Source: Nitrososphaerales archaeon
GTDB lineage: Archaea; Thermoproteota; Nitrososphaeria; Nitrososphaerales; Gagatemarchaeaceae
Assembly (NCBI GenBank): GCA_032906765.1
Contig: JAJTZB010000001.1
Location: 248,001-312,000 of the forward strand
Direction: 5' to 3'
DNA length: 64,000 bases
Shown: positions 1 to 64,000 of the stretch, piece after piece
Layout of the letters: the number at the start of each line of letters is the position of its first letter
Numbering within the stretch: the stretch's first letter is position 1
The notes under the pieces: model-generated
What the model was told of the DNA's origin: nothing
The model's database searches: none
Seen by the model: only the letters and a program-made list of their open reading frames with translations
Program-made: the position numbers and the translations under genes

Positions 1-569
1 AGCCGATTGGTCCGTTTTACGACGAGACCACCGCGAAGAGACTCGCAACAGAGAGGGGCTTCGTCGTCAAGAAGGTCCTCCCGAAGGGCGAGAGGCAGTT
101 CAGGAGGGCAGTGCCTTCCCCGGACCCCGTCAGGATCGTCGAGGCGGAGCTGATCGCCGGTCTGGTCGAGACTGGAGCTGTCGTCATCTCTTCGGGAGGA
201 GGAGGCATCCCTGTTGTGTCGGACGGGAGCGGGCAGCTTGTCGGTGTGGACGCAGTGATTGACAAGGACCTCGGTGCGGAAAGGCTCGCGGAGGCGGTGA
301 GCGCGGACGCGCTGCTCGTACTGACGAACATAGAGAAGGTGAAGCTGAACTTCGGGAAGAGCGACGAGAAGGATCTCGACAAGCTCAGCGTGCGGGAGGC
401 AGAGAGGTATCTCGCCGAAGGCCAGTTTGGGTCGGGCAGCATGGGACCGAAGGTGCTGGCCTGCATCCGGTTCTTGAAATGGGGCGGGAAGGTGGGAGTG
501 ATCTCATCGCTTGAGAAGGCGACCGAGGCCCTCGATGGCACGGCCGGCACGCGCTTTGTGCCTGACTAG
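1..569 (+). CDS. arcC: Carbamate kinase, C-terminal part (5' end outside window)
   Basis: The reading frame is open from the window edge, so the N-terminus is missing. The visible 188 or so residues begin with PIGPFYDE, continue with a PSPDPVRIVE segment and then VVISSGGGGIPVV, the glycine-rich stretch typical of carbamate kinases in the amino acid kinase fold. The later GVDAVIDKDL and ALLVLTNIEKV segments also fit this family, which interconverts carbamoyl phosphate plus ADP with carbamate, ammonia and ATP. The gene ends convergently with the Nudix gene and overlaps it by 66 nt. No partner genes (ornithine carbamoyltransferase, arginine deiminase) are visible because the window starts here. 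Confidence 0.9.
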   Translation, partial: PIGPFYDETTAKRLATERGFVVKKVLPKGERQFRRAVPSPDPVRIVEAELIAGLVETGAVVISSGGGGIPVVSDGSGQLVGVDAVIDKDLGAERLAEAVSADALLVLTNIEKVKLNFGKSDEKDLDKLSVREAERYLAEGQFGSGSMGPKVLACIRFLKWGGKVGVISSLEKATEALDGTAGTRFVPD

Positions 570-1067
570 ATTGAGGCATTCTGACAGCAGGATCTTAGCG
601 TCTGGGGTGAGAGCCCTCCCTTTCATCAGTCTTCTCAGAGTCAATCCTGACACAAGCTTGACACCCTCCAGCTCCTTCGGATCTATCTTCACAGGAAGGT
701 CTGTCCAGCAGGCGAAGACTGTGACAATCTCCCACTCTGAGAGCCCGCTGCCCCTGACCTTGGGCAGGAATACCTTCGTGATGCGCGTTAGGCCGACATC
801 GAGGCCTAGCTCTTCGAAGAGCTCCCGCCTTGCGGCCTCCCTGTAGCTCTCCCCGGCCTTCACGTGGCCGGTGCACGACAGTGTCAACCTTCCCGGGTGC
901 CATCTGTCATGCCTGCTGCGTTTTTGCAGAAGCAGCTTGGCACCGCTCCTGAACACGAGCACTGCGACAGCCCTGTGCGGGAGGCCTTTCCTGAGGCATT
1001 CCTCCAGCCTGGCCGTTCCTATCGGGCGGTCGCCGGAATCGACCATGTCGACAATCTCTCCTTTCAC
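504..1067 (-). CDS. Nudix hydrolase / isopentenyl-diphosphate isomerase-like
   Basis: This 187-aa protein has a clear Nudix box, GHVKAGESYREAARRELFEE followed by LGL, about residues 67-89. The segment before it, WHPGRLTLSCTGHV, resembles type I isopentenyl diphosphate isomerases and their Nudix relatives. The GTG start at 1067 is supported by a GGAGGT Shine-Dalgarno sequence about 8 nt upstream. The substrate cannot be read from the sequence: a diphosphate-linked metabolite or a mevalonate-pathway role are both possible, and many archaea use the unrelated type II isomerase. The 3' end overlaps the carbamate kinase gene convergently. Confidence 0.75.
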   Translation of the reverse strand: MKGEIVDMVDSGDRPIGTARLEECLRKGLPHRAVAVLVFRSGAKLLLQKRSRHDRWHPGRLTLSCTGHVKAGESYREAARRELFEELGLDVGLTRITKVFLPKVRGSGLSEWEIVTVFACWTDLPVKIDPKELEGVKLVSGLTLRRLMKGRALTPDAKILLSECLNLVRHKARAGRAIEGLGRLLKR

Positions 1068-1139
1068 GTTTCTGACCTCCGAGGAAGGCTCGATTCCGCG
1101 CTGTCAATTAAACGCTCGACGGTCAACGTATCTTCAACG

Positions 1140-2435
1140 ATGGCGAAAGTTATATCTGGACTGCTGGGTTCGGCGGAGCCTCCTTTGGTCACACCAGTGT
1201 CCGAGTATGCTCGCGTGGGGCAGGTCGTCGAAGGGGTCTTGGCGCTGACGGGCCGGGAGCTCAGGGTTGAGACGGTTCCTCCCCAGAGGGCCTATGGTCG
1301 TGTCAGCGCAGAGGATGTCAGAGCAACGACCGACTCCCCGCCTTTCAGCACGTCTCACATGGACGGGTTCGCGATCAGGAGCGCCGACACCAACAGGGCG
1401 TCCGAGAGGAATCCGGCAAGGCTCGAGGTTGTGGGCCAGGTCGGAGTCGGAAGAAGGCCTGACATCGGAGTGAGGGAGGGTCAAGCATTCAGAGTATCGA
1501 CGGGCTCGTTCATGCCCAAGGGCGCGGATGCGGTTGTTCCACTCGAGGAGACGACTGCGAGGGGAACCCGCGTGTCCATCGGCCACGCAGTAGCCGCTGG
1601 TAGCTTCGTATTCTCAGCTGGAGAGGATATCAAGAGGGGGAGCGTTGTCTTGAGGAAGGGAGCCCGGATAAGGGCGCAAGATGTCGGGCTGGCGATGGCC
1701 ATGGGGACGAGTGCCGTAAGGGTCTACGCTCGCCCGACAATCGCTTTCCTTGCCACGGGCAGCGAACTCACGAACGTAGCAGCTCCCGCCCCCGGAAAGA
1801 CGCGCAACACTCACGTCCCCATCTTCCTCTTGATGGCGAGGGAGCTGGGCTGTGACGCGATTGACTTGGGTATCGCGAAGGACAAGCGGGGAGACATCTT
1901 GGCGAAACTCAGGCGGGGCCTGAGAAGGGCCGACATGGTGCTCACCACGGGGGGCACATCGGTCGGGGCGTTGGACTTGGCAGAGGACGTTGTGAAGCGC
2001 CTGAAACCCAAGGTGATTCATCACGGGATACGCATGGACAGGGGCAGAGTGGCCGGAGTGGCTGTCGTCAAGAACAAGCCAGTTGTGATGATGCCCGGAC
2101 CCATCCAAGGCGCCGTCAACGCGTTCATTCTGCTGGCCCTGCCCCTGATCCAGAAGCTCTCAGGCGGGGGAGACGAAGTGGTCCGGGTGAGGGCGAGGCT
2201 GACGCGGCACTGGGAGGCCAGGAGGCGGTTCCCGAACTTCACCAAGGTCGTGTACCTGAGGGTCTTCCCAACCAGAGGGGGTACTGCAGCAGAGCCGATG
2301 CTCGGGGAGACCGAATCGATGTCCCTCCTCGCGAAGTCGAACGCAGTCACAGTAGTGCCAGAGGAGGTGCGTTCGATGGAGGCAGGCCAAGAGGTCGAGG
2401 CGATGTTGTTGCCAGGTTTCTCTTTTTCCAGCTAG
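1140..2435 (+). CDS. moeA: Molybdopterin molybdotransferase MoeA
   Basis: The 431-aa product inserts molybdate into adenylylated molybdopterin. Diagnostic segments are PPFSTSHMDGFAIRS (about residue 63), the GSFMPKGADAVVPLEE stretch, FSAGEDIKRG, TGSEL, VLTTGGTSVG and MMPGPIQGAVNAF, in the MoeA order. The open frame extends upstream to 864, but ATG 1140 is chosen because homology begins shortly after it and the upstream part is antisense to the Nudix gene. No Shine-Dalgarno is visible. It faces the MocA-like gene tail to tail with a 4-nt overlap and starts the molybdenum-cofactor cluster that runs to 6884. Confidence 0.93.
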   Translation: MAKVISGLLGSAEPPLVTPVSEYARVGQVVEGVLALTGRELRVETVPPQRAYGRVSAEDVRATTDSPPFSTSHMDGFAIRSADTNRASERNPARLEVVGQVGVGRRPDIGVREGQAFRVSTGSFMPKGADAVVPLEETTARGTRVSIGHAVAAGSFVFSAGEDIKRGSVVLRKGARIRAQDVGLAMAMGTSAVRVYARPTIAFLATGSELTNVAAPAPGKTRNTHVPIFLLMARELGCDAIDLGIAKDKRGDILAKLRRGLRRADMVLTTGGTSVGALDLAEDVVKRLKPKVIHHGIRMDRGRVAGVAVVKNKPVVMMPGPIQGAVNAFILLALPLIQKLSGGGDEVVRVRARLTRHWEARRRFPNFTKVVYLRVFPTRGGTAAEPMLGETESMSLLAKSNAVTVVPEEVRSMEAGQEVEAMLLPGFSFSS

Positions 2436-3022
2436 CCCGCACGGCTCGCCAGAGTCCGCTCCGCCGTTTTGAGATCTGCAGGCGTGTCGACGTCCACGAG
2501 TATGCCTTCGTCCTCCACCTTGACCTCGAGCACGTCCTCCTCGTACAGCTCGACCACCCGCTTTGCCCCCTCGTCCCCGTGAAGGCGGAGTATTTCGGGA
2601 AACATCTTCCTGTCGAACAGGATCGGATTCCCCCTCGTTCCGGCGTGGACCGGGATGACAATCTTCGAGCCAGACTCCTCGTACGCTGAGACAATGCGGT
2701 TGACCGTTGATGGGAGGACAAGCGGCTTGTCGCCGAGCCCTATCAACGCAGCCTGACTCCTCGCATCTATGGTACCAAGGCCCAGCTTCACCGACTCGCT
2801 GAGGCCCTCAAGGTACCGAGGGTTCACGATCACCCTCAGCTTGCCTTCTGACCTGCGCCAAGTCAGTCCAGATCTCACGACTACGACGACCTCGGCCAGG
2901 TTAGAGGAGAGGAAGGCGTCGACAACGTACTCGAGAATGGGCCGACCTGCAAGGAGCACGTCCTGCTTGGGACTGCCCATCCGCTTCGACGTCCCGGCTG
3001 CGAGGATGATACCGCTGATCAA
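2432..3022 (-). CDS. MocA-like molybdenum cofactor nucleotidyltransferase
   Basis: The 196-aa protein starts MISGIILAAGTSKRMGSPKQ, the glycine-rich nucleotide-binding loop (LAAGxSxRMGxxK) of the MobA/MocA/IspD fold. GLGDKPLV and TRGNPILFDRKMFPEI match the MocA (molybdopterin cytidylyltransferase) and CoxC/YgfJ-like branch. Together with the adjacent XdhC-like gene this suggests a cytidylated cofactor for a molybdenum hydroxylase such as an aerobic CO dehydrogenase or aldehyde oxidase, though that enzyme is not in this window. The start codon is TTG at 3022. MobA-type guanylylation cannot be excluded from sequence alone. Confidence 0.8.
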   Translation of the reverse strand: MISGIILAAGTSKRMGSPKQDVLLAGRPILEYVVDAFLSSNLAEVVVVVRSGLTWRRSEGKLRVIVNPRYLEGLSESVKLGLGTIDARSQAALIGLGDKPLVLPSTVNRIVSAYEESGSKIVIPVHAGTRGNPILFDRKMFPEILRLHGDEGAKRVVELYEEDVLEVKVEDEGILVDVDTPADLKTAERTLASRAG

Positions 3023-3228
3023 CTGATCACGGGGCGGGCGTTTGGTATTACTTCTGCCTTCCCGAGGCTAGAAGGGGGCGCCTCACACACCGGAGGTCAT
3101 TCCTTGAATCCTGCCCGCTGCAACGAGTGTCCTGCTTGCCAGTCGCTTCGCAGATGAAACGGGTGCCATGTCCCTCTGACGCTTTGGAGCCGAGAGGACA
3201 GGTAACGGTCGGCGGGTTCCCAGCTAAG

Positions 3229-3237
3229 AATAAATAG
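3229..3237 (+). promoter_or_regulatory. TATA-like box of the XdhC gene
   Basis: AATAAATAG lies 27-35 nt before the XdhC ATG, in an otherwise GC-rich spacer, and there is no Shine-Dalgarno. This spacing suits a leaderless archaeal transcript. The rest of the 240-nt gap 3023-3263 shows no gene that can be supported. Confidence 0.5.
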
Positions 3238-3263
3238 AGTGGAACCGCCAATCCGGATGAAGC

Positions 3264-4127
3264 ATGAAGCAAGCGGAATTCGCGAGGATAATGGGAACCC
3301 TGGTTAATCGTAGGGAGCCATTCGCCGTGGCCACTGTGGTGAAGACCGAAGGGTCTTCATTGGGAAGGCCCGGCTTCAAGGTGATGATATCGAGGGACGG
3401 GGAGGTTCTATACGGATCGCTGGGAGGGGTGTGCCCGGAATCGGCGATAGTCGCGACAGCCAAGCAGACCATGTTGACGGGTCAGGCGAGGACTGTGAAG
3501 GTCTTCCTAGAGGATGTCGAGAAAGCAGTGGAGGGTGTGGTCAAGAGCCACAGCGATGATGAAATACACGTGGAGACGAACTGCGGCGGCACAATGGACA
3601 TCTACGTCGAACCATATCTCCCGCAGCAGAGGCTCGTCTTGGTCGGGCAGGGCGGCAAAGACGACGTCGAGGACGCTCTCGTCAAGATGGGCAAGATCCT
3701 GGACTTCGAGGTCATAGTCATAGACCACAGCCCGGTTCTGTCAGAGGAACCAGACGAGCTAATCAAGGATGCGACTTTCGACATTTCCAAGTTCAAGTTC
3801 TACGAAAGCGACTCTGTGGTGGTCCTGACAAAGGGGGCGAGGGACGTCGAGACCCTGGCGGCGCTGTCCAAGTTCAAGCTGCGCTACGTCGGCATCATGG
3901 CGAGCAGGCAAAGGGCGCAGGACGACCTGAACGAGCTGCGCAGGACGGGGGTTGACGAGAGATACGTTGGCTCCATTCGCGTGCCAATCGGTGTCGACAT
4001 GGGTTCAGTCACGCCCTCCGAGATTGCGCTGAGCATACTGTCCGAGGTGGTTGCCACGAAGTATGGGAAACTCCTCCCGACCAAGAGCCTGGGCGGCGAA
4101 AAGCCGATGACCGTCAAGCGCGACTAG
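3264..4127 (+). CDS. XdhC/CoxF family molybdenum-hydroxylase maturation factor
   Basis: The 287-aa product has the XdhC_CoxI N-terminal domain (VATVVKTEGSSLGRPGFKVM, and GSLGGVCPE with its conserved Cys) followed by a Rossmann-like C-terminal domain beginning RLVLVGQGGKDDVEDAL. YVGIMASRQR and RVPIGVDMGSVTPSEIALSI are family signatures near the end. XdhC proteins bind molybdopterin, catalyse or present its sulfuration and hand it to xanthine dehydrogenase or CO dehydrogenase-type enzymes. Its position inside the Moco cluster supports that role. It ends 5 nt before the convergent MoaE stop. Confidence 0.88.
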   Translation: MKQAEFARIMGTLVNRREPFAVATVVKTEGSSLGRPGFKVMISRDGEVLYGSLGGVCPESAIVATAKQTMLTGQARTVKVFLEDVEKAVEGVVKSHSDDEIHVETNCGGTMDIYVEPYLPQQRLVLVGQGGKDDVEDALVKMGKILDFEVIVIDHSPVLSEEPDELIKDATFDISKFKFYESDSVVVLTKGARDVETLAALSKFKLRYVGIMASRQRAQDDLNELRRTGVDERYVGSIRVPIGVDMGSVTPSEIALSILSEVVATKYGKLLPTKSLGGEKPMTVKRD

Positions 4128-4132
4128 CCCAG

Positions 4133-4576
4133 CTAAGCCTCGATTGGCCTACCTTCGACCCAGCGGTTCCTTCTCCCGATCCTCTCCCTCTTCCAGATGG
4201 GGAGGGTCGTCTTGATTCGGTCTATCGCGTAACGACAGGCCTCGAAGGCCTCGGCCCTATGCTCCGATGAAACAGCCACAACGACGCTCACGTCGCCTAC
4301 CCTGAGCCTCCCCTGCCTGTGGACCACTCTCACGTTCTTCACGGGCCACTTCTTCATCACCTCGGCCTCTATCTCCTTCATCCTCTTCTCCGCCATCTTA
4401 GTGTAGGCCTGGTACTCCAGAAGGCTCACCCGTCCAGCGTCGCTCATGCTCCTTATCGAACCCACGAATAACACCGTTCCACCGGCGGCGTCGTCCATCA
4501 CTTCCTCGAGGACCCTGAGGGGGAGGATGCGCTTGCTGGTGATTTTCTCTCGAGTCGCCTTTGCCATACTAACCAC
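4133..4576 (-). CDS. moaE: Molybdopterin synthase catalytic subunit MoaE
   Basis: The 147-aa protein shows GTVLFVGSIRSMS, LLEYQAYTKMAEKRMKEIE, VVHRQGRLRVGDVSVVVAVSS and PIWKRERIG, all in MoaE order. The last contains the conserved PxWKxE catalytic lysine motif. MoaE forms a heterotetramer with MoaD and adds sulfur to cyclic pyranopterin monophosphate. The start overlaps the MoaD stop by 8 nt, so the two are translationally coupled in the order moaA-moaD-moaE. GTG 4576 and the in-frame ATG 4567 are both possible starts. Confidence 0.93.
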   Translation of the reverse strand: MVSMAKATREKITSKRILPLRVLEEVMDDAAGGTVLFVGSIRSMSDAGRVSLLEYQAYTKMAEKRMKEIEAEVMKKWPVKNVRVVHRQGRLRVGDVSVVVAVSSEHRAEAFEACRYAIDRIKTTLPIWKRERIGRRNRWVEGRPIEA

Positions 4577-4817
4577 CGGCGACCGGCGGGAGGACGCCTA
4601 CCTCGTCGCCGTCCCCGACTGCAGCGTCGGAATCGACAAGCTCATGATTGACAGAGAGCCGGATCGAACTCTTCATCGGCATGAGAGCAGGATGCGCGCT
4701 CACTATCCGCTCAAGCAGGGCGCCCGCAGTGGGGTTGCCTTCGAAGCTGAGCTCCTCGTTCTTCCTGCCCACCAAGTCCCTTGCGCTCGCGAAGTACAGG
4801 ACGGTCGCCCTGGCCAT
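4569..4817 (-). CDS. moaD: Molybdopterin synthase sulfur-carrier subunit MoaD
   Basis: A ubiquitin-like protein of 82 residues that ends in VGVLPPVAGG. The C-terminal Gly-Gly is the site of adenylylation and thiocarboxylate formation. The start MARATVLYFASARDLVG at 4817 is preferred over the longer frame from 4862 because the beta-grasp fold begins there and 4817 lies just past the MoaA stop at 4823. It is the partner of MoaE, encoded immediately downstream with an 8-nt overlap. Confidence 0.9.
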   Translation of the reverse strand: MARATVLYFASARDLVGRKNEELSFEGNPTAGALLERIVSAHPALMPMKSSIRLSVNHELVDSDAAVGDGDEVGVLPPVAGG

Positions 4818-4822
4818 GCCAT

Positions 4823-5839
4823 TCACCCACCTATCGCGTTCATGTTCCGCGGTTTCGCCCATCCGTCCTTAATCCAAGGCATGTGACCTATCCCTTCTGG
4901 CTTCTTCTTTACTGAATCGCGAATGAAGGAGGAGATCGCCGCGTCTGAGCCCCCGCCCCTGAGCATCGGCTTCAGGTCGTAGTACTCAGTGTCGAAGAGG
5001 CAAGAGAGGAGCTTGCCGTCCGAGGTGAGCCGGAGCCTGTCGCAGTCGTCGCAGAACGGTTCGCTTATCGGTGTTATCAGGCCGAGCTCCCCGCCTCCGT
5101 CGCCAAAGGACCAAAGGGAGGCCGTCTTCCCTGTATCCCTGCCGAGTGGCGACAGGCCATAGGTGTCATCCAGCATCGACAGAATCTCCCGGCCAGACAT
5201 GACTGCGTCAGGTCTCCAGATGCCGAGACCGTCCAGGGGCATGAACTCGATGAACCTGATCGAGAGCCCCCTCGAATGCGCGAGCTCCACCAAGTCGACA
5301 ATTTCGTCTTCGTTGTACCCCCTTATAGCGACGCTGTTGATCTTGACAGGGTTGAGCCCAACCTTGATCGCTTCCTCGATTCCTTCGAGTACCCTCGGAA
5401 GTGCGTCCACCCCAGAGAGCCTGCTGAACCTCTCTCGTTTGAGGCTGTGAAGGCTGACTGTCACCCCCCGCAGCCCGGCGCTCTTGAGCGCCCTCGCCTT
5501 CTGCTTCAGGAACCAGCCGTTCGTTGTCATGTCGAGCGTATCGATTCCCTCCACCAAAGAGAGCTTACGCACGAGCGTGTCTAGGTTTGGCCTCAGCAGG
5601 GGCTCGCCTCCTGTGATCCTGACGTTCTCGATTCCCTGCATAGTCATGATGCGGGCGACCCTCTCTATCTCCTCGAAGCTCAGCTGGTCATCTTTCGCGA
5701 GCCACCTGACATTGGCCTTGTCTGGCATGCAGAAGAGGCACGCGAAGTTGCACCTGTCTGTGACGGATATCCTGAGCTTCTTCGCCACCCGTCCCATGCC
5801 GTCCAGCAGCGGGCCTGCGATGGCAGTCTCTGAGGTCAA
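4823..5839 (-). CDS. moaA: GTP 3',8-cyclase MoaA (radical SAM)
   Basis: The product has the radical-SAM motif CNFACLFC (CxxxCxxC) near residue 30 after GMGRVAKKLRISVTDR, the SAM-binding NVRITGGEPLLR segment and the second cluster ligands in CDDCDRLRLTSDGKLLSC. The sequence ends MNAIGG; MoaA proteins typically end in a Gly-Gly tail needed for activity. The start is a TTG at 5839; ATG 5797 would cut off the conserved LLDxxGR lead-in. It catalyses the first step of molybdopterin synthesis and is the first gene of the moaA-D-E operon, divergent from moaC. Confidence 0.94.
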   Translation of the reverse strand: MTSETAIAGPLLDGMGRVAKKLRISVTDRCNFACLFCMPDKANVRWLAKDDQLSFEEIERVARIMTMQGIENVRITGGEPLLRPNLDTLVRKLSLVEGIDTLDMTTNGWFLKQKARALKSAGLRGVTVSLHSLKRERFSRLSGVDALPRVLEGIEEAIKVGLNPVKINSVAIRGYNEDEIVDLVELAHSRGLSIRFIEFMPLDGLGIWRPDAVMSGREILSMLDDTYGLSPLGRDTGKTASLWSFGDGGGELGLITPISEPFCDDCDRLRLTSDGKLLSCLFDTEYYDLKPMLRGGGSDAAISSFIRDSVKKKPEGIGHMPWIKDGWAKPRNMNAIGG

Positions 5840-5893
5840 ACAGAGGTGAGGGCTGGTCGCGGCTCAAAAACTTTCCCTGACCGTCGGGAGAAC

Positions 5894-5899
5894 CTATAT
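5894..5899 (+). promoter_or_regulatory. TATA-like box of moaC
   Basis: CTATAT sits 25-30 nt before the moaC ATG in the 84-nt divergent spacer between moaA and moaC. No Shine-Dalgarno precedes the ATG, as expected for a leaderless message. Confidence 0.5.
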
Positions 5900-5923
5900 G
5901 GAGCTCGTGGAAGACTCGGACCC

Positions 5924-6385
5924 ATGTCGTTCAGACAGGTGGACATTTCTCGGAAGCCCATCTCGTATCGCATGGCGACTGCGTCTGGGCGTATCAAGCT
6001 GAGACGAACAACCGTCGAACGAATCAGGAGGGGGAAGGTCGAAAAGGGCGACCCTCTCTCGCTGGCGAGGCTCGCGGGCGTACTGGCGGCCAAGCAGACG
6101 CCAGCCTTTGTGGTACTGTGCCATCAGCTCAGGCTGGACTCGACCGAGGTTGAGGCGAAGCTCCTCGATGATGGAGTGGAGGTGACAGCAAGCGTTGCAG
6201 CCCATGAGCGGACGGGCGTCGAGATGGAGGCGCTTGCCGCGGTGAGCGTGGCGCTGCTCAACATCTGGGACGTAGTGAAACAGTACGAGAAGGATTCGAA
6301 GGGTCAGTATCCTTCGACTAGGATAGAGAAGATCAGCGTCACTAGGAAGGTGAAGCGGCCAGTTGAAGCCTCACGAGAAGCATAG
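5924..6385 (+). CDS. moaC: Cyclic pyranopterin monophosphate synthase MoaC
   Basis: The 153-aa product shows VDISRKPISYRMATASGRI, VEKGDPLSLARLAGVLAAKQT and VVLCHQLRLD, the MoaC core, then EVTASVAAHERTGVEMEALAAVSVALL with the conserved TGVEMEAL catalytic segment. MoaC usually reads CHPL; here it is CHQL, a small variation. ATG 5924 is chosen because homology begins at MSFRQVDIS and the TATA-like box lies 25-30 nt upstream. It acts after MoaA in molybdopterin synthesis and overlaps moaB by 23 nt. Confidence 0.92.
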   Translation: MSFRQVDISRKPISYRMATASGRIKLRRTTVERIRRGKVEKGDPLSLARLAGVLAAKQTPAFVVLCHQLRLDSTEVEAKLLDDGVEVTASVAAHERTGVEMEALAAVSVALLNIWDVVKQYEKDSKGQYPSTRIEKISVTRKVKRPVEASREA

Positions 6386-6884
6386 GGCAAGTGCCCCGAG
6401 GGACGTATCTGCCGTGCTTGTGACAGTCAGCACAAGCAGGCATGGGGCGAAGACTCGTGGAGAGAGATGGACCGACGAATCTGGCGACCGGGCAACGAAG
6501 GAAATGACGAGACTAGGGTACAGGGTATCGAGGAGAGGTCTCTTGTCCGATGACGAGTCGATGATCGTGAAGGAGGTCAAGAAGTTCCTCCGGGGAGAAG
6601 ATGACGTGCTCGTCTTTATGGGCGGGACGGGCATTTCAAGCAGAGACGTCACGATAGAGGCTGTCAGGCCGTTTCTCGAGAAGGAGCTGGAGGGTTTCGG
6701 CGAACTACTGAGAGGAGTCAGCTACAGGAGGGTTGGCGGGGCAGCGATGCTCACGCGCGCCACAGCCGGAGTCGCGAGGGGCAAGCTGATTCTCTGCCTC
6801 CCAGGATCGCCGGATGCGGCCAAGGTGGCGTTGCGAACGTTCGGCAAGGAGATTCCGCACGCACTTTTCGTCTCACGCAGCTGA
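6363..6884 (+). CDS. moaB: Molybdopterin adenylyltransferase MoaB/MogA
   Basis: The protein contains VLVTVSTSRHG at the N-terminus, the DDVLVFMGGTGISSRDVTIEAV signature of MoaB/MogA and LILCLPGSPDAAKVAL near the end. This family adenylylates molybdopterin, giving MPT-AMP, the substrate of MoeA. The start is uncertain: the frame opens with TTG 6363 inside moaC, and GTG codons just upstream of the first strand are alternatives. The overlap with moaC indicates a two-gene operon. Confidence 0.9.
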   Translation: MKPHEKHRASAPRDVSAVLVTVSTSRHGAKTRGERWTDESGDRATKEMTRLGYRVSRRGLLSDDESMIVKEVKKFLRGEDDVLVFMGGTGISSRDVTIEAVRPFLEKELEGFGELLRGVSYRRVGGAAMLTRATAGVARGKLILCLPGSPDAAKVALRTFGKEIPHALFVSRS

Positions 6885-6921
6885 GGCATGGGCGGGTTCA
6901 GGAAGCAGAGGGAAGTCCCGA

Positions 6922-8037
6922 GTGAAGCTCGTCGTTGCCTTGGCCGTTCTCCTGCTCTTGGCTGTGCCATCCGCCCATGCCCAGTCGGGAATAGTGAACG
7001 TGGACTACGGCCGTTCGTGGCCTCTCTCCTTGGCTGTCGATTCCGCGAGGGGAGTGGTCTACGTCGACGGCGAGTCGGGAATCTATCCCCCGATCGGCTT
7101 CTCGTTCGGAATCATCAACGCAAGCACAGATGCGCTCGAGCGGGTGCTTCCACTTCCAAGTACACCGGGCGAGATGGCTCTGGACGGTTCGACAGGAACG
7201 GTCTACGTCGCGGGTGACAGGTCTGTCAGCGTATTCGACTGGAAAACACAGTCCTTCGACAGGACGATCCAACTGAAACTCCCAGTCTTCGACATGGTCT
7301 TCGACAATGTGACAGGTGACATCATATTCACGAGCGGAAATGCAGTCTATCAGCTCGACCCAACGACGGGCAGTGTTTTGGGGAACGCGACTGTTGGGAA
7401 TGCAGCAGAAGGGATAGCTATCGACGAAACGAAAGGCAAGATCTATGTCGCGAACTACCTTTCTGGATCCATCTCAGTGCTAGGCTCCGCCGACCTCTCC
7501 ATAATCAAGACGATTCAACTGCCCGAGCCTGCGTATCCCTCTGCACTTGTTCTCAACAGACTCGGCAACGAACTCTTCGCCTCCACCGATGAGAACTCTG
7601 TCGTCGTCATCGACACGTCCACCGAGAGCATCGTAAGGAGCATCGTCCTGGGACAGACGGGAGTAAACGGAACCTCGGTCCTCGCAATCGATGAAAGAAG
7701 CAACGACCTTTTCGTCGCGACCAACCCCGGCGACACGATTGTAGAGGTCGACGCATACAGCGGGGGGGTATTCGCAAGGTACACAGTCGCGTCCACCGTC
7801 TATGAAATGACGGTCGATCAGGCGACTCGGAAGCTCTATGTGACGAACTATCATCAGGTGTCTGTAATCAGCCCGCAGTACGGGCGCGTCACGGGGTCCA
7901 CACCAATCCTGGCTGCACTGATTGTCGCTGTTGTTGCTGTCGTGGCACTCGCAGGCGCGCTCTATTTCAGGAGGGTCACCGCCAGCGGTGGAATGCGGGG
8001 TGGTCTTCCCTCACAGCCACGAACACCCCTCTCATAG
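6922..8037 (+). CDS. Secreted, membrane-anchored YVTN-type beta-propeller protein
   Basis: The 371-aa protein starts at GTG 6922 with a signal peptide (VKLVVALAVLLLLAVPSAHA) and ends with a transmembrane helix (ILAALIVAVVAVVALAGALY) followed by basic residues. Between them are repeats of about 40 residues built on patterns such as VDSARGVVYVDGE, LDGSTGTVYVAGD and IDETKGKIYVANYLSGSISV, typical of YVTN/NHL-like propellers on archaeal cell surfaces. The function is unknown; such propellers mediate protein binding or adhesion. The longer frame from 6814 overlaps moaB and is not used. The 3' end overlaps the convergent thioesterase by 62 nt. Confidence 0.82.
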   Translation: MKLVVALAVLLLLAVPSAHAQSGIVNVDYGRSWPLSLAVDSARGVVYVDGESGIYPPIGFSFGIINASTDALERVLPLPSTPGEMALDGSTGTVYVAGDRSVSVFDWKTQSFDRTIQLKLPVFDMVFDNVTGDIIFTSGNAVYQLDPTTGSVLGNATVGNAAEGIAIDETKGKIYVANYLSGSISVLGSADLSIIKTIQLPEPAYPSALVLNRLGNELFASTDENSVVVIDTSTESIVRSIVLGQTGVNGTSVLAIDERSNDLFVATNPGDTIVEVDAYSGGVFARYTVASTVYEMTVDQATRKLYVTNYHQVSVISPQYGRVTGSTPILAALIVAVVAVVALAGALYFRRVTASGGMRGGLPSQPRTPLS

Positions 8038-8446
8038 TGGCAGTCTTCTCGCCGTCCACATCTAGCTGGCCCTCGACGTATACCTTGCTTCCATCGATCC
8101 TGGACGCCTTGGCACTAAAGTGCCATAGCTTGTCCAGGGGAGTCGGCTTCAGGAACTTGACAGTGTATTCGGAGGTGACAGTACCTGGCGGGCTCGATAG
8201 GTGACGAGACTTCATCAGGAAATACGCAGCCGTCCAGTTCCCGTGGCAGTCGAGGAGCACGGAGATGATCCCGCCGCTAGCGAAGTCCGAGAATGCCGCG
8301 TGATGGGGCTCGGGCCGCCAGTCTGCGACGAGTTTGTCCCCCGCCGGTCTGCTCTTGATGTGCAGGCCCTTCGGGTTCTTCGGCCCACACCCGAAGCAGA
8401 TGCTGTTCGGGGCATACCTGTCCTGCAGACTCGAGGGTTGCCTCAA
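7976..8446 (-). CDS. Hotdog-fold (PaaI-like) thioesterase
   Basis: The 156-aa product has the CFGCGPKNPKGLHIKSR lead-in found in many hotdog thioesterases, then HHAAFSDFASGGIISVLLDCHGNWTAAYFL, matching the central helix with the active-site Asp/Gly region, and TVKFLKPTPLD in the strand that follows. It probably hydrolyses an acyl-CoA. Its start overlaps the stop of the M61 peptidase gene by 4 nt, so the two are co-transcribed. Confidence 0.8.
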   Translation of the reverse strand: MRQPSSLQDRYAPNSICFGCGPKNPKGLHIKSRPAGDKLVADWRPEPHHAAFSDFASGGIISVLLDCHGNWTAAYFLMKSRHLSSPPGTVTSEYTVKFLKPTPLDKLWHFSAKASRIDGSKVYVEGQLDVDGEKTATMRGVFVAVREDHPAFHRWR

Positions 8447-10269
8447 ATGTAGTCGAAGACCTTTCGCCGGAGGGGGTATTCAGGGTGGTCGGTGTACTTC
8501 AACTCGCCCTCCCAAGGTTCGAGGAGCCACTTGGAGTAGAGCTCCCGCTGCGCCACTGTCGAGCCTTCGAGCTTCTTGGCCCTGTATTCGAACACGGGAT
8601 ACGAGCCGAGGAGGCATTTCACCTCCCGGATGATGCCTTTCCTCGCCAGAGTCAGGGTGATGGATGCGTCGGGTTTCGAGGTGGAGATGAAGTAGGGCAG
8701 CGTCGTGACATCGAGCCTCATCCCATTCGCGCCCAGTATCTCGTCGCCTGCGGACAACCCCGCAGCTTCCGCAGGGCTGCCGAAGAGTCTCGTTGAGACG
8801 ATTGTCTTGCCCGAATCAGACTTTACCTTCACGCCCAGGAATCCTTTCTCAGGCATCGGGTCCTTCACCTTTGGGGCCAGCTCCAGCCCCGCGTATGCGA
8901 AGTACTTGCCGAAGTTGACCCGCGACGTGCCTCGCACCCGCTCTTCGAAGATCTCCGAGAGGTCGTGCCCGGCTACTTCGCTGCAGGCACGCTCAAACTC
9001 TGCGTCTGTGTACGCTCTGCCCTGCTTGTAGGTCTCGCGGTATACTTTCCGCATGACGTCGTCCAGAGTGCGCGAGCTACCAGTCAGCCCTCTGATTTCC
9101 ATGTCTATCGCCCAGCCTATGACAGCTCCCTGCGAATAGTAGGAGCTGACGACGTTGGGGGAGTTCTCGTCTGGACGGTAGAACTTTATCCAGGTGTCGA
9201 AGCTCGCCTCCTCGGCGCTTTCATTCAGCGGTCCAGGTAGGCTGGACAGGGCGCTGATGTCCGAACAAAGTTCGTCCAGGTACTCCTCGGCGGAGAACAA
9301 CTTGGCCCTCCGAAGGATGAGGTTGTCGTAGTAGCTTGTTATCCCTTCTGCGATCCACAGGGACTTCGTGAAGGTCTCGGACCTGTAGTCGAACGGACCC
9401 AAACCCGTGGGCCTCATTCTCTTCACGTTCCATGCATGGAAGAATTCGTGGCTGAAGAGCGAGAGGGATTTCCTGTACTCCTCCTCAGGCTGGAGCCTCA
9501 GCCTCGGGAGCATGCAGTGGGTGCTGTTCAAGTGCTCTAACCCCCCTGAAATGTCGTCTGAGAAGTCCAAAATGAAGACGTACCTCCTGTAGGGTATCTC
9601 TCCGAACACAGGGACTGTGTGCTCGACAATCTTCTTGACGTCGGAGACAAGCTTTCCGTGAAGAGCGCTGTCAAGGGCAGAAATCGAGACCTCGTGCCTG
9701 ACAGAGCCAACATCGAACTGGTACGTGTCTTGGTTTCCAATCTCGATAGGAGAGTCCACGAGCGTGTCAAAGTCTGGAACGGCGTAGTCCCTTCTCCCAC
9801 CGTCCCCCACAGAGACCTGCTCGAGCCCTGTGGTGATTGTCGCCCAGCCTTCGCAGGGGGCCACTGTGAGGAGTATGAGCTCCTTCTCCATCCCGTCGAG
9901 ATACATGAAGACGCTCGCGCCGTTGACGATACCGTGAATGTCGTCAAGGTAGCTGGTGTCGACAGTGAATTCGTGCGCATAGACTCTGTAGCTCACCTCA
10001 ACGCCACGCGTGCCAGCTGATTCTACGACCCAGGCGTACTTCGAGTCCTTGTGGGACGCCAGCTCTTTCCCTGTGCCAATTTCTTTTGCCTCAAAATCAA
10101 TGACGTTGCGCGAGAACTCCCTGACGAGGTAGGAGCCGGGGGTCCAGACGGGCATCACGAACCTGAGGTCCTTCCCTTCACCGGCCTTCACCTCTATCCT
10201 GACCTCGAAGTAGTGGGTGTTGGGCCTCGGCATAGAGACAATGTAGTGCAAACGCGGGACCCGTGGCAT
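8443..10269 (-). CDS. M61 family metallopeptidase with PDZ domain
   Basis: This 608-aa protein has the M61 (glycyl aminopeptidase-like) N-terminal beta domain (VWTPGSYLVREFSRN, about residues 41-54), the zinc site HEFFHAWNVKRMRP at about 274-287 and the third ligand in LWIAEGITSYYDNL near 308. A C-terminal PDZ domain follows (GFLGVKV to AGDEILGANG). There is no signal peptide, so it is probably cytosolic and trims peptides. It is the last host gene before the left attachment repeat of the mobile element at 10350. Confidence 0.9.
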   Translation of the reverse strand: MPRVPRLHYIVSMPRPNTHYFEVRIEVKAGEGKDLRFVMPVWTPGSYLVREFSRNVIDFEAKEIGTGKELASHKDSKYAWVVESAGTRGVEVSYRVYAHEFTVDTSYLDDIHGIVNGASVFMYLDGMEKELILLTVAPCEGWATITTGLEQVSVGDGGRRDYAVPDFDTLVDSPIEIGNQDTYQFDVGSVRHEVSISALDSALHGKLVSDVKKIVEHTVPVFGEIPYRRYVFILDFSDDISGGLEHLNSTHCMLPRLRLQPEEEYRKSLSLFSHEFFHAWNVKRMRPTGLGPFDYRSETFTKSLWIAEGITSYYDNLILRRAKLFSAEEYLDELCSDISALSSLPGPLNESAEEASFDTWIKFYRPDENSPNVVSSYYSQGAVIGWAIDMEIRGLTGSSRTLDDVMRKVYRETYKQGRAYTDAEFERACSEVAGHDLSEIFEERVRGTSRVNFGKYFAYAGLELAPKVKDPMPEKGFLGVKVKSDSGKTIVSTRLFGSPAEAAGLSAGDEILGANGMRLDVTTLPYFISTSKPDASITLTLARKGIIREVKCLLGSYPVFEYRAKKLEGSTVAQRELYSKWLLEPWEGELKYTDHPEYPLRRKVFDYI

Positions 10270-10349
10270 TGGTTCGCACGAGGTGGGCCGCAGCCTACTT
10301 ACACTTTCCGCGGGGCGACATGCTGTCGAGTGGAAACATGAATTGGAAT

Positions 10350-10364
10350 GCGCCGGGAAAGGGA
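10350..10364. repeat. attL: 15-bp copy of the tRNA-Ser 3' end
   Basis: GCGCCGGGAAAGGGA, identical to 31180-31194. It lies between the start of the M61 peptidase and the integrase, where no tRNA body is present, so it is a 3'-end fragment left by integration. Confidence 0.85.
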
Positions 10365-10425
10365 GCTCGACCTTCGCGTTAAATTCCCTCCCGAAGGGTA
10401 TAGAGCCAGATAGGGGCCTGAAACC

Positions 10426-11562
10426 GTGAGCGAGCTAGAGCAGGAGGGGTACCAGGAGCAGAACCTGCGGCTGATAGACCAGTTCATCGAGGACCTGCCA
10501 CCCATGTCCGTCAAGAGGCAGGAGAAGCACAGGATCATACTCCGCAACGTATCGAAGTGGTGGCTGAAGAAGCCCTTCGACGACGTCACCAGGCAGGACC
10601 TCAAGCAGATCATCGTCGGAATCGACAGCGCCGTCGTGAAGAACCGGATGACGGGCCAGACCAAGCCGTTCGAGGACTGGACGAAGGTCGACTACAAGCG
10701 CTGCACGAAGCGCTTCATGCGGTGGCACCGAGACGCCGACTTCGTGAAGGATTTTCCGGTCGGCTCGGCAGAGGAGACGGTGGGGCCGGACGACATACTC
10801 ACCGACGAGGAGCTCTGGAAGATCTTCGGGGTCTGCCAGAACCTCCGCGACCGCGCCATGAGCTACACCATGTACGAGGTTGGGCCCAGGCCGGCGGAGT
10901 TCCTCAAGCTGAGGAAGAACGACGTGATGTTCGACGACTACGGCGCGATAGTGTACCTGCGCAAGACCAAGACCGTGTCGCGGCCGGTCCGCGTGATCAA
11001 CGCCGCTCCGCTGTTGGCGAACTGGATAGAGAACCACCCCGTGCCCGAGAGGGACGCGCCTCTCTGGATCGACCAGTCGCGCAACACCAGGAACACGGCG
11101 ATTAAGTGGACGGGCCTGATCAAGATAGTCAAGCGGTGGCGGGAGAGTGCGAAGATAGAGAAGACGGTGACGCCGTACGTGTTCAGGCACACGCGGGCGA
11201 CGCACCTGGCGAAGATAATGACGGAGGCGCAGCTCTGCCTGGTCTTCGGCTGGAAGATAGGCTCGAAGATGCCGCGGATGTACATTCACTTGAGCGGCAA
11301 GGACGTCGACGAGACGCTGCTGAAGGCCTACGGGCTGAGGAAGGAGCAGCAGGAAGAGGTCAAGGCACCCAAGAGATGCGTCAGGTGCGGGACGCTCTGC
11401 GAGGCAGACGCGGAGACGTGCCGCAGGTGCGGGATGGCGCTGACGCTGACGGCGGCCATGAAGAAGGACGAGGAGATGGCCAGGCTGAACGAGAAGCTCG
11501 AGAGGCTCGAAAGAGCGGTCGCCGAGAGGTTCGAGAAGGACCAGGCTGCAGCTGGTAGCTGA
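10426..11562 (+). CDS. Tyrosine recombinase (integrase) with C-terminal zinc ribbon
   Basis: The 378-aa protein has an N-terminal core-binding domain (about 10-115) and a catalytic domain. Visible catalytic candidates are R155 (in EVGPRPAEFLKL), a lysine near 180-182, R254 in YVFRHTRATH (the first His of the usual HxxR is Tyr here), W276 in place of the second His and Y286 (RMYIHLSG) as nucleophile. A zinc ribbon (CVRCG then CRRCG, 318-336) and a charged coiled-coil tail follow. The start is GTG at 10426. The gene is intact and not split by the attachment site. It presumably excises and integrates the element at tRNA-Ser. Confidence 0.9.
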   Translation: MSELEQEGYQEQNLRLIDQFIEDLPPMSVKRQEKHRIILRNVSKWWLKKPFDDVTRQDLKQIIVGIDSAVVKNRMTGQTKPFEDWTKVDYKRCTKRFMRWHRDADFVKDFPVGSAEETVGPDDILTDEELWKIFGVCQNLRDRAMSYTMYEVGPRPAEFLKLRKNDVMFDDYGAIVYLRKTKTVSRPVRVINAAPLLANWIENHPVPERDAPLWIDQSRNTRNTAIKWTGLIKIVKRWRESAKIEKTVTPYVFRHTRATHLAKIMTEAQLCLVFGWKIGSKMPRMYIHLSGKDVDETLLKAYGLRKEQQEEVKAPKRCVRCGTLCEADAETCRRCGMALTLTAAMKKDEEMARLNEKLERLERAVAERFEKDQAAAGS

Positions 11563-13128
11563 CTACGGGGAGTAGAATGCCTCTAGGAGGTCGATGTCCA
11601 CGAAGAGCTGGCCTATCCCCGCCCTCTTCGTCACATATCCCCCCTCGTACAGCTTGTCCAACCCGAACTGCAGGATTTTCTTGTCCCAGCCGTACCTGTC
11701 CTCGAAGATCCTGCTCAGCGCCCTGAAACCCATCTCGCCGTGGCAGTGGAGGTAGGCAAGGGGGACCCAGCGCGCGGGCTCCCCGAGCCAGCAGTCCCCG
11801 CGCTCCTTCAGGGCCTGGTCGAACTCCTTCTTGTAGAGGAGCTCGGTCTCCCCTGTGGCTCCGCCGTACTTCGCCTCCATGTCCACCTTCATGAAGTCGA
11901 GCGCCTCGGCGTACCCGCACAGGGGGTCAGGAAGCTTCGGGAACTCGACCCTGAATGGCGGCTCCCGCGGCCTACCGCCCACGGGCCTCTTCCTGACCAC
12001 GGCCGAATAGTCCTCCAGGCCGGGGATGAGCTCGGCTACATCGTCCGCCCTCTCTGGGTACAGGATCTTGGCGAGCCGCCTCGCGTCGTCGGGGCTCGAC
12101 CTGAATGCCAGGACCGGGCCCACGTTGGCGTCCACCGAGGCCATCAGGTCGTCGGGGATGTCGGAGAGGGTCTGGGCCACCATCCAGAGGTAGAGCTCGT
12201 ACTTCCTCGACTGGGAGAGGATGGTTCGAAGGATGCGGAGCTGCGCGATGTCCCTGAACTCGTCGGCCGCGAATATCACGGGTGTGCGCGCCGAGGGCTC
12301 CTTCCCCGACTTCTCGAGCCTGGTGGCCCGCTTCACGCTCGCGAAGTAGAGCTTCATCACCACGGCCGAAGCGAAGATCCTCCTAAACTCGCTCGGCAGG
12401 TTCGGGGGCATCCTGAAGATGGTGAGGGTCCCGGGCTCCATGAGCTTCTCCAAGTCGATGGTGGACTTGCGGTTGCAGAATGTGCGGAACGTCACCGAGC
12501 TCTGCGGCAGGACGAAGTTGGATATCCTGTTGAGGACTGGCATGTAGGCATCCTGCGGGAGCTTGGAGATGGCCTCCATCGTCCCCCGGATTATGTCCTT
12601 CTGGACCTCCTTCCGGTTGAGAAGGTCCTCGACCTCCCTGGCGCTCCTCTTTGTGAAGTCCAGGGTGATGTTGTAGATCTCCCAGAGGGTGGGGTCGGGG
12701 GTGAACCTGTAGTCGTAGTACTGGACCCCCTTGAAGACCCACATGAGGCGGGGCGCGTTGGTGGAGTCTGTGTTGAAGACGTCGGAGAGGAGGATGGAGA
12801 ACTCGTCCACCTGGTTGTGGGTGAACTCGGGCTTCTCTGATTCTTCGAGCCCATCGGGGAGGGAGAGTAGGTTGAAGCCGAAGGTCACGTACTGCGGGTC
12901 GAACAGGTTGACCCTTGTCCACTCGGACTTCGGGATGGAGCGCAGCAGGTCGATGGACGCGTCCCCCGCCGGGTCGAAGAAGAAGAGAGCCGGCCGCGGC
13001 TTCCCCTCCTCTTTCTTCTTGAAGAGAAGGTTGAGCATGTGCAGGACTGCGTTGGTCTTGCCGCTACCAGTCCCGCCCACCACGAGCGTGTGGAAGAGCA
13101 TGTCGCCGCTGTCGAGGGTCTGGCCCAA
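11563..13128 (-). CDS. VirB4/VirD4/HerA-type conjugation ATPase, motor domain
   Basis: This frame holds the motor domain: Walker A GGTGSGKTN (residues 18-26), Walker B VIFAADEF (284-291), a sensor Q in MVAQTLSDIPDDL (319) and a C-terminal part with a winged-helix-like FRALSRIFEDRYGW. Such ATPases pump DNA in conjugation or drive type IV secretion. The only available start is TTG directly after an in-frame stop, and the usual N-terminal domain is encoded in the neighbouring frame at 13148-14146. The two look like one gene separated by a frame change and stop codons. It converges with the integrase gene, end to end. Confidence 0.8.
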   Translation of the reverse strand: MGQTLDSGDMLFHTLVVGGTGSGKTNAVLHMLNLLFKKKEEGKPRPALFFFDPAGDASIDLLRSIPKSEWTRVNLFDPQYVTFGFNLLSLPDGLEESEKPEFTHNQVDEFSILLSDVFNTDSTNAPRLMWVFKGVQYYDYRFTPDPTLWEIYNITLDFTKRSAREVEDLLNRKEVQKDIIRGTMEAISKLPQDAYMPVLNRISNFVLPQSSVTFRTFCNRKSTIDLEKLMEPGTLTIFRMPPNLPSEFRRIFASAVVMKLYFASVKRATRLEKSGKEPSARTPVIFAADEFRDIAQLRILRTILSQSRKYELYLWMVAQTLSDIPDDLMASVDANVGPVLAFRSSPDDARRLAKILYPERADDVAELIPGLEDYSAVVRKRPVGGRPREPPFRVEFPKLPDPLCGYAEALDFMKVDMEAKYGGATGETELLYKKEFDQALKERGDCWLGEPARWVPLAYLHCHGEMGFRALSRIFEDRYGWDKKILQFGLDKLYEGGYVTKRAGIGQLFVDIDLLEAFYSP

Positions 13129-13147
13129 TTCGTTTCAGCGATTGGAG

Positions 13148-14146
13148 TCAGGCTCGGCCCTTAACGGGGGCAGCTTCCAGGCCGACGATTCCAGGTAGTT
13201 CCGTGAGGAAGGCCGGGTTCGGCTCGATGCTCTGCGCCCCCAGCTCGCCGTACACTGACTTCAGGACGGCCAGGTACTCGTTCAGGCCAGGTACCGAGCC
13301 TGATGAGATCAAGACGTCCGTCTTGCCAGACGTGAAGACAACTTCCAGGCTCCTCACCGCCGGCGAAGCGAGGAGGGACAGCCTCTCCGCGTCCTTCTCC
13401 TTCAGCGGTTCCTTGATCAGCGGGACTCTGGTCAGCCTCAGGACCTTCGAAACCCCCCTGCCTTCCGGCTCTCCGGCCCCTTCGACGTCTCCACCCGGGA
13501 CCACCGGCGAGTACTGGCTGAAGGCGACCGACTTCATAGAGCTGGCCTCCTTGACGATTGGCAGATGGACGAAGTAGGGAAGTTCGTCCTTAGTGATCAG
13601 GAACGAAGGGGGCTCGAGACGGGAGCGGGTGTAGCTCATGAAGTATGGCGAGACATCCTCGACCATCCTCCTCTCGACGAGATCCACTAGCATCCACGGG
13701 TTCCTGTAGACGAAGGTCCCGAGCCTGTCGAGCTCGTCGTGGCAGTCCTTGAAGGGCAGGGACGAAATATCCCCTGGGTCTCCTACCCACATCCCCTGTA
13801 TTGCAAGCAGGACTTGCGGCGAGTTTACTATGGCATCGATTCTCTTGATTCTCTCTGCGGACTTCTTGAACCAGTCCCGGTGGAGCTCGGGCCTGTCGTA
13901 CTCGCTGTCGTCGATGATGCTCGTCTTGGGTGTCTTGATGTGCACGGCCGCGAGGTTGATGTCGTTCTTCAGGGCCACCAGCGAAGGGGAATAGTTGGCG
14001 CGCCGGAAGAGGAGCTGGACCCAGGCGAACCTCGGCGAGGCTGCTTCGATTGAGTGAATCAGCTCCCCGACGAACCTCTGCGGCTCCGGATAGCGGGGCG
14101 ACGACATCACGTTCGCGTTGATCAATGACACGTTGAAGAATCGCAC
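13148..14146 (-). CDS. N-terminal domain of the conjugation-type ATPase (separate frame)
   Basis: The 332 residues resemble the N-terminal TraC-like domain of archaeal and actinobacterial VirB4/TraG-like proteins: VRFFNVSLINANVMSSPRYPE at the start, PRFAWVQLLFRRANYS, and FLITKDELPYFVHLPIVKEAS, which matches the usual T-x-E-L-x-x-x-x-H-L-P segment. It stops at TGA 13150-13148, 20 nt before the ATPase frame opens. Upstream, GTG 14180 starts MSDNQRYKLEP in a third frame, which reads naturally into VRFFNVS after a frame slip near 14148. The intact ancestral gene probably ran 14180-11563. A split two-subunit arrangement is the alternative. Confidence 0.6.
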   Translation of the reverse strand: MRFFNVSLINANVMSSPRYPEPQRFVGELIHSIEAASPRFAWVQLLFRRANYSPSLVALKNDINLAAVHIKTPKTSIIDDSEYDRPELHRDWFKKSAERIKRIDAIVNSPQVLLAIQGMWVGDPGDISSLPFKDCHDELDRLGTFVYRNPWMLVDLVERRMVEDVSPYFMSYTRSRLEPPSFLITKDELPYFVHLPIVKEASSMKSVAFSQYSPVVPGGDVEGAGEPEGRGVSKVLRLTRVPLIKEPLKEKDAERLSLLASPAVRSLEVVFTSGKTDVLISSGSVPGLNEYLAVLKSVYGELGAQSIEPNPAFLTELPGIVGLEAAPVKGRA

Positions 14147-14169
14147 GCGGCTCGAGTTTGTATCTTTGA

Positions 14170-14613
14170 TTATCGCTCACGCCTCCGGCGTTTCATGAGG
14201 TGCCTGACTCTCGTGCCCAGGCGAGGATAAGCAAGCATGTCTCTGTATGGTCCGGCGGGCAACGGTCCAATCCTGCTGACCAGTTCGAGGAACAATGACA
14301 AAGCGAAGGCCGCTTGCAGGATGACGAGGTAGTACCAGCCCGAAGTGACGTGAGTGAACGGAAGACTCGCGGCGACTCCGGCAAAAGCGAGAACCGCCAG
14401 GAGGGGCCTGCTTCTCCACGGTCGTCTGGCAGGGCGAGGTGCGTCAGGACTGATTAGGCCAAGGTACCTGCAGACGGCCCACCACGCGGCCAGGCCGCTG
14501 CGGTCATCGAATGGCTTCGCAACCCGGCCGAGGTCATGCCTGTAGGCCACAGTGTACATGGCGGCGAGCCACGGAAGAGGGGTGTAGACGAATACCCAAG
14601 AGAGGTAATCCAT
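14170..14613 (-). CDS. Hypothetical membrane protein of the element
   Basis: The 147-aa product has an N-terminal hydrophobic segment (LSWVFVYTPLPWLAAMYTVAY), two further hydrophobic stretches around LLAVLAFAGVAAS and YYLVILQAAFALSLFLEL, and a very basic C-terminus ending KRRRRER. I do not recognise a family. Its end overlaps the GTG at 14180 that probably begins the conjugation ATPase, so it is likely co-transcribed with it and could be a membrane partner of the transfer apparatus. Confidence 0.6.
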   Translation of the reverse strand: MDYLSWVFVYTPLPWLAAMYTVAYRHDLGRVAKPFDDRSGLAAWWAVCRYLGLISPDAPRPARRPWRSRPLLAVLAFAGVAASLPFTHVTSGWYYLVILQAAFALSLFLELVSRIGPLPAGPYRDMLAYPRLGTRVRHLMKRRRRER

Positions 14614-14660
14614 CGAACGTGAGGCCTCAGACGGCTAATAACACGCGGGTTACTTCTCAT

Positions 14661-16970
14661 TCAGCATGCGGGCCAGGTCTTGCGCGTCAGGTCCCGGACG
14701 CCGACAGTCTTCCGCATGTTTGCGTCCACGAGCCCATGTCCGTGCTCGTGCCTCCCGACCAGCAACTCCACGTCGCAGCGGCTGTCGAACTCCCTCAGCA
14801 CTGTTGCGCAGGCTTCGGCCAAGAGCCTGACATAGCGCCTCGGGTCGTAGTCCTTCGCCTCCCAAAAGTCGAATGGCACGGCCCTCTTGGAGCCGCCCGA
14901 CCCGTAGTCCCTTATCACGTATCTTATCCCCTCTCCCGCGTGGAGTTCGACCCCCTCACCGACGAGCTGCTTCGCGACTGACGCCTGGAGGGTCCTGTTG
15001 ACGTACTCCTCAGGTTCCTTGGAGAGGTTCATGGCGAAGGCCATCTCGTCGGCCGAAGCCTCCCGGCTCTCAATCATGCTCGCGTACTTCAGGAAGACCT
15101 CGACACATTCGGGGAGCATCTCCCTTGCCTCTTTGATTGTGTCCGCTTTTGCGAGTCTCGTGAGGATCTCCATCTGGCACCGCTTGAAGAGGAGGGGCGT
15201 GTCGCGGCGCCTCGCCTCTATCCCTCGCACCTTCAACGCCCCGCTCCTGTAGGCGCCGAAGTATCTGTTCAGGACGGCCAGCCCTGGGTCCACCTTCGAA
15301 GGGAGGAAGGTGACCCACTTGTAGATGCCCTCGAAGGACAGCGGGAAACCAATCTCCTCTTCTATCTCTCGCTTTAGCTCCAAGTAGTCAGTCTCGTCTG
15401 CGCCGTCCCGTTTCAGCCAGAGGGAGTCGACTATCCCGTGGATGACCTCGTACCCCCTCCTTTCGGCGATTCGCGCCGTGTCGATTAGGGTCTTCCTGTC
15501 CCAGGCGCAGACTGCTATGTGGGCGTCTATCCTGCCGAACTTCGCGTTGGAGTGGCCGAGGTAGCCGAATGAAACGCAACCAACCCATTTGAGGACGGCT
15601 TGTCGCTCATCGAAGATCTTCCGCTCTGTCCCCGTCGCGCTGCCCTTCAATTCCTTGTATCGAAGCCGTTTGCCGACCACGATTTCCATCGACTTCGCGA
15701 TTATGCCTGTCCTCTCCTCGCAGACGTTCCAGTTCAGCTCCGGCACCCTGTTCTTCGAGTCTGGGCAGCAGGAGCACTTCACAGTCTCCGCAGAGATGTT
15801 CTTCCTGAGCATGATGTTCGGGTAAAGGGCCGAATAATCAAATTCGGCAATGCCCTCGTGCATTCCCATCTTCGGTTCGAATATGAAGCCGCCCCTGTCT
15901 GCCACCAGGAGTTCTGCTCTTGTCTTGAAATGCTCAGCCAGTGTGGGCTTCCAGGGCACCAGCAGGCCCATCTTGAAGGCGTTGTAGCACTGGAGGCTCG
16001 AGAGCGCCTTGCCTATGGTCGCCCTGCTCGACGTCTGGAGGGGCATTCTGCAGAGTCTGGAAAGCTCGAAGAGCCCTTCGAACCCGGCCTCGGAGAAGGC
16101 GAAGGACGTGTTGACGTCGATGTGCAGCCTCCCGTACAGCTTCATGGCCGACGGCTTGTAGTGGATTCTGCCGTAGCTGAAGTAGGACGTTCCTTTCCTT
16201 GCGGGAAGGGTCAGCAGCGTCCCGTCTCTGTCGAGTGCCAGCCTGCCCGCTACTCCGCTGGCCTCGGCCCTCTTGGTCAGGTAGGGAAAGAGGAAGGTGT
16301 CACCGTCGGTCGTGAGCACGAAGTCTGGGTCGGCTTCCTTCACTGCCTTCACTATATCGAGTATCATGTCGGCCTCGCTCCGGCCTTCGATCACAACCTT
16401 GCCGTTGTCGCTCTCCAGAGTCACGGCCTTTAGCGGGTCTGTGAAGCGCGCCAGCATTCCCTGTTTCTCTATCTGGACGTCCACCTTCACTTTCCTGAGG
16501 TTTGTTATGCAGTAGTCGTAAGCCCAGACGTCGTCCTCCAGCATCCACTCTAGCCTGTTTCCACGCTGCTCGACCTCGCAGTAGGCCAAGGGGAACAGGT
16601 CGCGCTCGTAGAGGTAGCTCTGGCTCGGCGGTACGTCCACGTTGTAAGCCCGGAAGGCGCCGAAGGGTCCCAGCCTCTCTATCCTCCCGGCCACCTGCTG
16701 GAGCCGCTTCGCGTCCCTTACCTTGGCCTCCACCACTTCGCTGCTCTCTCGGTCTGTGACCCTCTCGCGCCTTCGCACTACTCTCGTCCAGGCGAGCTCT
16801 TCCCCGACTGTCTTGAGCGGAGTCTCGAGGTCCGTCCTGTTGTCTGCCGCTATGTAGATGGAGGGCGACCAGCTGTCGACGAGCCTGACCGCGTCGCCGT
16901 TCTCCTCCTTGAGCCAGACCACCATTTCTCCGGGTCTGCCGGGGTAGAGGTCAAAGATTCGCCCGCGCAT
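14661..16970 (-). CDS. Family B DNA polymerase (PolB2-like), element-encoded
   Basis: With ATG 16970 the product is 769 aa (frame opens at 17072). Polymerase motif A is EFDYSALYPNIM (376-387, D378), motif B is LKWVGCVSFGYLG (460-472) and motif C reads HGIVDSL (511-517): the second aspartate (D515) is kept and the first is Ile. GIEARRRDTP (583-592) and a Cys-rich CSCC...C insert (399-417) are typical. The exonuclease region is degenerate: Exo I reads TLESDN instead of DIE, and Exo II reads TTDGDTFLFPYL. It probably replicates or repairs the element without proofreading; a polymerase of the PolB2-like group is my best match. Confidence 0.88.
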   Translation of the reverse strand: MRGRIFDLYPGRPGEMVVWLKEENGDAVRLVDSWSPSIYIAADNRTDLETPLKTVGEELAWTRVVRRRERVTDRESSEVVEAKVRDAKRLQQVAGRIERLGPFGAFRAYNVDVPPSQSYLYERDLFPLAYCEVEQRGNRLEWMLEDDVWAYDYCITNLRKVKVDVQIEKQGMLARFTDPLKAVTLESDNGKVVIEGRSEADMILDIVKAVKEADPDFVLTTDGDTFLFPYLTKRAEASGVAGRLALDRDGTLLTLPARKGTSYFSYGRIHYKPSAMKLYGRLHIDVNTSFAFSEAGFEGLFELSRLCRMPLQTSSRATIGKALSSLQCYNAFKMGLLVPWKPTLAEHFKTRAELLVADRGGFIFEPKMGMHEGIAEFDYSALYPNIMLRKNISAETVKCSCCPDSKNRVPELNWNVCEERTGIIAKSMEIVVGKRLRYKELKGSATGTERKIFDERQAVLKWVGCVSFGYLGHSNAKFGRIDAHIAVCAWDRKTLIDTARIAERRGYEVIHGIVDSLWLKRDGADETDYLELKREIEEEIGFPLSFEGIYKWVTFLPSKVDPGLAVLNRYFGAYRSGALKVRGIEARRRDTPLLFKRCQMEILTRLAKADTIKEAREMLPECVEVFLKYASMIESREASADEMAFAMNLSKEPEEYVNRTLQASVAKQLVGEGVELHAGEGIRYVIRDYGSGGSKRAVPFDFWEAKDYDPRRYVRLLAEACATVLREFDSRCDVELLVGRHEHGHGLVDANMRKTVGVRDLTRKTWPAC

Positions 16971-17165
16971 CTTCCCGTCCCTTCGGTCTCTGTATCTCAC
17001 GAGAGCGAACGCAATGCATACGAAACGAGGGTGATTGATTGGAAAGATATAATCACAGACGACGTTTTGCAAAGTCCCGGAGAGAGGGGCAGACGAAAGT
17101 GAGAGGCGGAGCCAGCAGGCGCATTCTGGCTCTTCACATTATTCTGAAGAAGTGACGGGAATCGC

Positions 17166-17495
17166 CTACTGCGGCGAGTTATTCGCGTCTTCGAAGGCTT
17201 GGCGCGCCCTCCTCACCTCCGCGCAGAAGTTCATGCTGTCCCCCCATCGGAATACAATGGCGGTGTGTTCGCCGTAGAAGCGCTTCAGTATCCTGCCTTC
17301 GACTAGGGTCGCCCCTACAGGATTGAAGAGCACGGAGAGAAAATCGTCGAAGTCGGCAGGCCTGCTTGCGCAGTCGCGCAACGAGACTCCGTTCATGCTG
17401 AGGCGGTAGACCGTCGACGCGAATCCGCTCAGCCCGAGCACCTCCTTCAGGGTGGATTCGCAGGCTGAAGCCATCGCCGCCTCGAACTCGGCCAA
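17166..17495 (-). CDS. Small hypothetical protein, NitrOD5-like pattern
   Basis: A 109-aa soluble protein whose middle, FDDFLSVLFNPVGATLVEGRILKRFYG, resembles the small helical domains common in Thaumarchaeota (NitrOD5-like); this is a pattern impression, not a confirmed match. The frame opens with TTG 17495, and ATG 17474 is an alternative start. It lies upstream of the PolB gene on the same strand with a gap of about 195 nt. The function is unknown. Confidence 0.5.
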   Translation of the reverse strand: MAEFEAAMASACESTLKEVLGLSGFASTVYRLSMNGVSLRDCASRPADFDDFLSVLFNPVGATLVEGRILKRFYGEHTAIVFRWGDSMNFCAEVRRARQAFEDANNSPQ

Positions 17496-17677
17496 TTCAG
17501 GGATTGAGAACTAGCGCGTTCTTAACGCGGGCTCTGAAGAATCCACTAATTCCCAATCCACAGCGAATAGGCGAAGTCTGCTGGCAGTCGCTGCAATCCT
17601 ATTGTTGTTGGCGTGGGCTGCGGCTCCCCCTCCTAGATTGGGCGAACTCACAGCTCTTGCTTCTAACCTCACGACCT

Positions 17678-18034
17678 TCAGGTCTCTTGCTCTCCCGATG
17701 GCCTGAACAGCTCGAAGGCTCTCTTCACACCGTCCCTGAAGAGTATCGGAACGTAGAGTATGGACACCAAGAGCAGAACCATCTCGATTGCAGCTTCGCC
17801 CTGCAAGTTGTCGTAGATGATCACCGAGTAGCCGTGGGTGTCCGCCAGTATCAGGGTCCACGCGAGGACAACCACAGAGGCCATCACCATTGAGACCGAG
17901 ACGATGTAGAACGCCCCTAAAGCCAGCTTCGCCAAGGCCCTACGCGGTTCAGCTCGGGAGATGTGGTGCGTCTCCTGCTCCGCTCCCGAACTCGAAGTCT
18001 TCCCGCAGACTCTGCAACGCGGTCCATCCGACAA
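17678..18034 (-). CDS. Zinc-finger-like two-TM membrane protein
   Basis: The 118-aa protein starts (TTG) with a CRVCG pair and a downstream THH that may complete a metal site. Two hydrophobic segments follow (LALGAFYIVSVSMVMASVVV and AIEMVLLLVSILYVPILFR) and a charged tail. It begins 13 nt after the stop of the large adhesin-like gene and is probably the last gene of the pilin operon. No known family is recognised. The stretch 17496-17677 shows no gene. Confidence 0.55.
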   Translation of the reverse strand: MSDGPRCRVCGKTSSSGAEQETHHISRAEPRRALAKLALGAFYIVSVSMVMASVVVLAWTLILADTHGYSVIIYDNLQGEAAIEMVLLLVSILYVPILFRDGVKRAFELFRPSGEQET

Positions 18035-18047
18035 CTGGCTCCACCGC

Positions 18048-20765
18048 TCACTGCACCACGTTGAAGCTCGCCGTTATGGTGCCGTAGGTGTCTACAGTCG
18101 CCGTCGTGGAAGCCGAGCTTGTGGAGGTTATCATGATGTTCCCGCTAGAGGCGCTCCAGGATGAGAATGCGAACGCGCCCAAAGCGGAAGAGGTTAGCCC
18201 TACCACGGCTCCGGAGTCATACCAGCTATCGCCAGTGGGTGACGCAAACGTGACCGAGCTGCTCCCAGTCTGCGTAGTCGTGAGAGTGCACGTGCCGCCC
18301 GTCCCCGAGACAGTATTGCCCGAGACTGACCCGCTGGCGCAGCTGTTCGAAGAGTACGACTCGGCTGATGGCCAGCTTGCAGACCAAGACGTTGACGATG
18401 AGCCGCCAGGGAAGTTGTAGCCCACTCCGTAGGAGTAGGTCACGGTGTTGCCAGAAACCGAATAGGTATTCGAGCCGCTGCTTGTGGAGCCAGACGACGA
18501 TAGAGTGTAGGTCCATGTTCCAGAGCTTGTGATGGTAAAATAGGTGCCGCAAGGAAAATAGTCTTGAGCTCTGCTGCTCCAGCATCCCGGCGACGTACTC
18601 CATTGGAGAACAATACTGGCACCTGATTCAGGCAGGCAGGATCCGGAGTACGACCCGCTGGAGCCGGTAGTCGCACTATACCATGAAGTGTAGCAGCCAT
18701 TGAAACTGATATAGAAGCTGAGCGAGTCTCCCAAGGTTCCTGATTGGGTCACTGATATGCTCCAGCTGAACCCGGTGACTGTGTAGGATGCAGGCGGCTC
18801 TGGAATAAGGCCTTGCGTGGCCGTACCGCCAAAGCAGTTGCAGAGTTGGAATCCATTACCGTTCCCTGTCCAAGATACTGTCGACGGAGATTGGTACGAA
18901 TAGCTCACGCTCAGCGCTCCCGTGCTCCCACTCGATGGCACGCTAGTTTCAGTCGTCACGTAGTATTGCGTCACTGGGTTGAAGTTGATCGTATGGAAGG
19001 TGTTCATCGTCACCGACGTCGTCGTGAAGGTCCCGGTGCCGACCCGGGTCACCGCCTGGTTCGCTCCCCCGTCGAGGTTCCAAGAGGCGAGGTTCAATCT
19101 GGACTGGCCTGTTACCACACCCCACACATAGTTGGTTGTCACGGTGGCTGTACTTCCAGAGTCGTACCAGCCGTCGCCGGTGACCGAACCCGAGTATGTG
19201 ACCCCGTCGCCCCCGACCGCGTTCAGTGCGTACTGCGAGGTCGACGTGAAGCTCAGGGTGTGAAAGGTGCTGAAGGTAATCGTGGGGCCGGCCGAGCCCG
19301 AACCTGCCCTGGCCAGAGTCGTTTGAGCGCCATCAATGGCGTACGATAGGAGGTTGCTCCTGGTCTGCCCTGCTACGACGTTGAAGGCATAGGCGCTCTG
19401 CACTTGGCTCACGGTTCCCGAGTCGAACCAGCTGTCACCCGTGGGCGATGCAACCGAGTATGAGTAGCTCCCTCCTCCCGAGAGGGCCAGGAAGTACTGC
19501 GTCACTGAGTCGAGGGCGACGGTGTGGTAGGTGCTCATGGTGATTGTGGAGGACGTGAAAGTCCCGCTGCTGCTCCGGATTGGATTCTGGTCGGCGCCGT
19601 CGAGCTGCCAGTTGCTCAGTGCCGACCTGGATTGGTCTGAGACTACGCTCCAGACCCAGTTGCTTGAGACTGTCAGCTGGGTCCCGGAATCGTAGAACCC
19701 GTCGTTCGTGGGCGAGGCCGCAGAGACGCCCAGCCCGTTGCCTCCCGTGGTCGACAAGTAGTACTGCGCTACTGAATCCACCGACAAAACGTGTGGCGCA
19801 CCCATCGTAAGGGAGTACACGAAGTTGCCCGAGCCGGACCGCGTGACGGAGGTGGGCGAGGCGCCGTCAAGCGAATACGATAGCAGGTTCTGCCTGCTCT
19901 GGCCTGATACCAAGTTCCATGCGTTCGGCAGTGCGACCTGGACCGACGTGCCAGAGGGGTAGTAGCCGTCGTTGGTTGGAGAAGCAGGACTCACCATCAC
20001 CCCGCTCCCCCCGCTCACGGTCAGCAGATACTGGGTCGTGTAGGAGGCTTGGACGGTGCCTGCAGAGGTCGCGGTCAATGTCCCCGAGGTGGCTGTCGTG
20101 AGGCCTGTCGCAGTGGCGCCCACCCTGGTGCCGCTGCCCTGGGGAAGGGACTGGAACGCGTACGTGTGCTTCGTGCCTGCGAACCAGCTCAAAGTGACGG
20201 GCAGCTGCGGGTAGGTGTAGCTGACACCGTCAACGGTCAGCACCGGGCTGGTCCCGAACGCGCTGGCACCGTTCGCGCTGAAGGTGACGTCGTAGTTGAG
20301 GTTGGGGTTGGTCTGGGCTGCGACCGCAGGCTTGAGCCAGAGGGTGTTGCCCCTCGAAGTCACTATCCCTATCTCATCCGCTGGATTGGTCGAGCTTAGT
20401 ATCGAGTTGTACCTCGACTGCAGAGAGGAGGGGATTAGCTTGCCGACCTGGAGGAGGTTGTTAGAGGCCATCGACGACGTGCTCGGCGAGGCAGTGTAAA
20501 CAGTCCCGTTGGAGTACTTGATGATCACCTCGACAACGCTCACGGACTCGCCGCCGGTGTTCTGTATGGTGAGCGACCCGTTTGAAAGGGCCCCGTACGT
20601 GAGTTGCTCGCTGCCCTTCTGCGCCATCAAGGTCTGCGCCCTGTTGGCTGCGCCGTTCGCCTGCGATTGTGAGCTGGCGTAGTAGGCTACCCCGGCCATT
20701 GCGGAGGCGAAGAGGACAAAGAAGAGGATCGATCCTATGATCGAGGCTTGGCCCCTACGTTTCAT
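18048..20765 (-). CDS. Giant prepilin-like surface adhesin with four tandem repeats
   Basis: The 905-aa product starts MKRRGQASIIGSILFFVLFA, a class III (archaellin/pilin-type) signal peptide with the KRRG cleavage site. ATG 20765 is preferred over TTG 20804 because it gives this signal and has AGGGGAG upstream. After a pilin-like head come four repeats of about 87 residues, each with a GG turn, SPTNDGYYPSG or DSWFDSG, V..GQ(S/T)R.NL and L.YS(L/I)DGA. Then comes a Ser/Thr/Gly-rich region with several Cys, and a final half-repeat. The repeats resemble archaeal extracellular thermopsin-associated modules. A pilus-tip or cell-contact adhesin is likely. Confidence 0.75.
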   Translation of the reverse strand: MKRRGQASIIGSILFFVLFASAMAGVAYYASSQSQANGAANRAQTLMAQKGSEQLTYGALSNGSLTIQNTGGESVSVVEVIIKYSNGTVYTASPSTSSMASNNLLQVGKLIPSSLQSRYNSILSSTNPADEIGIVTSRGNTLWLKPAVAAQTNPNLNYDVTFSANGASAFGTSPVLTVDGVSYTYPQLPVTLSWFAGTKHTYAFQSLPQGSGTRVGATATGLTTATSGTLTATSAGTVQASYTTQYLLTVSGGSGVMVSPASPTNDGYYPSGTSVQVALPNAWNLVSGQSRQNLLSYSLDGASPTSVTRSGSGNFVYSLTMGAPHVLSVDSVAQYYLSTTGGNGLGVSAASPTNDGFYDSGTQLTVSSNWVWSVVSDQSRSALSNWQLDGADQNPIRSSSGTFTSSTITMSTYHTVALDSVTQYFLALSGGGSYSYSVASPTGDSWFDSGTVSQVQSAYAFNVVAGQTRSNLLSYAIDGAQTTLARAGSGSAGPTITFSTFHTLSFTSTSQYALNAVGGDGVTYSGSVTGDGWYDSGSTATVTTNYVWGVVTGQSRLNLASWNLDGGANQAVTRVGTGTFTTTSVTMNTFHTINFNPVTQYYVTTETSVPSSGSTGALSVSYSYQSPSTVSWTGNGNGFQLCNCFGGTATQGLIPEPPASYTVTGFSWSISVTQSGTLGDSLSFYISFNGCYTSWYSATTGSSGSYSGSCLPESGASIVLQWSTSPGCWSSRAQDYFPCGTYFTITSSGTWTYTLSSSGSTSSGSNTYSVSGNTVTYSYGVGYNFPGGSSSTSWSASWPSAESYSSNSCASGSVSGNTVSGTGGTCTLTTTQTGSSSVTFASPTGDSWYDSGAVVGLTSSALGAFAFSSWSASSGNIMITSTSSASTTATVDTYGTITASFNVVQ

Positions 20766-20807
20766 TGACGCCAGACTCCCCTGGCGCTTAAAACGCGAAC
20801 TCAAGCG

Positions 20808-21335
20808 TCATGGGGCCCCTGCGACAAGGAGGACAGACGCCTGGGCGTATGGCTGGGAAGATACGAGGAAGTTGTAGGTGCTTCCGGCAATGAACAGGGA
20901 GGCGCCTTGGGCGGAGGGAGTGAATGTCACAACCAGGCCCACGTTCTGGTTCGGGTTCAGCGCAGCGCTGAAGGAGTAAAAAACAGAAGTGGAGCCGGAA
21001 GGCACGGTGAACGAGCCAGAGTAAATCTGGCTTCCCGTCGACATGGAGATTAGTGTCACCGTGGCCGAGAATGAAGCGGTGGACGACTGGACGCCGCTCA
21101 ATGCGATGGTCAAAGTGGTGATTGGTTGGGACCCCAAGTTCGTGAGCTGGACCCTGAGCGTCGCCTCGTTCGCCCCCTGGACGAGCTGCCCCTCGTTGAC
21201 CTGCAGGCTCGCGCTCGGGGGGTTCGAGGCGGCGGCGAGCCCGTTGAAGGCACTGTACACGATTACGCCGCTGGCAAGAGCTATCGAGATGAGCATGAGC
21301 GAACTGACGAGGTTCGATAAGGCGCTACGTCGCAA
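20808..21335 (-). CDS. Type IV pilin-like protein
   Basis: The 175-aa protein begins MRRSALSNLVSSLMLISIAL, a short basic leader followed by a hydrophobic helix, as in archaeal pilins, then a Ser/Thr-rich beta-strand domain (LRVQLTNLGSQPITTLTIAL) typical of pilin heads. The start is TTG 21335, overlapping the stop of the upstream pilin-like gene by 11 nt. It ends 42 nt before the chosen start of the adhesin. It probably needs a prepilin peptidase encoded elsewhere. Confidence 0.7.
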   Translation of the reverse strand: MRRSALSNLVSSLMLISIALASGVIVYSAFNGLAAASNPPSASLQVNEGQLVQGANEATLRVQLTNLGSQPITTLTIALSGVQSSTASFSATVTLISMSTGSQIYSGSFTVPSGSTSVFYSFSAALNPNQNVGLVVTFTPSAQGASLFIAGSTYNFLVSSQPYAQASVLLVAGAP

Positions 21336-21768
21336 ATTGAAAAACCACTCCGTAGCTGTCGACGAGGTAGATGGTCTGACCGGTGACCCTAGTGAAGGTA
21401 CCGCTGATCACTACGTTCGCGGCAGAGTTCGGCGCGATCGTCGGGATTGGCTGACCGTTGGTTTTCTGCAGCGAAGAACTGTATGAAGTGATGTTGACGA
21501 AGACGTATGCTGGCGCGTAGCTCGTGAACCCGTAGTTGTAGACCTGGACCACCAGCTTCCCAGAGCTCAGCCCAGAATACGTGAGGGAGAGTAGCTTCCC
21601 CGTCGATTCCTGCTGCTGCTGGAGCGCGACAAGGATACCCTGATTGGAGCCCGAGAGTTGACTGCTAAGCGAGACCGTCATGTATCCGCCGAGGGAAAGC
21701 GTGGCTGCGGTGAGGAGCAGGGCAGAAACAATCTCGCTGATGGCACGTCTGGTCCTCGCTACTCTCAT
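21325..21768 (-). CDS. Type IV pilin-like protein
   Basis: From ATG 21768 the product begins MRVARTRRAISEIVSALLL, a close match to the archaeal pilin signal (R-R-x then ISEIVxALLL), with a hydrophobic helix and a beta-rich head of about 110 residues (LVVQVYNYGFTSYAPAYVFV). The frame opens upstream at GTG 21780, but the ATG puts the signal at the very N-terminus. It overlaps the downstream pilin gene by 11 nt. A glutamate at mature position about 3, as in true pilins, is visible. Confidence 0.75.
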   Translation of the reverse strand: MRVARTRRAISEIVSALLLTAATLSLGGYMTVSLSSQLSGSNQGILVALQQQQESTGKLLSLTYSGLSSGKLVVQVYNYGFTSYAPAYVFVNITSYSSSLQKTNGQPIPTIAPNSAANVVISGTFTRVTGQTIYLVDSYGVVFQFAT

Positions 21769-21779
21769 AGATTCCGCCA

Positions 21780-22274
21780 CTATGCTTCTGTTGCTACGAC
21801 CGAGGTGGAGAAGGTCGTAGAGCCCAACCCACCGCTGATGGTGTATGTGCTACCTGCCGTGAAGCCGCTAGGGGTGTTGAATGCAAGACTCAGAGTGTCA
21901 CCCCCACTCAGAGTGACGCTGGCCGAGGTGGCGCACACCCCTGCCGTCGTGCAAGACCAGGTGAACGAGTCGCCCTTGGTGTCACCGCCGGTGTACGTGA
22001 CTCCTGAGGACGGCAGCGTGGCAACCACCGACACTGTCGAAGTTCCTTTGAGGGCGGTGTTCCCGTTGTTCTTCATCGTGATTGCGAACGACTGACTGCT
22101 CGTGCCGACGCTGATGCTTGCGCCTGCCACCTGGAGCGACGAGATGTTCCCCATACCGCTTATGAGGCCGGTCGAGACGCCGTACATTATCCCCCCGACC
22201 GCGAGAGTCGCGGTTAGAATGAGGAGGAGGTCTGTGCTCTGTGAGAGTGCTTTTCTTTCATCCGAAATTCTCAT
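21780..22274 (-). CDS. Type IV pilin/archaellin-like protein, first gene of pilin operon
   Basis: The 164-aa product starts MRISDERKALSQSTDLLLIL and has one N-terminal hydrophobic helix (LLLILTATLAVGGIMYGVST), then a Ser/Thr/Gly-rich head with the pattern SFAITMKNNGNTALKG. A pair of Cys (WSCTTAGVC) may form a disulfide. A TATA-like box lies 19-28 nt upstream of its ATG, so it probably heads the operon 22274-17678 of four pilin-like genes plus a small membrane protein. Confidence 0.7.
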   Translation of the reverse strand: MRISDERKALSQSTDLLLILTATLAVGGIMYGVSTGLISGMGNISSLQVAGASISVGTSSQSFAITMKNNGNTALKGTSTVSVVATLPSSGVTYTGGDTKGDSFTWSCTTAGVCATSASVTLSGGDTLSLAFNTPSGFTAGSTYTISGGLGSTTFSTSVVATEA

Positions 22275-22292
22275 GCTGGAGCAGTCGTCGAA

Positions 22293-22302
22293 CGTATAAA
22301 AG
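22293..22302 (-). promoter_or_regulatory. TATA-like box of the pilin operon
   Basis: CTTTTATACG on the minus strand, 19-28 nt before the ATG at 22274, with no Shine-Dalgarno. It lies between the start of the operon and the left repeat of the nested insertion, so the pilin operon has its own promoter and does not depend on read-through from the TadC-like gene. Confidence 0.5.
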
Positions 22303-22350
22303 ACAAGACCTGAGGTTCTGATAGCTTGTCAGTTTCAGTTTCGTGGGTTC

Positions 22351-22367
22351 GAAGTCCCACCCCCCGC
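22351..22367. repeat. Left 17-bp direct repeat of nested insertion
   Basis: GAAGTCCCACCCCCCGC, identical to 25083-25099. Together with the preceding GTGGGTTC (22343-22350) it can form a T-arm-like stem (GTGGG with CCCAC), but the loop has eight instead of seven bases and no matching 5' acceptor strand is found upstream. Confidence 0.75.
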
Positions 22368-22536
22368 ACATTAGTTTCACTCCACCCCTCCTGACTCGTT
22401 CGATGAATGAAATTATGATGACCAAGGTGTTCAATTTCGCCGAAGGGGAAAAGAGCCCGAGAGCGATTAACACGGGTTGACGTCACGGTGACCGCAGATT
22501 TTCGCCTTTCTCACGTATGAGAACTGTGTTCAAGTC

Positions 22537-22544
22537 TTAAATAT
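22537..22544 (+). promoter_or_regulatory. TATA-like box before 22572
   Basis: TTAAATAT lies 28-35 nt before the ATG at 22572 inside the nested insertion. The remaining intergenic sequence 22368-22536 shows no gene. Confidence 0.45.
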
Positions 22545-22571
22545 CAAAACGTAGGCGGGACGCCGAGGAGA

Positions 22572-23105
22572 ATGTCGTTCTTCGGTCTGGGACCGAACGA
22601 ATTGATGCTTTCGATACACGGGTTATTCTTCATCCTGATAGTCGGCTTCGCAAGTTACATGTTCGGCGCGATCTACTTCAAACGCATCCTGAGCGATGTC
22701 TACATGACCCGACTGAAGTACAGCGCGCTCATCACTTTCCTCTTGGTGCTGGGCCTCATGGTGTCCGGGATCCTCCCCGATGTGAACTTCGGGTCAGGAA
22801 CGCTCCTGAGCGCCAGCTATGGCAACGACTACGGGAACTTCACCCAGAGCATAAGCGATGCTTCTGTCGGGGCATTCACAGGCCCCCTCCTCTTCGACAT
22901 GATGGAGCACATCTCCTTCATTGGATTGGCCTTGACTGGCGTGACGACATATCTCATATGGGACTTCGGTGAGCTCGTGATCACCGACAGGCGCGTAAAG
23001 TGGAGTATCTTGAGCCTCATCTTGGTGACTGTGGCATGGCTACTGGTCCTCGGAGTGGTTGGGACCATAATGACGAAGACTCTGACGTTTCCCCCAGGAG
23101 CATGA
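22572..23105 (+). CDS. Multi-pass membrane protein, unknown
   Basis: The 177-aa product has four to five hydrophobic segments: LMLSIHGLFFILIVGFASYMF, YSALITFLLVLGLMVSGIL, ISFIGLALTGVTTYLIW and ILSLILVTVAWLLVLGVVGT. Two histidines sit within helices (SIHGLF and MMEHISF), a pattern seen in haem b-binding membrane proteins, but there is no recognised cytochrome motif. GAGGAG precedes the ATG. It is followed after 6 nt by another membrane protein gene, and the pair probably forms one complex. Confidence 0.6.
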   Translation: MSFFGLGPNELMLSIHGLFFILIVGFASYMFGAIYFKRILSDVYMTRLKYSALITFLLVLGLMVSGILPDVNFGSGTLLSASYGNDYGNFTQSISDASVGAFTGPLLFDMMEHISFIGLALTGVTTYLIWDFGELVITDRRVKWSILSLILVTVAWLLVLGVVGTIMTKTLTFPPGA

Positions 23106-23111
23106 GTTAGA

Positions 23112-23465
23112 TTGCAAGAGTCCAAGCCGTCGTTCGCGGAGACCGTCAGCAAGGGGGGTGCCCCACCCAAAGCCGCGGCCGGGTACGCTGCGGGATTGTT
23201 CTACTTGTGGGGTGAAGCGGTCCTCAGGTATCTATGGACCAATACATCACTGGGGAGTTGGTACCTCTACACTCAGAGGACTGGAGACGTCGCTGTCATC
23301 TGGCTTTTCAGTGTCGTAATCTCGCTGGTGGGATTCGTCTCGGTGTATGTGCTCTTTAGGAGGAAGGAGCGAGTGGGTTCCATCACTCTTTGGACCGCGC
23401 TCGTCGTCGTTTCGGCTATCATAGCCCCCCTGATCGGAGAAATCGGAACGCCTTTCGGCATCTAG
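23112..23465 (+). CDS. Small membrane protein, partner of 22572
   Basis: A 117-aa protein from TTG 23112 with three hydrophobic stretches (AAGYAAGLFYLWGEAVLRYLW, VAVIWLFSVVISLVGFVSVYVLF, LWTALVVVSAIIAPLIG). No family is recognised. It lies 6 nt downstream of the first membrane protein gene of the nested insertion and is presumably co-translated with it. The stretch 23466-23734 that follows contains no convincing gene. Confidence 0.5.
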   Translation: MQESKPSFAETVSKGGAPPKAAAGYAAGLFYLWGEAVLRYLWTNTSLGSWYLYTQRTGDVAVIWLFSVVISLVGFVSVYVLFRRKERVGSITLWTALVVVSAIIAPLIGEIGTPFGI

Positions 23466-23734
23466 CCGTAGCCTACGCACTGCGGCACGCGTATTCTTCC
23501 CCCTGAAACGAATTATGATGGGATTCCCAACAACCACTCCTGGCTTCTAGGGCCCATTGATAGGACGTTCGACACGACAGGAGTCTTTCAGACCACATGT
23601 GTAGTCGGAAGTCCCGACGACTGCACTTCGTGTATAGTTCGAACCTTGCCGACCGCTCCGCATGTGGTGTTCAAAGCGCCGACTGCGACCTTGGCAAGAG
23701 CTTTAATCCAGAAAGGGGGGTCAATGGTTGGTCG

Positions 23735-25024
23735 ATGAAACCAAGCGATTTGGCTCCCTCGCCATCCCAAGGCTGGCTCAACCGAAACGTCATCGGAATG
23801 AGCCTTACCAGCTTGTTCTCAGACACCAGCCACGAGATGGCGACTTCGATTCTCCCGTTATTCATCGTCTTTGCCGTCGGTGGTAATCCCGCCATTGTAG
23901 GACTGGTGGAAGGAGCGTCCGACGGAGCCTCGAGTCTGGTCAAGTCCTATTCTGGATACTACTCTGACAAGTCGGGCAAACGGACACCTATCATGTATCT
24001 AGGTTACCTGCTCACAGGGATCCTTATCCCAGCAATCGGCTTCGCTGTTTCGTGGCTGCAGGTGCTGGTCCTCCGGGTGGGAGCTTGGACGGGGAGAGGC
24101 GCGAGAGGCCCACCGAGAGACGCCCTGATGGTCGACTCGGTTCCAGCAGATTCTGTGGGGAAGGCTTTCGGCTTCGAAAGAACGTTTGACACCGTGGGTG
24201 CAGTGATAGGTCCCGCAATAGCTCTCTTGTTGATTCCCTATCTTCCGTATTCCCAGATATTCTTCGTCTCCTTCGTTCCAGGGGTAGTCTGCATCGCCGT
24301 CGTCCTGGGCATGGTGAGAGACAGGCCGCCCGGTGTGAAGAGGACGGGACGGGACAGGGGAGGGGAATCGATTTCATTCCTCTCCTCAGTCAGAATCCTC
24401 CCGAGGGAGTTCAGGCTCCTCCTTGTCAGCGTCGGTCTCTTCGGAATCGCGAATTTCTCTAATGTAATCTTCACGCTAAGGGCGGAGCAGGTGCTTCAGC
24501 CTTCACTCGGCATATCTGCAGCATCTCAATTGGCTGTCCTTCTGTATCTGCTCTTGAACGTGATTTACGCACTCGGTTCGTTCCCAGCTGGGTACCTTGC
24601 CGACCGGATTTCAAAGCGAAACCTTCTCGCTGTAGGGTACTCCGTCTTTGCTTTTGCCTGCATCGCTTCGATATTTGAGAGTCCGGGCTATCCGATTTTG
24701 ATTACAATCTTCGTCCTAGCTGGCCTTCAGACGGCAATTGTCGACACGGTGGAGAAGGCGTTCGCGGCTGAGATGCTCGGCCAGTCCCAGAGGGGGACTG
24801 GATACGGTGTTCTTCAGACGGTAAACGGGATAGGCGATTTCGTCTCAAGCGTGATGATTGGCGTCCTTTGGACAGTGCTCACGCCCGGCATCGGTTTCGC
24901 AACTGTGGCATCCCTCGCCCTCATTGCAACCCTCGTGTTGCTTGTGGTGTTGCGAGATACCAAGCCTGCAATAAATAGGGCCGGAGGTCAGGCTTCGCTT
25001 TACGCACTAAGTGTAGAGTCCTAG
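23735..25024 (+). CDS. MFS transporter
   Basis: The 429-aa product has about twelve hydrophobic segments and MFS features: LTSLFSDTSHEMATSILPLF in helix 1, GYYSDKSGKRTPIMYLGYLL matching the loop 2-3 signature (D-x-x-G-K/R-R), WTGRGARGPPRDALMVDSVP in the middle loop, and GYLADRISKRNLLAVGY repeating the signature in the second half. The start is ATG 23735; the frame opens earlier at 23597 without homology. It is a drug/metabolite efflux-type permease of unknown substrate and the cargo of the nested insertion, ending 58 nt before the right repeat. Confidence 0.85.
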   Translation: MKPSDLAPSPSQGWLNRNVIGMSLTSLFSDTSHEMATSILPLFIVFAVGGNPAIVGLVEGASDGASSLVKSYSGYYSDKSGKRTPIMYLGYLLTGILIPAIGFAVSWLQVLVLRVGAWTGRGARGPPRDALMVDSVPADSVGKAFGFERTFDTVGAVIGPAIALLLIPYLPYSQIFFVSFVPGVVCIAVVLGMVRDRPPGVKRTGRDRGGESISFLSSVRILPREFRLLLVSVGLFGIANFSNVIFTLRAEQVLQPSLGISAASQLAVLLYLLLNVIYALGSFPAGYLADRISKRNLLAVGYSVFAFACIASIFESPGYPILITIFVLAGLQTAIVDTVEKAFAAEMLGQSQRGTGYGVLQTVNGIGDFVSSVMIGVLWTVLTPGIGFATVASLALIATLVLLVVLRDTKPAINRAGGQASLYALSVES

Positions 25025-25082
25025 TCCTGGCGACCGCACAGTATACCAAGTCAAAGCTGCTTTGAACACAATAAATTGTGCT

Positions 25083-25099
25083 GAAGTCCCACCCCCCGC
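25083..25099. repeat. Right 17-bp direct repeat of nested insertion
   Basis: GAAGTCCCACCCCCCGC, identical to 22351-22367. Identity stops at both ends of the 17 bp. It lies between the MFS stop and the TadC-like stop. Confidence 0.75.
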
Positions 25100-25166
25100 G
25101 CTTGACCGTTCTTGAAAGGACGAAGAAGGGACCGAGAAGGCTCAAAGGCCCATCTCGCACCGAAAC

Positions 25167-27203
25167 TCATGCGTGGATGAAAGAGAGCAGATCGACCTGC
25201 GCCAAGATGAACGTCGCGATGATCGCCAGCGCCACGTTGACGGTCACCCTGAGCGTGTTCTTCACAGTGAAGTCGACTATCTTGGCCGATATCACCCCGA
25301 GCGCAGCCGAGGCGACCACTATGAGGATGTTCGACAGTTCGGTTAGGGCGGGAGGCACGTAACCTATCTTGAGCAGGTTCGCCGAGACAGGGAGGTTGGA
25401 GAGGCTGATGGATAGGTGCGAGCTGAATGAGAAGACAATCGAGCGCGTGAAGTCTATGCCGAACGCGAGCAGAAGGGGAGAGGCGTAAGCGAGGAAGATG
25501 TACGGCTTCATCTCCACGGACGCCTTGCCCCTCGCCTCCGCAACCTTCGAGACGTACGTTGACAGCTGGTTCAGTGTGTCGACGCTTCCCCCGCCGTAGA
25601 GGGACATCTCGCCCAGCACCATGAAGGTCATCTTCGCCAGCCTGCTTCCGGTCTCTATCCTCGCTTCATCGAGCGGACTCCCCTTCTGCAGGTGCGCACC
25701 AACCCTGTCCAGTATGCTGTTGAAGCTGCCGTTGTACCTGTTCTCCTTCGCGACCGCGATGACGGCCTTAGGTATGTCGTACTCCTGCCTCTTGTACTCC
25801 ATCAGGTCCCCCAGGAAGCGGGGGACAGCCTCGTCCGCCTCTCTTGCCTCTGTCCTCTGAGCGAGGACGGAGAGGCCGTAGAAGGTGCTGAAGATGAACA
25901 ACCCCGTGGCCAAGCCGATCCAGACCTGGTTCAGTAGCAGGGAAGGCAGAGCGCCCAGCAATGAAAGGGCGAGCGCAATCCGGGGGTTGCCGTGGACCGG
26001 GTCCTGCCCAGACGGCTGCATCCTGCTTACTGTCACGACCATCACCGTGGTGAATATCGGCACGGCGATGAAGGTGAAGCCGGAAAGGTAGGTCAGGGAT
26101 GCGGACGAGGTGAAGAGCGAAGTGATCAGTATCAGTATCGGCAGGATCACGAGAAGGGTGAGCATCATGCTGCCGAGACCGCCCGCCATCTCGCCGTACC
26201 TGGCCCAGTCCGACTCGAGCCGCCGGAGGAGGTCGCCGCTCTCGCCTGAGAAGTACTCGCCAAGGGCGCCACCCGATCTCATCTTAGAAGTGTACCCCGT
26301 GATGAAGGAGGCGAAGCGCCTGGAGGGGTGGATCGTGGAGAGTCTCTCGAGCGCTTCCAGCGAGTTCATCCCGAGGACTGTCACATATTTCCTCAATATC
26401 GAGCCCTCCTTTGCGATTTGAGGGAATACGCTCTCGCTAGCCACCTTCTGGAAGACATCGTAGAGTGGGGTGCCTGCGCCAGTCAGGACTTCGGCAAGCA
26501 CAGAGAAGAACGGCAGCTCCTTCTCGACTCCTGAACCTCTCGCCGATGCCGCGTCCCTGAGCTTGAGGTTGTAGAAGAAGTAGAAGGCAAGGGGAACGAA
26601 TAGGATGACGAGGGCGGGAGCCCCGACCAGAATAGTGGCGACGATTGCGGCTAGCACCGCGAAAATCAGCGCGAGGAGGGAGTACGCGACAGACTTCGCG
26701 GCTATTGCGCTCGCGTTCCCTGAAACCCCCGACGAGAGCAGGAGCTTCCTGAAGCTCTCGGTCCTCGCGGACGCGACGCGCCTGAGGCGCGCGTGCCTCT
26801 GCACGAACGCGGTCGACCAGACTTCTGTGAGGGGTACGATTTTGGGAACCGCGGCGCTTCCTGTGAGAGGCCAGACCGACACAAGGGTGAGCGCTTCAAA
26901 TGCGGCTGACGCTGCGAAGATTATGAGGAAGTACTGTTGGCTGTACCTCAGGTAGGCCACCAAGACGGAAGCACAGATGCCGGCTCCGATGATTGCCGCG
27001 GGGACGCGGGCGTCCACGCTTACCCTCTCCTGAGCAAACCTTACGAGCGACGTCCCCCTCAACGCTATGTACGCCACACCCGCCAGGCCGGAGAGCCCAA
27101 CACTCAGCAGGAATACGGACTTCAGGGAGGAGAGCTCTGACGCGCCGGAGCTGCCTATCAAAGAGTATGCGTACAGCGAGACCAGCGCGAACAAGGCGGA
27201 CAT
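25167..27203 (-). CDS. TadC/ArlJ-type pilus assembly platform protein (double T2SSF)
   Basis: The 678-aa membrane protein carries two cytoplasmic T2SSF domains. The first is around ELPFFSVLAEVLTGAGTPLYDVFQKVA and SKMRSGGALGEYFSGESGDLL, the second around AVPRFLGDLMEYKRQEYDIPKAVIAVA and LQKGSPLDEARIETGS. Each is followed by paired transmembrane helices, and further helices occupy the N-terminus. This is the layout of archaeal ArlJ/TadC-like platforms that dock a pilus ATPase. Neither an ArlI/TadA-type ATPase nor a prepilin peptidase is found in the element, so host proteins may supply them. The gap 27204-27375 shows no supported gene. Confidence 0.8.
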   Translation of the reverse strand: MSALFALVSLYAYSLIGSSGASELSSLKSVFLLSVGLSGLAGVAYIALRGTSLVRFAQERVSVDARVPAAIIGAGICASVLVAYLRYSQQYFLIIFAASAAFEALTLVSVWPLTGSAAVPKIVPLTEVWSTAFVQRHARLRRVASARTESFRKLLLSSGVSGNASAIAAKSVAYSLLALIFAVLAAIVATILVGAPALVILFVPLAFYFFYNLKLRDAASARGSGVEKELPFFSVLAEVLTGAGTPLYDVFQKVASESVFPQIAKEGSILRKYVTVLGMNSLEALERLSTIHPSRRFASFITGYTSKMRSGGALGEYFSGESGDLLRRLESDWARYGEMAGGLGSMMLTLLVILPILILITSLFTSSASLTYLSGFTFIAVPIFTTVMVVTVSRMQPSGQDPVHGNPRIALALSLLGALPSLLLNQVWIGLATGLFIFSTFYGLSVLAQRTEAREADEAVPRFLGDLMEYKRQEYDIPKAVIAVAKENRYNGSFNSILDRVGAHLQKGSPLDEARIETGSRLAKMTFMVLGEMSLYGGGSVDTLNQLSTYVSKVAEARGKASVEMKPYIFLAYASPLLLAFGIDFTRSIVFSFSSHLSISLSNLPVSANLLKIGYVPPALTELSNILIVVASAALGVISAKIVDFTVKNTLRVTVNVALAIIATFILAQVDLLSFIHA

Positions 27204-27375
27204 GGCATGGAGGGCATGCCTGCCGGAGAGCCTTGAGGACCTTGGTCACGAAGGCAGGCCTGAAGGGGAGTTTCCTGAGGTCGTGGGCGTCGAAGGCCAC
27301 CGACTCGATCAGCACCTGGATGCCTATCAGCATCGCGAGTTCCTCCCTGCCTCTACTCTTGGGCAATTCCCAGGA

Positions 27376-28551
27376 TCATCTTCGTTTTCCCGCGCCGGCG
27401 CGCAAGAGGAGAGGCCCGACGATTTTGTCCCCTGCTATCTTCTGCCACATCTCCTCTTTGTGGTCGTAGCGAAGGTCCACAGCTTCCACCGTCTCTCGGG
27501 GCTCCCTGAATTTCATCGATGGTGATGGCTCTGCCGCGTACCTTCTGCCCTCCAGATGCTTCACGAACAGAAAGAACCGCCCCTTGCAGGCAGAGCATGT
27601 GCAATCCAGCCTGCTGACGCTGTCTGTGACCTCCGTCCTGCTCTCGCCTTCTGGGTCTGCCGGCAGGTGAGTGGCCTCGATCTTGCCCTTCATCTGCACC
27701 ATGTGAAGGGTTCGGCACCTGGGACATGACGCAGTGATTACGCTCTTCTCGTGAATCTCGAGCCCTTTGATGGCCTTTCCTTTCGCTTTCGCAGGCTTCT
27801 GTTTCTTCGCCTGACCGCCCTGTGAGGTAGCTGTCCCACCTGCCTCGGGTTTGGGTTGCTCGTACTGCGAGAATACTCTCCTGAACCACTCCAACGAGTA
27901 CGCCGAGTTCCTGTCCTCCCATGCCCTGTCCATGTCCTCCCCCTTGTATCCGTAGCCAGCCGCTGTCGCTGCTGTCAGGTAAAAATCCGCCTCGCCCTCG
28001 ATCTTGCAGATGTACTCCAGGTGCGGAAGCCTGAATCTGAACCGGGTCGCGACCTCGATTTCGAAGAGCTTTCGTATCTTCTCCAGCGTCACCTTGTCGG
28101 CGACGTCGACCAGCCGCTTCAGCCCCTTTTCGAGTCCCTCGGGCTTTATCGCGTCCCTGATCTTGGTCAAACCGTAAACCTCCTCGAGGACCGAGAGTCC
28201 CTGCCTCTCGCCCCTCTCCTCGTCGTTCTCCCTCTTCGCCTTGACGAACATCTGGAGCTCGTCCATGCCGGTGTCGATGTAGGCGGTGTAGGAGCCGAAC
28301 CTCTCGTCTTTCGTCGTCTCGTAGAGCAGCTTCAGCGCATGGTAGCGCCTCACCCCGACGTAGACGTAGTAGCCTTCGCCGTCGGACCTCAGTACCACCC
28401 TGCCCGGGTTGAGCTGGCCGTTGGGGGTGTTCTCATCGGCCGCCGACCTTATCGAGTCCGCGAGGCCCGCGACGTCGTAGCTGAACCTGAAGGCGAGCTT
28501 CGGGTGCGGCTGGATCAGCTTGAGCGGGATGGTTGTCAGTTGGGCCGGCAT
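27376..28551 (-). CDS. ParB/Srx-fold protein with C-terminal zinc ribbon
   Basis: ATG 28551 gives 391 aa. The N-terminus (IPLKLIQPHPKLAFRFSYDVAGLADSIR, then GQLNPGRVV and YVGVRRYHALKLLYE) matches the ParB N-terminal domain, where the GxRRYxA motif binds nucleotide. The middle is helical and probably DNA-binding. The C-terminal third has a zinc ribbon with CPRC and CTCSACKGRFFLFV. No ParA partner is visible. It may segregate or regulate the element. It starts 10 nt after the stop of the TFB-like gene. The longer frame from 28761 is antisense-like overlap and is rejected. Confidence 0.7.
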   Translation of the reverse strand: MPAQLTTIPLKLIQPHPKLAFRFSYDVAGLADSIRSAADENTPNGQLNPGRVVLRSDGEGYYVYVGVRRYHALKLLYETTKDERFGSYTAYIDTGMDELQMFVKAKRENDEERGERQGLSVLEEVYGLTKIRDAIKPEGLEKGLKRLVDVADKVTLEKIRKLFEIEVATRFRFRLPHLEYICKIEGEADFYLTAATAAGYGYKGEDMDRAWEDRNSAYSLEWFRRVFSQYEQPKPEAGGTATSQGGQAKKQKPAKAKGKAIKGLEIHEKSVITASCPRCRTLHMVQMKGKIEATHLPADPEGESRTEVTDSVSRLDCTCSACKGRFFLFVKHLEGRRYAAEPSPSMKFREPRETVEAVDLRYDHKEEMWQKIAGDKIVGPLLLRAGAGKRR

Positions 28552-28561
28552 GGAGGTCCAC

Positions 28562-29626
28562 TCATGATTGCCACGCATCCAGCTCTGACTGCACGACCAG
28601 CGACCGCATCTCGGTTCGCTTGAGATGATACTTCTGTGCGATGGAGCTGCTGATGTGTTCCGGGACTGTGTCCTCGCAAGCCTCGATAAGCGCTTCCTCG
28701 GCCAGCTTCCTGGGAGACCTGCCCAGCCCGTTCCCAACACTCCGCGCGTACAGCTTGGCATATTCGGCGCTCACCTGCTGCAGCAGGCCCGCCTCCCTCA
28801 GGAGCCTCGAGGTGAGGCGCAGCTTGGAGATGGAGTATTTCCTGAACATCGCGCCCATGCTGGCTCCTGCGCACGCTGCTCTTCCCGAGAGCCTGGCCTC
28901 CTCCAAGACCTTGAAGAGCTCGAAGTTTCTCTCGTCAGTCGTTATCTGGAACTCTGACGGTCCCAGGGGCTCGACCCTCTTCTCGTCGAATCCCCTCCTC
29001 GTCAGCACCGCGTTCCGCAGCTCGACGAGCGCGCCGCTATCTGAGGCAAAGAGAGGTGTCCTCAACCTGCAGTAGAGGCCGCAGGCGTAGGACCGGAACG
29101 GCCGTTCCCTGCCATCTACGAGAACCCGAATTCTTCCCTCGGACGACGGATAGACTTCGACAACGAGATCCTTCAGCCGGTCCATTCCTGGGTGGACCTT
29201 CGCGATGGAGGAGCAGACCTCTCCCAGGTTCCTACCCTGACTGATGAACTCCTGAGCGACAGAGGCGATGGCAGCCTTGGTCGGACCCAGCTCGCCCATG
29301 ATCTTGACGGCGGCCTTCTCTGCATTCTGCTTCACCGTGTTCTTCACTTCGGGAGAAGCGTTGAACTTCTCAACGAGGGACTCGATTTCCTTTCTCAACG
29401 GAGACATCCTTTCCTCCTGCTGCATGGAGAGCGAGTACGAGCCGTGGGCGCGGGAGCCGACTGGCCTCCCCAGAACCTTCGAGAGCTCGTTCCTATCCAG
29501 CGGTGCGGCCCCGACTGGACTGCTCCCGTCCCTGAAGACGGATCCACAACTCTGGCAAGCACCGTCCACCAGAGGCGAGCCGCACTGTTCGCACAGTTCG
29601 AGTGGTTCCCCATCCTCGGCTGCCAT
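28562..29626 (-). CDS. Divergent TFB (TFIIB)-like protein
   Basis: From ATG 29626 the 354-aa product begins with a zinc ribbon (CEQCGSPLVDGACQSCG, about residues 11-27) and a linker. A helical part like the start of the first cyclin fold of archaeal TFB follows (SPLRKEIESLVEKFN to AAIASVAQEFISQ), and a region near the end (RSPRKLAEEALIEACEDTV, ISSSIAQKYHLKRTEMRSL) recalls the second cyclin fold. The middle is not like standard TFB, so the assignment as an element-specific initiation factor is tentative. It is divergent from the small RHH gene at 29755, and operonic with the ParB-like gene. Confidence 0.5.
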   Translation of the reverse strand: MAAEDGEPLELCEQCGSPLVDGACQSCGSVFRDGSSPVGAAPLDRNELSKVLGRPVGSRAHGSYSLSMQQEERMSPLRKEIESLVEKFNASPEVKNTVKQNAEKAAVKIMGELGPTKAAIASVAQEFISQGRNLGEVCSSIAKVHPGMDRLKDLVVEVYPSSEGRIRVLVDGRERPFRSYACGLYCRLRTPLFASDSGALVELRNAVLTRRGFDEKRVEPLGPSEFQITTDERNFELFKVLEEARLSGRAACAGASMGAMFRKYSISKLRLTSRLLREAGLLQQVSAEYAKLYARSVGNGLGRSPRKLAEEALIEACEDTVPEHISSSIAQKYHLKRTEMRSLVVQSELDAWQS

Positions 29627-29723
29627 GCCATCAAGGACGATACCGGCTTTTAACGCGAGGCGGGTCGGAAATCGTGTGGTGGTTCTTATAGGCAAACCCT
29701 CCTGATTCATCGTTCTCTAAGCA

Positions 29724-29733
29724 TTTAAGTATA
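29724..29733 (+). promoter_or_regulatory. TATA-like box of the RHH gene
   Basis: TTTAAGTATA lies 22-31 nt before ATG 29755 in the spacer divergent from the TFB-like gene. AGGAG also precedes the ATG by 2 nt, too close for an ordinary Shine-Dalgarno. Confidence 0.45.
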
Positions 29734-29754
29734 ACGTAATCCGACCGTAGGAGT

Positions 29755-30111
29755 ATGCCAGAGAGACGTTTCCGAACCATCACCGTTGCGGCGCAGCTCT
29801 ACCAGCAGGTCCAGGAGAGGGCCAGGAAGGAGAAGAAGCCCCTGGCCGTCTTCGTCAGTGATATCCTCGTCAACATGCTCTACGTCGACGAGAAGTTCGC
29901 GAACTACGTGCCCCTGCTGGATCTGGTCGCGCTGGAAACGGACCAGGTAATCATCAGGGACAACAAGAAGGACAAGATCGCGGACGTCAGGGTGAAGAAG
30001 GCGGACGGAGGCAAGCTCCAGCTCTACTGCACGCTGGACAGCACTGACTACTGTCCCCACACCGCCTTTGCGGCTGCTCTGCCCCAGGTAATCAACGCCA
30101 CAAGGCGCTGA
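29755..30111 (+). CDS. Small ribbon-helix-helix-like DNA-binding protein
   Basis: The 118-aa protein starts with RFRTITVAAQLYQQVQERARKEKKPLAVFVSDIL read in pieces as strand-helix-helix, the CopG/Arc-type layout (residues 5-40). The rest is a small alpha/beta domain with two cysteines (LYCTLDSTDYC). It may autoregulate the divergent TFB-like/ParB-like operon, an inference from position only. The next gene starts 8 nt downstream. Confidence 0.6.
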   Translation: MPERRFRTITVAAQLYQQVQERARKEKKPLAVFVSDILVNMLYVDEKFANYVPLLDLVALETDQVIIRDNKKDKIADVRVKKADGGKLQLYCTLDSTDYCPHTAFAAALPQVINATRR

Positions 30112-30119
30112 GGCGGAGC

Positions 30120-30368
30120 ATGCTCCCGCCCGGCTTCGTCAGGTTCTACAATGAGAAGGGACTCGACAGGCCTTATTGCAATCAGTGCGTGCACTTCGCG
30201 ACAGAGGGCGGAACGAACCGGGGGCTGTGCTGGAAGCAGGGAGCCTACATCTCGCTCTACTCGAGTTGCAGCGACTTCGACAGAAGAGTGAATTCGTCCA
30301 CTCCCATCGTCGGCGAAGGAGAGATCAAGGCGAAGTTCAGGTTTGGGCCGGGGGACCTTCTGAAGTAG
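30120..30368 (+). CDS. Small four-cysteine protein
   Basis: An 82-aa protein with CNQCVHF, GLCW and SSCSDF, four cysteines spaced as in small metal-binding proteins. The same C-x2-C, C, C layout occurs in the host gene at 62450 (CLSCTWF, GKC, DWCNEY), which suggests a shared family. It lies 8 nt after the RHH gene and is co-transcribed with it. Its last 112 nt overlap the opposite-strand gene 30257-30646. The function is unknown. Confidence 0.6.
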   Translation: MLPPGFVRFYNEKGLDRPYCNQCVHFATEGGTNRGLCWKQGAYISLYSSCSDFDRRVNSSTPIVGEGEIKAKFRFGPGDLLK

Positions 30369-30646
30369 TCCGCGCTTGGTCCTTTCCAGCGAAAGATCTT
30401 GTCTGTCACTCCGACGGCGAAAGTGTAGCTGAGCATCATTGCGCTGAAGAAGAGCTCCGAGGCCAAGCCTGGGTCGAACTCCGCCACCCGCTTGAAGAGG
30501 CTGGTCGCCTTGACGTACTCGGTCCTGAACTCGGGCGAGAGGAGGTCCTGCTTCATCACGTTCGAGACCAACCCGTCCACCCTCCTATCGAAGGCAATTC
30601 GGCTCATCTCCCGGCTTTCTCTGGAGGCGCGCTTTCTCGCCGTCAT
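30257..30646 (-). CDS. Hypothetical protein, helical
   Basis: The 129-aa frame starts at ATG 30646 with a basic segment, then MSRIAFDRRVDGLVSNVMKQDLLSPEFRTEYV and a helical stretch (ASELFFSAMMLSYTFAVGV). Its C-terminal third overlaps the four-cysteine gene on the other strand, so either the two genes truly overlap convergently or the C-terminus is read-through. It starts 3 nt after the stop of the next upstream gene. No family is recognised. Confidence 0.45.
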   Translation of the reverse strand: MTARKRASRESREMSRIAFDRRVDGLVSNVMKQDLLSPEFRTEYVKATSLFKRVAEFDPGLASELFFSAMMLSYTFAVGVTDKIFRWKGPSADYFRRSPGPNLNFALISPSPTMGVDEFTLLSKSLQLE

Positions 30647-30649
30647 GTC

Positions 30650-30883
30650 CTACTTCTCGTTGAGGATGCGTTGTGTGTCCCGGTGAATGTCGATGATCTT
30701 CATCATCGCCTCATGGTGAAACTCGGTTAGCTGTATGGAGTGCCGCATATGGTCGTATTCTTTCGTGCCTGTTTTGAACTTCTTCGCGGCCATCCTGAGG
30801 CCATCAAGGACTACCTTGTAACTCTGGTCCCACATGTTTCTCAGTTCCATCCACTCCTCATCAGGCATCATTCCTTCAGTCAA
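30650..30883 (-). CDS. Small helical hypothetical protein
   Basis: A 77-aa charged helical protein (DEEWMELRNMWDQSYKVVLDGLR, then HHEAMMKIIDIHRDTQRIL). The frame opens with TTG 30883, and ATG 30871 is an equally good start. It is the first gene of a short two-gene unit with 30257-30646 and the last gene of the element before the tRNA. No family is recognised. Confidence 0.5.
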   Translation of the reverse strand: MTEGMMPDEEWMELRNMWDQSYKVVLDGLRMAAKKFKTGTKEYDHMRHSIQLTEFHHEAMMKIIDIHRDTQRILNEK

Positions 30884-31179
30884 GTTCCGACCTCTGAAAG
30901 ACCGGTGGAAGGCCAGGCCGACTCTGCTTGGCTAGCAGGCGCAGTTGAATTGCCTCTGACACTCTACCGCCTTTGGGCATATACGCCCCACCGTCGCTAC
31001 ATAGTCGGAACACGGTTGTCCTGATATACCAAGAATAGAATTGGTGCGGTGAGCGCGTTGAATCCAAGTAGCCAGGAGCAACACTGCTGTTCCTTTCCTG
31101 GAAGATTTGCAGCTATTCCGAGTTCAGGTACTGTACCTGGCTCTGTACCCATCAGAAGGGAACTTGACCCGTAGTATGA
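30884..31179. other. Gene-free right end of the element
   Basis: Nearly 300 nt between the last element gene and the right attachment repeat. No open frame, RNA gene or clear repeat can be supported. It contains a GGTACTGTACC-type palindromic stretch near 31122-31132 (CAGGTACTGTACCTG), a possible recombinase arm or regulator site. Confidence 0.4.
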
Positions 31180-31194
31180 GCGCCGGGAAAGGGA
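31180..31194. repeat. attR: 15-bp repeat within tRNA-Ser 3' end
   Basis: GCGCCGGGAAAGGGA, identical to 10350-10364. Here it forms the discriminator base, the acceptor 3' strand and part of the T stem of the intact tRNA-Ser gene. Confidence 0.85.
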
Positions 31195-31278
31195 TTCGAA
31201 CCCTTGCGACCCGTTGGGGTCACGGGCTGACTGTGCAGTGACTCAAGGCCCGCGCAATAACCACTCTGCCATCCCGGC
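31181..31278 (-). tRNA. tRNA-Ser(UGA) with 13-nt intron
   Basis: On the minus strand the gene folds with acceptor GCCGGGA/TCCCGGC, D stem GCAG/TTGC, anticodon stem CGGGC/GCCCG, a long variable arm (GACCC/GGGTC) as in class II tRNAs, and a T loop TTCGAAT. The loop before the intron reads CTTGAG, so the anticodon is TGA, and the discriminator is G, fitting serine. A 13-nt intron (31229-31241) sits between positions 37 and 38, the canonical archaeal site. Reading GAG (Leu) as the anticodon would break the anticodon stem and lacks the A73 of tRNA-Leu. No CCA is encoded. Confidence 0.92.
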
Positions 31279-31346
31279 AGACGCCCCGATGGTTCGCTGC
31301 CGATTTAACCGTTCAAGCATTTCAGCGAGGAAAGCGTTTAACCCAG

Positions 31347-32225
31347 GTGCGGCGTGGCGGCAACGAGTTGGGTACGACCATCAGGGAAGCGAGGCGCTCC
31401 GACAAGGCGCCGCTGATGTCCTTCATCAAGGACATCTGGGGAGGCCACGACTACATACCGAAGGTCTGGGATGAATGGTTGCGCGACAAAGGCGCGAAGA
31501 TGTTCGTAGCGGAAGTGGACGGAAGGCCGGTGGCGATGAACAGGGTCCGGTTCATGGAAGACGGCTCGGCCTGGCTCGAGGGCGTCAGGGTACACCCAGA
31601 ATTCAGGAGGATGGGGCTGGCTTCGATGCTCGGCCGCAACTCGATGAACATCGCGCTGAGAAGGGGAATCAGGCTCTACAGGCTGACGAGCGGCTCGGCC
31701 AACAAACCTGCACACAAGCAAGTGGCCAAGATGGGGTTCAAGGCTGTAGCAAGAATGAGCGTTTACATTTCAGGGGAGAAGGCGAGGTTCTCGCAGCAGA
31801 AGGGAGTCAGAAGGGCGAAGAAAGAGGACGTCCCAGCCCTAGAGCGCGCAATAAGGAAGTCGAAAGAGTACGCCATCGGTTCCGGAGTGTACTGGGACTC
31901 GTTCACCGCGACCTCGATGACTCCGCACGTGCTCGCGAGGTTGGCGGAGGAGGGCTCGGTCTACCTCTCAGAAAGCGCTGTGGCCATTGCAAAGCTTGGT
32001 GGAGAGGGCTCGGACAGGTGGAGGCAGGTTTGTTTCGCTACGGGCACCCCGGAGGACATCATGAGGGTAGTAGGGCACGTCTTCGGAAAGAAGGAGAAGT
32101 GGAGGGCATCGCGGAAATGGGTTTATGCTCCCTCACGCACTCCCCTAGTCTCAGCGCTCTCCAAAGCGGGATTCCGCAGGTGGGGCACCCTCTTGCTTTT
32201 CGAAGCCAGAGCTCCCAAGAGTTAA
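31347..32225 (+). CDS. GNAT family N-acetyltransferase
   Basis: The 292-aa protein has a GNAT domain in the first half: IREARRSDKAPLMSFIKDIW, MFVAEVDGRPVAMNRVRF, and WLEGVRVHPEFRRMGLASML, which carries the acetyl-CoA loop R/Q-x-x-G-x-A. The second half (about 150-290) looks like a second, weaker domain. The frame opens with GTG 31347; TTG codons shortly after are alternatives. It is the first host gene right of the element. Substrate unknown. Confidence 0.82.
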   Translation: MRRGGNELGTTIREARRSDKAPLMSFIKDIWGGHDYIPKVWDEWLRDKGAKMFVAEVDGRPVAMNRVRFMEDGSAWLEGVRVHPEFRRMGLASMLGRNSMNIALRRGIRLYRLTSGSANKPAHKQVAKMGFKAVARMSVYISGEKARFSQQKGVRRAKKEDVPALERAIRKSKEYAIGSGVYWDSFTATSMTPHVLARLAEEGSVYLSESAVAIAKLGGEGSDRWRQVCFATGTPEDIMRVVGHVFGKKEKWRASRKWVYAPSRTPLVSALSKAGFRRWGTLLLFEARAPKS

Positions 32226-32250
32226 AACTGACAGGAGGATAAGCAACAGT

Positions 32251-33141
32251 ATGCAACGAAACGTGAACAGAGTGGCTGTACTGGGTGCTGGCCTGATGGG
32301 CCACGGGATAGCTCAGATGGCTTCCCAGGTCGGGGGATACGAGGTAACGCTCCTTGATGTGAAACAGGAGTTCGTTGACCGCGGCATGAAGATGATCTCT
32401 GACAGCCTGGCGAAGTTCGTCGAGCGTGGTAAGCTGACAAAGGACCAGGCGGCAGCCGTGCTCTCCAAGATCCATCCCACCACGGACCTCGCACGCGCAG
32501 TGGGGGGGAGCCAGCTCGTCATCGAGGCAGCGACCGAGGACCCGAAGCTGAAACTCGAGCTCTACAAAAAAGTCTCGGAACTGGCCGACGCGGACGCTGT
32601 ACTCGCTTCCAACACTTCCTCCATCAGCATCACGATGCTCGGTGCTGCTACGAAGCATCCTGAGAATGTCTGCGGGATGCACTTCTTCAACCCGCCACAG
32701 CTGATGCCTCTGGTCGAGGTAACCAGGGGGAACAAGACCTCGGACGAGACGATAGACCTGGTCAGGAGCGTCTCCGCGAAGATGGGGAAGGAGACAGTGC
32801 TCTGCAAGAAGGACTCGCCTGGCTTCATCGTCAACAGGATACTCGTGCCGGCGCTGAACGAGGCGGTCTTCCTGGTCCAAGAAGGCGTAGCAGACCCGGA
32901 GGATATTGACAAGGCAGTGAAGCTGGGCCTTAACTGGCCAATGGGGCCGCTGCAGCTTCTCGACTACGTCGGGTTGGACACGACCTTCAACATCACGCAG
33001 GTGTTCATGGAGGAGTTCCAAGATGGAAAATACCGCGCAGCTCCCCTCTTGCGCCAAATGGTTAGAGCAGGAATGCTAGGTAGGAAGTCTGGCAGGGGCT
33101 TCTACGAATGGGGTGCCCCGGGCGCGACTAAAACGAAATAA
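32251..33141 (+). CDS. 3-hydroxyacyl-CoA dehydrogenase
   Basis: The 296-aa product starts with the NAD-binding loop VAVLGAGLMGHGIAQMAS, has ASNTSSISIT, GMHFFNPPQLMPLVEV with the catalytic His, and GFIVNRILVPALNEA, then the C-terminal helical domain ending MLGRKSGRGFYEW. This is the short monofunctional enzyme that oxidises 3-hydroxyacyl-CoA with NAD. With two enoyl-CoA hydratases and a thioesterase nearby it forms a fatty-acid or branched acyl-CoA degradation cluster. It overlaps the convergent thioesterase gene by 14 nt. Confidence 0.94.
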   Translation: MQRNVNRVAVLGAGLMGHGIAQMASQVGGYEVTLLDVKQEFVDRGMKMISDSLAKFVERGKLTKDQAAAVLSKIHPTTDLARAVGGSQLVIEAATEDPKLKLELYKKVSELADADAVLASNTSSISITMLGAATKHPENVCGMHFFNPPQLMPLVEVTRGNKTSDETIDLVRSVSAKMGKETVLCKKDSPGFIVNRILVPALNEAVFLVQEGVADPEDIDKAVKLGLNWPMGPLQLLDYVGLDTTFNITQVFMEEFQDGKYRAAPLLRQMVRAGMLGRKSGRGFYEWGAPGATKTK

Positions 33142-33553
33142 GCTTCTCCCGAAGATCGTCCGGGATTGCGACAGACTTCCCTGACCTGTCGATTAGGGCG
33201 TGGACGGTGTGCCCTGTGCAGAGGAGCGTCATTTCAGGCAGCTTGTAGATCTCGTTCTCGAACCTGATGCTTGCACGACCGATGCTCGCGACCTTCGTCT
33301 TAACCAGGACCTCGTCGTCAAAGCGAGCCGAAGCTTTGTAGTCCGCGTGGGCCTGGACGACAGGGATGTGGTAACCTCTCTGCTCCCAGTCCTTGTAGGG
33401 GAGCCCAGCGTCCCTCAGGAGGCCTATCCTCCCGACCTCCATCCAGACGAGGAACTTCCCGTAGTAGACGACCTGCATCGTGTCAGTCTCCTCGAACCTC
33501 ACCCTCAGTCGCTGTTCGTGCCAAGGATTCAAGAGGGTCGGCACGATTCGCAC
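33128..33553 (-). CDS. 4HBT/YbgC-type acyl-CoA thioesterase
   Basis: The 141-aa hotdog protein has RVRFEETDTMQVVYYGKFLVWMEVGR, the family signature with the active-site Asp (ETD), then DYKASARFDDEVLVKTKV and the later strands of the fold. It would hydrolyse acyl-CoA thioesters. It lies between the hydroxyacyl-CoA dehydrogenase and the hydratases but on the opposite strand, divergent from the hydratase at 33638. Confidence 0.88.
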   Translation of the reverse strand: MRIVPTLLNPWHEQRLRVRFEETDTMQVVYYGKFLVWMEVGRIGLLRDAGLPYKDWEQRGYHIPVVQAHADYKASARFDDEVLVKTKVASIGRASIRFENEIYKLPEMTLLCTGHTVHALIDRSGKSVAIPDDLREKLISF

Positions 33554-33637
33554 CGCTTTTTAACATGGTGGAGGCTTCATTACGCGAAGGGTTACGCGGC
33601 GCAGGCTTTTTTACAACCACGACTCCGCGTCGGCGAC

Positions 33638-34414
33638 ATGGGTTACGAGACACTTGTGGTCTCCAGGGAGGAGTCCCTCGGCATCATCACTCTGAACCGG
33701 CCAGAAGCGATGAACGCCCTGAACGCCAAGATGGTCTCTGAGTTGATCCAGGCTTTGGGAGAGTTCGAGAAGGACGAAGGGGTGAGGTGCGTCGTCCTGG
33801 CCGGGAGCGAGAAGGCGTTCTCCGCTGGGGCCGACATCAAGGAGATGGCAGACAAGACGGCCGTCCAGATGGCGATGACGGGGCACTTCTTCCCTCTCTG
33901 GGACAAGGTGGGGAGGCATCCCAAACCGATTGTGGGAGCGCTCAGCGGTTACGTCCTCGGCGGCGGGCTCGAGCTCGCCATGAGCTGCGACGTGCTCGTT
34001 GCCTCCGAGACTACGCAGCTGGGTCAGCCAGAGATAGACATAGGGGTGATGCCGGGAGGGGGCGGGACGCAGAGGCTCACGAGAGCTGTGGGCAAGTACA
34101 AGGCCATGGAGATGATACTCACCGGCAGGAGGATAGGCGCGGAAGAGGCGAGGACCCTCGGGCTCGTGAGCAAGGTGGTCCCCAAGGAGGCATACCTGAC
34201 GGAAGCCAAGAAGGTGGCGAATGAAATTGCCTCAAAGTCACCCGTGGCCGTGAAGCTTGCCAAGATGGCAGTCAACAAGGCTTTCGAGATGGGGCTCAGC
34301 AACGGGATAGACTTCGAGAGGGAGTTGTTCTACCTCCTCTTCGCATCCGAGGACAAGAAAGAGGGTATGAAGGCATTCACAGAGAAGAGGAAGCCAGAGT
34401 TCAAGGGGAAGTAG
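33638..34414 (+). CDS. Enoyl-CoA hydratase/isomerase
   Basis: From ATG 33638 the product is 258 aa. It has TLNRPEAMNALNAKM, VLAGSEKAFSAGADIKEM (oxyanion hole AGADIKEM), and GYVLGGGLELAMSCDVLVA, LGQPEIDIGVMPGGGGTQRL with the conserved catalytic Glu region, and KLAKMAVNKAFEMGL near the end. The longer frame from 33200 is antisense to the thioesterase and is not used. A CTTTTTTACA stretch about 30 nt upstream may be its promoter. It abuts the second hydratase gene without a gap. Confidence 0.93.
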   Translation: MGYETLVVSREESLGIITLNRPEAMNALNAKMVSELIQALGEFEKDEGVRCVVLAGSEKAFSAGADIKEMADKTAVQMAMTGHFFPLWDKVGRHPKPIVGALSGYVLGGGLELAMSCDVLVASETTQLGQPEIDIGVMPGGGGTQRLTRAVGKYKAMEMILTGRRIGAEEARTLGLVSKVVPKEAYLTEAKKVANEIASKSPVAVKLAKMAVNKAFEMGLSNGIDFERELFYLLFASEDKKEGMKAFTEKRKPEFKGK

Positions 34415-35209
34415 ATGGAGTACAAGACTGTCAAGACAGAGCTGAAGAACGGGGTTCAGTGGATAAGGCTGAACAGGCCCGACAAGCTGAACGCGTTCGA
34501 CGAGCAGATGGGCAGCGACCTGCAGGAAGCGCTGAAGGAAGGGGAGAGGGATCCGAAGGTGAGGTGCATCGTCATCACCGGGGAGGGACGAGCATTCTCG
34601 GTCGGCGAGGACCTCAACACGAACCGGGGCGTCTACGACAGCGGCAAGCCGATGCTGTTCGGCGAAGTGCTGCGTCGGAAGTACAACCCGATAGTCTCCA
34701 GAATCAGAAAGATGGACAAGCCAGTGCTGGCGGCGATCAATGGCGTGACCGCGGGCGCTGGTCTCGGGCTGGCCCTTGCGTGCGATTTGCGCGCAGTCTC
34801 CGACACCGCGAAGTTTCACGAGGCATTCATCAAGGTGGGTCTGGTTCCCGACGCGGGGACGAGCTTCTGGCTACCGAGGATTCTCGGTCTCGGTAGGGCT
34901 ATGGAGGTAACGATGCTGGGAGAACCCATAGACGCGCGCACGGCGCTGAACATGGGTCTCGCCAACTGGGTCTTTCCTGACCAGGAGTTCATGGGCGAGG
35001 TGACACGAATCGCGGAGAGGCTAGCGGCCGGTCCCACGAGGGCCTTGGCGCTCACGAAGCGGGCACTGAACAGGGCGATTGTCGTGGACATGGACTCCGC
35101 TCTGGAGTACGAGGCATACCTCCAGGAGATCGCGGGCAGGAGCAAGGACCACGTCGAGGGCGTCAAGGCCTTCTTCGAGAAGAGAGAACCAAACTTCTCA
35201 GGTCAGTAA
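34415..35209 (+). CDS. Enoyl-CoA hydratase/isomerase family protein (PaaG-like)
   Basis: The 264-aa crotonase-fold protein shows LNRPDKLNAFDEQM, ITGEGRAFSVGEDLNTN, GVTAGAGLGLALACDLRAV and GLVPDAGTSFWLPRILGLGRA, the last typical of PaaG-type ring-opening isomerases and related enzymes. The oxyanion segment reads SVGEDL rather than the AGAD(I/L) of classic hydratases. The ATG follows the stop of the preceding hydratase directly, so the two are translationally coupled. Confidence 0.9.
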   Translation: MEYKTVKTELKNGVQWIRLNRPDKLNAFDEQMGSDLQEALKEGERDPKVRCIVITGEGRAFSVGEDLNTNRGVYDSGKPMLFGEVLRRKYNPIVSRIRKMDKPVLAAINGVTAGAGLGLALACDLRAVSDTAKFHEAFIKVGLVPDAGTSFWLPRILGLGRAMEVTMLGEPIDARTALNMGLANWVFPDQEFMGEVTRIAERLAAGPTRALALTKRALNRAIVVDMDSALEYEAYLQEIAGRSKDHVEGVKAFFEKREPNFSGQ

Positions 35210-35234
35210 CGGGCAACCACACCGAATGCGAGCG

Positions 35235-35903
<669 letters not shown>

Positions 35904-36026
35904 CAACACTGGCTTGGCCCTGCAATCGCCCTCATTCTGAAGAGCTATCTTCTAGATTGACCTTCTGGTGGCGATAATCACCATTTCATGGCCGAATTGA
36001 CGCTTTCAACAGAAAAGGAGTGCAAA

Positions 36027-36557
36027 TCAGCCTTTCCAGATGTCTTCCTTCACCCTTCGCTTCTGGTTGGCCAGCCTGCCCAGGTTGAACAGGTAGCTCG
36101 ACAGTCTGTTTAGGAATGGTATCAGCTCCGAGTTCAATTTTTCCGCCTTGGACGCTGTGAGCGCCCTCCGCTCCGCCCTCCTACAGATTGCCCTGGCGTA
36201 CTGAAGTTCGGAGGCGAGTCTCGAGCCCCCTGGCAGGATGAAGTTCGTGAGAGCGGGCAGCCTATTCAGGGCCTCGTCCGTCATTTTCTCGATGGTGGCA
36301 GTGTCCTCCTTGCTGATTCTTGGTACCTTCGCGGAGTCCGAATCTGCTGCGAGGTCGGCGCCGGCGACGAAGAGAAGCCGCTGAACGACCTTCAAAGACT
36401 TCGTGGTCTGGATGTCGCGACAATCGGAGAGGACCACCCCGATGTAACTGTTCAGTTCGTCAATTGTTCCGTAAGCCTCGACGCGCGGAGAGTCTTTGGC
36501 GACGCGTCTGGGGCCGTAAAGAGAAGTTTCTCCCCTGTCGCCTCTTCTGGTGTACAT
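36027..36557 (-). CDS. Cob(I)alamin adenosyltransferase, PduO type
   Basis: The 176-aa product starts MYTRRGDRGETSLYGPRRVAKD, the N-terminal ATP-binding signature of PduO-type enzymes, continues with VEAYGTIDELNSYIGV and has the helical-bundle segments FILPGGSRLASELQYARAICRRAER and LNRLSSYLFNLGR. It converts cob(I)alamin to adenosylcobalamin for B12-dependent mutases or ribonucleotide reductase. It is monocistronic, with about 120 gene-free nt on each side. Confidence 0.93.
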   Translation of the reverse strand: MYTRRGDRGETSLYGPRRVAKDSPRVEAYGTIDELNSYIGVVLSDCRDIQTTKSLKVVQRLLFVAGADLAADSDSAKVPRISKEDTATIEKMTDEALNRLPALTNFILPGGSRLASELQYARAICRRAERRALTASKAEKLNSELIPFLNRLSSYLFNLGRLANQKRRVKEDIWKG

Positions 36558-36682
36558 CGAAATTTGGCATTTAACGTCGAGCTATGGACCATATTAGACT
36601 TGCTGGTCGCACATTTTGAAGTGCGAAGAGATTTATCTGGTCCTTCTCTGATGGAACAGGCGAGCAAAGAACGTCTTTTGGT

Positions 36683-37084
36683 TTGAACGACCACTACTTC
36701 ACGCCGCAGGAGGCCTCGAAGCTGCTTCCTGACATCAAGCCGAAGGTGAAAGAACTGATCGAACGGAAGAAGATCATAGCGTCCCTCCACGGAGAGCTGG
36801 AGAGGTTCAGCCTCCTGGGAGTGAAGACCCCTGAAGTCTCGGAGAAGGCCGCCCTTTTGGACAATCTTGTGGACCAGATGACGAGGAGGATTTCAGAGCT
36901 GGAAGACCTGGGCGTTACGGTGAAGGATTTGGACTTCGGCTTGGTCGACTTTCCCGCCGACAGGTACGGCGACAAGGTGCTGCTGTGCTGGAGGTACGGG
37001 GAGTCAGAAGTATCCTACTGGCACAAGGCGAACGAGGGATTCAACAGTAGAAAGCCGCTGAAGGCGCAGCTCATCTCCCCCTAG
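36683..37084 (+). CDS. DUF2203 family protein
   Basis: The 133-aa protein has the DUF2203 layout: YFTPQEASKLLPDIKPKVKELIE, a helical middle (LLDNLVDQMTRRISELEDLGV) and the C-terminal VKDLDFGLVDFPADRYGDKVLLCWRYGE followed by EVSYWHKANEGFNSRKPL. The family is common in archaea and bacteria and has no established function. The start is TTG 36683. Its stop overlaps the convergent amidohydrolase by 4 nt. Confidence 0.85.
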   Translation: MNDHYFTPQEASKLLPDIKPKVKELIERKKIIASLHGELERFSLLGVKTPEVSEKAALLDNLVDQMTRRISELEDLGVTVKDLDFGLVDFPADRYGDKVLLCWRYGESEVSYWHKANEGFNSRKPLKAQLISP

Positions 37085-37929
37085 TCTCCCAGCAGGGACT
37101 CGGCATTCGTCCTCAGCAGCTTGTCAGCCACGCCAGGCTTCAGCTTCGGCTTCAGGCTAGCCTCGAAGTCATCCATCCATTCCTTCTGCCTCAGCATAGG
37201 GTAGTCCGTCCCAAAGACGAATCTGTCCTGCAGGGGACCATTGATGTATGTCAGAAGATTCGAGGGCAGGTACCTGGGTCTCCAGCCTGAGACATCGAGG
37301 TAGACGTTGGGGTTCCTCATGGCTATCGCGATCGCCACGTCAGACCAAGGCCAGCCGAAGTGGGCCATCACAACCTTGAGGTCCGGAAAGCGCTGGCAAA
37401 CCTCGTCCAGATACTCCGGCTTGCTGAACTTGATCTCGCAGTCGCCCAGGCCGGTGGTGCCGGTGTGGAGGAGTACCGGGGCTCCTCGCTCCTCGCAGAC
37501 CTCGTAGAGCGGGTACATCTTCTTTGGGTCGTTGGGATAGACCGAATTTGCGCTGCTGTGGACCTTCAACCCTCTGAGCCCGAGCTTGACGAACGCCCGC
37601 TTGAGCTCACGGACTGCCTCCGCCCCTGAGTTCGGATCGACCCCCGCGAAGGGAACGAGTCTGCCGCCGGACCTCGACGCGATCCTGGCAAGCTCCTCGT
37701 TCTTCATCGTGTAGTTCTTGAAGCTCGGGTTCCGAGTAGCGTGCGCATCTTGCCCGAGGATTACAGCCCTGCTGACGTCTGCAGATTCCATTTCCGTCAG
37801 GAGGTCGTCAATGGACGTCGGGAGCTCATTCTTGTCAAGTCTGAAGAACTCACAGGCCTTCACGATGGGTCCGTTCTTCAGCATGAAGCTCTTGGTCCAG
37901 GGATGAACGTGGAAGTCTATCGAGTTCAT
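37081..37929 (-). CDS. Amidohydrolase family 2 (ACMSD-like) metal-dependent hydrolase
   Basis: The 282-aa TIM-barrel protein begins IDFHVHPW with the HxH metal motif, has GLKVHSSANSVYPND, VLLHTGTTG, VVMAHFGWPW with the conserved His, and FVFGTDYPM with the Asp near the end. These match the amidohydrolase_2 group that decarboxylates or hydrolyses cyclic or aromatic-derived acids. The substrate is unknown. It converges with DUF2203. Confidence 0.88.
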   Translation of the reverse strand: MNSIDFHVHPWTKSFMLKNGPIVKACEFFRLDKNELPTSIDDLLTEMESADVSRAVILGQDAHATRNPSFKNYTMKNEELARIASRSGGRLVPFAGVDPNSGAEAVRELKRAFVKLGLRGLKVHSSANSVYPNDPKKMYPLYEVCEERGAPVLLHTGTTGLGDCEIKFSKPEYLDEVCQRFPDLKVVMAHFGWPWSDVAIAIAMRNPNVYLDVSGWRPRYLPSNLLTYINGPLQDRFVFGTDYPMLRQKEWMDDFEASLKPKLKPGVADKLLRTNAESLLGD

Positions 37930-38095
37930 CTGTTCTGGCGACGCCGTCCGTCAAGTCGGTGAATAAGTCTTCTGAAGTAGCTGGCTCGGAACAAGATGGT
38001 CTCGAGCGCAAGCTCTTCGGCCGTCGTCCAGAGCATTGAGCCGAACGGGCCCGCCAATCACTAAGTTTTTGAGGCCCTAGAACCCGTTACGTCAG

Positions 38096-38575
38096 ATGGT
38101 TACAAAGAAGGCTGCAGATCTGAGCGTTGGAGACGTCGCTCCCGACTTCGAGCTTCCTTCTTCGAAGGGTGCGAAGGTGAGTCTCGCGTCCCTGAGGGAG
38201 CGACAGGTGGTGCTCTACTTCTACCCGCAGGACGACACGACAGGCTGCACACGCGAGGCGTGTTCCTTCAGAGACAATCTTCCAAAGTTCAGCAAGCTGG
38301 ACGCTGTCGTTCTCGGAGTAAGCAAGGATTCGATTGATTCGCACAAGAAGTTCATTGACAAGTACTCTCTGAACTTCACTCTTCTCAGCGACGAGGGCCT
38401 GGTCGCCCACAAGCTTTACGACACCTGGAGGCTGAAGAACAACTACGGGAAGACATACTGGGGGACGGAGAGGTCCACATTCGTGATCGACGAGAAGGGG
38501 ATGGTAAAGAGAATCTTCAGGAAGGTCAAGGTCGACGGACACGAGCAAGAGGTCCTTCAGGCTCTGAACGCTTAG
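38096..38575 (+). CDS. bcp: Peroxiredoxin (Bcp/PrxQ type)
   Basis: The 159-aa thioredoxin-fold protein has VGDVAPDFELPSS, VVLYFYPQDDTTGCTREACSFRD with the peroxidatic Cys and the second Cys five residues later as in PrxQ, and GVSKDSIDSHKKF. It reduces hydroperoxides with thiol donors in the cytosol. The next gene starts 12 nt downstream. Confidence 0.93.
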   Translation: MVTKKAADLSVGDVAPDFELPSSKGAKVSLASLRERQVVLYFYPQDDTTGCTREACSFRDNLPKFSKLDAVVLGVSKDSIDSHKKFIDKYSLNFTLLSDEGLVAHKLYDTWRLKNNYGKTYWGTERSTFVIDEKGMVKRIFRKVKVDGHEQEVLQALNA

Positions 38576-38587
38576 GACAGTTAGCAG

Positions 38588-39307
38588 TTGGGTTCAACAG
38601 TAGCCGGGGTCAAAGCAGGCGTTCTCGCCGGAGTCGCACTGTTCGCCACCCTTGCTGCCGTCAACGTGCTTCTACTCTACGCGTTCAGGACTGACGTGAT
38701 GAACATTGTCGCCCAGGGACTGCCCAGCGCTTGCCCGCTGGTGCCCAAGAACTCGACGGCCAGCGCAGAGTCGTGTTTCACCGCAGTCGTGCAGGTGGAC
38801 GTCCCACTCTACGTCTTCGAGGCATTCCTCGTTTCTGTTTTCATCACAGGCATCTTCGGGAGGGTGTACGAGAGCGTCCCAGGCTCGACACCGGCAATGA
38901 AGGGGGTCATAGTCGCGAGCCTCATGGCCGTCGTGTACATCCTTCTGGGACTGACGGGCGTGACCTTCGAGTATGCAGACTCGATGATTCTGAACATCTT
39001 GTTCCTAGTGGCTGCGATGCTATATGGAGTGGGCTTGGGGAAGCTCTACAGGCGCTATACCGGGACGGTCGAGTTCGCCGTGGACGGCGAATCGGTGAAG
39101 ATTCTCGTAGACGGCAGGGACTTCACAGGGAAGAAGAGGACTTTGGCGAAGAAGTCGTCCCACGAAGTCAAGGTGGAGGGCGAGGCGGGCTTCAGGGAGT
39201 GGGTCGTGAGTGGAGGGGTCTCGGTCGAGGACAACCATTCGTTCAAGACGACGATGGAAGTCAACGGCGACGGCCTCCTCAAGGCGCTCGTGTCCAAGAA
39301 GTATTAG
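38588..39307 (+). CDS. Membrane protein with soluble C-terminal domain, unknown
   Basis: The 239-aa product (TTG start) has four hydrophobic segments (VKAGVLAGVALFATLAAVNV, DVPLYVFEAFLVSVFITGIF, GVIVASLMAVVYILLGLTGV, ILNILFLVAAMLYGVGLG) and an extracytoplasmic loop with two Cys (ACPLV, ESCF). A C-terminal beta-rich domain of about 80 residues follows (VEFAVDGESVKILVDGRDF). No family is recognised. It follows the peroxiredoxin closely and may be co-transcribed. Confidence 0.6.
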   Translation: MGSTVAGVKAGVLAGVALFATLAAVNVLLLYAFRTDVMNIVAQGLPSACPLVPKNSTASAESCFTAVVQVDVPLYVFEAFLVSVFITGIFGRVYESVPGSTPAMKGVIVASLMAVVYILLGLTGVTFEYADSMILNILFLVAAMLYGVGLGKLYRRYTGTVEFAVDGESVKILVDGRDFTGKKRTLAKKSSHEVKVEGEAGFREWVVSGGVSVEDNHSFKTTMEVNGDGLLKALVSKKY

Positions 39308-39343
39308 CCGTTTGACGAAGAGACGCCCATTCACCTACCAGCA

Positions 39344-39351
39344 TTAAATAT
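39344..39351 (+). promoter_or_regulatory. TATA-like box before the 39375 small gene
   Basis: TTAAATAT lies 24-31 nt before ATG 39375, the spacing seen in the leaderless genes of this window. Confidence 0.45.
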
Positions 39352-39374
39352 CGAACCTCCATCGCGCCACCGGA

Positions 39375-39527
39375 ATGCGACTGGCAGTTGTCGAGGAGGA
39401 GACGTATTGTTTGAAGTCTCAGAAACATCTCGAGTATTGCACAGGCACCAACCATGTCTGCTACAGGTGTGGGCTGTTGATTGGGTCCTGCCACTGCGCC
39501 GAACTCGGTTCTCTCTTGGACTATTGA
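39375..39527 (+). CDS. 50-aa Cys/His-rich small protein
   Basis: Read directly: starting at ATG 39375 the frame gives 50 residues with six Cys and three His, in YCLKSQKHLEYC, HVCYRCG and SCHCAE. This resembles a compact zinc-binding fold. A TATA-like box stands at the expected distance for a leaderless gene, and no other gene occupies the region. Its stop overlaps the end of the opposite-strand GNAT gene by 7 nt. The function is unknown; the Cys/His content and the promoter are the support. Confidence 0.5.
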   Translation: MRLAVVEEETYCLKSQKHLEYCTGTNHVCYRCGLLIGSCHCAELGSLLDY

Positions 39528-40042
39528 GACCGGCCGGCGAACACCTGCATCAACGAACGAAATCCGCGCTTAGTGTAGAATCTCACCGCTATCTCGTTCT
39601 GAGAGGGGACCTCTGCCGTGATCATCTCTGCGCCCATCCTCTTGAGCTGTTCAGAGACCTTCTCCAACATGTCGTTACCCAGTGTCTTACGCCTGAACTC
39701 GGGAAGTACGTAGAAGTCCGTGATGTGTCCTTCCCTTGTCGGGTGATAGAAGACTCTATTCCTCAACTGTGCCCTGAGAACACCGACCACCTTCTCGCCT
39801 CGGGTGGCGACTAGGAGGAGAACCTCGGGAGACCTTAACGAGTCGGAGACGTACTTCTCTGCTCGCTCCCTAGAATCCTCGACGACCATGAATAAGGGGT
39901 CGAACTCGTTGTTCAGCCTTTTCGTCCTGACGATGAGGTCTGCGGCTGAACCGACATCGCGCTCCGTCCCCCTGCGTATCTTGACTGGTGCCACGCCAGC
40001 CTCTCTACGTGCAGTTGTTTTAGGCTTACTCAGGGGGCTCAC
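39521..40042 (-). CDS. GNAT family N-acetyltransferase (RimI-like)
   Basis: The 173-aa frame contains a GNAT domain: VKIRRGTERDVGSAADLIVR, LLVATRGEKVVGVLRAQL, ITDFYVLPEFRRKTLGNDML with the acetyl-CoA-binding loop and IAVRFYTKRGFRSLMQVF at the end. The first 17 residues overlap the end of the malic enzyme gene; the GTG before APVKIRRG (39988 region) may be the real start. Substrate unknown. Confidence 0.8.
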   Translation of the reverse strand: MSPLSKPKTTARREAGVAPVKIRRGTERDVGSAADLIVRTKRLNNEFDPLFMVVEDSRERAEKYVSDSLRSPEVLLLVATRGEKVVGVLRAQLRNRVFYHPTREGHITDFYVLPEFRRKTLGNDMLEKVSEQLKRMGAEMITAEVPSQNEIAVRFYTKRGFRSLMQVFAGRSQ

Positions 40043-41357
40043 CTATGACACCGCTCTTCATCAGGGCCTGCATCGCCTTCCGCGACTGACCAATCATCAA
40101 CGTCGCATCACGGAGGAGCTGCTTCTTCGATGCTTTCCGTCTCGCTTGCCCATCCCGTTGGGCCTGTACGCCGAGGGCAGCCGCGACCCTTGGGTACACC
40201 TCCCAGTCTAGCATGGTCGGGAGGATGCGCCTGCTGCTAATCCCCTTCTCCTTCGCGAAGCTAGCGAGTTCCCTGGCCGCAGCGATGACCATCGAGTCAG
40301 TTATCGTCTTCGCCCTTACGTCGAGTGCGCCCCTGAAGATTGCAGGGAAGAGGAGACTGTTGTTGACCTGGTTGGGAAAGTCTGACCTTCCGGTTGCGAC
40401 TATCTCAGCCCCGGCTGCGAGAGCGTCCGAAGGCCACATCTCTGGCACCGGGTTCGCCAGCAGGAATGCGATGGCGTGTTTGTTCATACGCGCCACCTCA
40501 CTCTTCTTGATGAGGGTAGGGCCCTGCCCAGCTGCGGCCACGAGGACATCGGCCCCGTCGAGAGCCTCCTTCAGGCCTCCCTTCACCCCGCCGCCGTTTG
40601 TTTTGATGGCCAGCTCGTACTTCCACTTGTTCCGCAGGAGCAGAGTGTCAATGTCTTCTCTCTCTGGATACAGGATGCCCTTCGAGTCGATGACGATCAG
40701 GTCCGCCAGGTCGCATCCTGCCTCTGCCAGAAGCCTGGCTGCCGCAACGTTTGCAGCGCCCGCGCCGAAGAGGACAATCCTCGTCTCCCTCAGCTTCCTG
40801 CCGGTCAGCTCGAGGGCGTTGAAGAGGGCGGCCAGTATGACGCCCGCAGTGCCCTGCTGGTCGTCGTGCCACACTGGGATGTGCATCTCCGCTCGCAGGG
40901 TGTCAAGGATTTCAAAGCACTTCGGCGATTCTATGTCCTCCAGGTTGACGCCGCCGAGGGAAGGTTCCAGAGCCTTCACAGTCGCGATGAACTGTTCTTC
41001 GTCGGCCGCCCTTATCGGGAGAGGGTACGCGTCGACTCCGCCCAGGAATTTGTAGATCAGCGCCTTCCCCTCCATGACTGGCAGTGCGGCCTCCGGGCCG
41101 ACCTTTCCGAGGCCTAGGACCCTGGTCCCGTCGGTAGCGATTGCAATTGTGTTCCAGCGGTTGGTGTATTCGAACGAAAGCTCTGGTCTTGCCTCGATTG
41201 CCTTCGACACGGCTCCCACTCCGGGCGTATACCAGATCGAGAAATCATCCAGGGAACGGACGGGCACCTTGGGGGCGGTGCCTACTTTCCCCCCGTAGTA
41301 GCGTGAGTAGACCAGCGCCTTGCGCGACGCCTCATCCTTCACTTTCGGCCTAGCCAT
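40026..41357 (-). CDS. Malic enzyme (NAD(P)-dependent, bacterial/archaeal type)
   Basis: The 443-aa product shows IWYTPGVGAVSKAIEARPEL, NTIAIATDGTRVLGLGKVGPEAALPVMEGKA read in parts, PVWHDDQQGTAGVILAALFNAL with the metal-binding Asp residues, the NAD loop IVLFGAGAANVAAARLL, and GRSDFPNQVNNSLLFPAIFRG. It decarboxylates malate to pyruvate. The extended C-terminus (about residues 390-443, basic) is specific. The start abuts the truncated copper ATPase, with which it is divergent. Confidence 0.93.
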   Translation of the reverse strand: MARPKVKDEASRKALVYSRYYGGKVGTAPKVPVRSLDDFSIWYTPGVGAVSKAIEARPELSFEYTNRWNTIAIATDGTRVLGLGKVGPEAALPVMEGKALIYKFLGGVDAYPLPIRAADEEQFIATVKALEPSLGGVNLEDIESPKCFEILDTLRAEMHIPVWHDDQQGTAGVILAALFNALELTGRKLRETRIVLFGAGAANVAAARLLAEAGCDLADLIVIDSKGILYPEREDIDTLLLRNKWKYELAIKTNGGGVKGGLKEALDGADVLVAAAGQGPTLIKKSEVARMNKHAIAFLLANPVPEMWPSDALAAGAEIVATGRSDFPNQVNNSLLFPAIFRGALDVRAKTITDSMVIAAARELASFAKEKGISSRRILPTMLDWEVYPRVAAALGVQAQRDGQARRKASKKQLLRDATLMIGQSRKAMQALMKSGVIGEPPE

Positions 41358-41431
41358 CTCAGGCTCGCCGCCTACCTCGGCTATTTGAAGTTCATCAGCG
41401 GCGCGCTCGTTTTATTACGCAGGACAATCGG

Positions 41432-42163
41432 CTATCGTCGAAAGCTGTCCCGGGAATGGGTGCCTCGGGGACTGTAGGCGGAGCTAACGTGAAGGTGGGG
41501 AGGAGAGACTACGCAGGCGTACCGTCGCCGTGGGAGTTCGACGAGCAGATTTCGGGGCTACTCGCGCAGGGGAACACGGTCGTGTTCGTCTCGGCCGGTG
41601 GAGAGAAGGGCGCGATAGCCGTTGGGGATGCTGTGAAAGCGGACGCTGAGGAGGCGGTGAAGGCCTTCGGGGAGTTGGGTATCTCACTGTTGATGCTGAC
41701 GGGAGACGACGAGGAGACCGCACTCGCAGTAGCCAGCCGCGTGGGGATCTCACAGGTGCGCGCGAGGCTGCTGCCGGGCGAGAAGGAGTCAGTGGTAGCC
41801 GAGCTGCAGAGGCAAGGGAGGAAGGTGGCAATGGTCGGAGACGGAGTCAACGATGCACCAGCACTGGCGAACGCAGACCTTGGCATCGCTATAGGCAGCG
41901 GGACGGATGTGGCAAAGGAGACCGGAGGCGTCGTCCTCATCGGCAATAGGTTGACGGGCGCTGTCGGCGCGATTCGGGTCGGCAGGGCTACGCTGGCCAA
42001 GATCAAGCAGAACCTCCTGTGGGCGTTCGGGTACAACGCGCTGTTGATTCCCGTGGCCGCGGGGGCGCTCATACCGTTCTACGGTGTGGGAATCTACTCG
42101 TTCCTGCCGTTCCTTGCAGGCGTGGCAATGGCCTCGAGCTCCGCTTCGGTGGTGGCCAACTAA
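41432..42163 (+). pseudogene. Copper-type P-ATPase, C-terminal remnant
   Basis: Only the last third of a CopA-like ATPase remains: AVPGMGASGTVGGANVKVG (end of the nucleotide-binding domain), LMLTGDDEETALAVASRVGI, KVAMVGDGVNDAPALANADLGIAIGSGTDVA (the phosphorylation-domain hinge, split here) and the final two transmembrane helices. The metal-binding domains, first six helices and the DKTGT phosphorylation site are absent; the frame begins abruptly next to the malic enzyme start. It cannot pump. ATG 41456 is available as a start, so a short product could still be made. Confidence 0.8.
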
Positions 42164-42227
42164 CTGCTGTTAGCTCGGATGAAGCTCTAACCTTTATCTC
42201 CCTTGGAGGGCCGGCGCAGGCAAGGGG

Positions 42228-43589
42228 ATGAATCCCGTGGACGAGAAGTTCACAAGGTACGTTCACGACAACATGCCGAAGTTCGCCAAGGACGTGATGC
42301 GCCTCGTCTCTCAGCCAAGCGTGTCGGCGAAGAAGGTCGGGATCAACGACTGCGCCAAGCTGGTGGAGGAGATGTTGAAGGAGATAGGGGCGAAGACAAG
42401 AGTGCTTGAGTTGGAGGGGGCAGCCCCGCTCGTCTACGGAGAGATCAAGTCGACCAAGTCCAACAAGACTGTTCTGTTCTACAACCACTACGACGTCCAG
42501 CCGGAGGAGCCGCTCGAGCTCTGGAAGTCTCCGCCGTTCAAGCCCGAGGTGCGAGAGGGCATGATCTTTGGAAGGGGGGCAGCTGACGACAAGGGCGAGA
42601 TGGTTTCCAGGCTGAAGCTCGTGGAGACATACATGAAGCTACACGGAGAGCCACCATGTAATGTGAAGTTCTGTTTCGAGGGTGAGGAAGAGGTCGGGAG
42701 CGTCCACCTCCACGAATACCTCTCCGGGAACCGCGACCTGTTCAAGGCCGACGCCGTGTTCTGGGAGTTCGGGGAGACGGACCTGACAGGTAGGCCGAAC
42801 GTGTCGCTCGGCATGAAGGGGATGATTTACCTGGAGTTCATCCTGAAGAGCCTCGAGGCGGACCAGCACAGCAGCACAGCCGCAGTCCTTCCAAGCGCAC
42901 CGTGGAGGCTCGTAAGACTGCTGAACCTGATCAAGGACGAGAACGAGAGGATACTTGTGCCAGGCTGGTACGACGCTGTCGAGAATCTCACAGACGAGGA
43001 GGTCGGATTAATCAACGAGTCTATCTTCGATGAGAAGGAGTACTTGACCTCTCACGGCGCGAAGTCGTTCTTGGGCGACATGTCCGTTCTTCAGGTGAAG
43101 AAGGCGCTCGTCCAGAGACCTACTGCGAACATTGCGGGAATCTGGGCTGGATACCAAGGGCCTGGGTCAAAGACTGTCCTCCCGAAGGAGATTCACTGTA
43201 AGATGGACTTCCGCCTAGTGCCGAACCAAGACCCGCAAGACTTGCTCGACAAGCTGAGGAGATACCTGGCAGAGAAGGGATTCGGCGACGTGGAGATTGA
43301 GCTGGAAAGCATGGAGCCGGCGGCCAGGACCGGCTCGAAGGACCCCCTCGCGAGGGCAGCGCTCAAGGCTGGAGAGGAGGTGTGGGGGAAGAAGCCAAAC
43401 GTCGAGGTCTCGTCGCCTGGGACTGGTCCGCTCTACCTCTTCACGCGGGACTACAAGGCCTCGGCCATCTCGATAGGGGTGTCGAGCACGGACAGCGGGA
43501 TGCACGGCCCCAACGAGCACGTGCGCCTGGACTACTTCGAGAAAGGAATCCTCTGGTTCGCGCGCACTCTCGACTACTATCTGGCCTAG
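42228..43589 (+). CDS. M20 family peptidase (dipeptidase-like)
   Basis: The 453-aa metallopeptidase has VLFYNHYDVQPEEPLELWKS (metal His and Asp), GRGAADDKGEMVSRLK, FCFEGEEEVGSVHL with the catalytic Glu pair, a dimerisation lid in the middle and SSTDSGMHGPNEHVRLDYF with the last His ligand. This matches carnosinase/M20 dipeptidases. AAGGGG precedes the ATG. It ends upstream of the TnpB element. Confidence 0.92.
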   Translation: MNPVDEKFTRYVHDNMPKFAKDVMRLVSQPSVSAKKVGINDCAKLVEEMLKEIGAKTRVLELEGAAPLVYGEIKSTKSNKTVLFYNHYDVQPEEPLELWKSPPFKPEVREGMIFGRGAADDKGEMVSRLKLVETYMKLHGEPPCNVKFCFEGEEEVGSVHLHEYLSGNRDLFKADAVFWEFGETDLTGRPNVSLGMKGMIYLEFILKSLEADQHSSTAAVLPSAPWRLVRLLNLIKDENERILVPGWYDAVENLTDEEVGLINESIFDEKEYLTSHGAKSFLGDMSVLQVKKALVQRPTANIAGIWAGYQGPGSKTVLPKEIHCKMDFRLVPNQDPQDLLDKLRRYLAEKGFGDVEIELESMEPAARTGSKDPLARAALKAGEEVWGKKPNVEVSSPGTGPLYLFTRDYKASAISIGVSSTDSGMHGPNEHVRLDYFEKGILWFARTLDYYLA

Positions 43590-43612
43590 AGTTACCAATC
43601 TAGACGAGTAAG

Positions 43613-43633
43613 CCCACAGGCTTCAGCCGTGGG
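43613..43633 (+). repeat. Left-end hairpin of the TnpB unit
   Basis: CCCAC (43613-43617) pairs with GTGGG (43629-43633) and inner GGCT with AGCC, around a TTC turn. Subterminal hairpins of this type are bound by TnpA in IS200/IS605 elements. Confidence 0.7.
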
Positions 43634-43686
43634 ATGAATCGCATTGGGGCTTAAATGGAATGACTGTGTGCTATCCTCTGGGTGGC

Positions 43687-45048
43687 ATGAAGTCAGCGTT
43701 CCGATTCCGGCTGTATCCGAACCGCAAGCAGGGGCGGAAGTTGGTGAGGATGGTCGAGGCCGGGCGGCAGCTCTGGAACGACGCCCTCGCCCACAGGAAG
43801 CGCCGCTGGGAGGAGAAGCGGCTCTCCACCTCATACAGCCAGCAGTGCTGGATACTGACGGCCGAGAGGAGGACCGACCCGCTGCTGGGGGAGCTCTACT
43901 CGCAGGCGGGACAGGAGATTCTCCACCGACTGGACAGAGCGTTTGAAGCGTTCTTCGAGCACAGGGCTAGATATCCAAGGTTCAAGAGGTTCTCCGAGTC
44001 AGGGTCCTTCACCTATCCCCAGGCGTACAAAGGGTCGGTGAAGCCGGACGCGGTCCGGAAGAGGCTCTTTCTCTCAAAGGTCGGGAACGTCAAGGCGGTC
44101 TTCCATAGAGAATTGCCCTCCACACGCAAGAAGCTGAAGACCTGCACCGTCGTCAGAGAACCGAACGGCGAGTGGTACGCCTCTTTGGTGTATGAGGACG
44201 ACGAAGAAGCGCCGCAACTGCTGACGAAGATTGCATCGCCCGTCGGGGTAGACCTTGGGCTGAAGTCGCTGATAGCGACCACAGACGGGGTGAAGATTTC
44301 GCACCCACAGTTCCTCAGGAAGGCAGAGAAGCGGCTGAAGCGCCTCCAGCGGGAGCTCTCCAGGAGGCAGAACAACTCGCAGAACAGGGACAAGATGCGC
44401 AGACTGTTTGCGGTCCAGTCGTCGAAGGTCTCGAGACAGCGCGCGGACTTCAACCACAAGGTGAGCGCCGAGCTGGTGCGGAAGCACGACCTGATCGCGT
44501 TCGAGGACCTGAAGGTCAGGAACATGGTCAGGAACCACGCCCTGGCCAAGTCAATCAACGACGCCGCATGGAACCAGTTGAGGCTGCTCACCGAATACAA
44601 ATCGAAGAGAGCGGGGAGGCTCACGGTCAAGGTTCCGCCAGCCCGTTCCACTCAGGAATGCTACTTCTGTGGGACCCTGAACCAGGTTCCTCTCAGCGTC
44701 CGCACCTTTGACTGCCGGGGTTGCAATCGAACGCTGGACCGCGACTTCAACGCGGCCTGGATTGTGCTGAAGCGAGGACTCGCTCAGGTAGGGCAGGACA
44801 TGCCCGAACTCACGCCTGTGGAGAATGGACCTCTACCCGTCCCGACTACGGGACGCGCAAGCCCGGTCGAGGAAGCAGGAACTATACGCGGCGAGGATCA
44901 TGCCACCCAGCAAGAGCTCACCGCTGGAAGCTCACGACCTCGGTCGTGGGAGGATGTCACCACTTTCGTCTGTCGCCCTTCAGCAGGCCCTCTCCCACGT
45001 GGAGCTGGTCGATGTGCTTCGAGAGTTCCTGGGCGTCTTTCACGATAG
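43687..45048 (+). CDS. tnpB: TnpB RNA-guided nuclease (OrfB)
   Basis: With ATG 43687 the product starts MKSAFRFRLYPNRKQGRKLV, the usual TnpB N-terminus. The RuvC-like nuclease residues are D189 (GVDLGLKSL), E273 (LIAFEDLKVRNM) and the Asp pair in DRDFNAAW (351-353), with a zinc finger between (CYFCG and CRGC, 325-346). All are intact, so activity is plausible. The last 60 or so residues (after PELTPVENG) are coded by the element's right end and reach past it into the CBS gene, so the annotated stop is probably not the ancestral one. Confidence 0.92.
   Translation: MKSAFRFRLYPNRKQGRKLVRMVEAGRQLWNDALAHRKRRWEEKRLSTSYSQQCWILTAERRTDPLLGELYSQAGQEILHRLDRAFEAFFEHRARYPRFKRFSESGSFTYPQAYKGSVKPDAVRKRLFLSKVGNVKAVFHRELPSTRKKLKTCTVVREPNGEWYASLVYEDDEEAPQLLTKIASPVGVDLGLKSLIATTDGVKISHPQFLRKAEKRLKRLQRELSRRQNNSQNRDKMRRLFAVQSSKVSRQRADFNHKVSAELVRKHDLIAFEDLKVRNMVRNHALAKSINDAAWNQLRLLTEYKSKRAGRLTVKVPPARSTQECYFCGTLNQVPLSVRTFDCRGCNRTLDRDFNAAWIVLKRGLAQVGQDMPELTPVENGPLPVPTTGRASPVEEAGTIRGEDHATQQELTAGSSRPRSWEDVTTFVCRPSAGPLPRGAGRCASRVPGRLSR
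44933..44948 (+). repeat. Right-end hairpin of the TnpB unit
   Basis: CACGAC pairs with GTCGTG around a CTCG loop. In related elements the guide-RNA scaffold ends at this hairpin and the guide is the sequence immediately after it, here starting about GGAGGATGTCACC. Confidence 0.65.
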
Positions 45049-45502
45049 CGTCACAGTAGGGGCACCTGATGCCCTTGGGCGTGACGAGCTCGGGCAGGTC
45101 GACGTGCTTCTGTGCGCCGCCGGAGACGATCCTCTTCTGGGTGATCATGCCGACAATCTTGTTCCCCCTTCTGACTACGAGGCGCCTGACTCCGAGCCTG
45201 GTCATCTTCGCTATGGCCTCTGCGACCCGCGCTTCCTCGTCGATTCCCTCCACCGGAGCGCTCATAACCTCGCGAGCCTGGACCTTGGACGGGTCGCGGC
45301 CCGCGGCCACAACCTTGTAGAGGATGTCCCTCTCAGTGACAATTCCTATCGGTTCGCCGTTTTGGACTACGACAGCTTCCCCTGAACCGGCCTTCTGCAT
45401 GGCGCTGGCCGCAGCCGCTATGGTGTCGCCTATCGAGATACTGACGTAGTCCTTCGAAGCGTAGTCCGAGACGCGGTCCTCGAGCGACTTGCGCAGTTCC
45501 AT
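44957..45502 (-). CDS. CBS-pair protein with C-terminal C2H2 zinc finger
   Basis: The 181-aa protein has two CBS domains (VSISIGDTIAAAASAMQKAG to ERDILYKVVAAG, and VMSAPVEGIDEEARVAEAI to GMITQKRIV). Its C-terminal finger CPYCDAIVKDAQELSKHIDQLH has C-x2-C and H-x4-H ligands. CBS pairs sense adenine nucleotides, and the finger suggests binding to nucleic acid or protein. The fusion is seen in some archaeal regulators. The last residues overlap the TnpB frame on the other strand. Confidence 0.88.
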   Translation of the reverse strand: MELRKSLEDRVSDYASKDYVSISIGDTIAAAASAMQKAGSGEAVVVQNGEPIGIVTERDILYKVVAAGRDPSKVQAREVMSAPVEGIDEEARVAEAIAKMTRLGVRRLVVRRGNKIVGMITQKRIVSGGAQKHVDLPELVTPKGIRCPYCDAIVKDAQELSKHIDQLHVGEGLLKGDRRKW

Positions 45503-45710
45503 CGGTTTGCCCGATAGGTCTCGGCTACTTAAGGGGATAGCGACTCCGTTCTGTCAAGTCTTCGGGTGACGGAGAGTGAGATTTGTTCGTGACCACCCGG
45601 CAACCTAACAGATCCCGGCTCCGCCCTCGGCCTTCGGGCGCGGTCGCCAGCACCGGCGTGGCTAGGGCATCCATTCAATCGTTAAAACGCCCTTTGGGTC
45701 CGGGCAGGCC

Positions 45711-46847
45711 ATGAAGGTCGCTGTACTCGGCTCGGGCCTGATGGGCTCCGTAATCTCGTGGGACCTGGCAAGGTCCACAGACGTCGACAGCTTCGTCGTC
45801 GCTGACATCAGCGAGGAGAGGCTAGCTGCACTGAAGAGCAGAGTGGGAGGTAGCAAGCTGTCCACGGAGGTTGTCAATGTCAAGGACACTGCGCGAGCCG
45901 CAGCGTTCATGAAGGGATTTGATGTCGTTGCGTCTGCTCTCCCGCACGGGACTGTCAACCCTGCGAACCTCGCCGCGGTGGAGGCCGGTGCCAAGATGGT
46001 GGACATCGCATTCGAAGACGCGCAGATGGAGCTGGACGGCGCAATGAGGCAGAAGGGTGGACTCCTGATACCTGGCTGTGGCCTCGCTCCAGGGCTTGGG
46101 GGGATTCTCCTAGCCCAGGGGGTGAGGGAACAGAAGGGCGCGAACGAGGGACACATACTGGTCGGGGGAATACCGCAAAAGCCGCGGCCCCCGTTCGGCT
46201 ACAAGCTCGTCTTCTCGATTGTCGGGTTGATCAGGGAGTACACTGACGACGCGAGGGTTTTCAGGGGCGGGAAGATTGTGAAGGTCAAGCCTTTCTCGAC
46301 GGTCGAAGAGGTGAAGCTCCCGACCGTGGGGAAGCTGGAGGCGTTCTGCACCGACGGTCTGGCTAGCCTGGTCTACACCATGAAAGGGATGAGGGTCATG
46401 GACGAGAAGACTCTGAGGTGGCCCGGGCACGCCGAGAAGATGAACCTGCTGCTGGAGACCGGTTTCTTTTCGACCGAGAAGCTGCGGTTCGAGGGAGGGG
46501 AGGTGAGCCCAATCGAGGTCGCGTGGAAGGTCCTCGAGAGGAAGCTCGGCGAGGGCGAACCCAAGGACATGACAGTGATGAGGGTGGAGGCGAAGTCGCG
46601 GCGAAGCGAGGTCATTTACGACCTGGTTGACAGGTACGACGCGACCAACGGCATCACCTCGATGGGCAGGACGACAGGTTTCACATGCTCCATCGTGACC
46701 CAGATGGTCGGTTCGGGGAGGATACGCGGGGCGGGCGTCTTGCCTCCAGAGAGCGCTGTCACTGGCGACGGAGTTGACGCCCTCGTCTCAGAGCTGAGGC
46801 GACGCGGCGTCAGGATTTCAAAGAAGCAAAGACAGAAGAAATACTAG
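45711..46847 (+). CDS. Saccharopine dehydrogenase-like oxidoreductase
   Basis: The 378-aa product has a Rossmann N-terminus (KVAVLGSGLMGSVISWDLA), then VVASALPHGTVNPANLAAVEAGAKMVDIAFE and GLLIPGCGLAPGLGGILLAQGV, characteristic of the Lys9/Lys1-like family, and a catalytic domain containing PTVGKLEAFCTDGLASL and SMGRTTGFTCSIV. Members act in lysine or other amino acid metabolism; the precise substrate is not known. The 208-nt gap before it, 45503-45710, shows no gene. Confidence 0.85.
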   Translation: MKVAVLGSGLMGSVISWDLARSTDVDSFVVADISEERLAALKSRVGGSKLSTEVVNVKDTARAAAFMKGFDVVASALPHGTVNPANLAAVEAGAKMVDIAFEDAQMELDGAMRQKGGLLIPGCGLAPGLGGILLAQGVREQKGANEGHILVGGIPQKPRPPFGYKLVFSIVGLIREYTDDARVFRGGKIVKVKPFSTVEEVKLPTVGKLEAFCTDGLASLVYTMKGMRVMDEKTLRWPGHAEKMNLLLETGFFSTEKLRFEGGEVSPIEVAWKVLERKLGEGEPKDMTVMRVEAKSRRSEVIYDLVDRYDATNGITSMGRTTGFTCSIVTQMVGSGRIRGAGVLPPESAVTGDGVDALVSELRRRGVRISKKQRQKKY

Positions 46848-46906
46848 CTACGGACCCCCGAAGAACCAGGACAGGCCCGACTACCTTCTGAGCGCTCACT
46901 GAAGAG

Positions 46907-47416
46907 CTACCAAGCCACGTCGGACGGAGGACCGGCACGTTCCGGGTGTTCAGTCGTGGTGTACTGCTGGGTGTAGTACACCAACGGAGCCTTGTTGTTC
47001 AGCTTCTCGGCGCGCACCACCTCGCCTACCAGAATCGAATGGTCTCCACCGTCGTAAACGCGCCATGTGACACACTCAATCACTGCGCGGACTCCTTGGA
47101 TGATGGGGCTACCTGTGGTGCCTAGGTGGAACCCGATGCCGTCGAACCTGTCCTTCACATCAACTCTCCCGGCAAACCTGTCGGAGACGGGTTTCTGGTC
47201 CTCTGCGAGGAAGTTGATTGCGAACTCCTTGGTATGCGCGAATACGTCGTGGATTGCAGAACTCTTGGCTAGCGAAATCAACACCAGTGGCGGATCAAGG
47301 GAGACGCTTGTGAAGGCGCTCACCGTGAGACCCTTGGGGCCGTCGACCCCTCCAGACGTGACCACTGTAACGCCCTGGGGGAATACCCTCATCACCTCCT
47401 TGAGCGAGGTCTGCAA
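46907..47416 (-). CDS. Flavin reductase (FMN-binding split barrel)
   Basis: The 169-aa product begins VMRVFPQGVTVVTSGGVDGPKGLTVSAFTSVSLDPPLVLISLAK in pieces, the flavin reductase-like signature, then FAINFLAEDQKPVSDRFAG and VIECVTWRVYDGGDHSILVGEVV with the conserved HxIxxGxV. It reduces FMN/FAD with NAD(P)H, often for a monooxygenase partner, which is not evident here. The start codon is at 47416, 108 nt from the divergent thioesterase. Confidence 0.9.
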   Translation of the reverse strand: MQTSLKEVMRVFPQGVTVVTSGGVDGPKGLTVSAFTSVSLDPPLVLISLAKSSAIHDVFAHTKEFAINFLAEDQKPVSDRFAGRVDVKDRFDGIGFHLGTTGSPIIQGVRAVIECVTWRVYDGGDHSILVGEVVRAEKLNNKAPLVYYTQQYTTTEHPERAGPPSDVAW

Positions 47417-47524
47417 ATCGCTATTCGCCAGCCTTCAATCACCTTCGGCCCGTAACAAGCGTTTACGCCGAGCCTCGAACTTGTTAAAAGAGTTGTTGAG
47501 AGACAGCAATGCGAGCAAGCCCAG

Positions 47525-47931
47525 ATGTTCGAAACGAGGCTGCGAGCCAGGCTCTCAGAGACAGACGCACTCGGCGTTGTCTACTACGGGCACTACTACA
47601 CTTTGACATCTCAAGGCTCGAGATGCTCCGGACCATGGGAATCACTCCCGCGCTCCTTCGGAAGAGAGGGATGGGTTTCGTCGCTGGCGAATCGACGTGC
47701 AGGAATCATGCCTCTGCCAAGTTCGATGACGTCCTGACTGTGGCCATCCAAGTAGCGCGGGTCGGGAACAGCAGCGTCACCTACTTGCACACAATCTCGA
47801 AGGGAAAGACCAGAATCGCAGAGGGCAGGGTAACTGACGTGCTCGTAGACGAGGGCGGAAAGCCACTGAAGATACCTCCGGACATGAAGAAGAAGCTACT
47901 GCGACACCAAGACAGAACTGCCGCTCGGTGA
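47525..47931 (+). pseudogene. 4HBT-type thioesterase, frameshifted
   Basis: The N-terminus MFETRLRARLSETDALGVVYYGHYY is in one frame and its continuation HFDISRLEMLRTMGITPALL to the end (RVTDVLVDEGGKPLKIPPDM) is in the frame one base back. The switch lies near 47596-47604 (CACTACTACACTTTGAC). Joined, the two make a complete YbgC-like hotdog protein of about 135 residues with the ETDALGVVYYGHY active site. One missing base in the genome or assembly would explain it; a programmed minus-one shift is less likely. Confidence 0.8.
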
Positions 47932-47950
47932 GGGTATGGGCCGACGTACT

Positions 47951-47960
47951 CTTAAATCAA
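47951..47960 (+). promoter_or_regulatory. TATA-like box before 47988
   Basis: CTTAAATCAA lies 28-37 nt before ATG 47988 and supports that start over the GTG at 47928 that opens the frame. Confidence 0.45.
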
Positions 47961-47987
47961 GAGAGGTGCAGTGCAACACTGTCGGCC

Positions 47988-48338
47988 ATGCAAGGGGAGG
48001 AGAGACATAGAGGCAGAGTCTTCGTCTACATCGGCCTTGCGATAATGTTCGTTCTGATAGGCGTGGCAGTGCTCCTGGGTGCGCTCTACGGGAACCCGAG
48101 TGCCATCTACTACCCGTATCGTTTCGGCTTCTCCTTCTACTGGTTCCGGCCGATGTTTGGTATCTTCTTCGCGGTATGGGCGCTTGACTCGGTCATTTTC
48201 TGGCCGAGGAGAGGCAGGTACATGTCCCGTGAGAGGTGGGGCGACCCATCATACGAAATCCTCAGGGAAAGGTATGCTAGGGGAGAGATCACGAGGGAGC
48301 AGTTCGACCGCATGATGAGCGACCTGGAGAGCCGCTAG
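47988..48338 (+). CDS. Two-TM membrane protein with SHOCT-like C-terminus
   Basis: From ATG 47988 the 116-aa protein has two hydrophobic segments (VFVYIGLAIMFVLIGVAVLLGAL, FGIFFAVWALDSVIFW) and ends with YEILRERYARGEITREQFDRMM, a SHOCT domain (short C-terminal helical hairpin with the RYARGEI motif). SHOCT proteins are usually membrane-associated and oligomerise; the specific role is unknown. The next membrane gene starts 28 nt downstream. Confidence 0.7.
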   Translation: MQGEERHRGRVFVYIGLAIMFVLIGVAVLLGALYGNPSAIYYPYRFGFSFYWFRPMFGIFFAVWALDSVIFWPRRGRYMSRERWGDPSYEILRERYARGEITREQFDRMMSDLESR

Positions 48339-48366
48339 GCCGGGAGTCCGTCAGAAGGCGAATAGC

Positions 48367-48720
48367 TTGGCAGGAAAGCGGCAGAGAAGGATACCTCGTT
48401 CGTTCACAAGAAGGGCGGTCTATTCCTTCCTTCTCATTGCAATCGTGGTGTTGGTCGGGACGGTCGGGATGCATGCCATCGAGGGTTTTTCTTACCTCGA
48501 CTCTTTCTACTTCACTGCCATGATAGCGACAGGACAGGGGCCCAACTACACCCCGGCTACAGATGGCGGCAAGATATTCGCTGCACTCCTAGCCTTTGTT
48601 TCGGTCGGCACAGTGATCACAGCACTTGTCTTCCTGTTTGGGCCATTCTTTGGGGCTGTACTTCGAACCGGAATGGAGAAGGTAGAGGAAGAAGCCGAGA
48701 GGGAACTGCGGAAGGTCTAG
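48367..48720 (+). CDS. Two-TM ion-channel-like protein with atypical filter
   Basis: The 117-aa protein has the layout of a minimal potassium channel: TM1 (AVYSFLLIAIVVLVGTVGMHAIE), a pore-like loop (SYLDSFYFTAMIATGQGPN), TM2 (AALLAFVSVGTVITALVFLFG) and a charged tail. The selectivity filter TVGYG is replaced by ATGQGPN, so potassium selectivity is doubtful. The start is TTG 48367. Its stop overlaps the convergent small membrane gene by 4 nt. Confidence 0.7.
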   Translation: MAGKRQRRIPRSFTRRAVYSFLLIAIVVLVGTVGMHAIEGFSYLDSFYFTAMIATGQGPNYTPATDGGKIFAALLAFVSVGTVITALVFLFGPFFGAVLRTGMEKVEEEAERELRKV

Positions 48721-48950
48721 GTGGGCGCGGCCGCGGGCTGCCTGTTGAGGAGGTAGGCAGCCACGATGAGGACGATGCCGATGACGCATGTGAGCGAGCC
48801 CTGGGTAACCCACGTGGAGTTGTTGTACATTAGCCCTCCGACCGGCCCGACCATGCTGAGTCCCTGTAAAGCGAAGGTCAGACCCACCAAGGCGACGATA
48901 ACCCCGAGCACGAGCAGAGCCGTAGCTGAGGATTTCACGTATTCCCCCAA
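48717..48950 (-). CDS. Small two-TM membrane protein
   Basis: A 77-aa protein with two hydrophobic segments (TALLVLGVIVALVGLTFALQG, LTCVIGIVLIVAAYLL) joined by a short loop with MYNNSTWVTQG. No family is recognised. It overlaps the channel-like gene by 4 nt, tail to tail. Confidence 0.5.
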   Translation of the reverse strand: MGEYVKSSATALLVLGVIVALVGLTFALQGLSMVGPVGGLMYNNSTWVTQGSLTCVIGIVLIVAAYLLNRQPAAAPT

Positions 48951-49009
48951 TTGTGTCCCCTAGTTTAGTCCTTCGGCGAAGAGGCCAGCCCTTGGCTCAT
49001 CCTGACGTT

Positions 49010-49447
49010 CTAGGTTGGAACAATGACGACGGGCACAGGAGAGTTCTCCATGACGCGCCGCGCCGTGCTCCCGAGAGCCCTCACTCGACCCAGCCCGTGC
49101 AGGCCCCTCAGTCCCAAGACGACAAGGCCCGCCTTGGACTCCTCGATTCTGGCGAGAATCTTCTGGAACGCAGGACCAATCTCGTACGTAGCTTCGCAGT
49201 CGACGCCGCTGGCCAGGACGGTCTTCTCAAAGTCCTCGACGATTCTCCTGCCGACTTCATCGTAATACCCGGCCGTGTCGACCTTTTCTTCCTTCGCGTA
49301 CTGGAGGTAATCGCGGGGGACTCCGAGCTCGGGGACGACGTAGAGGAGAGTGATACCCGCAGACATCGACTTGGCGAGGGTCACGGCGTAGTCGACCACT
49401 TTCTTGGATGCCTTCGACCCGTCAATCGCCACCAAGATTCTTTTCAT
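49010..49447 (-). CDS. Universal stress protein (UspA family)
   Basis: From ATG 49447 the 145-aa product begins MKRILVAIDGSKASKKVVDYAV and ends with VVLGLRGLHGLGRVRALGSTARRVME and SPVPVVIVPT, which contains the G-x2-G-x9-G(S/T) ATP-binding pattern. UspA proteins bind ATP and respond to stress. The frame extends five codons upstream to 49462. The 194-nt stretch up to the AsnA stop is gene-free. Confidence 0.9.
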   Translation of the reverse strand: MKRILVAIDGSKASKKVVDYAVTLAKSMSAGITLLYVVPELGVPRDYLQYAKEEKVDTAGYYDEVGRRIVEDFEKTVLASGVDCEATYEIGPAFQKILARIEESKAGLVVLGLRGLHGLGRVRALGSTARRVMENSPVPVVIVPT

Positions 49448-49641
49448 GAATGGGTCGACCACCGCTCTGGCATTTAAGCGAGGGGGCGTTTCTCAGACTC
49501 GGCAACGATGGCTTGCTTGTATTGCAACGACTTCAGAGCCAGCAGAGGGTCCATCTTGAGCCAATCCGACCGATAAATAGAGAAAACCAGACGCTTCCGC
49601 TGTGCACGAACTCATCTACGCCGACTAGGGGTTCTCGGCGT

Positions 49642-50772
49642 CTACTGCAAGACGTGGATGTTCTTCTTCTCGCCGATGTCCTTCAGTATCTTGGGCCAGA
49701 CTGAGACGCTCACCTCGCCCAGGTGAGCTTTCTTCAAGAGGAGCATGAACGTCCGCGACTGGCCTATCCCTCCCCCTATGCTGAGAGGTATACTGTCGTT
49801 CATTATTTCCTGGTGGTACGGATACTTCAGGAAGTCCAGCTGTCCGCTGAGCTCGAGTTGCTTCCTCAGGGTCCTCGCGTTCACCCGGATCCCCATTGAG
49901 GACAGTTCGTGCCTCCTTCTTGTCACTGGGTTCCAAACAAGTATGTCGCCGTTCAGCCCGTGCATGGGCCTGCCGTCCTCTGACGTAGTCTCTGTGACCC
50001 AGTCGTCATAGTCTGCAGCCCTCATCTCGTGCGGGTATCCGTCCTTGAGAACCCAGCCTATGCCGATGATGAACACGGCTTGATGCTCCTGAAGGATTGC
50101 TGTCTCGCGCGCTTTGCGTGGCATGGTTGGAAACCTGTCCAAGAGGTCCTCTGCGTGGATGAATGTCAGGCGGTCCGGGAGGTTCGGGTAGAGATCGGAC
50201 ATCAGTCTGGGGTGCAGCTCCTGCACGTACTTCTCAGCGCCCTTGAGCACCTTCCAGATCCTGTTCACTGTGTCCTTCAGGTAGTCCAGATTCCGCTGCT
50301 CTGCAGTGATCACCTTCTCCCAATCCCACTGGTCGACGTAGGCGCTGTGGTCGTGGTCGAGGAAGTAGTCCTTGCGGACGGCCCGCATATCAGTGCAGAT
50401 GCCCTCTCCGACGCCCATGCCGAACTGCTTGAGGGCCATCCTCTTCCACTTGGTCGCCGCCTGGACAACCTGGGCGTCGAGTGGGTGCTTGTCATGGTCG
50501 TTCGATATGTGGAACTGGATGGGCGTGCGGGACCCGTCCCTGTCGAGGAGGTCGTTGACCCCGCTCTCGGCGTCGACGATTAGCGGCACCTGGACCATCA
50601 TGAGGTTGAGCTCCTTGCCGAGATGGTGCTCGATGTAGTTCTTCACGGCGAAGACTGCCTGCTGGGTCTCCCTCGGGTTCAGAAGAGAGGAGTACGACTC
50701 GGGGAGGGCTTTCTCAACTTCTTCGTATGTTCCTATTCCAGGGCCTTTTAAGTCGGCTTTCTTGGACAACAA
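49642..50772 (-). CDS. asnA: Aspartate-ammonia ligase AsnA (archaeal asparagine synthetase)
   Basis: The 376-aa protein shows NPRETQQAVFAVKNYIEHHL and LMMVQVPLIVDAESGVNDLLDRDGSRTPIQFHI in parts, WKRMALKQFGMGVGEGICTDMRAVRKD, SAYVDQWDWEKVI and SIGGGIGQSRTFMLLLKKAHLGEVSVSVWP, the complete AsnA set. It amidates aspartate with ammonia and ATP. The first codon is TTG 50772, and the true start may be a little further in. It is divergent from the ferredoxin oxidoreductase operon. Confidence 0.95.
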   Translation of the reverse strand: MLSKKADLKGPGIGTYEEVEKALPESYSSLLNPRETQQAVFAVKNYIEHHLGKELNLMMVQVPLIVDAESGVNDLLDRDGSRTPIQFHISNDHDKHPLDAQVVQAATKWKRMALKQFGMGVGEGICTDMRAVRKDYFLDHDHSAYVDQWDWEKVITAEQRNLDYLKDTVNRIWKVLKGAEKYVQELHPRLMSDLYPNLPDRLTFIHAEDLLDRFPTMPRKARETAILQEHQAVFIIGIGWVLKDGYPHEMRAADYDDWVTETTSEDGRPMHGLNGDILVWNPVTRRRHELSSMGIRVNARTLRKQLELSGQLDFLKYPYHQEIMNDSIPLSIGGGIGQSRTFMLLLKKAHLGEVSVSVWPKILKDIGEKKNIHVLQ

Positions 50773-50896
50773 TCGCGTTCGAACTGAACCGGCTCGTGAG
50801 TCGCTTTAATACCCAACTACGATTATCATGTTTGAAAACGAACAGTTCCGCCGAGCCCGCGCCTTCGATTATCAGATATGAAAATCGGCGTTCCCC

Positions 50897-50905
50897 ATTA
50901 AATAC
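50897..50905 (+). promoter_or_regulatory. TATA-like box of the ferredoxin oxidoreductase operon
   Basis: ATTAAATAC lies 23-31 nt before ATG 50928 in the divergent spacer between asnA and the operon, with no Shine-Dalgarno. It supports the short ferredoxin-subunit start. Confidence 0.55.
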
Positions 50906-50927
50906 GACGTGGGGCGCGAAAGTATTC

Positions 50928-51182
50928 ATGAGCGCGCAGGCGGCCAAGGACATACAGCGGGCGGTAGTTGTTGTGGACGCAGAGAGGTGCAAGGGCTGTG
51001 AACTCTGCGTGGTCGCGTGCCCGCACAGGAACCTTAAGATGTCGACTGTCCTCAACCACAACGGGTACCACCCCGTCGAGTTCAGCTACGAGGGCGCGAA
51101 GGGGGAGTGCACTGCGTGCGCAATCTGCTACTGGGTCTGCCCTGACTTCGCAATCGCGGAGATTAGGAGCCTGAAGAAGTAA
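50928..51182 (+). CDS. korD: 2-oxoacid:ferredoxin oxidoreductase, ferredoxin-like delta subunit
   Basis: The 84-aa product has two 4Fe-4S motifs, CKGCELCVVACP and CTACAICYWVCP, separated by about 35 residues, as in the delta subunits of 2-oxoglutarate:ferredoxin oxidoreductases. ATG 50928 is chosen because the TATA-like box is placed for it and the upstream frame has no homology. The stop overlaps the ATG of the alpha gene (TAATG). Confidence 0.92.
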   Translation: MSAQAAKDIQRAVVVVDAERCKGCELCVVACPHRNLKMSTVLNHNGYHPVEFSYEGAKGECTACAICYWVCPDFAIAEIRSLKK

Positions 51183-52246
51183 TGACCAAGGAGTTCACGA
51201 AGGGGAACGAGGCGCTGGCCTACGGGGCGCTGAAGGCCGGTTTGAACGCCTACTTCGCCTACCCCATCACTCCCTCCAGCGAGATCCCAGAGACACTGGC
51301 CAAGGAGTTCGGCAGCCACAGGTACCCCGACTTCAAGGTCTTCCTTCAAGCCGCAAGCGAGCTGGAAGCAATCAGCATGGTGATCGGGGCCGCGTCGACT
51401 GGAGCGAAGGTCATGACAGCCACCTCGGGGCCTGGCTTCAGCCTGAAGCAGGAGGGAATGTCGTACGCCGCTGCGATGGAAGTGCCTATCCTGGTTGTGA
51501 ATGTAAACAGGGCAGGACCAGGACTCGGAAACCTAGGTCCCGAGCAGAGCGACTACTTCCAGGCCACGAAGGGAGGCGGACACGGAGGGTACAGGAACAT
51601 CGTCCTTGCCCCCAACTCCGTCCAGGAGATGGCAACGTTCCCCCGCCTTGCGTTCTCCCTCGCCTTCAAGTACAGGAACCCGGCAGTGATACTTGCTGAC
51701 GCATTCATCGGCCAGCTGAAGGAGGACATCACTTTCCCTGACATTGAGCCGGAGAAGTTCGAGACTCCGTGGGCAACGACCGGGGCGAGGGGGAAGGAAA
51801 GGCATCTGATACTTTCGCTGCACTTGGATTTCGAGGAACAGAACAAGCAATCGGAGGACTTGAGGAGGAAATACGAGAAGATCGACGCAGCGGAGCAGAG
51901 GGCGGAGTCGTACCTGACAGACGACGCGGATGTGGTCTTCGTTGCCTACGGCGTGGTCTCAAGGCTCTGCAAGGGCGTGGTGAACAGGCTTCGGGACACG
52001 GGTGTCAGAGCTGGCCTCTTCAGGCCTATCACGCTCTCTCCTTTCCCGTACAAACAGCTCTCCAAGTTGGCGGAGGCCAAAAGGAGGTTCGAGGTGGTCG
52101 AGTTGAACATGGGCCAGATGGTCTACGACGTGAAGCTCGCCGTCGGAGACGCCAGCAGGGTGGGCACAATCCAGAAGCTGGGTGGTCTTCTGCCGACAAC
52201 GGGCGAGATCATCAGAAGGACGCAGGAGATGGTGGCAAATGCCTAG
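51182..52246 (+). CDS. korA: 2-oxoglutarate:ferredoxin oxidoreductase, alpha subunit
   Basis: The 354-aa product begins KGNEALAYGALKAGLNAYFAYPITPSSEIPE, the alpha-subunit signature, followed by SELEAISMVIGAASTGAKVMTATSGPGFSLKQEG and NVNRAGPGLGNLGPEQSDY, each of the Kor/Por alpha type. The later GAKG-like part and VVELNMGQMVYDVKLAVGD end are also typical. It decarboxylates 2-oxoglutarate (or a related 2-oxoacid) to the acyl-CoA with the beta subunit's TPP. It overlaps korB by 8 nt. Confidence 0.94.
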   Translation: MTKEFTKGNEALAYGALKAGLNAYFAYPITPSSEIPETLAKEFGSHRYPDFKVFLQAASELEAISMVIGAASTGAKVMTATSGPGFSLKQEGMSYAAAMEVPILVVNVNRAGPGLGNLGPEQSDYFQATKGGGHGGYRNIVLAPNSVQEMATFPRLAFSLAFKYRNPAVILADAFIGQLKEDITFPDIEPEKFETPWATTGARGKERHLILSLHLDFEEQNKQSEDLRRKYEKIDAAEQRAESYLTDDADVVFVAYGVVSRLCKGVVNRLRDTGVRAGLFRPITLSPFPYKQLSKLAEAKRRFEVVELNMGQMVYDVKLAVGDASRVGTIQKLGGLLPTTGEIIRRTQEMVANA

Positions 52247-53048
52247 ACTGGTTAACGCGAGGGTCGAATACGAGGTCAAGCTGGGTAGGCTTCCGACCCT
52301 CACAGAGAAGGAGACGCACTACTGTCCAGGATGCGAGCATGGGACGCTGACCAGGCTGATCGCTAGTACGCTCGACAAGTTGAACTTGAGGGAGAAGACT
52401 GTCCTCGTTGACTCGGTCGGCTGCAGCGTTTTCGCGCACGACTACATCAACACGGACGCTGTCCAAGCTCCCCATGGAAGGGCACCCGCAGTGATGGCTG
52501 GGATCAAGAGGGTGAGACCCGACCTGGTCGTCTTCGCAGTGCAGGGCGACGGAGACGCAGTTTCAATCGGGTTGCTGGAGCTGGTGAACGCGGCAAACAG
52601 AGGTGAACCGGTCACAATCTTCCTAGTCAATAACGCGATATACGGCATGACTGGCGGTCAGATGGCCCCGACTACGCCTGCCGGGATGGTCACGACCACG
52701 TCGCCGTATGGGAGGGACGTGAGCTACACTGGCCAGCCACTCGACGCTTCGAGGCTTCTTGCATCTCTCGACGCCCCGTCATACGTCAGGAGGGTCGTGC
52801 TCCCGCTGGAGCCAATCAGGGATACGGGTCTGTACAGCGCGCGCGGTTCTCTTGAGTGCCTGAAGGTGGTTGAGAACGCCTTCAGGGTGCAGCTGATGGG
52901 AGGATTCTCATTCGTCGAGGTGGTCAGCACCTGCAACATCAACTGGAAGATGTCTGTCCTCGAATCCAAGAAGTACGCGTGGGAGGTGCTGGCGAAGACG
53001 TTCCCTCCTGGAGTCTACAAGGACAAGTTCGGGGTCGAGAAGGTATGA
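52239..53048 (+). CDS. korB: 2-oxoglutarate:ferredoxin oxidoreductase, beta subunit
   Basis: From ATG 52239 the 269-aa protein shows HYCPGCEHGTLTRLIAS, VDSVGCSVFAHDYIN, HGRAPAVMAGIKRVRPDLVVFAVQGDGDAVSIG with the TPP-binding GDGD motif, and FLVNNAIYGMTGGQMAPTTPAGM. This subunit binds thiamine diphosphate and an iron-sulfur cluster. It overlaps korA by 8 nt and korC by 4 nt (ATGA), so the four genes are translationally coupled. Confidence 0.94.
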   Translation: MPRLVNARVEYEVKLGRLPTLTEKETHYCPGCEHGTLTRLIASTLDKLNLREKTVLVDSVGCSVFAHDYINTDAVQAPHGRAPAVMAGIKRVRPDLVVFAVQGDGDAVSIGLLELVNAANRGEPVTIFLVNNAIYGMTGGQMAPTTPAGMVTTTSPYGRDVSYTGQPLDASRLLASLDAPSYVRRVVLPLEPIRDTGLYSARGSLECLKVVENAFRVQLMGGFSFVEVVSTCNINWKMSVLESKKYAWEVLAKTFPPGVYKDKFGVEKV

Positions 53049-53638
53049 AAAACCAGCTGATTGTCGCGGGGCACGGCGGGCAGGGAGTGCTGGAACTGGG
53101 AAACTACGTGGCCTACCTGAATCTGCTCAGGGGGAAGCACGTTGCGTACACCCCCTCCTACGGACCGGAGACCAGAGGAGGGAAGGTGAAGTGCTATGTC
53201 GTCACGTCCGACGAGGAGATTGATTCGCCAATCGCGGAGGAGCCTGACTACCTCATTGTGATGAACATACCATCCATGGACTACGTTGCGCTTCTGAAGA
53301 GTGGAGGGACTTTGCTGATGAACAGTTCACTGATACCGATGGAGACTTCCAGGACTGACATCGATGCGATGAAGGTCCCTGCGACGGAGATAGCGGTGGA
53401 GCTGGGGAACGAGCCTGGAAGGACGCAGGACACTAGAATCCTGGCAAACTCCGTGATGTTCGGGGTGTACTTGGCGGCTACACTTCAGGAGTTCGACCTG
53501 AACGTGATAAAGTCTGTCTTCGTGCACTTCCTGACGGACAGGAAGGCAGCGCTGATCGACATGAACGTCAGAGCAGTCAAGCGCGGCTACGACTTCGCCA
53601 GGGCCACGGAGAACCCCCTGGTGGAATACGAGGGGTAG
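53045..53638 (+). CDS. korC: 2-oxoglutarate:ferredoxin oxidoreductase, gamma subunit
   Basis: From ATG 53045 the 197-aa product begins NQLIVAGHGGQGVLELGNYVAYL and has TPSYGPETRGGKVKCYVVTS and LVMNSSLIPMETSRTD-like segments of Kor/Por gamma subunits. It completes the delta-alpha-beta-gamma set. The region 53639-53757 downstream shows no gene. Confidence 0.92.
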   Translation: MKNQLIVAGHGGQGVLELGNYVAYLNLLRGKHVAYTPSYGPETRGGKVKCYVVTSDEEIDSPIAEEPDYLIVMNIPSMDYVALLKSGGTLLMNSSLIPMETSRTDIDAMKVPATEIAVELGNEPGRTQDTRILANSVMFGVYLAATLQEFDLNVIKSVFVHFLTDRKAALIDMNVRAVKRGYDFARATENPLVEYEG

Positions 53639-53757
53639 AGCGAGATGAAGGCAGAACAGGCCAGGTCCGGGGACAGCACCATCACGAACAACATCGAGTA
53701 GGACCTGCACCGTTCCCACCTGCGCCTAGCACGTATTGTCGGCACGTCAGCCTTTTA

Positions 53758-55803
53758 ATGGCGTCGGGCCTCCCGCCAAGAAAGAGGCCAAGTACGGTGT
53801 CGCATTTCGACAGAAGGAGGAGAACATCAGCCCTAGGGGTCTCCTTGGTGTCGCTCTTTGTGCTCTTCGCCGCAGTCCAATCCACCATCCCTTGGATGCC
53901 CAACGTCACTGCGTCGAGCTCGACCTTCGTCGTCCTCAGCGCCAACTGGTCCTCTAGCTCAGGCGCGGCTGGCCCCGGCTCGACAAATGTGCCCCTCACC
54001 GTTGACATTGAGTACACCGGGGGTACGGCCGCGAACTCCGTGATAGGGATGCTCCGGTTGCCGGCAGGATTCACCGACACGAGCGGGAACAACACTCCAA
54101 TAACTGGCACCGGCGTCGTCTCCGCATCTTCCATCTTCCACCTGAAGTACAATCTTACCATAGCGGACAAAGTATCGGTTGGGACATACTCGATGCCCAT
54201 CCAGTTCACTTGGACCACAAGCGCGGGTGGCAGCCTCGCCGTAAACGCTGAGACCGACACATTCACGCTGAGCCTGCTTGGGACGGTCGTACTGAGCTTC
54301 CAGCCATCTCAGACGTCGTTGAACGCAGGAGAGGTCAACGCAGTAGCCGTCACGCTTAGCAACAGCGGCACAGGCACCGCCACGCAGATCAAGCCCTCCG
54401 TTTCAACGTCCGCAGGGAACGTGCTTACGGTTCTGCCGGTCGTCACTTCTCTTGGGGGCGGCTCCTCGACGCCGTTGGTCGTAGACGTCTTCGTGCCCTC
54501 ATCCTCTGCGGGTTCAGCTGTCATCCTCACTTTCACCACCACCTATGACGATGCCTACGGGAACAGCGAAGTGGCGACACAGGCAGTCGGCTTCCATACT
54601 GTGAGCGCACCAGAGCCGATACTGAGTTTCACATCCCCGTCCGCGTCACTCGTGCCCGGGCAGGTCAACCACGTGCAAATCGTGCTCGCAAACCTTGGCC
54701 CAGGCGACGTCACACGCGTGTACGCCACCATCACAGCCTCGACAGGCTTCAGCGTCTTGAACCAGATTCCGATGGTGGCCGCTCTGCCTGCTGGCACCTC
54801 CGTGAACGCCACCGTGAGGGTGTTCGCGCCGACATCGGCCGCCGGAACGGCAGCGACGCTAACCTTCGCCTACTCGTATGTCGACCCCTACGGCACGTCC
54901 ACCTTCACCAGCCAGACAATTGGCTTCTACACCTTGAGCGCATCAAGCATCGCGACGAGCACTTCCCTAGCCGTCGTGACTTCGAGCAACTCGCTCTTGA
55001 CTGGCGAGGAGTCACCGGTTTCTTTCACGATCACAAACACAGGTCAGCAGTCTGTCTATTCGCCGACGTTCTCGCTCAGCGTTCCCTCCGGCCTGGCCGT
55101 CACGGCCAATTCGACGTACACGCGGACTGGCCTGAAGATAGCCCCTGGGCAGAGCATCACGTACCACGCCAACGTAACCAGCGGCCCCGAGACTGCTGAG
55201 GGTGCGTACACTGGCACGCTTGTTGTCACCTACACCGACCAGTTCGGCAATCAATACAGCCAGACATTCTCGCCTGGATTCGTTCTTGTGGGGTCGATAG
55301 ACCTGGTGATTCAGGGCCTGACGGCGACACAAGCCGATGCCACCTCCATCACTGTGGCCGGCACGCTCCTGAACGAAGGGCAGAGTTCGGCTTACTACCT
55401 ACAAATCACGGGGAGCGTGCAAGGCGGGGCGACAGGCACGGACTACGTCGGAGAGGTGGACCCGAACACACCCTTGCCCTTCTCGGTGACCGTCCCGTAC
55501 AGAGCTTCCTCCTCGTCGGCTCCGCAGTTGAACCTGACGCTGCTGGCCAGCTACAAGAACGACTACGGGCAGAGTCTTCAGTATGAGCACGTGATTCAGG
55601 TCAGGCTGGGGGTGGCCTCCCAAGGGAGCTCGCTGACCACAGGGTCTGCCACTGGCTCCAGCGTCAGCTCCTCCACGGCGGACCTGCTAAGGTATGCCGT
55701 CGCCGCTGTGATAGTGATTGCTGTCGCCGCTTCGGCCTTGTACGTCAGACGCACCCGTTCGAGGAACAGGGCGTCACGGAAGGAGAGTTCTAACGTCATC
55801 TGA
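53758..55803 (+). CDS. CARDB-type surface protein with C-terminal anchor
   Basis: The 681-aa protein has an N-terminal hydrophobic signal or anchor (SALGVSLVSLFVLFAAVQSTIPW), several immunoglobulin-like repeats of about 100 residues recognisable by patterns such as LSNSGTGTATQIKPSVSTSAG, VLANLGPGDVTRVYATITAST and TITNTGQQSVYSPTFSLSVP (CARDB/COG1361 type), and a C-terminal helix (YAVAAVIVIAVAASALYVRR) with basic residues. It is followed by a MacB-like ABC permease and ATPase. COG1361 proteins commonly sit beside such transporters, so it probably works with them at the cell surface. Confidence 0.82.
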   Translation: MASGLPPRKRPSTVSHFDRRRRTSALGVSLVSLFVLFAAVQSTIPWMPNVTASSSTFVVLSANWSSSSGAAGPGSTNVPLTVDIEYTGGTAANSVIGMLRLPAGFTDTSGNNTPITGTGVVSASSIFHLKYNLTIADKVSVGTYSMPIQFTWTTSAGGSLAVNAETDTFTLSLLGTVVLSFQPSQTSLNAGEVNAVAVTLSNSGTGTATQIKPSVSTSAGNVLTVLPVVTSLGGGSSTPLVVDVFVPSSSAGSAVILTFTTTYDDAYGNSEVATQAVGFHTVSAPEPILSFTSPSASLVPGQVNHVQIVLANLGPGDVTRVYATITASTGFSVLNQIPMVAALPAGTSVNATVRVFAPTSAAGTAATLTFAYSYVDPYGTSTFTSQTIGFYTLSASSIATSTSLAVVTSSNSLLTGEESPVSFTITNTGQQSVYSPTFSLSVPSGLAVTANSTYTRTGLKIAPGQSITYHANVTSGPETAEGAYTGTLVVTYTDQFGNQYSQTFSPGFVLVGSIDLVIQGLTATQADATSITVAGTLLNEGQSSAYYLQITGSVQGGATGTDYVGEVDPNTPLPFSVTVPYRASSSSAPQLNLTLLASYKNDYGQSLQYEHVIQVRLGVASQGSSLTTGSATGSSVSSSTADLLRYAVAAVIVIAVAASALYVRRTRSRNRASRKESSNVI

Positions 55804-55821
55804 GCGGGGCGTCGCAGCGAA

Positions 55822-57150
55822 TTGCGCATCCAAGATCTGGTAGGGTTCGCTTGGAAGGCGATGTCCGACAGGAAGCTCAGGGCAGCCCTAACCATTCTTG
55901 GTATCGTGATCGGGCCCGCGACCATCGTCGCCCTCGTGGGTGCGACTGCGGGGTTCAGCAACGCGGTCACAGCCCAGTTCGCGAAGACGGGAACGACGAG
56001 CATCTTCCTCTCCCCTGCAGAGCGGGGCATCACGCTCACATCGACTGACATACCCACTCTCCAGGCGATGGCTGGCGTGCAGGCGGTGGTGCCCTTCTAC
56101 CTCCTCACAGGGACGGTCACGCAAGGGTCCCAGACCACTTCTGTCCAGGTGATGGCCGGCGACTTCTCGCAGCTCGCCCTCGTCCTCCCTGGCCTTTCTC
56201 TGCAGAACGGCACGGTTCCCTCGGCCAACGACCTGGGTGGAGCTATTGTCGGGAACAGAATTGCTTTCCCTAACGTGGCAGGCGTCCCCAATATTGGGCT
56301 CAACCAGATCGTCACCGTGTCGTTTTCTGCCTTCGGCGGCTTCGGTGCGACGGGCGCGTCGGGGGATAGATCCTTCGTGGCGAGGGGCATCTATGGCCCC
56401 TTCGGGCAAGGTTTCCTGATCAACCCTGACGACGGAATCTTCGTCCCGCTTACAGCGGGACAAACGATACTCCACACGAACAGGTACAGCGGTATCGTAG
56501 TCGTCGCGACCTCCACCGACACTGTCAACCAGGTGATGACGGAGATTACCAACCAATATGGGCAGCAGCTCCGGGTGACAGCAGTCACTTCGATTCTCTC
56601 GACCATTCAGACGATCACGGGCGGGATTGAGACAATCCTGGGCGCGGTCGCCGGAATATCGGTACTCGTTGCCTTCATTGGAATCATGACTACTATGTTC
56701 ACCACCGTCGTGGAGAGGACGAAAGAGATTGGAATCCTGAAGGCCTTGGGATACAGCAGCGGGAACATCCTTTCCATATTCCTGGTCGAGGCTTCCGTGA
56801 CTGGGTTCGCAGGAGGAGTAATTGGCGCTGTCGCGGGCACCGGTCTCTCGTTCCTTGTGGTGTCGTTCTTCAGCTCGGGGTTCTCTAGCAGCGGAGGGGG
56901 CGGAGGAGGCGGGGGCTTCGGCGGGGGCTCGGCCGGAGGAGGTGGCTTTGGTGGCGGCTTTGGCGGAGGAACGGCGGTTCGGTCAGCGGCATCATCGACG
57001 GCGTCGACTCTCTCGATAACGCCGGCGATATCGCCAGAGCTGATTCTGCTTGCAGTGGGGCTCGCGAGCCTCGTCGGGATGCTTGCTGGGCTCCTTCCCG
57101 CATGGAGGGCCTCGAGGCTTACCCCTGTGGAGGCCCTAAGGCAGGAGTAG
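55822..57150 (+). CDS. MacB-like ABC transporter permease (FtsX domain) with Gly-rich loop
   Basis: The 442-aa product (TTG start) has the FtsX/MacB layout: an N-terminal helix after LRAALTILGIVIGPATIVALVG, a large extracellular MacB_PCD domain (about 45-250), then three helices around SVLVAFIGIMTTMFTTVVERTKEIGILKALGY and a terminal PVEALRQE, typical of the family. Between the last two helices lies an unusual 40-residue Gly/Phe/Ser-rich segment (about 56,890-56,985) containing runs such as SGGGGGGGGFGGGSAG. It works with the ATPase encoded 7 nt downstream and probably with the upstream CARDB protein. Confidence 0.9.
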   Translation: MRIQDLVGFAWKAMSDRKLRAALTILGIVIGPATIVALVGATAGFSNAVTAQFAKTGTTSIFLSPAERGITLTSTDIPTLQAMAGVQAVVPFYLLTGTVTQGSQTTSVQVMAGDFSQLALVLPGLSLQNGTVPSANDLGGAIVGNRIAFPNVAGVPNIGLNQIVTVSFSAFGGFGATGASGDRSFVARGIYGPFGQGFLINPDDGIFVPLTAGQTILHTNRYSGIVVVATSTDTVNQVMTEITNQYGQQLRVTAVTSILSTIQTITGGIETILGAVAGISVLVAFIGIMTTMFTTVVERTKEIGILKALGYSSGNILSIFLVEASVTGFAGGVIGAVAGTGLSFLVVSFFSSGFSSSGGGGGGGGFGGGSAGGGGFGGGFGGGTAVRSAASSTASTLSITPAISPELILLAVGLASLVGMLAGLLPAWRASRLTPVEALRQE

Positions 57151-57157
57151 AGGAGTG

Positions 57158-57859
57158 ATGGGCGAACAGGTTCCCGCAATCGAGGTCGTCAAAGTCTCTA
57201 GGATATACGGAGAGGGCGGCGAGGAGGCAAAGACTGTTGCCCTGCAGAACGTCAGCTTCAGTATCGACCACGGCGAGTTCGTTGCGATAATAGGACCCTC
57301 AGGTTCTGGGAAGAGTACGCTCCTGAACCTGATAGGAGGCCTCGATAGACCCACGTCAGGGACGGTCAAGATAGACGGCGTGGACATCTCCAAGATTCCG
57401 AACTCAGAGCTTGCCAGAATAAGGAATCGCAAGATAGGATTCGTCTTTCAGTCTTTTAATCTCATCAACCGCATCACAGCAGTCGAGAACGTGGAACTCC
57501 CGCTTCTGGTCACCGGCATGCCTCGGGTAGACATACGAGGTCGGGCACTCGAGCAGCTCGAGATTCTAGGCATAAGACACAAAGCAGACAGGAAGCCCAC
57601 CCAGCTGAGCGGAGGAGAGCAGCAGAGGGTCGCCGTTGCGCGAGCGCTCGCGACTAATCCCCTCATAATCCTTGGCGACGAGCCGACGGGCAACCTCGAC
57701 ACGAAGAACACGGATGTGATGGTTGGGATATTGAAGAGGCTGAACCAGGAGCTCGGGAAGACCATCGTCATAATCACCCACAACACCGAGATAGCCGCGA
57801 AGACGAAGAAGATCATCTCGATTCGCGACGGGCTCATCCAGGAGATAAGAGAGAACTAG
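57158..57859 (+). CDS. ABC transporter ATPase (MacB/LolD type)
   Basis: The 233-aa ATPase has Walker A GPSGSGKSTLLN, Q-loop FVFQSFNLI, ABC signature LSGGEQQRVAVARAL, Walker B LIILGDEPTGNLDTKN and the H-loop IITHNTEIA. The LINRITAVENVELPLLVTGM segment matches the LolD/MacB group. AGGAG precedes the ATG; GTG 57155 is one codon upstream. It forms the exporter with the permease at 55822. Confidence 0.95.
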   Translation: MGEQVPAIEVVKVSRIYGEGGEEAKTVALQNVSFSIDHGEFVAIIGPSGSGKSTLLNLIGGLDRPTSGTVKIDGVDISKIPNSELARIRNRKIGFVFQSFNLINRITAVENVELPLLVTGMPRVDIRGRALEQLEILGIRHKADRKPTQLSGGEQQRVAVARALATNPLIILGDEPTGNLDTKNTDVMVGILKRLNQELGKTIVIITHNTEIAAKTKKIISIRDGLIQEIREN

Positions 57860-57860
57860 T

Positions 57861-58196
57861 TCAACTGACTGCAGGATGGTCCTGCTCGGAGGTTGACTCC
57901 CGCCTCCCACCTCCTACCAGTACTGCAGTGGCAGTCAAGACGAGGCCCACAACGGCAGCGCCGAATGCAGCCAGAGTCGTGATGAAGGTGGTCGCGCTTG
58001 TACCGAATGTCCCCCTGCCTGCAGACGTCGCCGCGACTCTCGTGCTGTTGAAGAAGGTGCCAGCAGACGTCCCCGCCGGCGCACCGAAACCAGTACCTCC
58101 AAAGACGAGGAATCGGACTACAGGGTCGGAGAACGCAAGAGTTGCCAGCCCTATGGCCGAGAGAACTATGCCCACGAGTGCGAGTCTATTCATCAT
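57861..58196 (-). CDS. Small two-TM membrane protein
   Basis: The 111-aa protein has an N-terminal helix (RLALVGIVLSAIGLATLAF), a Ser/Thr/Gly-rich extracytoplasmic stretch (GFGAPAGTSAGTFFNSTRVA) and a C-terminal helix (LAAFGAAVVGLVLTATAVLV). No family is recognised. It is convergent with the ABC ATPase, 1 nt apart. The following 58197-58326 has no gene. Confidence 0.5.
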   Translation of the reverse strand: MMNRLALVGIVLSAIGLATLAFSDPVVRFLVFGGTGFGAPAGTSAGTFFNSTRVAATSAGRGTFGTSATTFITTLAAFGAAVVGLVLTATAVLVGGGRRESTSEQDHPAVS

Positions 58197-58326
58197 CCTC
58201 GCCCGTCAATTTCACTTCGACATTAAGGTTTGCTCACTTGAGACTCGACCTCGCTGCTAGTTGTCACATGGTTCATGCTGGAACCACGAAAGGAGTTCGT
58301 TGTCAGACGGTTAGGGGACGTCTGAC

Positions 58327-58719
58327 CTAGCTTCTTAGGAGGGACAGCGCCAGTATGAGGACGAGCGCGAACATCCCCAGCCCCATCACGCAGGGGGGGA
58401 CCCCGAAGATGTAGAGCTTGACACAGCTCGTCAACGTGAGTATGTAACCGGTCAGGAATGCAGAGAAGCCGACGCCCATCACTGACAGCCCAACGACTGC
58501 TATTGCCCTTCTGTTCTTGTACACAAGCAGGGCAGCCAGACCGACGATGAAGATCAGCGCGTAGAGTATGAAGCCGTAGAAGCAGGAGGGGTACCCGAAG
58601 TAGTAGGTTTCGCAGGCGGGCTGACCTGTTGCCAATGCGATGTAGCTCAGGTAGCCAGAGTAGGCGACCCCGACAGCCGAGATTGCCGCAAGCGAGCCGA
58701 GCCTCAAACTCGTTGCCAA
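58327..58719 (-). CDS. Four-TM membrane protein with internal duplication
   Basis: A 130-aa protein with four helices in which the second half repeats the first: each half ends in a cysteine loop (ACETYYFGYPSCFYG and SCVKLYIFGVPPCVMG, C-x9/10-C with a shared Y-x-FG-x-P) followed by a helix. Only the general layout resembles VKOR/DsbB-like membrane oxidoreductases, and no CxxC is present. The function is unknown. Confidence 0.6.
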   Translation of the reverse strand: MATSLRLGSLAAISAVGVAYSGYLSYIALATGQPACETYYFGYPSCFYGFILYALIFIVGLAALLVYKNRRAIAVVGLSVMGVGFSAFLTGYILTLTSCVKLYIFGVPPCVMGLGMFALVLILALSLLRS

Positions 58720-58928
58720 GTCATTTCGGGCGCCCCGAATTGTGGCTTGAAAACAGGGTAGACGATTCTCTTACTCGGAAATCGTCCGCGACGTCGCGAC
58801 ACGGTCAGCGCCAAGGTGCAAGGGATGCAAGGGCTCGACTGGACTGCGTCAATTATCAATTCTAAGAATCGTCTTCGCGTTTCAAATAGCCGATGACGAC
58901 CTTTCAGGCTTGAACGGGACGAGCTGGA

Positions 58929-59765
58929 ATGTTGAGGAACAACAGTCGAACCGGAACGAAAGGAATGGACGACAGGCCAGAGAGCAGTAACGCCGACGAG
59001 CCCGAAAAGGTTACAGTGAACGAGGTCATGAGTGGGCACGTCCTGACCGCCTACTCTCACTCCAGCGTGAGAAAGGCCATCGAGACCATGGCCAGCAACG
59101 CGATTGGCAGCGTGGTTGTGGTCGATAGCTCCGGTCCGAGGGGCGTGTTTACGGAGAGGGACCTTCTCTCTAAGGTCCTAGCAAAGGGAAGGGACCCCGA
59201 CGGCGCGTTGCTGATGGAAGTTCTGTCTCCTCTCTTCGTCGCAATCAGCCCGACAGCCACGCTAATGGATGCAGCCAAGACCATGATTGAAAAGAAAAGT
59301 GGGCTGATGGTCTTCGAAGGCGGCGATCTGGTAGGCATGGTGACCGCCACAGACATAGTGAGACACATCCAGCGGATGCGCATCACAATCGGACTGTCTT
59401 CGGTCATAGCCTCGCCCGTTTTCACTGAGCTTCCGGAGACGCCGCTCGCGACCGTGGTCAAGGAAATGGACAAGAGGCGCATAGGGAGCGTACTGGCGGC
59501 CGAGGAGGAGGCCAGACCGTACGGGATATTCACAGAGAGGGACCTCATCGCCAAGGTGCTCGCCAGAAAGCTCAGCCTCGAGTTCGCCGTGGGCGAGCTG
59601 GCCAGTGTTCCGCTGATAACGGCGGGCATCTCGGTTGATGGAGTGGAGGCATCAAGGATCATGATGTCCAAGCACATCAGGAGGCTGCCACTAACGCGAG
59701 ACCGCGCCATTGTCGGGATTGTCACAGCGAGGGACGTAGTCGAAGCGTTCGCGAGGTCGACCTGA
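58929..59765 (+). CDS. Four-CBS-domain protein
   Basis: The 278-aa product has four CBS repeats: VNEVMSGHVLTAYSHSSVRKA, AISPTATLMDAAKTMIEKKSG, VIASPVFTELPETPLATVVKEM and VPLITAGISVDGVEASRIMM, each with a G-x-(V/F)-T-x-(R/T)-D half such as GVFTERDLLSKV or GIVTARDVV. Such proteins bind AMP/ATP or SAM and regulate partners. It follows a gene-free spacer 58720-58928 and is followed after 20 nt by a small open frame. Confidence 0.88.
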   Translation: MLRNNSRTGTKGMDDRPESSNADEPEKVTVNEVMSGHVLTAYSHSSVRKAIETMASNAIGSVVVVDSSGPRGVFTERDLLSKVLAKGRDPDGALLMEVLSPLFVAISPTATLMDAAKTMIEKKSGLMVFEGGDLVGMVTATDIVRHIQRMRITIGLSSVIASPVFTELPETPLATVVKEMDKRRIGSVLAAEEEARPYGIFTERDLIAKVLARKLSLEFAVGELASVPLITAGISVDGVEASRIMMSKHIRRLPLTRDRAIVGIVTARDVVEAFARST

Positions 59766-59785
59766 CGAGAGGTGGACGCCGCAGA

Positions 59786-59902
59786 TTGCAGATTGAGAGG
59801 TACAACAATAACGGTGTTGTAAGCTACGAGTGCGAGCTGTCTGGCACACTCCGCCCGACCGAGGCGGAGGCCCTCGAATCCGAAGTCGAAGAGGAGAGGT
59901 AG
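59786..59902 (+). CDS. 38-aa acidic small protein (candidate)
   Basis: Read directly: TTG 59786 opens a frame coding LQIERYNNNGVVSYECELSG followed by TLRPTEAEALESEVEEER. GAGAGGTGG lies about 11-19 nt upstream, a Shine-Dalgarno-like stretch. The composition looks like a real short protein (beta hairpin then helix), and it fits tightly between the CBS gene and the hydrolase. Without a homologue it remains a candidate. Confidence 0.4.
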   Translation: MQIERYNNNGVVSYECELSGTLRPTEAEALESEVEEER

Positions 59903-59924
59903 CATCAGCACTAGCGCGGCGAAG

Positions 59925-60629
59925 GTGCCAGGCGCCGGTTCCCCAGAGAGGCGCGCTTCACGCACGCAGGTGAAGATTGATGCGCATCCCGTCTCCCTGG
60001 CGGGAGACTTGACCATTCCTGACGGGGCGAGGTCCGTTGTGATATTCGCCCACGGAAGCGGGAGCAGCAGACTGAGCCCAAGGAACAGATACGTTGCAGA
60101 GGTCCTACAAGAGGCTGGCCTCGGAACTCTCCTCTTCGACCTCCTCACGCAAGAGGAAGACCTAGCGTACGGCAACCGCTTCGACATCGACCTTCTCACA
60201 GACAGGCTCTCCAGCGCCACAGACTGGCTGATGGCAAAGACGGAGATGGACGGCGTCAGGCTGGCCTACTTCGGAGCGAGCACTGGCGCAGCCGCAGCCC
60301 TTCGGGCTGCGATCGGGCGTAAGGAAGTCAGCGCCATAGTCTCAAGGGGAGGCAGGCCTGACCTAGCCTGGGACTACCTGGGCATGGTCGAAGCCCCCAC
60401 TCTCCTGATTGTAGGAGGACTGGACACAGAGGTGATTGAGCTAAACAAACTCGCGTTCAAGCGGCTGAAGGCAGAAGCCGAGCTAGCGATCGTACCGGGC
60501 GCGACTCATCTCTTCGAGGAGGCGGGAGCGCTCGAGGAGGTGGCCAGGCTGGGGAAGAGCTGGTTCCTGAGATTCCTGAGACCTCCCGACGATGACCACG
60601 GCAACGAAAGCAGCCAAGCGGCGGACTGA
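59925..60629 (+). CDS. Alpha/beta hydrolase (dienelactone hydrolase-like)
   Basis: The 234-aa protein has GDLTIPDGARSVVIFAHGSGSSRLS (oxyanion-hole HGSG), FDLLTQEE, the nucleophile elbow AYFGASTGAAAAL with Ser, APTLLIVGGLDTEV with the Asp, and PGATHLFEEAG with the His, so the triad is complete. It resembles the hydrolases often fused to phosphoribosyltransferases. The substrate is unknown. The start is GTG 59925. Confidence 0.88.
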   Translation: MPGAGSPERRASRTQVKIDAHPVSLAGDLTIPDGARSVVIFAHGSGSSRLSPRNRYVAEVLQEAGLGTLLFDLLTQEEDLAYGNRFDIDLLTDRLSSATDWLMAKTEMDGVRLAYFGASTGAAAALRAAIGRKEVSAIVSRGGRPDLAWDYLGMVEAPTLLIVGGLDTEVIELNKLAFKRLKAEAELAIVPGATHLFEEAGALEEVARLGKSWFLRFLRPPDDDHGNESSQAAD

Positions 60630-60676
60630 GTGCGGCTGCTGTGTTTCCGCGGTAGCTGCGAACCCGCGGAAGCTCC

Positions 60677-60856
60677 TCACATGGGAGGGACGGAGACCCT
60701 CTGCGTGCCCTTCGCCCTTGGCTTGTGCTGGGCAACGAGCCTCTTGACCCACCCGTTCGCGTGGTCGAAGGCGTCGGCAGGCTGAATGGGAAAGGTTCGG
60801 CTCGGGAGTCCGGGGCCAAGGAGCCGGTTCTGGGTTCGGCTGAGTCTCCCTGTCAT
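60677..60856 (-). CDS. 59-aa basic small protein
   Basis: Read directly on the minus strand: ATG 60856 opens a 59-residue frame, MTGRLSRTQNRLLGPG through TFPIQPADAFDHANGWVKRL to QRVSVPPM. A GGAGG Shine-Dalgarno stands 8 nt before the ATG (GGAGGCAGATAGATG). It occupies an otherwise empty spacer between the hydrolase and the cupredoxin. The function is unknown; the helix around DAFDHANGWVKRL could be a binding element. Confidence 0.5.
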   Translation of the reverse strand: MTGRLSRTQNRLLGPGLPSRTFPIQPADAFDHANGWVKRLVAQHKPRAKGTQRVSVPPM

Positions 60857-60936
60857 CTATCTGCCTCCGACAGGCTTGCGGGATGAAATCCCCGCCATTC
60901 GAAAAAGAGAAGGAACCGCACCCGCCTGGTGCGATT

Positions 60937-61533
60937 CTAAGCCGAGACCACTATGGTCCCTGTCATGTCGGGATGTACGTCGCAGTAGTAGGTGTATGTC
61001 CCAGGAGTGCTGAAGGTGTAGCTGAAGGCCTGCATGTGGTTCAGCTCGTGAGAATCGAAGAGCCCTGTAGGTGCCTGCTCCGAGCCCGACGTCACTGTGT
61101 GTTGGACGAAGTCCATGTTGACCCAAGTGACAGTCGTGCCGTTGGACACAGTGAGGGTCCGGGGGTAGAACCCGTAGTTGGCGATGGTTACGACCGCACC
61201 ACCCAGCCCGCTGTGCCGGGCGTAAGTTGGATTGCCACTCCAGCTGCCGTAGGGATACCCTCCCATCATTCCTCCGCCCATCATGCTTCCGTACGGGCCG
61301 ACCCCGCCGCCGTATCCGCCCATCATCCCCCCGGAATATCCGAAGCCGCGGCCCATCATGCCGCCGAAGTATCCCTGGTAGCCCGAATAGGTTCCAGCGG
61401 AGGTAGGCAAGGAAGTGGAGGTCTGGAAGTTCTGCCTGTATTGGTTCGCCATGGATGCGTAGGCGACTGCTGTGAAGAGGCCTATGACCAAGGCCACGGC
61501 CACTCCGAGTGCGACGATTTCTGTTGTCTTCAT
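60937..61533 (-). CDS. Membrane-anchored cupredoxin with Met/Gly-rich linker
   Basis: From ATG 61533 the product has an N-terminal signal anchor (VALGVAVALVIGLFTAVAYA), a Met/Gly/Tyr-rich linker with GGMMGRGFGYSGGMMGGYGG-like repeats, and a C-terminal plastocyanin-like domain. Copper ligands are visible: the His in FVQHTVTSG, and Cys, His and Met in YYCDVHPDMTG. ATG 61557 is an alternative start. The Met-rich part can itself bind Cu(I). It is probably an extracellular copper protein and lies downstream of a Met-rich membrane regulator on the same strand. Confidence 0.85.
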   Translation of the reverse strand: MKTTEIVALGVAVALVIGLFTAVAYASMANQYRQNFQTSTSLPTSAGTYSGYQGYFGGMMGRGFGYSGGMMGGYGGGVGPYGSMMGGGMMGGYPYGSWSGNPTYARHSGLGGAVVTIANYGFYPRTLTVSNGTTVTWVNMDFVQHTVTSGSEQAPTGLFDSHELNHMQAFSYTFSTPGTYTYYCDVHPDMTGTIVVSA

Positions 61534-61673
61534 TTTTCTGTTCGCCGGTTGGGGCATACGCGCGCGGGGGTTATGGTAGTTCGCTGAAACGAAATCATGA
61601 AACGGTTTCAGACCGCCCAAGACGATGATGATTCTCTGCAATTCTTGGTGAAAGGCGGGGTTAGCTGAGCGAT

Positions 61674-62249
61674 TCAGGTTGTCCCGGCAGGAACGGCATC
61701 TGGCCTAAGCCACGAGGCCAAGGACAGCTCGTTGGTATTCCCGCTCTTAGACACGATGACTATTCCACGCTCGGCGAAACGGGACACGATCCTGTGCGTC
61801 TGGAGCCTGCTCAAACCCGCCTCCTTCACTACGAACTTCTGCAGGTACCTTCCTCCGTGCGACGCCAAGACTTCCAGCACCCTCTTCTCCTCGGGCTTGC
61901 TGGTCCTGAGCAGCGCTGCCCAACTCTCCGTGGCAGCTTGGGCTGTCCCGCGCGCCTCGGCGGGACCAGTCGAAACGGCAGCGCTCCTAATCTCAGGGAA
62001 GACGAGGTAGTAGGCCAGCCCTCCAACTCCAGCGATCATCAGGACCAGGAGGGAGGAAAGGCCCAGCCAAACGTACGATGGCATCGGAGACTTCACGCTG
62101 CTGCCATAGTTGCTTCCCATCATTTGGCCCATCATGCCAGCCATCGATGCGTTCCCGCCCTCGTATCCGACTATGTACCAAGCCACGAGTGACGCAGAAA
62201 CGACGACTGCTCCCACGAGTAGCAGGAGGAAGGAAATAACGCGTCTCAT
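61674..62249 (-). CDS. Membrane-anchored winged-helix regulator, Met-rich
   Basis: The 191-aa protein has TM1 (ISFLLLLVGAVVVSASLVAWYIV), an extracytoplasmic loop rich in Met (SMAGMMGQMMGSNYG), TM2 (VWLGLSSLLVLMIAGVGGLAYYL) and a cytoplasmic winged-helix domain (KRVLEVLASHGGRYLQKFVV, LSRLQTHRIVSRFAERGIVI). Membrane-bound winged-helix proteins of this type are known in archaea. The loop matches the Met-rich linker of the adjacent cupredoxin, so a copper-sensing regulator is a reasonable inference. Confidence 0.75.
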   Translation of the reverse strand: MRRVISFLLLLVGAVVVSASLVAWYIVGYEGGNASMAGMMGQMMGSNYGSSVKSPMPSYVWLGLSSLLVLMIAGVGGLAYYLVFPEIRSAAVSTGPAEARGTAQAATESWAALLRTSKPEEKRVLEVLASHGGRYLQKFVVKEAGLSRLQTHRIVSRFAERGIVIVSKSGNTNELSLASWLRPDAVPAGTT

Positions 62250-62420
62250 CTGCTTTGTCCCGCCTTTTCGACAGTCAACCGTCCCTCTCCATTCCGCTCG
62301 TCCTATAATCCATTATGCGATTCTCACCTTCGGGAAAGCATGCTGACTGCCACAGACGCGCGGGAAAGAGTGGGCCAATGCCTTTCGAGGAAGAAGCGTC
62401 GGGCTCTCGCCGTCGAAACC

Positions 62421-62428
62421 TTAAATGA
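62421..62428 (+). promoter_or_regulatory. TATA-like box before 62450
   Basis: TTAAATGA lies 22-29 nt before ATG 62450 with no Shine-Dalgarno. The upstream part of the spacer, 62250-62420, shows no gene. Confidence 0.45.
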
Positions 62429-62449
62429 ACACGTGACGAAAAGCCAGGC

Positions 62450-62719
62450 ATGAGTTCCGAAGGCAAGGAGTCCGACTCGGACCTGAAGAGAGTGATATGG
62501 CAGGACGAAAACTGCCTGTCCTGCACGTGGTTTGTCCCTAACGACCCGATAAACGCAGACCTGCTGGAGCGGGGGAAGTGCGTCCAGCCAAAACTGAAGG
62601 CGTTCGAACTGATCGTCTCGGGACGCGACTGGTGCAACGAGTACAAGGAGATCAGGCAGAGACAGATAGACATCCTACAAGAGAAGGCCATGAAGGCCGA
62701 GTCCGGCGGAAGCAAGTAG
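62450..62719 (+). CDS. Small four-cysteine protein
   Basis: The 89-aa protein has CLSCTWF, GKC and DWCNEY, spaced like the element-encoded 30120 protein (CNQCVHF, GLCW, SSCSDF), which suggests one small metal-binding family. The C-terminal half is a charged helix (YKEIRQRQIDILQEKAMKAE). The function is unknown. It converges with the ammonium transporter. Confidence 0.6.
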   Translation: MSSEGKESDSDLKRVIWQDENCLSCTWFVPNDPINADLLERGKCVQPKLKAFELIVSGRDWCNEYKEIRQRQIDILQEKAMKAESGGSK

Positions 62720-62749
62720 CTTCAGGTTAGCACGTAGAGCTCGCATCTT

Positions 62750-63973
62750 TCACTGCGCGTAGGCCTCTTCGCCGTGCTGGCTCTCGTCCAGGCCTTCCTC
62801 CTCTTCTTCGGCCGTCACCCTGACTGGAGTGATGAAATTGATCACCCTCAGGAGCAGGTATGACCCGACGAAGGAGAAGGCAGCCACGACGACGATGGCG
62901 AAGGCCTCCAGCGCAAGCTGGTATGGGTTTCCGAAGATAGCGCCGTTGGGTCCCGAAGCGTTGATGGCAGCCGAAGCGAAAATGCCTGTTGCTAGGACTC
63001 CCCAAATGCTGCCTGCGCCGTGCGCCGCGAAGACGTCCAATGAATCATCCAGCGTCGTCCTCGCGCGCCAGCTGGCTACACCGTTCGACACGACTCCAAC
63101 GACAAGGCCGATGATGATGGCTGGGAGAGCTGCCACATAACCCGCGGCCGGTGTAATCGCCACCAGGCCGCACACAGCGCCGACCGCTATGCCGACCGCC
63201 GAGGGCTTGCCCTTGCGCGACCAGTCGACGAGCATCCAACTGACTGCGCCGGCGGCTGCGGCCAGATTCGTGTTGACAAGCGCCTGGACGGCAATCTCGT
63301 TCGCCGCCAAGGCACTTCCAGCGTTGAATCCAAACCATCCGAACCAGAGGATGGCAGCCCCCAGGATGACGAATGGGACGTTGTTTGGTCGCACCTCGTG
63401 CGCCTGATCGACGCCCTTCCGCCTCCCCACGACGAGCGCAGCAGCGACTGCCGAGCATGCTGCAGAAAGGTGAACAACGAGACCACCCGCGAAGTCGATT
63501 ACTCCGAGGTTCCTCAGCCACCCTCCGGAGCCCCAGACCCAGTGCGCGATGGGCGAGTAGATCAGAGTGACCCAGAGGACGATGAATAGAAGGAGGGCCT
63601 TGAAGCGGATTCGCTCAGCGAAGGCCCCGATGATGAGGGCCGGTGTAATGGCCGCGAACTTGAGCTGGAACGCGAAGTACAGGAGCTCTGGGATTGCCGT
63701 GGAGTAGGCGGCATTTGCCGCTGCACCCACGTTGTTCAGCCCCGCCTTGGAGAGGTCACCGATCACGCCGTTGAGAGAGGGGGCGAAGGCCTCGCTGTAC
63801 CCCCAGAGCGCCCAGACAAGACTGACTATCGCGAAGATAGTCATGCATTGGACGATCGTGGACACTAGGTTCTTTCTTCGCACCAAGCCGCCGTAGAAGA
63901 ACCCAAGAGCTGGAGTCATGAGCATGACGAGGCCCGTGGCCGCGAGGACCCAAGCGATATCTCCTGGGTCCAC
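62750..63973 (-). CDS. amt: Ammonium transporter Amt
   Basis: The 407-aa membrane protein starts (GTG 63973) DIAWVLAATGLVMLMTPALGFFYGGLVRRKN, the Amt N-terminus without a signal peptide, and has AHWVWGSGGWLRNLGVIDFAGGLVVHLSA with the conserved DFAGG and pore His, PFVILGAAILWFGWFGFNAGSAL, and the second pore His in FAAHGAGSIWGVL. It ends GLDESQHGEEAY, the motif bound by GlnK-type regulators in many Amt proteins. No glnK is in view, though the window ends 27 nt upstream. Confidence 0.95.
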   Translation of the reverse strand: MDPGDIAWVLAATGLVMLMTPALGFFYGGLVRRKNLVSTIVQCMTIFAIVSLVWALWGYSEAFAPSLNGVIGDLSKAGLNNVGAAANAAYSTAIPELLYFAFQLKFAAITPALIIGAFAERIRFKALLLFIVLWVTLIYSPIAHWVWGSGGWLRNLGVIDFAGGLVVHLSAACSAVAAALVVGRRKGVDQAHEVRPNNVPFVILGAAILWFGWFGFNAGSALAANEIAVQALVNTNLAAAAGAVSWMLVDWSRKGKPSAVGIAVGAVCGLVAITPAAGYVAALPAIIIGLVVGVVSNGVASWRARTTLDDSLDVFAAHGAGSIWGVLATGIFASAAINASGPNGAIFGNPYQLALEAFAIVVVAAFSFVGSYLLLRVINFITPVRVTAEEEEEGLDESQHGEEAYAQ

Positions 63974-64000
63974 TACGCACGGCCGCCCAGAGTTGAGACA

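Follow-up and report, generated by a model that had tools for sequence, protein, structure and literature searches.

A 20.8-kb element (10350-31194) in the DNA analyzed here is very probably a deletion derivative of a thaumarchaeal integrative-conjugative element (ICE). A tRNA-Ser(UGA) gene would have received it by recombination at the 3′-end; excision is still plausible, and transfer would need a helper. The window, that is, the whole 64,000-nucleotide stretch of DNA that was analyzed, corresponds to G000:C1:248001-312000 and comes from a 1.77-Mb MAG of 13 contigs that is 95.6% complete. For the host, an uncultured soil-type archaeon, a Gagatemarchaeaceae-like affiliation (group I.1c) is most likely, since the named relatives in this family include Ca. 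Gagatemarchaeum stordalenia (G013). The integration target, the repeats, the integrase, the deletion scars, the colinearity with other ICEs and the broken VirB4 are read directly from the sequence. Beyond this, we infer that the element is probably able to excise and reintegrate and that self-transfer has been lost, so that movement between cells would occur only with a helper.

The element is bounded by an exact 15-bp direct repeat, GCGCCGGGAAAGGGA, at 10350-10364 and 31180-31194, and the features at its two ends are as follows:

10350-10364, plus strand: attL, a displaced copy of the last 15 nt of tRNA-Ser (exact repeat, two genome sites only).
10426-11562, plus strand: tyrosine integrase with a C-terminal zinc ribbon (PF00589, E=4e-14; the zinc ribbon match is weak).
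31180-31194, minus strand: attR, the 15-bp 3′-end of the intact tRNA (exact repeat; ARAGORN with introns).
31180-31278, minus strand: tRNA-Ser(UGA) with a 13-nt intron, the integration target (ARAGORN with introns).

Throughout the 1.77-Mb genome, the repeat was found at these two sites only, at 0-1 mismatch. When the 300 bp preceding the integrase were compared with the 3′-end of the tRNA, the longest match measured 15; chance gave at best 11 among 300 shuffles and 10 among 400 real segments of 300 bp from the window. ARAGORN at default settings missed the tRNA-Ser and found none; with introns allowed, it placed a tRNA-Ser(TGA) at complement 31180-31278, carrying a 13-nt intron after position 38, and the repeat is therefore exactly the tRNA 3′-end. 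The left copy lies 61 bp before the start of the integrase, in which the catalytic positions Arg, Lys, RH and Tyr are conserved, and the first His of the HxxR motif is replaced by Tyr both here and in a sister ICE from another genome (G133:C66). In many relatives of this integrase the tRNA adjoins the integrase start, which raised a doubt about the att polarity; it was resolved by the sister ICE, in which the polarity is the same.

Beyond both repeats lie ordinary host genes: an M61 peptidase and a thioesterase flank the element on the left, and its right flank has a GNAT, a 3-hydroxyacyl-CoA dehydrogenase and enoyl-CoA hydratases. The tRNA-Ser adjoins GNAT in most family members having both, as at the right edge of the element. 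In three genomes of two sister genera (G001 and G010 of one, G003 of another, both different from the genus of the window), the genes of the left flank were found on the other side of the tRNA-Ser and the element was absent; these genes are MoaB-like, MoaC-like and their neighbours, with the thioesterase in addition in G001 and the 6922-8037 gene in G003. Because the insert-free loci come from other genera, the insert is placed by gene order and the exact junction is unreadable at base level; a scan of GTDB contigs with M61 yielded no genome of the same genus in which the exact empty site could be read. Taken together, the unique exact repeat and the insert-free loci support the original prediction of an element integrated at the tRNA-Ser 3′-end, and its details also held: a perfect 15-bp repeat whose right copy is the 3′-end of tRNA-Ser(UGA), an intact tyrosine integrase just inside the left copy, and host genes on either side.

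Some further variation was observed around this locus. The M61 gene between the thioesterase and attL is missing in G001, G003 and G010, but it lies outside the repeats; since it is absent from the same locus in the sister genera, this M61-type peptidase (window 8443-10269), which overlaps the thioesterase gene, is a lineage-specific gain just outside attL. At the same tRNA-Ser locus in G115:C77 (L253 8083-14504), MoaB is separated from the tRNA by ~6.3 kb of other genes, one of which encodes a possible HerA-type ATPase, 531 aa long and with a P-loop motif. The tRNA-Ser of G001:C77 (L260 994-1145) has an extra ~50 nt near its 3′-end, perhaps a second intron, within the region that serves as att in the window.

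Between the integrase and the tRNA, the element carries the following features:

11563-13128, minus strand: VirD4/TraG-type coupling ATPase, C-terminal ~310 aa missing (PF02534, DUF87, TraG-D_C).
13148-14146, minus strand: conserved ICE protein of 332 aa upstream of VirD4 (same-place homologues in G006, G016, G133, G013 and G012, 37-75% identity).
14170-14613, minus strand: conserved ICE membrane protein of 147 aa (same order in related ICEs).
14661-17000, minus strand: inserted cargo, a solo DNA polymerase, probably of the PolB2 type (catalytic subunit of the translesion mutasome) (PF00136).
17166-17495, minus strand: conserved small ICE protein of 109 aa (42-48% identical homologues in the G006 and G133 loci).
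17678-18034, minus strand: small membrane protein (ORF and coding score).
18048-20765, minus strand: 905-aa pilin-like surface protein with repeats, likely an adhesin (class-III-type pilin N-terminus; weak BasB match).
20808-21335, minus strand: pilin-like protein (pilin-type N-terminus; same-place homologue in G006).
21325-21768, minus strand: pilin-like protein (pilin-type N-terminus; homologues in G006, G016 and G133).
21780-22274, minus strand: pilin-like protein (pilin-type N-terminus; homologue in G006).
22572-25024, plus strand: inserted cargo of two small membrane proteins and an MFS transporter (PF07690, E=1.6e-39).
25167-27203, minus strand: TadC/UpsF pilus platform protein (PF00482, E=7e-15).
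27217-27366, minus strand: deletion scar, the first ~50 codons of the post-ParB gene and then TadC (alignment to the full sister ICE gene).
27376-28551, minus strand: ParB-like protein (weak PHROG ParB matches; 68% identical to the sister ICE ParB-like protein).
28562-29626, minus strand: TFB/TFIIB-like protein encoded upstream of ParB, with a zinc ribbon at its N-terminus (68% identity with its sister ICE counterpart).
29755-30111, plus strand: RHH-type DNA-binding protein (67-70% identical homologues beside TFB in G133 and G006; weak Arc-like match).
30257-30871, minus strand: two small proteins (ORFs with coding score).

In the single-contig genome G006, homologues of the RHH, TFB-like, ParB-like, TadC, pilin, 17166, 14170, 13148 and VirD4 genes follow one another in the same order, and the gaps are filled by genes for VirB6-like and VirB3-like proteins (named by position and the published gene set, not by Pfam), a VirB4-like ATPase, a T2SSE-type UpsE ATPase, TFIIB and an ArdC-like protein. 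Such a gene set is typical of thaumarchaeal ICEs according to Krupovic et al. 2019 (PMC6563490); it includes an ICE-specific TFIIB-ParB operon, TadC, pilins and VirD4, and the att sites of these ICEs have a median length of 17 bp. Like these ICEs (NCAV2-E1/E2, NitEve-E6 and others; PMC6563490; Abby et al. 2018, PMC5797428), the window element is inserted at a tRNA 3′-end with a short repeat, and carries a tyrosine integrase, a putative TFIIB-like gene upstream of a putative ParB-like gene, TadC, pilins and VirD4. Unlike them, it has no VirB4, VirB6, VirB3 or pilus ATPase, its VirD4 is truncated, it measures 21 kb against a median of 64 kb, and it resides in a Gagatemarchaeaceae-type (group I.1c) genome. 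The TFB-like gene lies directly upstream of the ParB-like gene, whose own homology to ParB is weak. The earlier call of a TFB-like protein fits this place beside ParB, but its relation to TFIIB is weak by profile, and a single-sequence fold was of low confidence and too poor for use.

The combination of cargo genes had not been recognised as that of a named element; a cargo unlike any named element is not supported, given the published ICE hallmarks (PMC6563490) and the same-order homologues in other genomes. Judged by gene content and order, the element is a member of a known ICE kind and not of an unknown one. The mixture of PolB, MFS and pilus genes is unusual, and it had suggested a cryptic element of a new kind, but we give this reading almost no credence, as most of the genes are explained by colinear ICE homologues, and PolB and MFS are insertions into the ICE backbone (at this position, the related ICEs used for comparison have no counterpart of the MFS block). 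Like the cryptic integrated elements of Thaumarchaeota (PMC6563490), the window element has an integrase and att sites without a full transfer system, but its ICE ancestry is traceable gene by gene. A casposon was rejected as no Cas1 occurs among the called element proteins, and a provirus as no capsid or portal family was found in Pfam or PHROGs, the VirD4 ATPase giving only a weak terminase-type match; the original prediction had likewise set both aside. Scans of IMG/VR with the TFB-like and VirD4 queries gave no matches.

The sister ICE (G133:C66:121386-178278) is 56.9 kb long and lies at tRNA-Gly(GCC). It is bounded by a 13-bp repeat, CCCGGCCGGGGCA, which is the tRNA-Gly(GCC) 3′-end and has its second copy ~65 bp before the integrase; as in the window, the integrase and the tRNA are at opposite ends. 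Its integrase is 56-58% identical to that of the window, its RHH, TFB and ParB proteins are 67-68% identical, and the layout is the same from end to end, with VirB4, VirB6, UpsE, a full VirD4, a second TFB and an ArdC-like protein in addition. It thus differs from the window element in size, in target tRNA and in having the full transfer core, and no PolB2 was found there. The closest VirD4 is that of another genus (G016), 88% identical with a dS of 0.48 and a dN/dS of ~0.15, whereas the host GNAT adjacent to the element is 49% identical between the two genera; this difference may be taken as a sign of mobility of the element between genera. The nearest relatives of RHH, TFB and ParB are in G133 (RHH slightly nearer G006) and that of TadC is in G006; as the nearest relative differs from module to module, mosaic exchange is indicated.

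Alignment to the 126-aa sister ICE gene showed that the post-ParB gene is cut after ~50 codons (27366-27217) and directly followed by TadC, and the VirB6-VirB3-VirB4-UpsE block, which the G006 ICE has between ParB and TadC, is absent. VirD4 matches residues 1-513 of the 823-aa G016 homologue at 88% and then ends directly against the integrase stop codon. The conjugation-type ATPase claimed earlier is thus of the VirD4/TraG type, but it is truncated, which had been missed. A frameshift-split ATPase (11563-13128 plus 13148-14146) was ruled out because the two genes are separate in relatives and the loss is C-terminal. The integrase and the truncated VirD4 (window 10426-13128) have a third-position GC of 0.91, compared with 0.63-0.84 for the genes around them, both of the element and of the host; this would fit a joint arrival of the two.

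A whole-genome search for VirB4, UpsE, VirB6 and ArdC detected no full VirB4, no UpsE of the ICE type and no ArdC in the element's own genome, and the pilus ATPases found were distant ones only. Fragments of ICE secretion genes were observed at G000:C5:176771-180218, G000:C1:420121-423731 and G000:C6:21097-22578, two of them at contig ends. At the end of C5, which also ends in a 108-aa gene, VirB6 is 83% identical to that of G016 over 236 aa; near the end of C1, VirB3 lies beside a 191-aa N-terminal fragment of VirB4, which is 87% identical to G016; and C6 has another VirB3 with a short VirB4 fragment (~32 aa). Since VirB4 is present only in fragments, ArdC is missing and only distant pilus ATPases occur, the transfer machine is broken as assembled; because the genome is a MAG with the missing T4SS genes partly at contig ends, rearrangement or assembly effects are possible. 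We infer that C5 joins C1. The 108-aa gene and VirB6 of the C5 end, together with VirB3 and the VirB4 N-terminus of the C1 end, equal the block missing from the window, as would be expected of a split but working ICE whose transfer core had moved to the joined contig ends and acted in trans on the window element. This is very unlikely, since the VirB4 copies found are the 191-aa and ~32-aa fragments only, no ICE-type UpsE or ArdC was found, and VirD4 is without its C-terminal third. It is highly improbable that such a split ICE is at work, with the pilus and integrase served by the relocated secretion genes and PolB2 joining the host mutasome and helping the ssDNA or damaged-DNA stages after transfer.

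Archaeal pilin-type N-termini were read in four neighbouring element proteins, including the 905-aa surface protein, which has shorter homologues in related ICEs. TadC matched the UpsF model NF046075 with E=4e-82, below the model's curated cut-off. TadC is thus UpsF/BasF-like, as in the Ups/Ced and bindosome systems of Sulfolobales; unlike these systems, the window element has no UpsE and is linked to an integrase and ParB. The reading frames of the pilin, surface and TadC genes are intact, and other pilus ATPase genes occur at G000:C1:118665 and C2:127488, which is in line with a domesticated pilus island whose pilins, adhesin-like protein and TadC were kept for host attachment with another host pilus ATPase. 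However, the intact integrase and the perfect att repeat suggest recent mobility, and no close relative was seen to keep the cluster after loss of the repeat, making a domesticated island unlikely.

The element PolB has IVD in place of DxD in its polymerase motif, as in the PolB2 mutasome (PMC11791011), and is sister to the host PolB2 at G000:C2 (tree support 100/99); its nearest NCBI model is the general archaeal type-B polymerase. The normal PolB2 copies of the family, including that of the host (G000:C2:218.5-223.6k), are accompanied by a RadA-like protein and a pair of small proteins, of which one starts with MGRT, an arrangement corresponding to the PolB2 mutasome operon, with two PPB2 genes and iRadA (PMC11791011). 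In contrast, the element carries the polymerase gene alone, with no PPB2 or iRadA beside it. A replication enzyme of the element itself was rejected because of the PolB2 motif and the sister relation to the host copy, and the element PolB2 is best read as captured host cargo. The earlier reading had missed both the loss of the transfer core and the probable host origin of a polymerase that is best read as PolB2 and not as a replication polymerase of the element. In G127:C33 (L109 7681-11547), PolB2 carries an in-frame insert of ~540 aa that is intein-like in appearance, and similar gaps were seen in matches from G004, G001, G055, G070 and G082.

For the deletion derivative that we favour, the ancestral element would have carried RHH-TFB-ParB, a VirB6-VirB3-VirB4 secretion core, an Ups/Tad-like pilus (UpsE, UpsF/TadC and pilins), the VirD4 coupling ATPase, a second TFB and an ArdC-like protein. 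Acting on a circle of this element, the tyrosine integrase would have joined it by recombination to tRNA-Ser(UGA) at the 3′-end; 15 bp supplied by the element would keep the tRNA intact, and the 15 bp that were displaced would mark the far end, next to the integrase. In the window copy, the block from VirB6 to UpsE would have been deleted, as would all that lay from the C-terminus of VirD4 up to the integrase, and the PolB2 gene and the MFS transporter would have been gained. With this element, the range of thaumarchaeal conjugative elements comes to include a Gagatemarchaeaceae-type genome, from the group I.1c soil archaea that do not oxidise ammonia; the paper on this family (PMC10640624) does not mention mobile elements. 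The results also pair a complete sister ICE with a deletion remnant, indicating which modules can be lost, and present a translesion polymerase gene, probably captured from a host, that is carried by an ICE-derived element. Two further integrases of the same family are encoded at G000:C13:26621-27982 and G000:C8:21329-22519, and other integrated elements are therefore likely in this genome.
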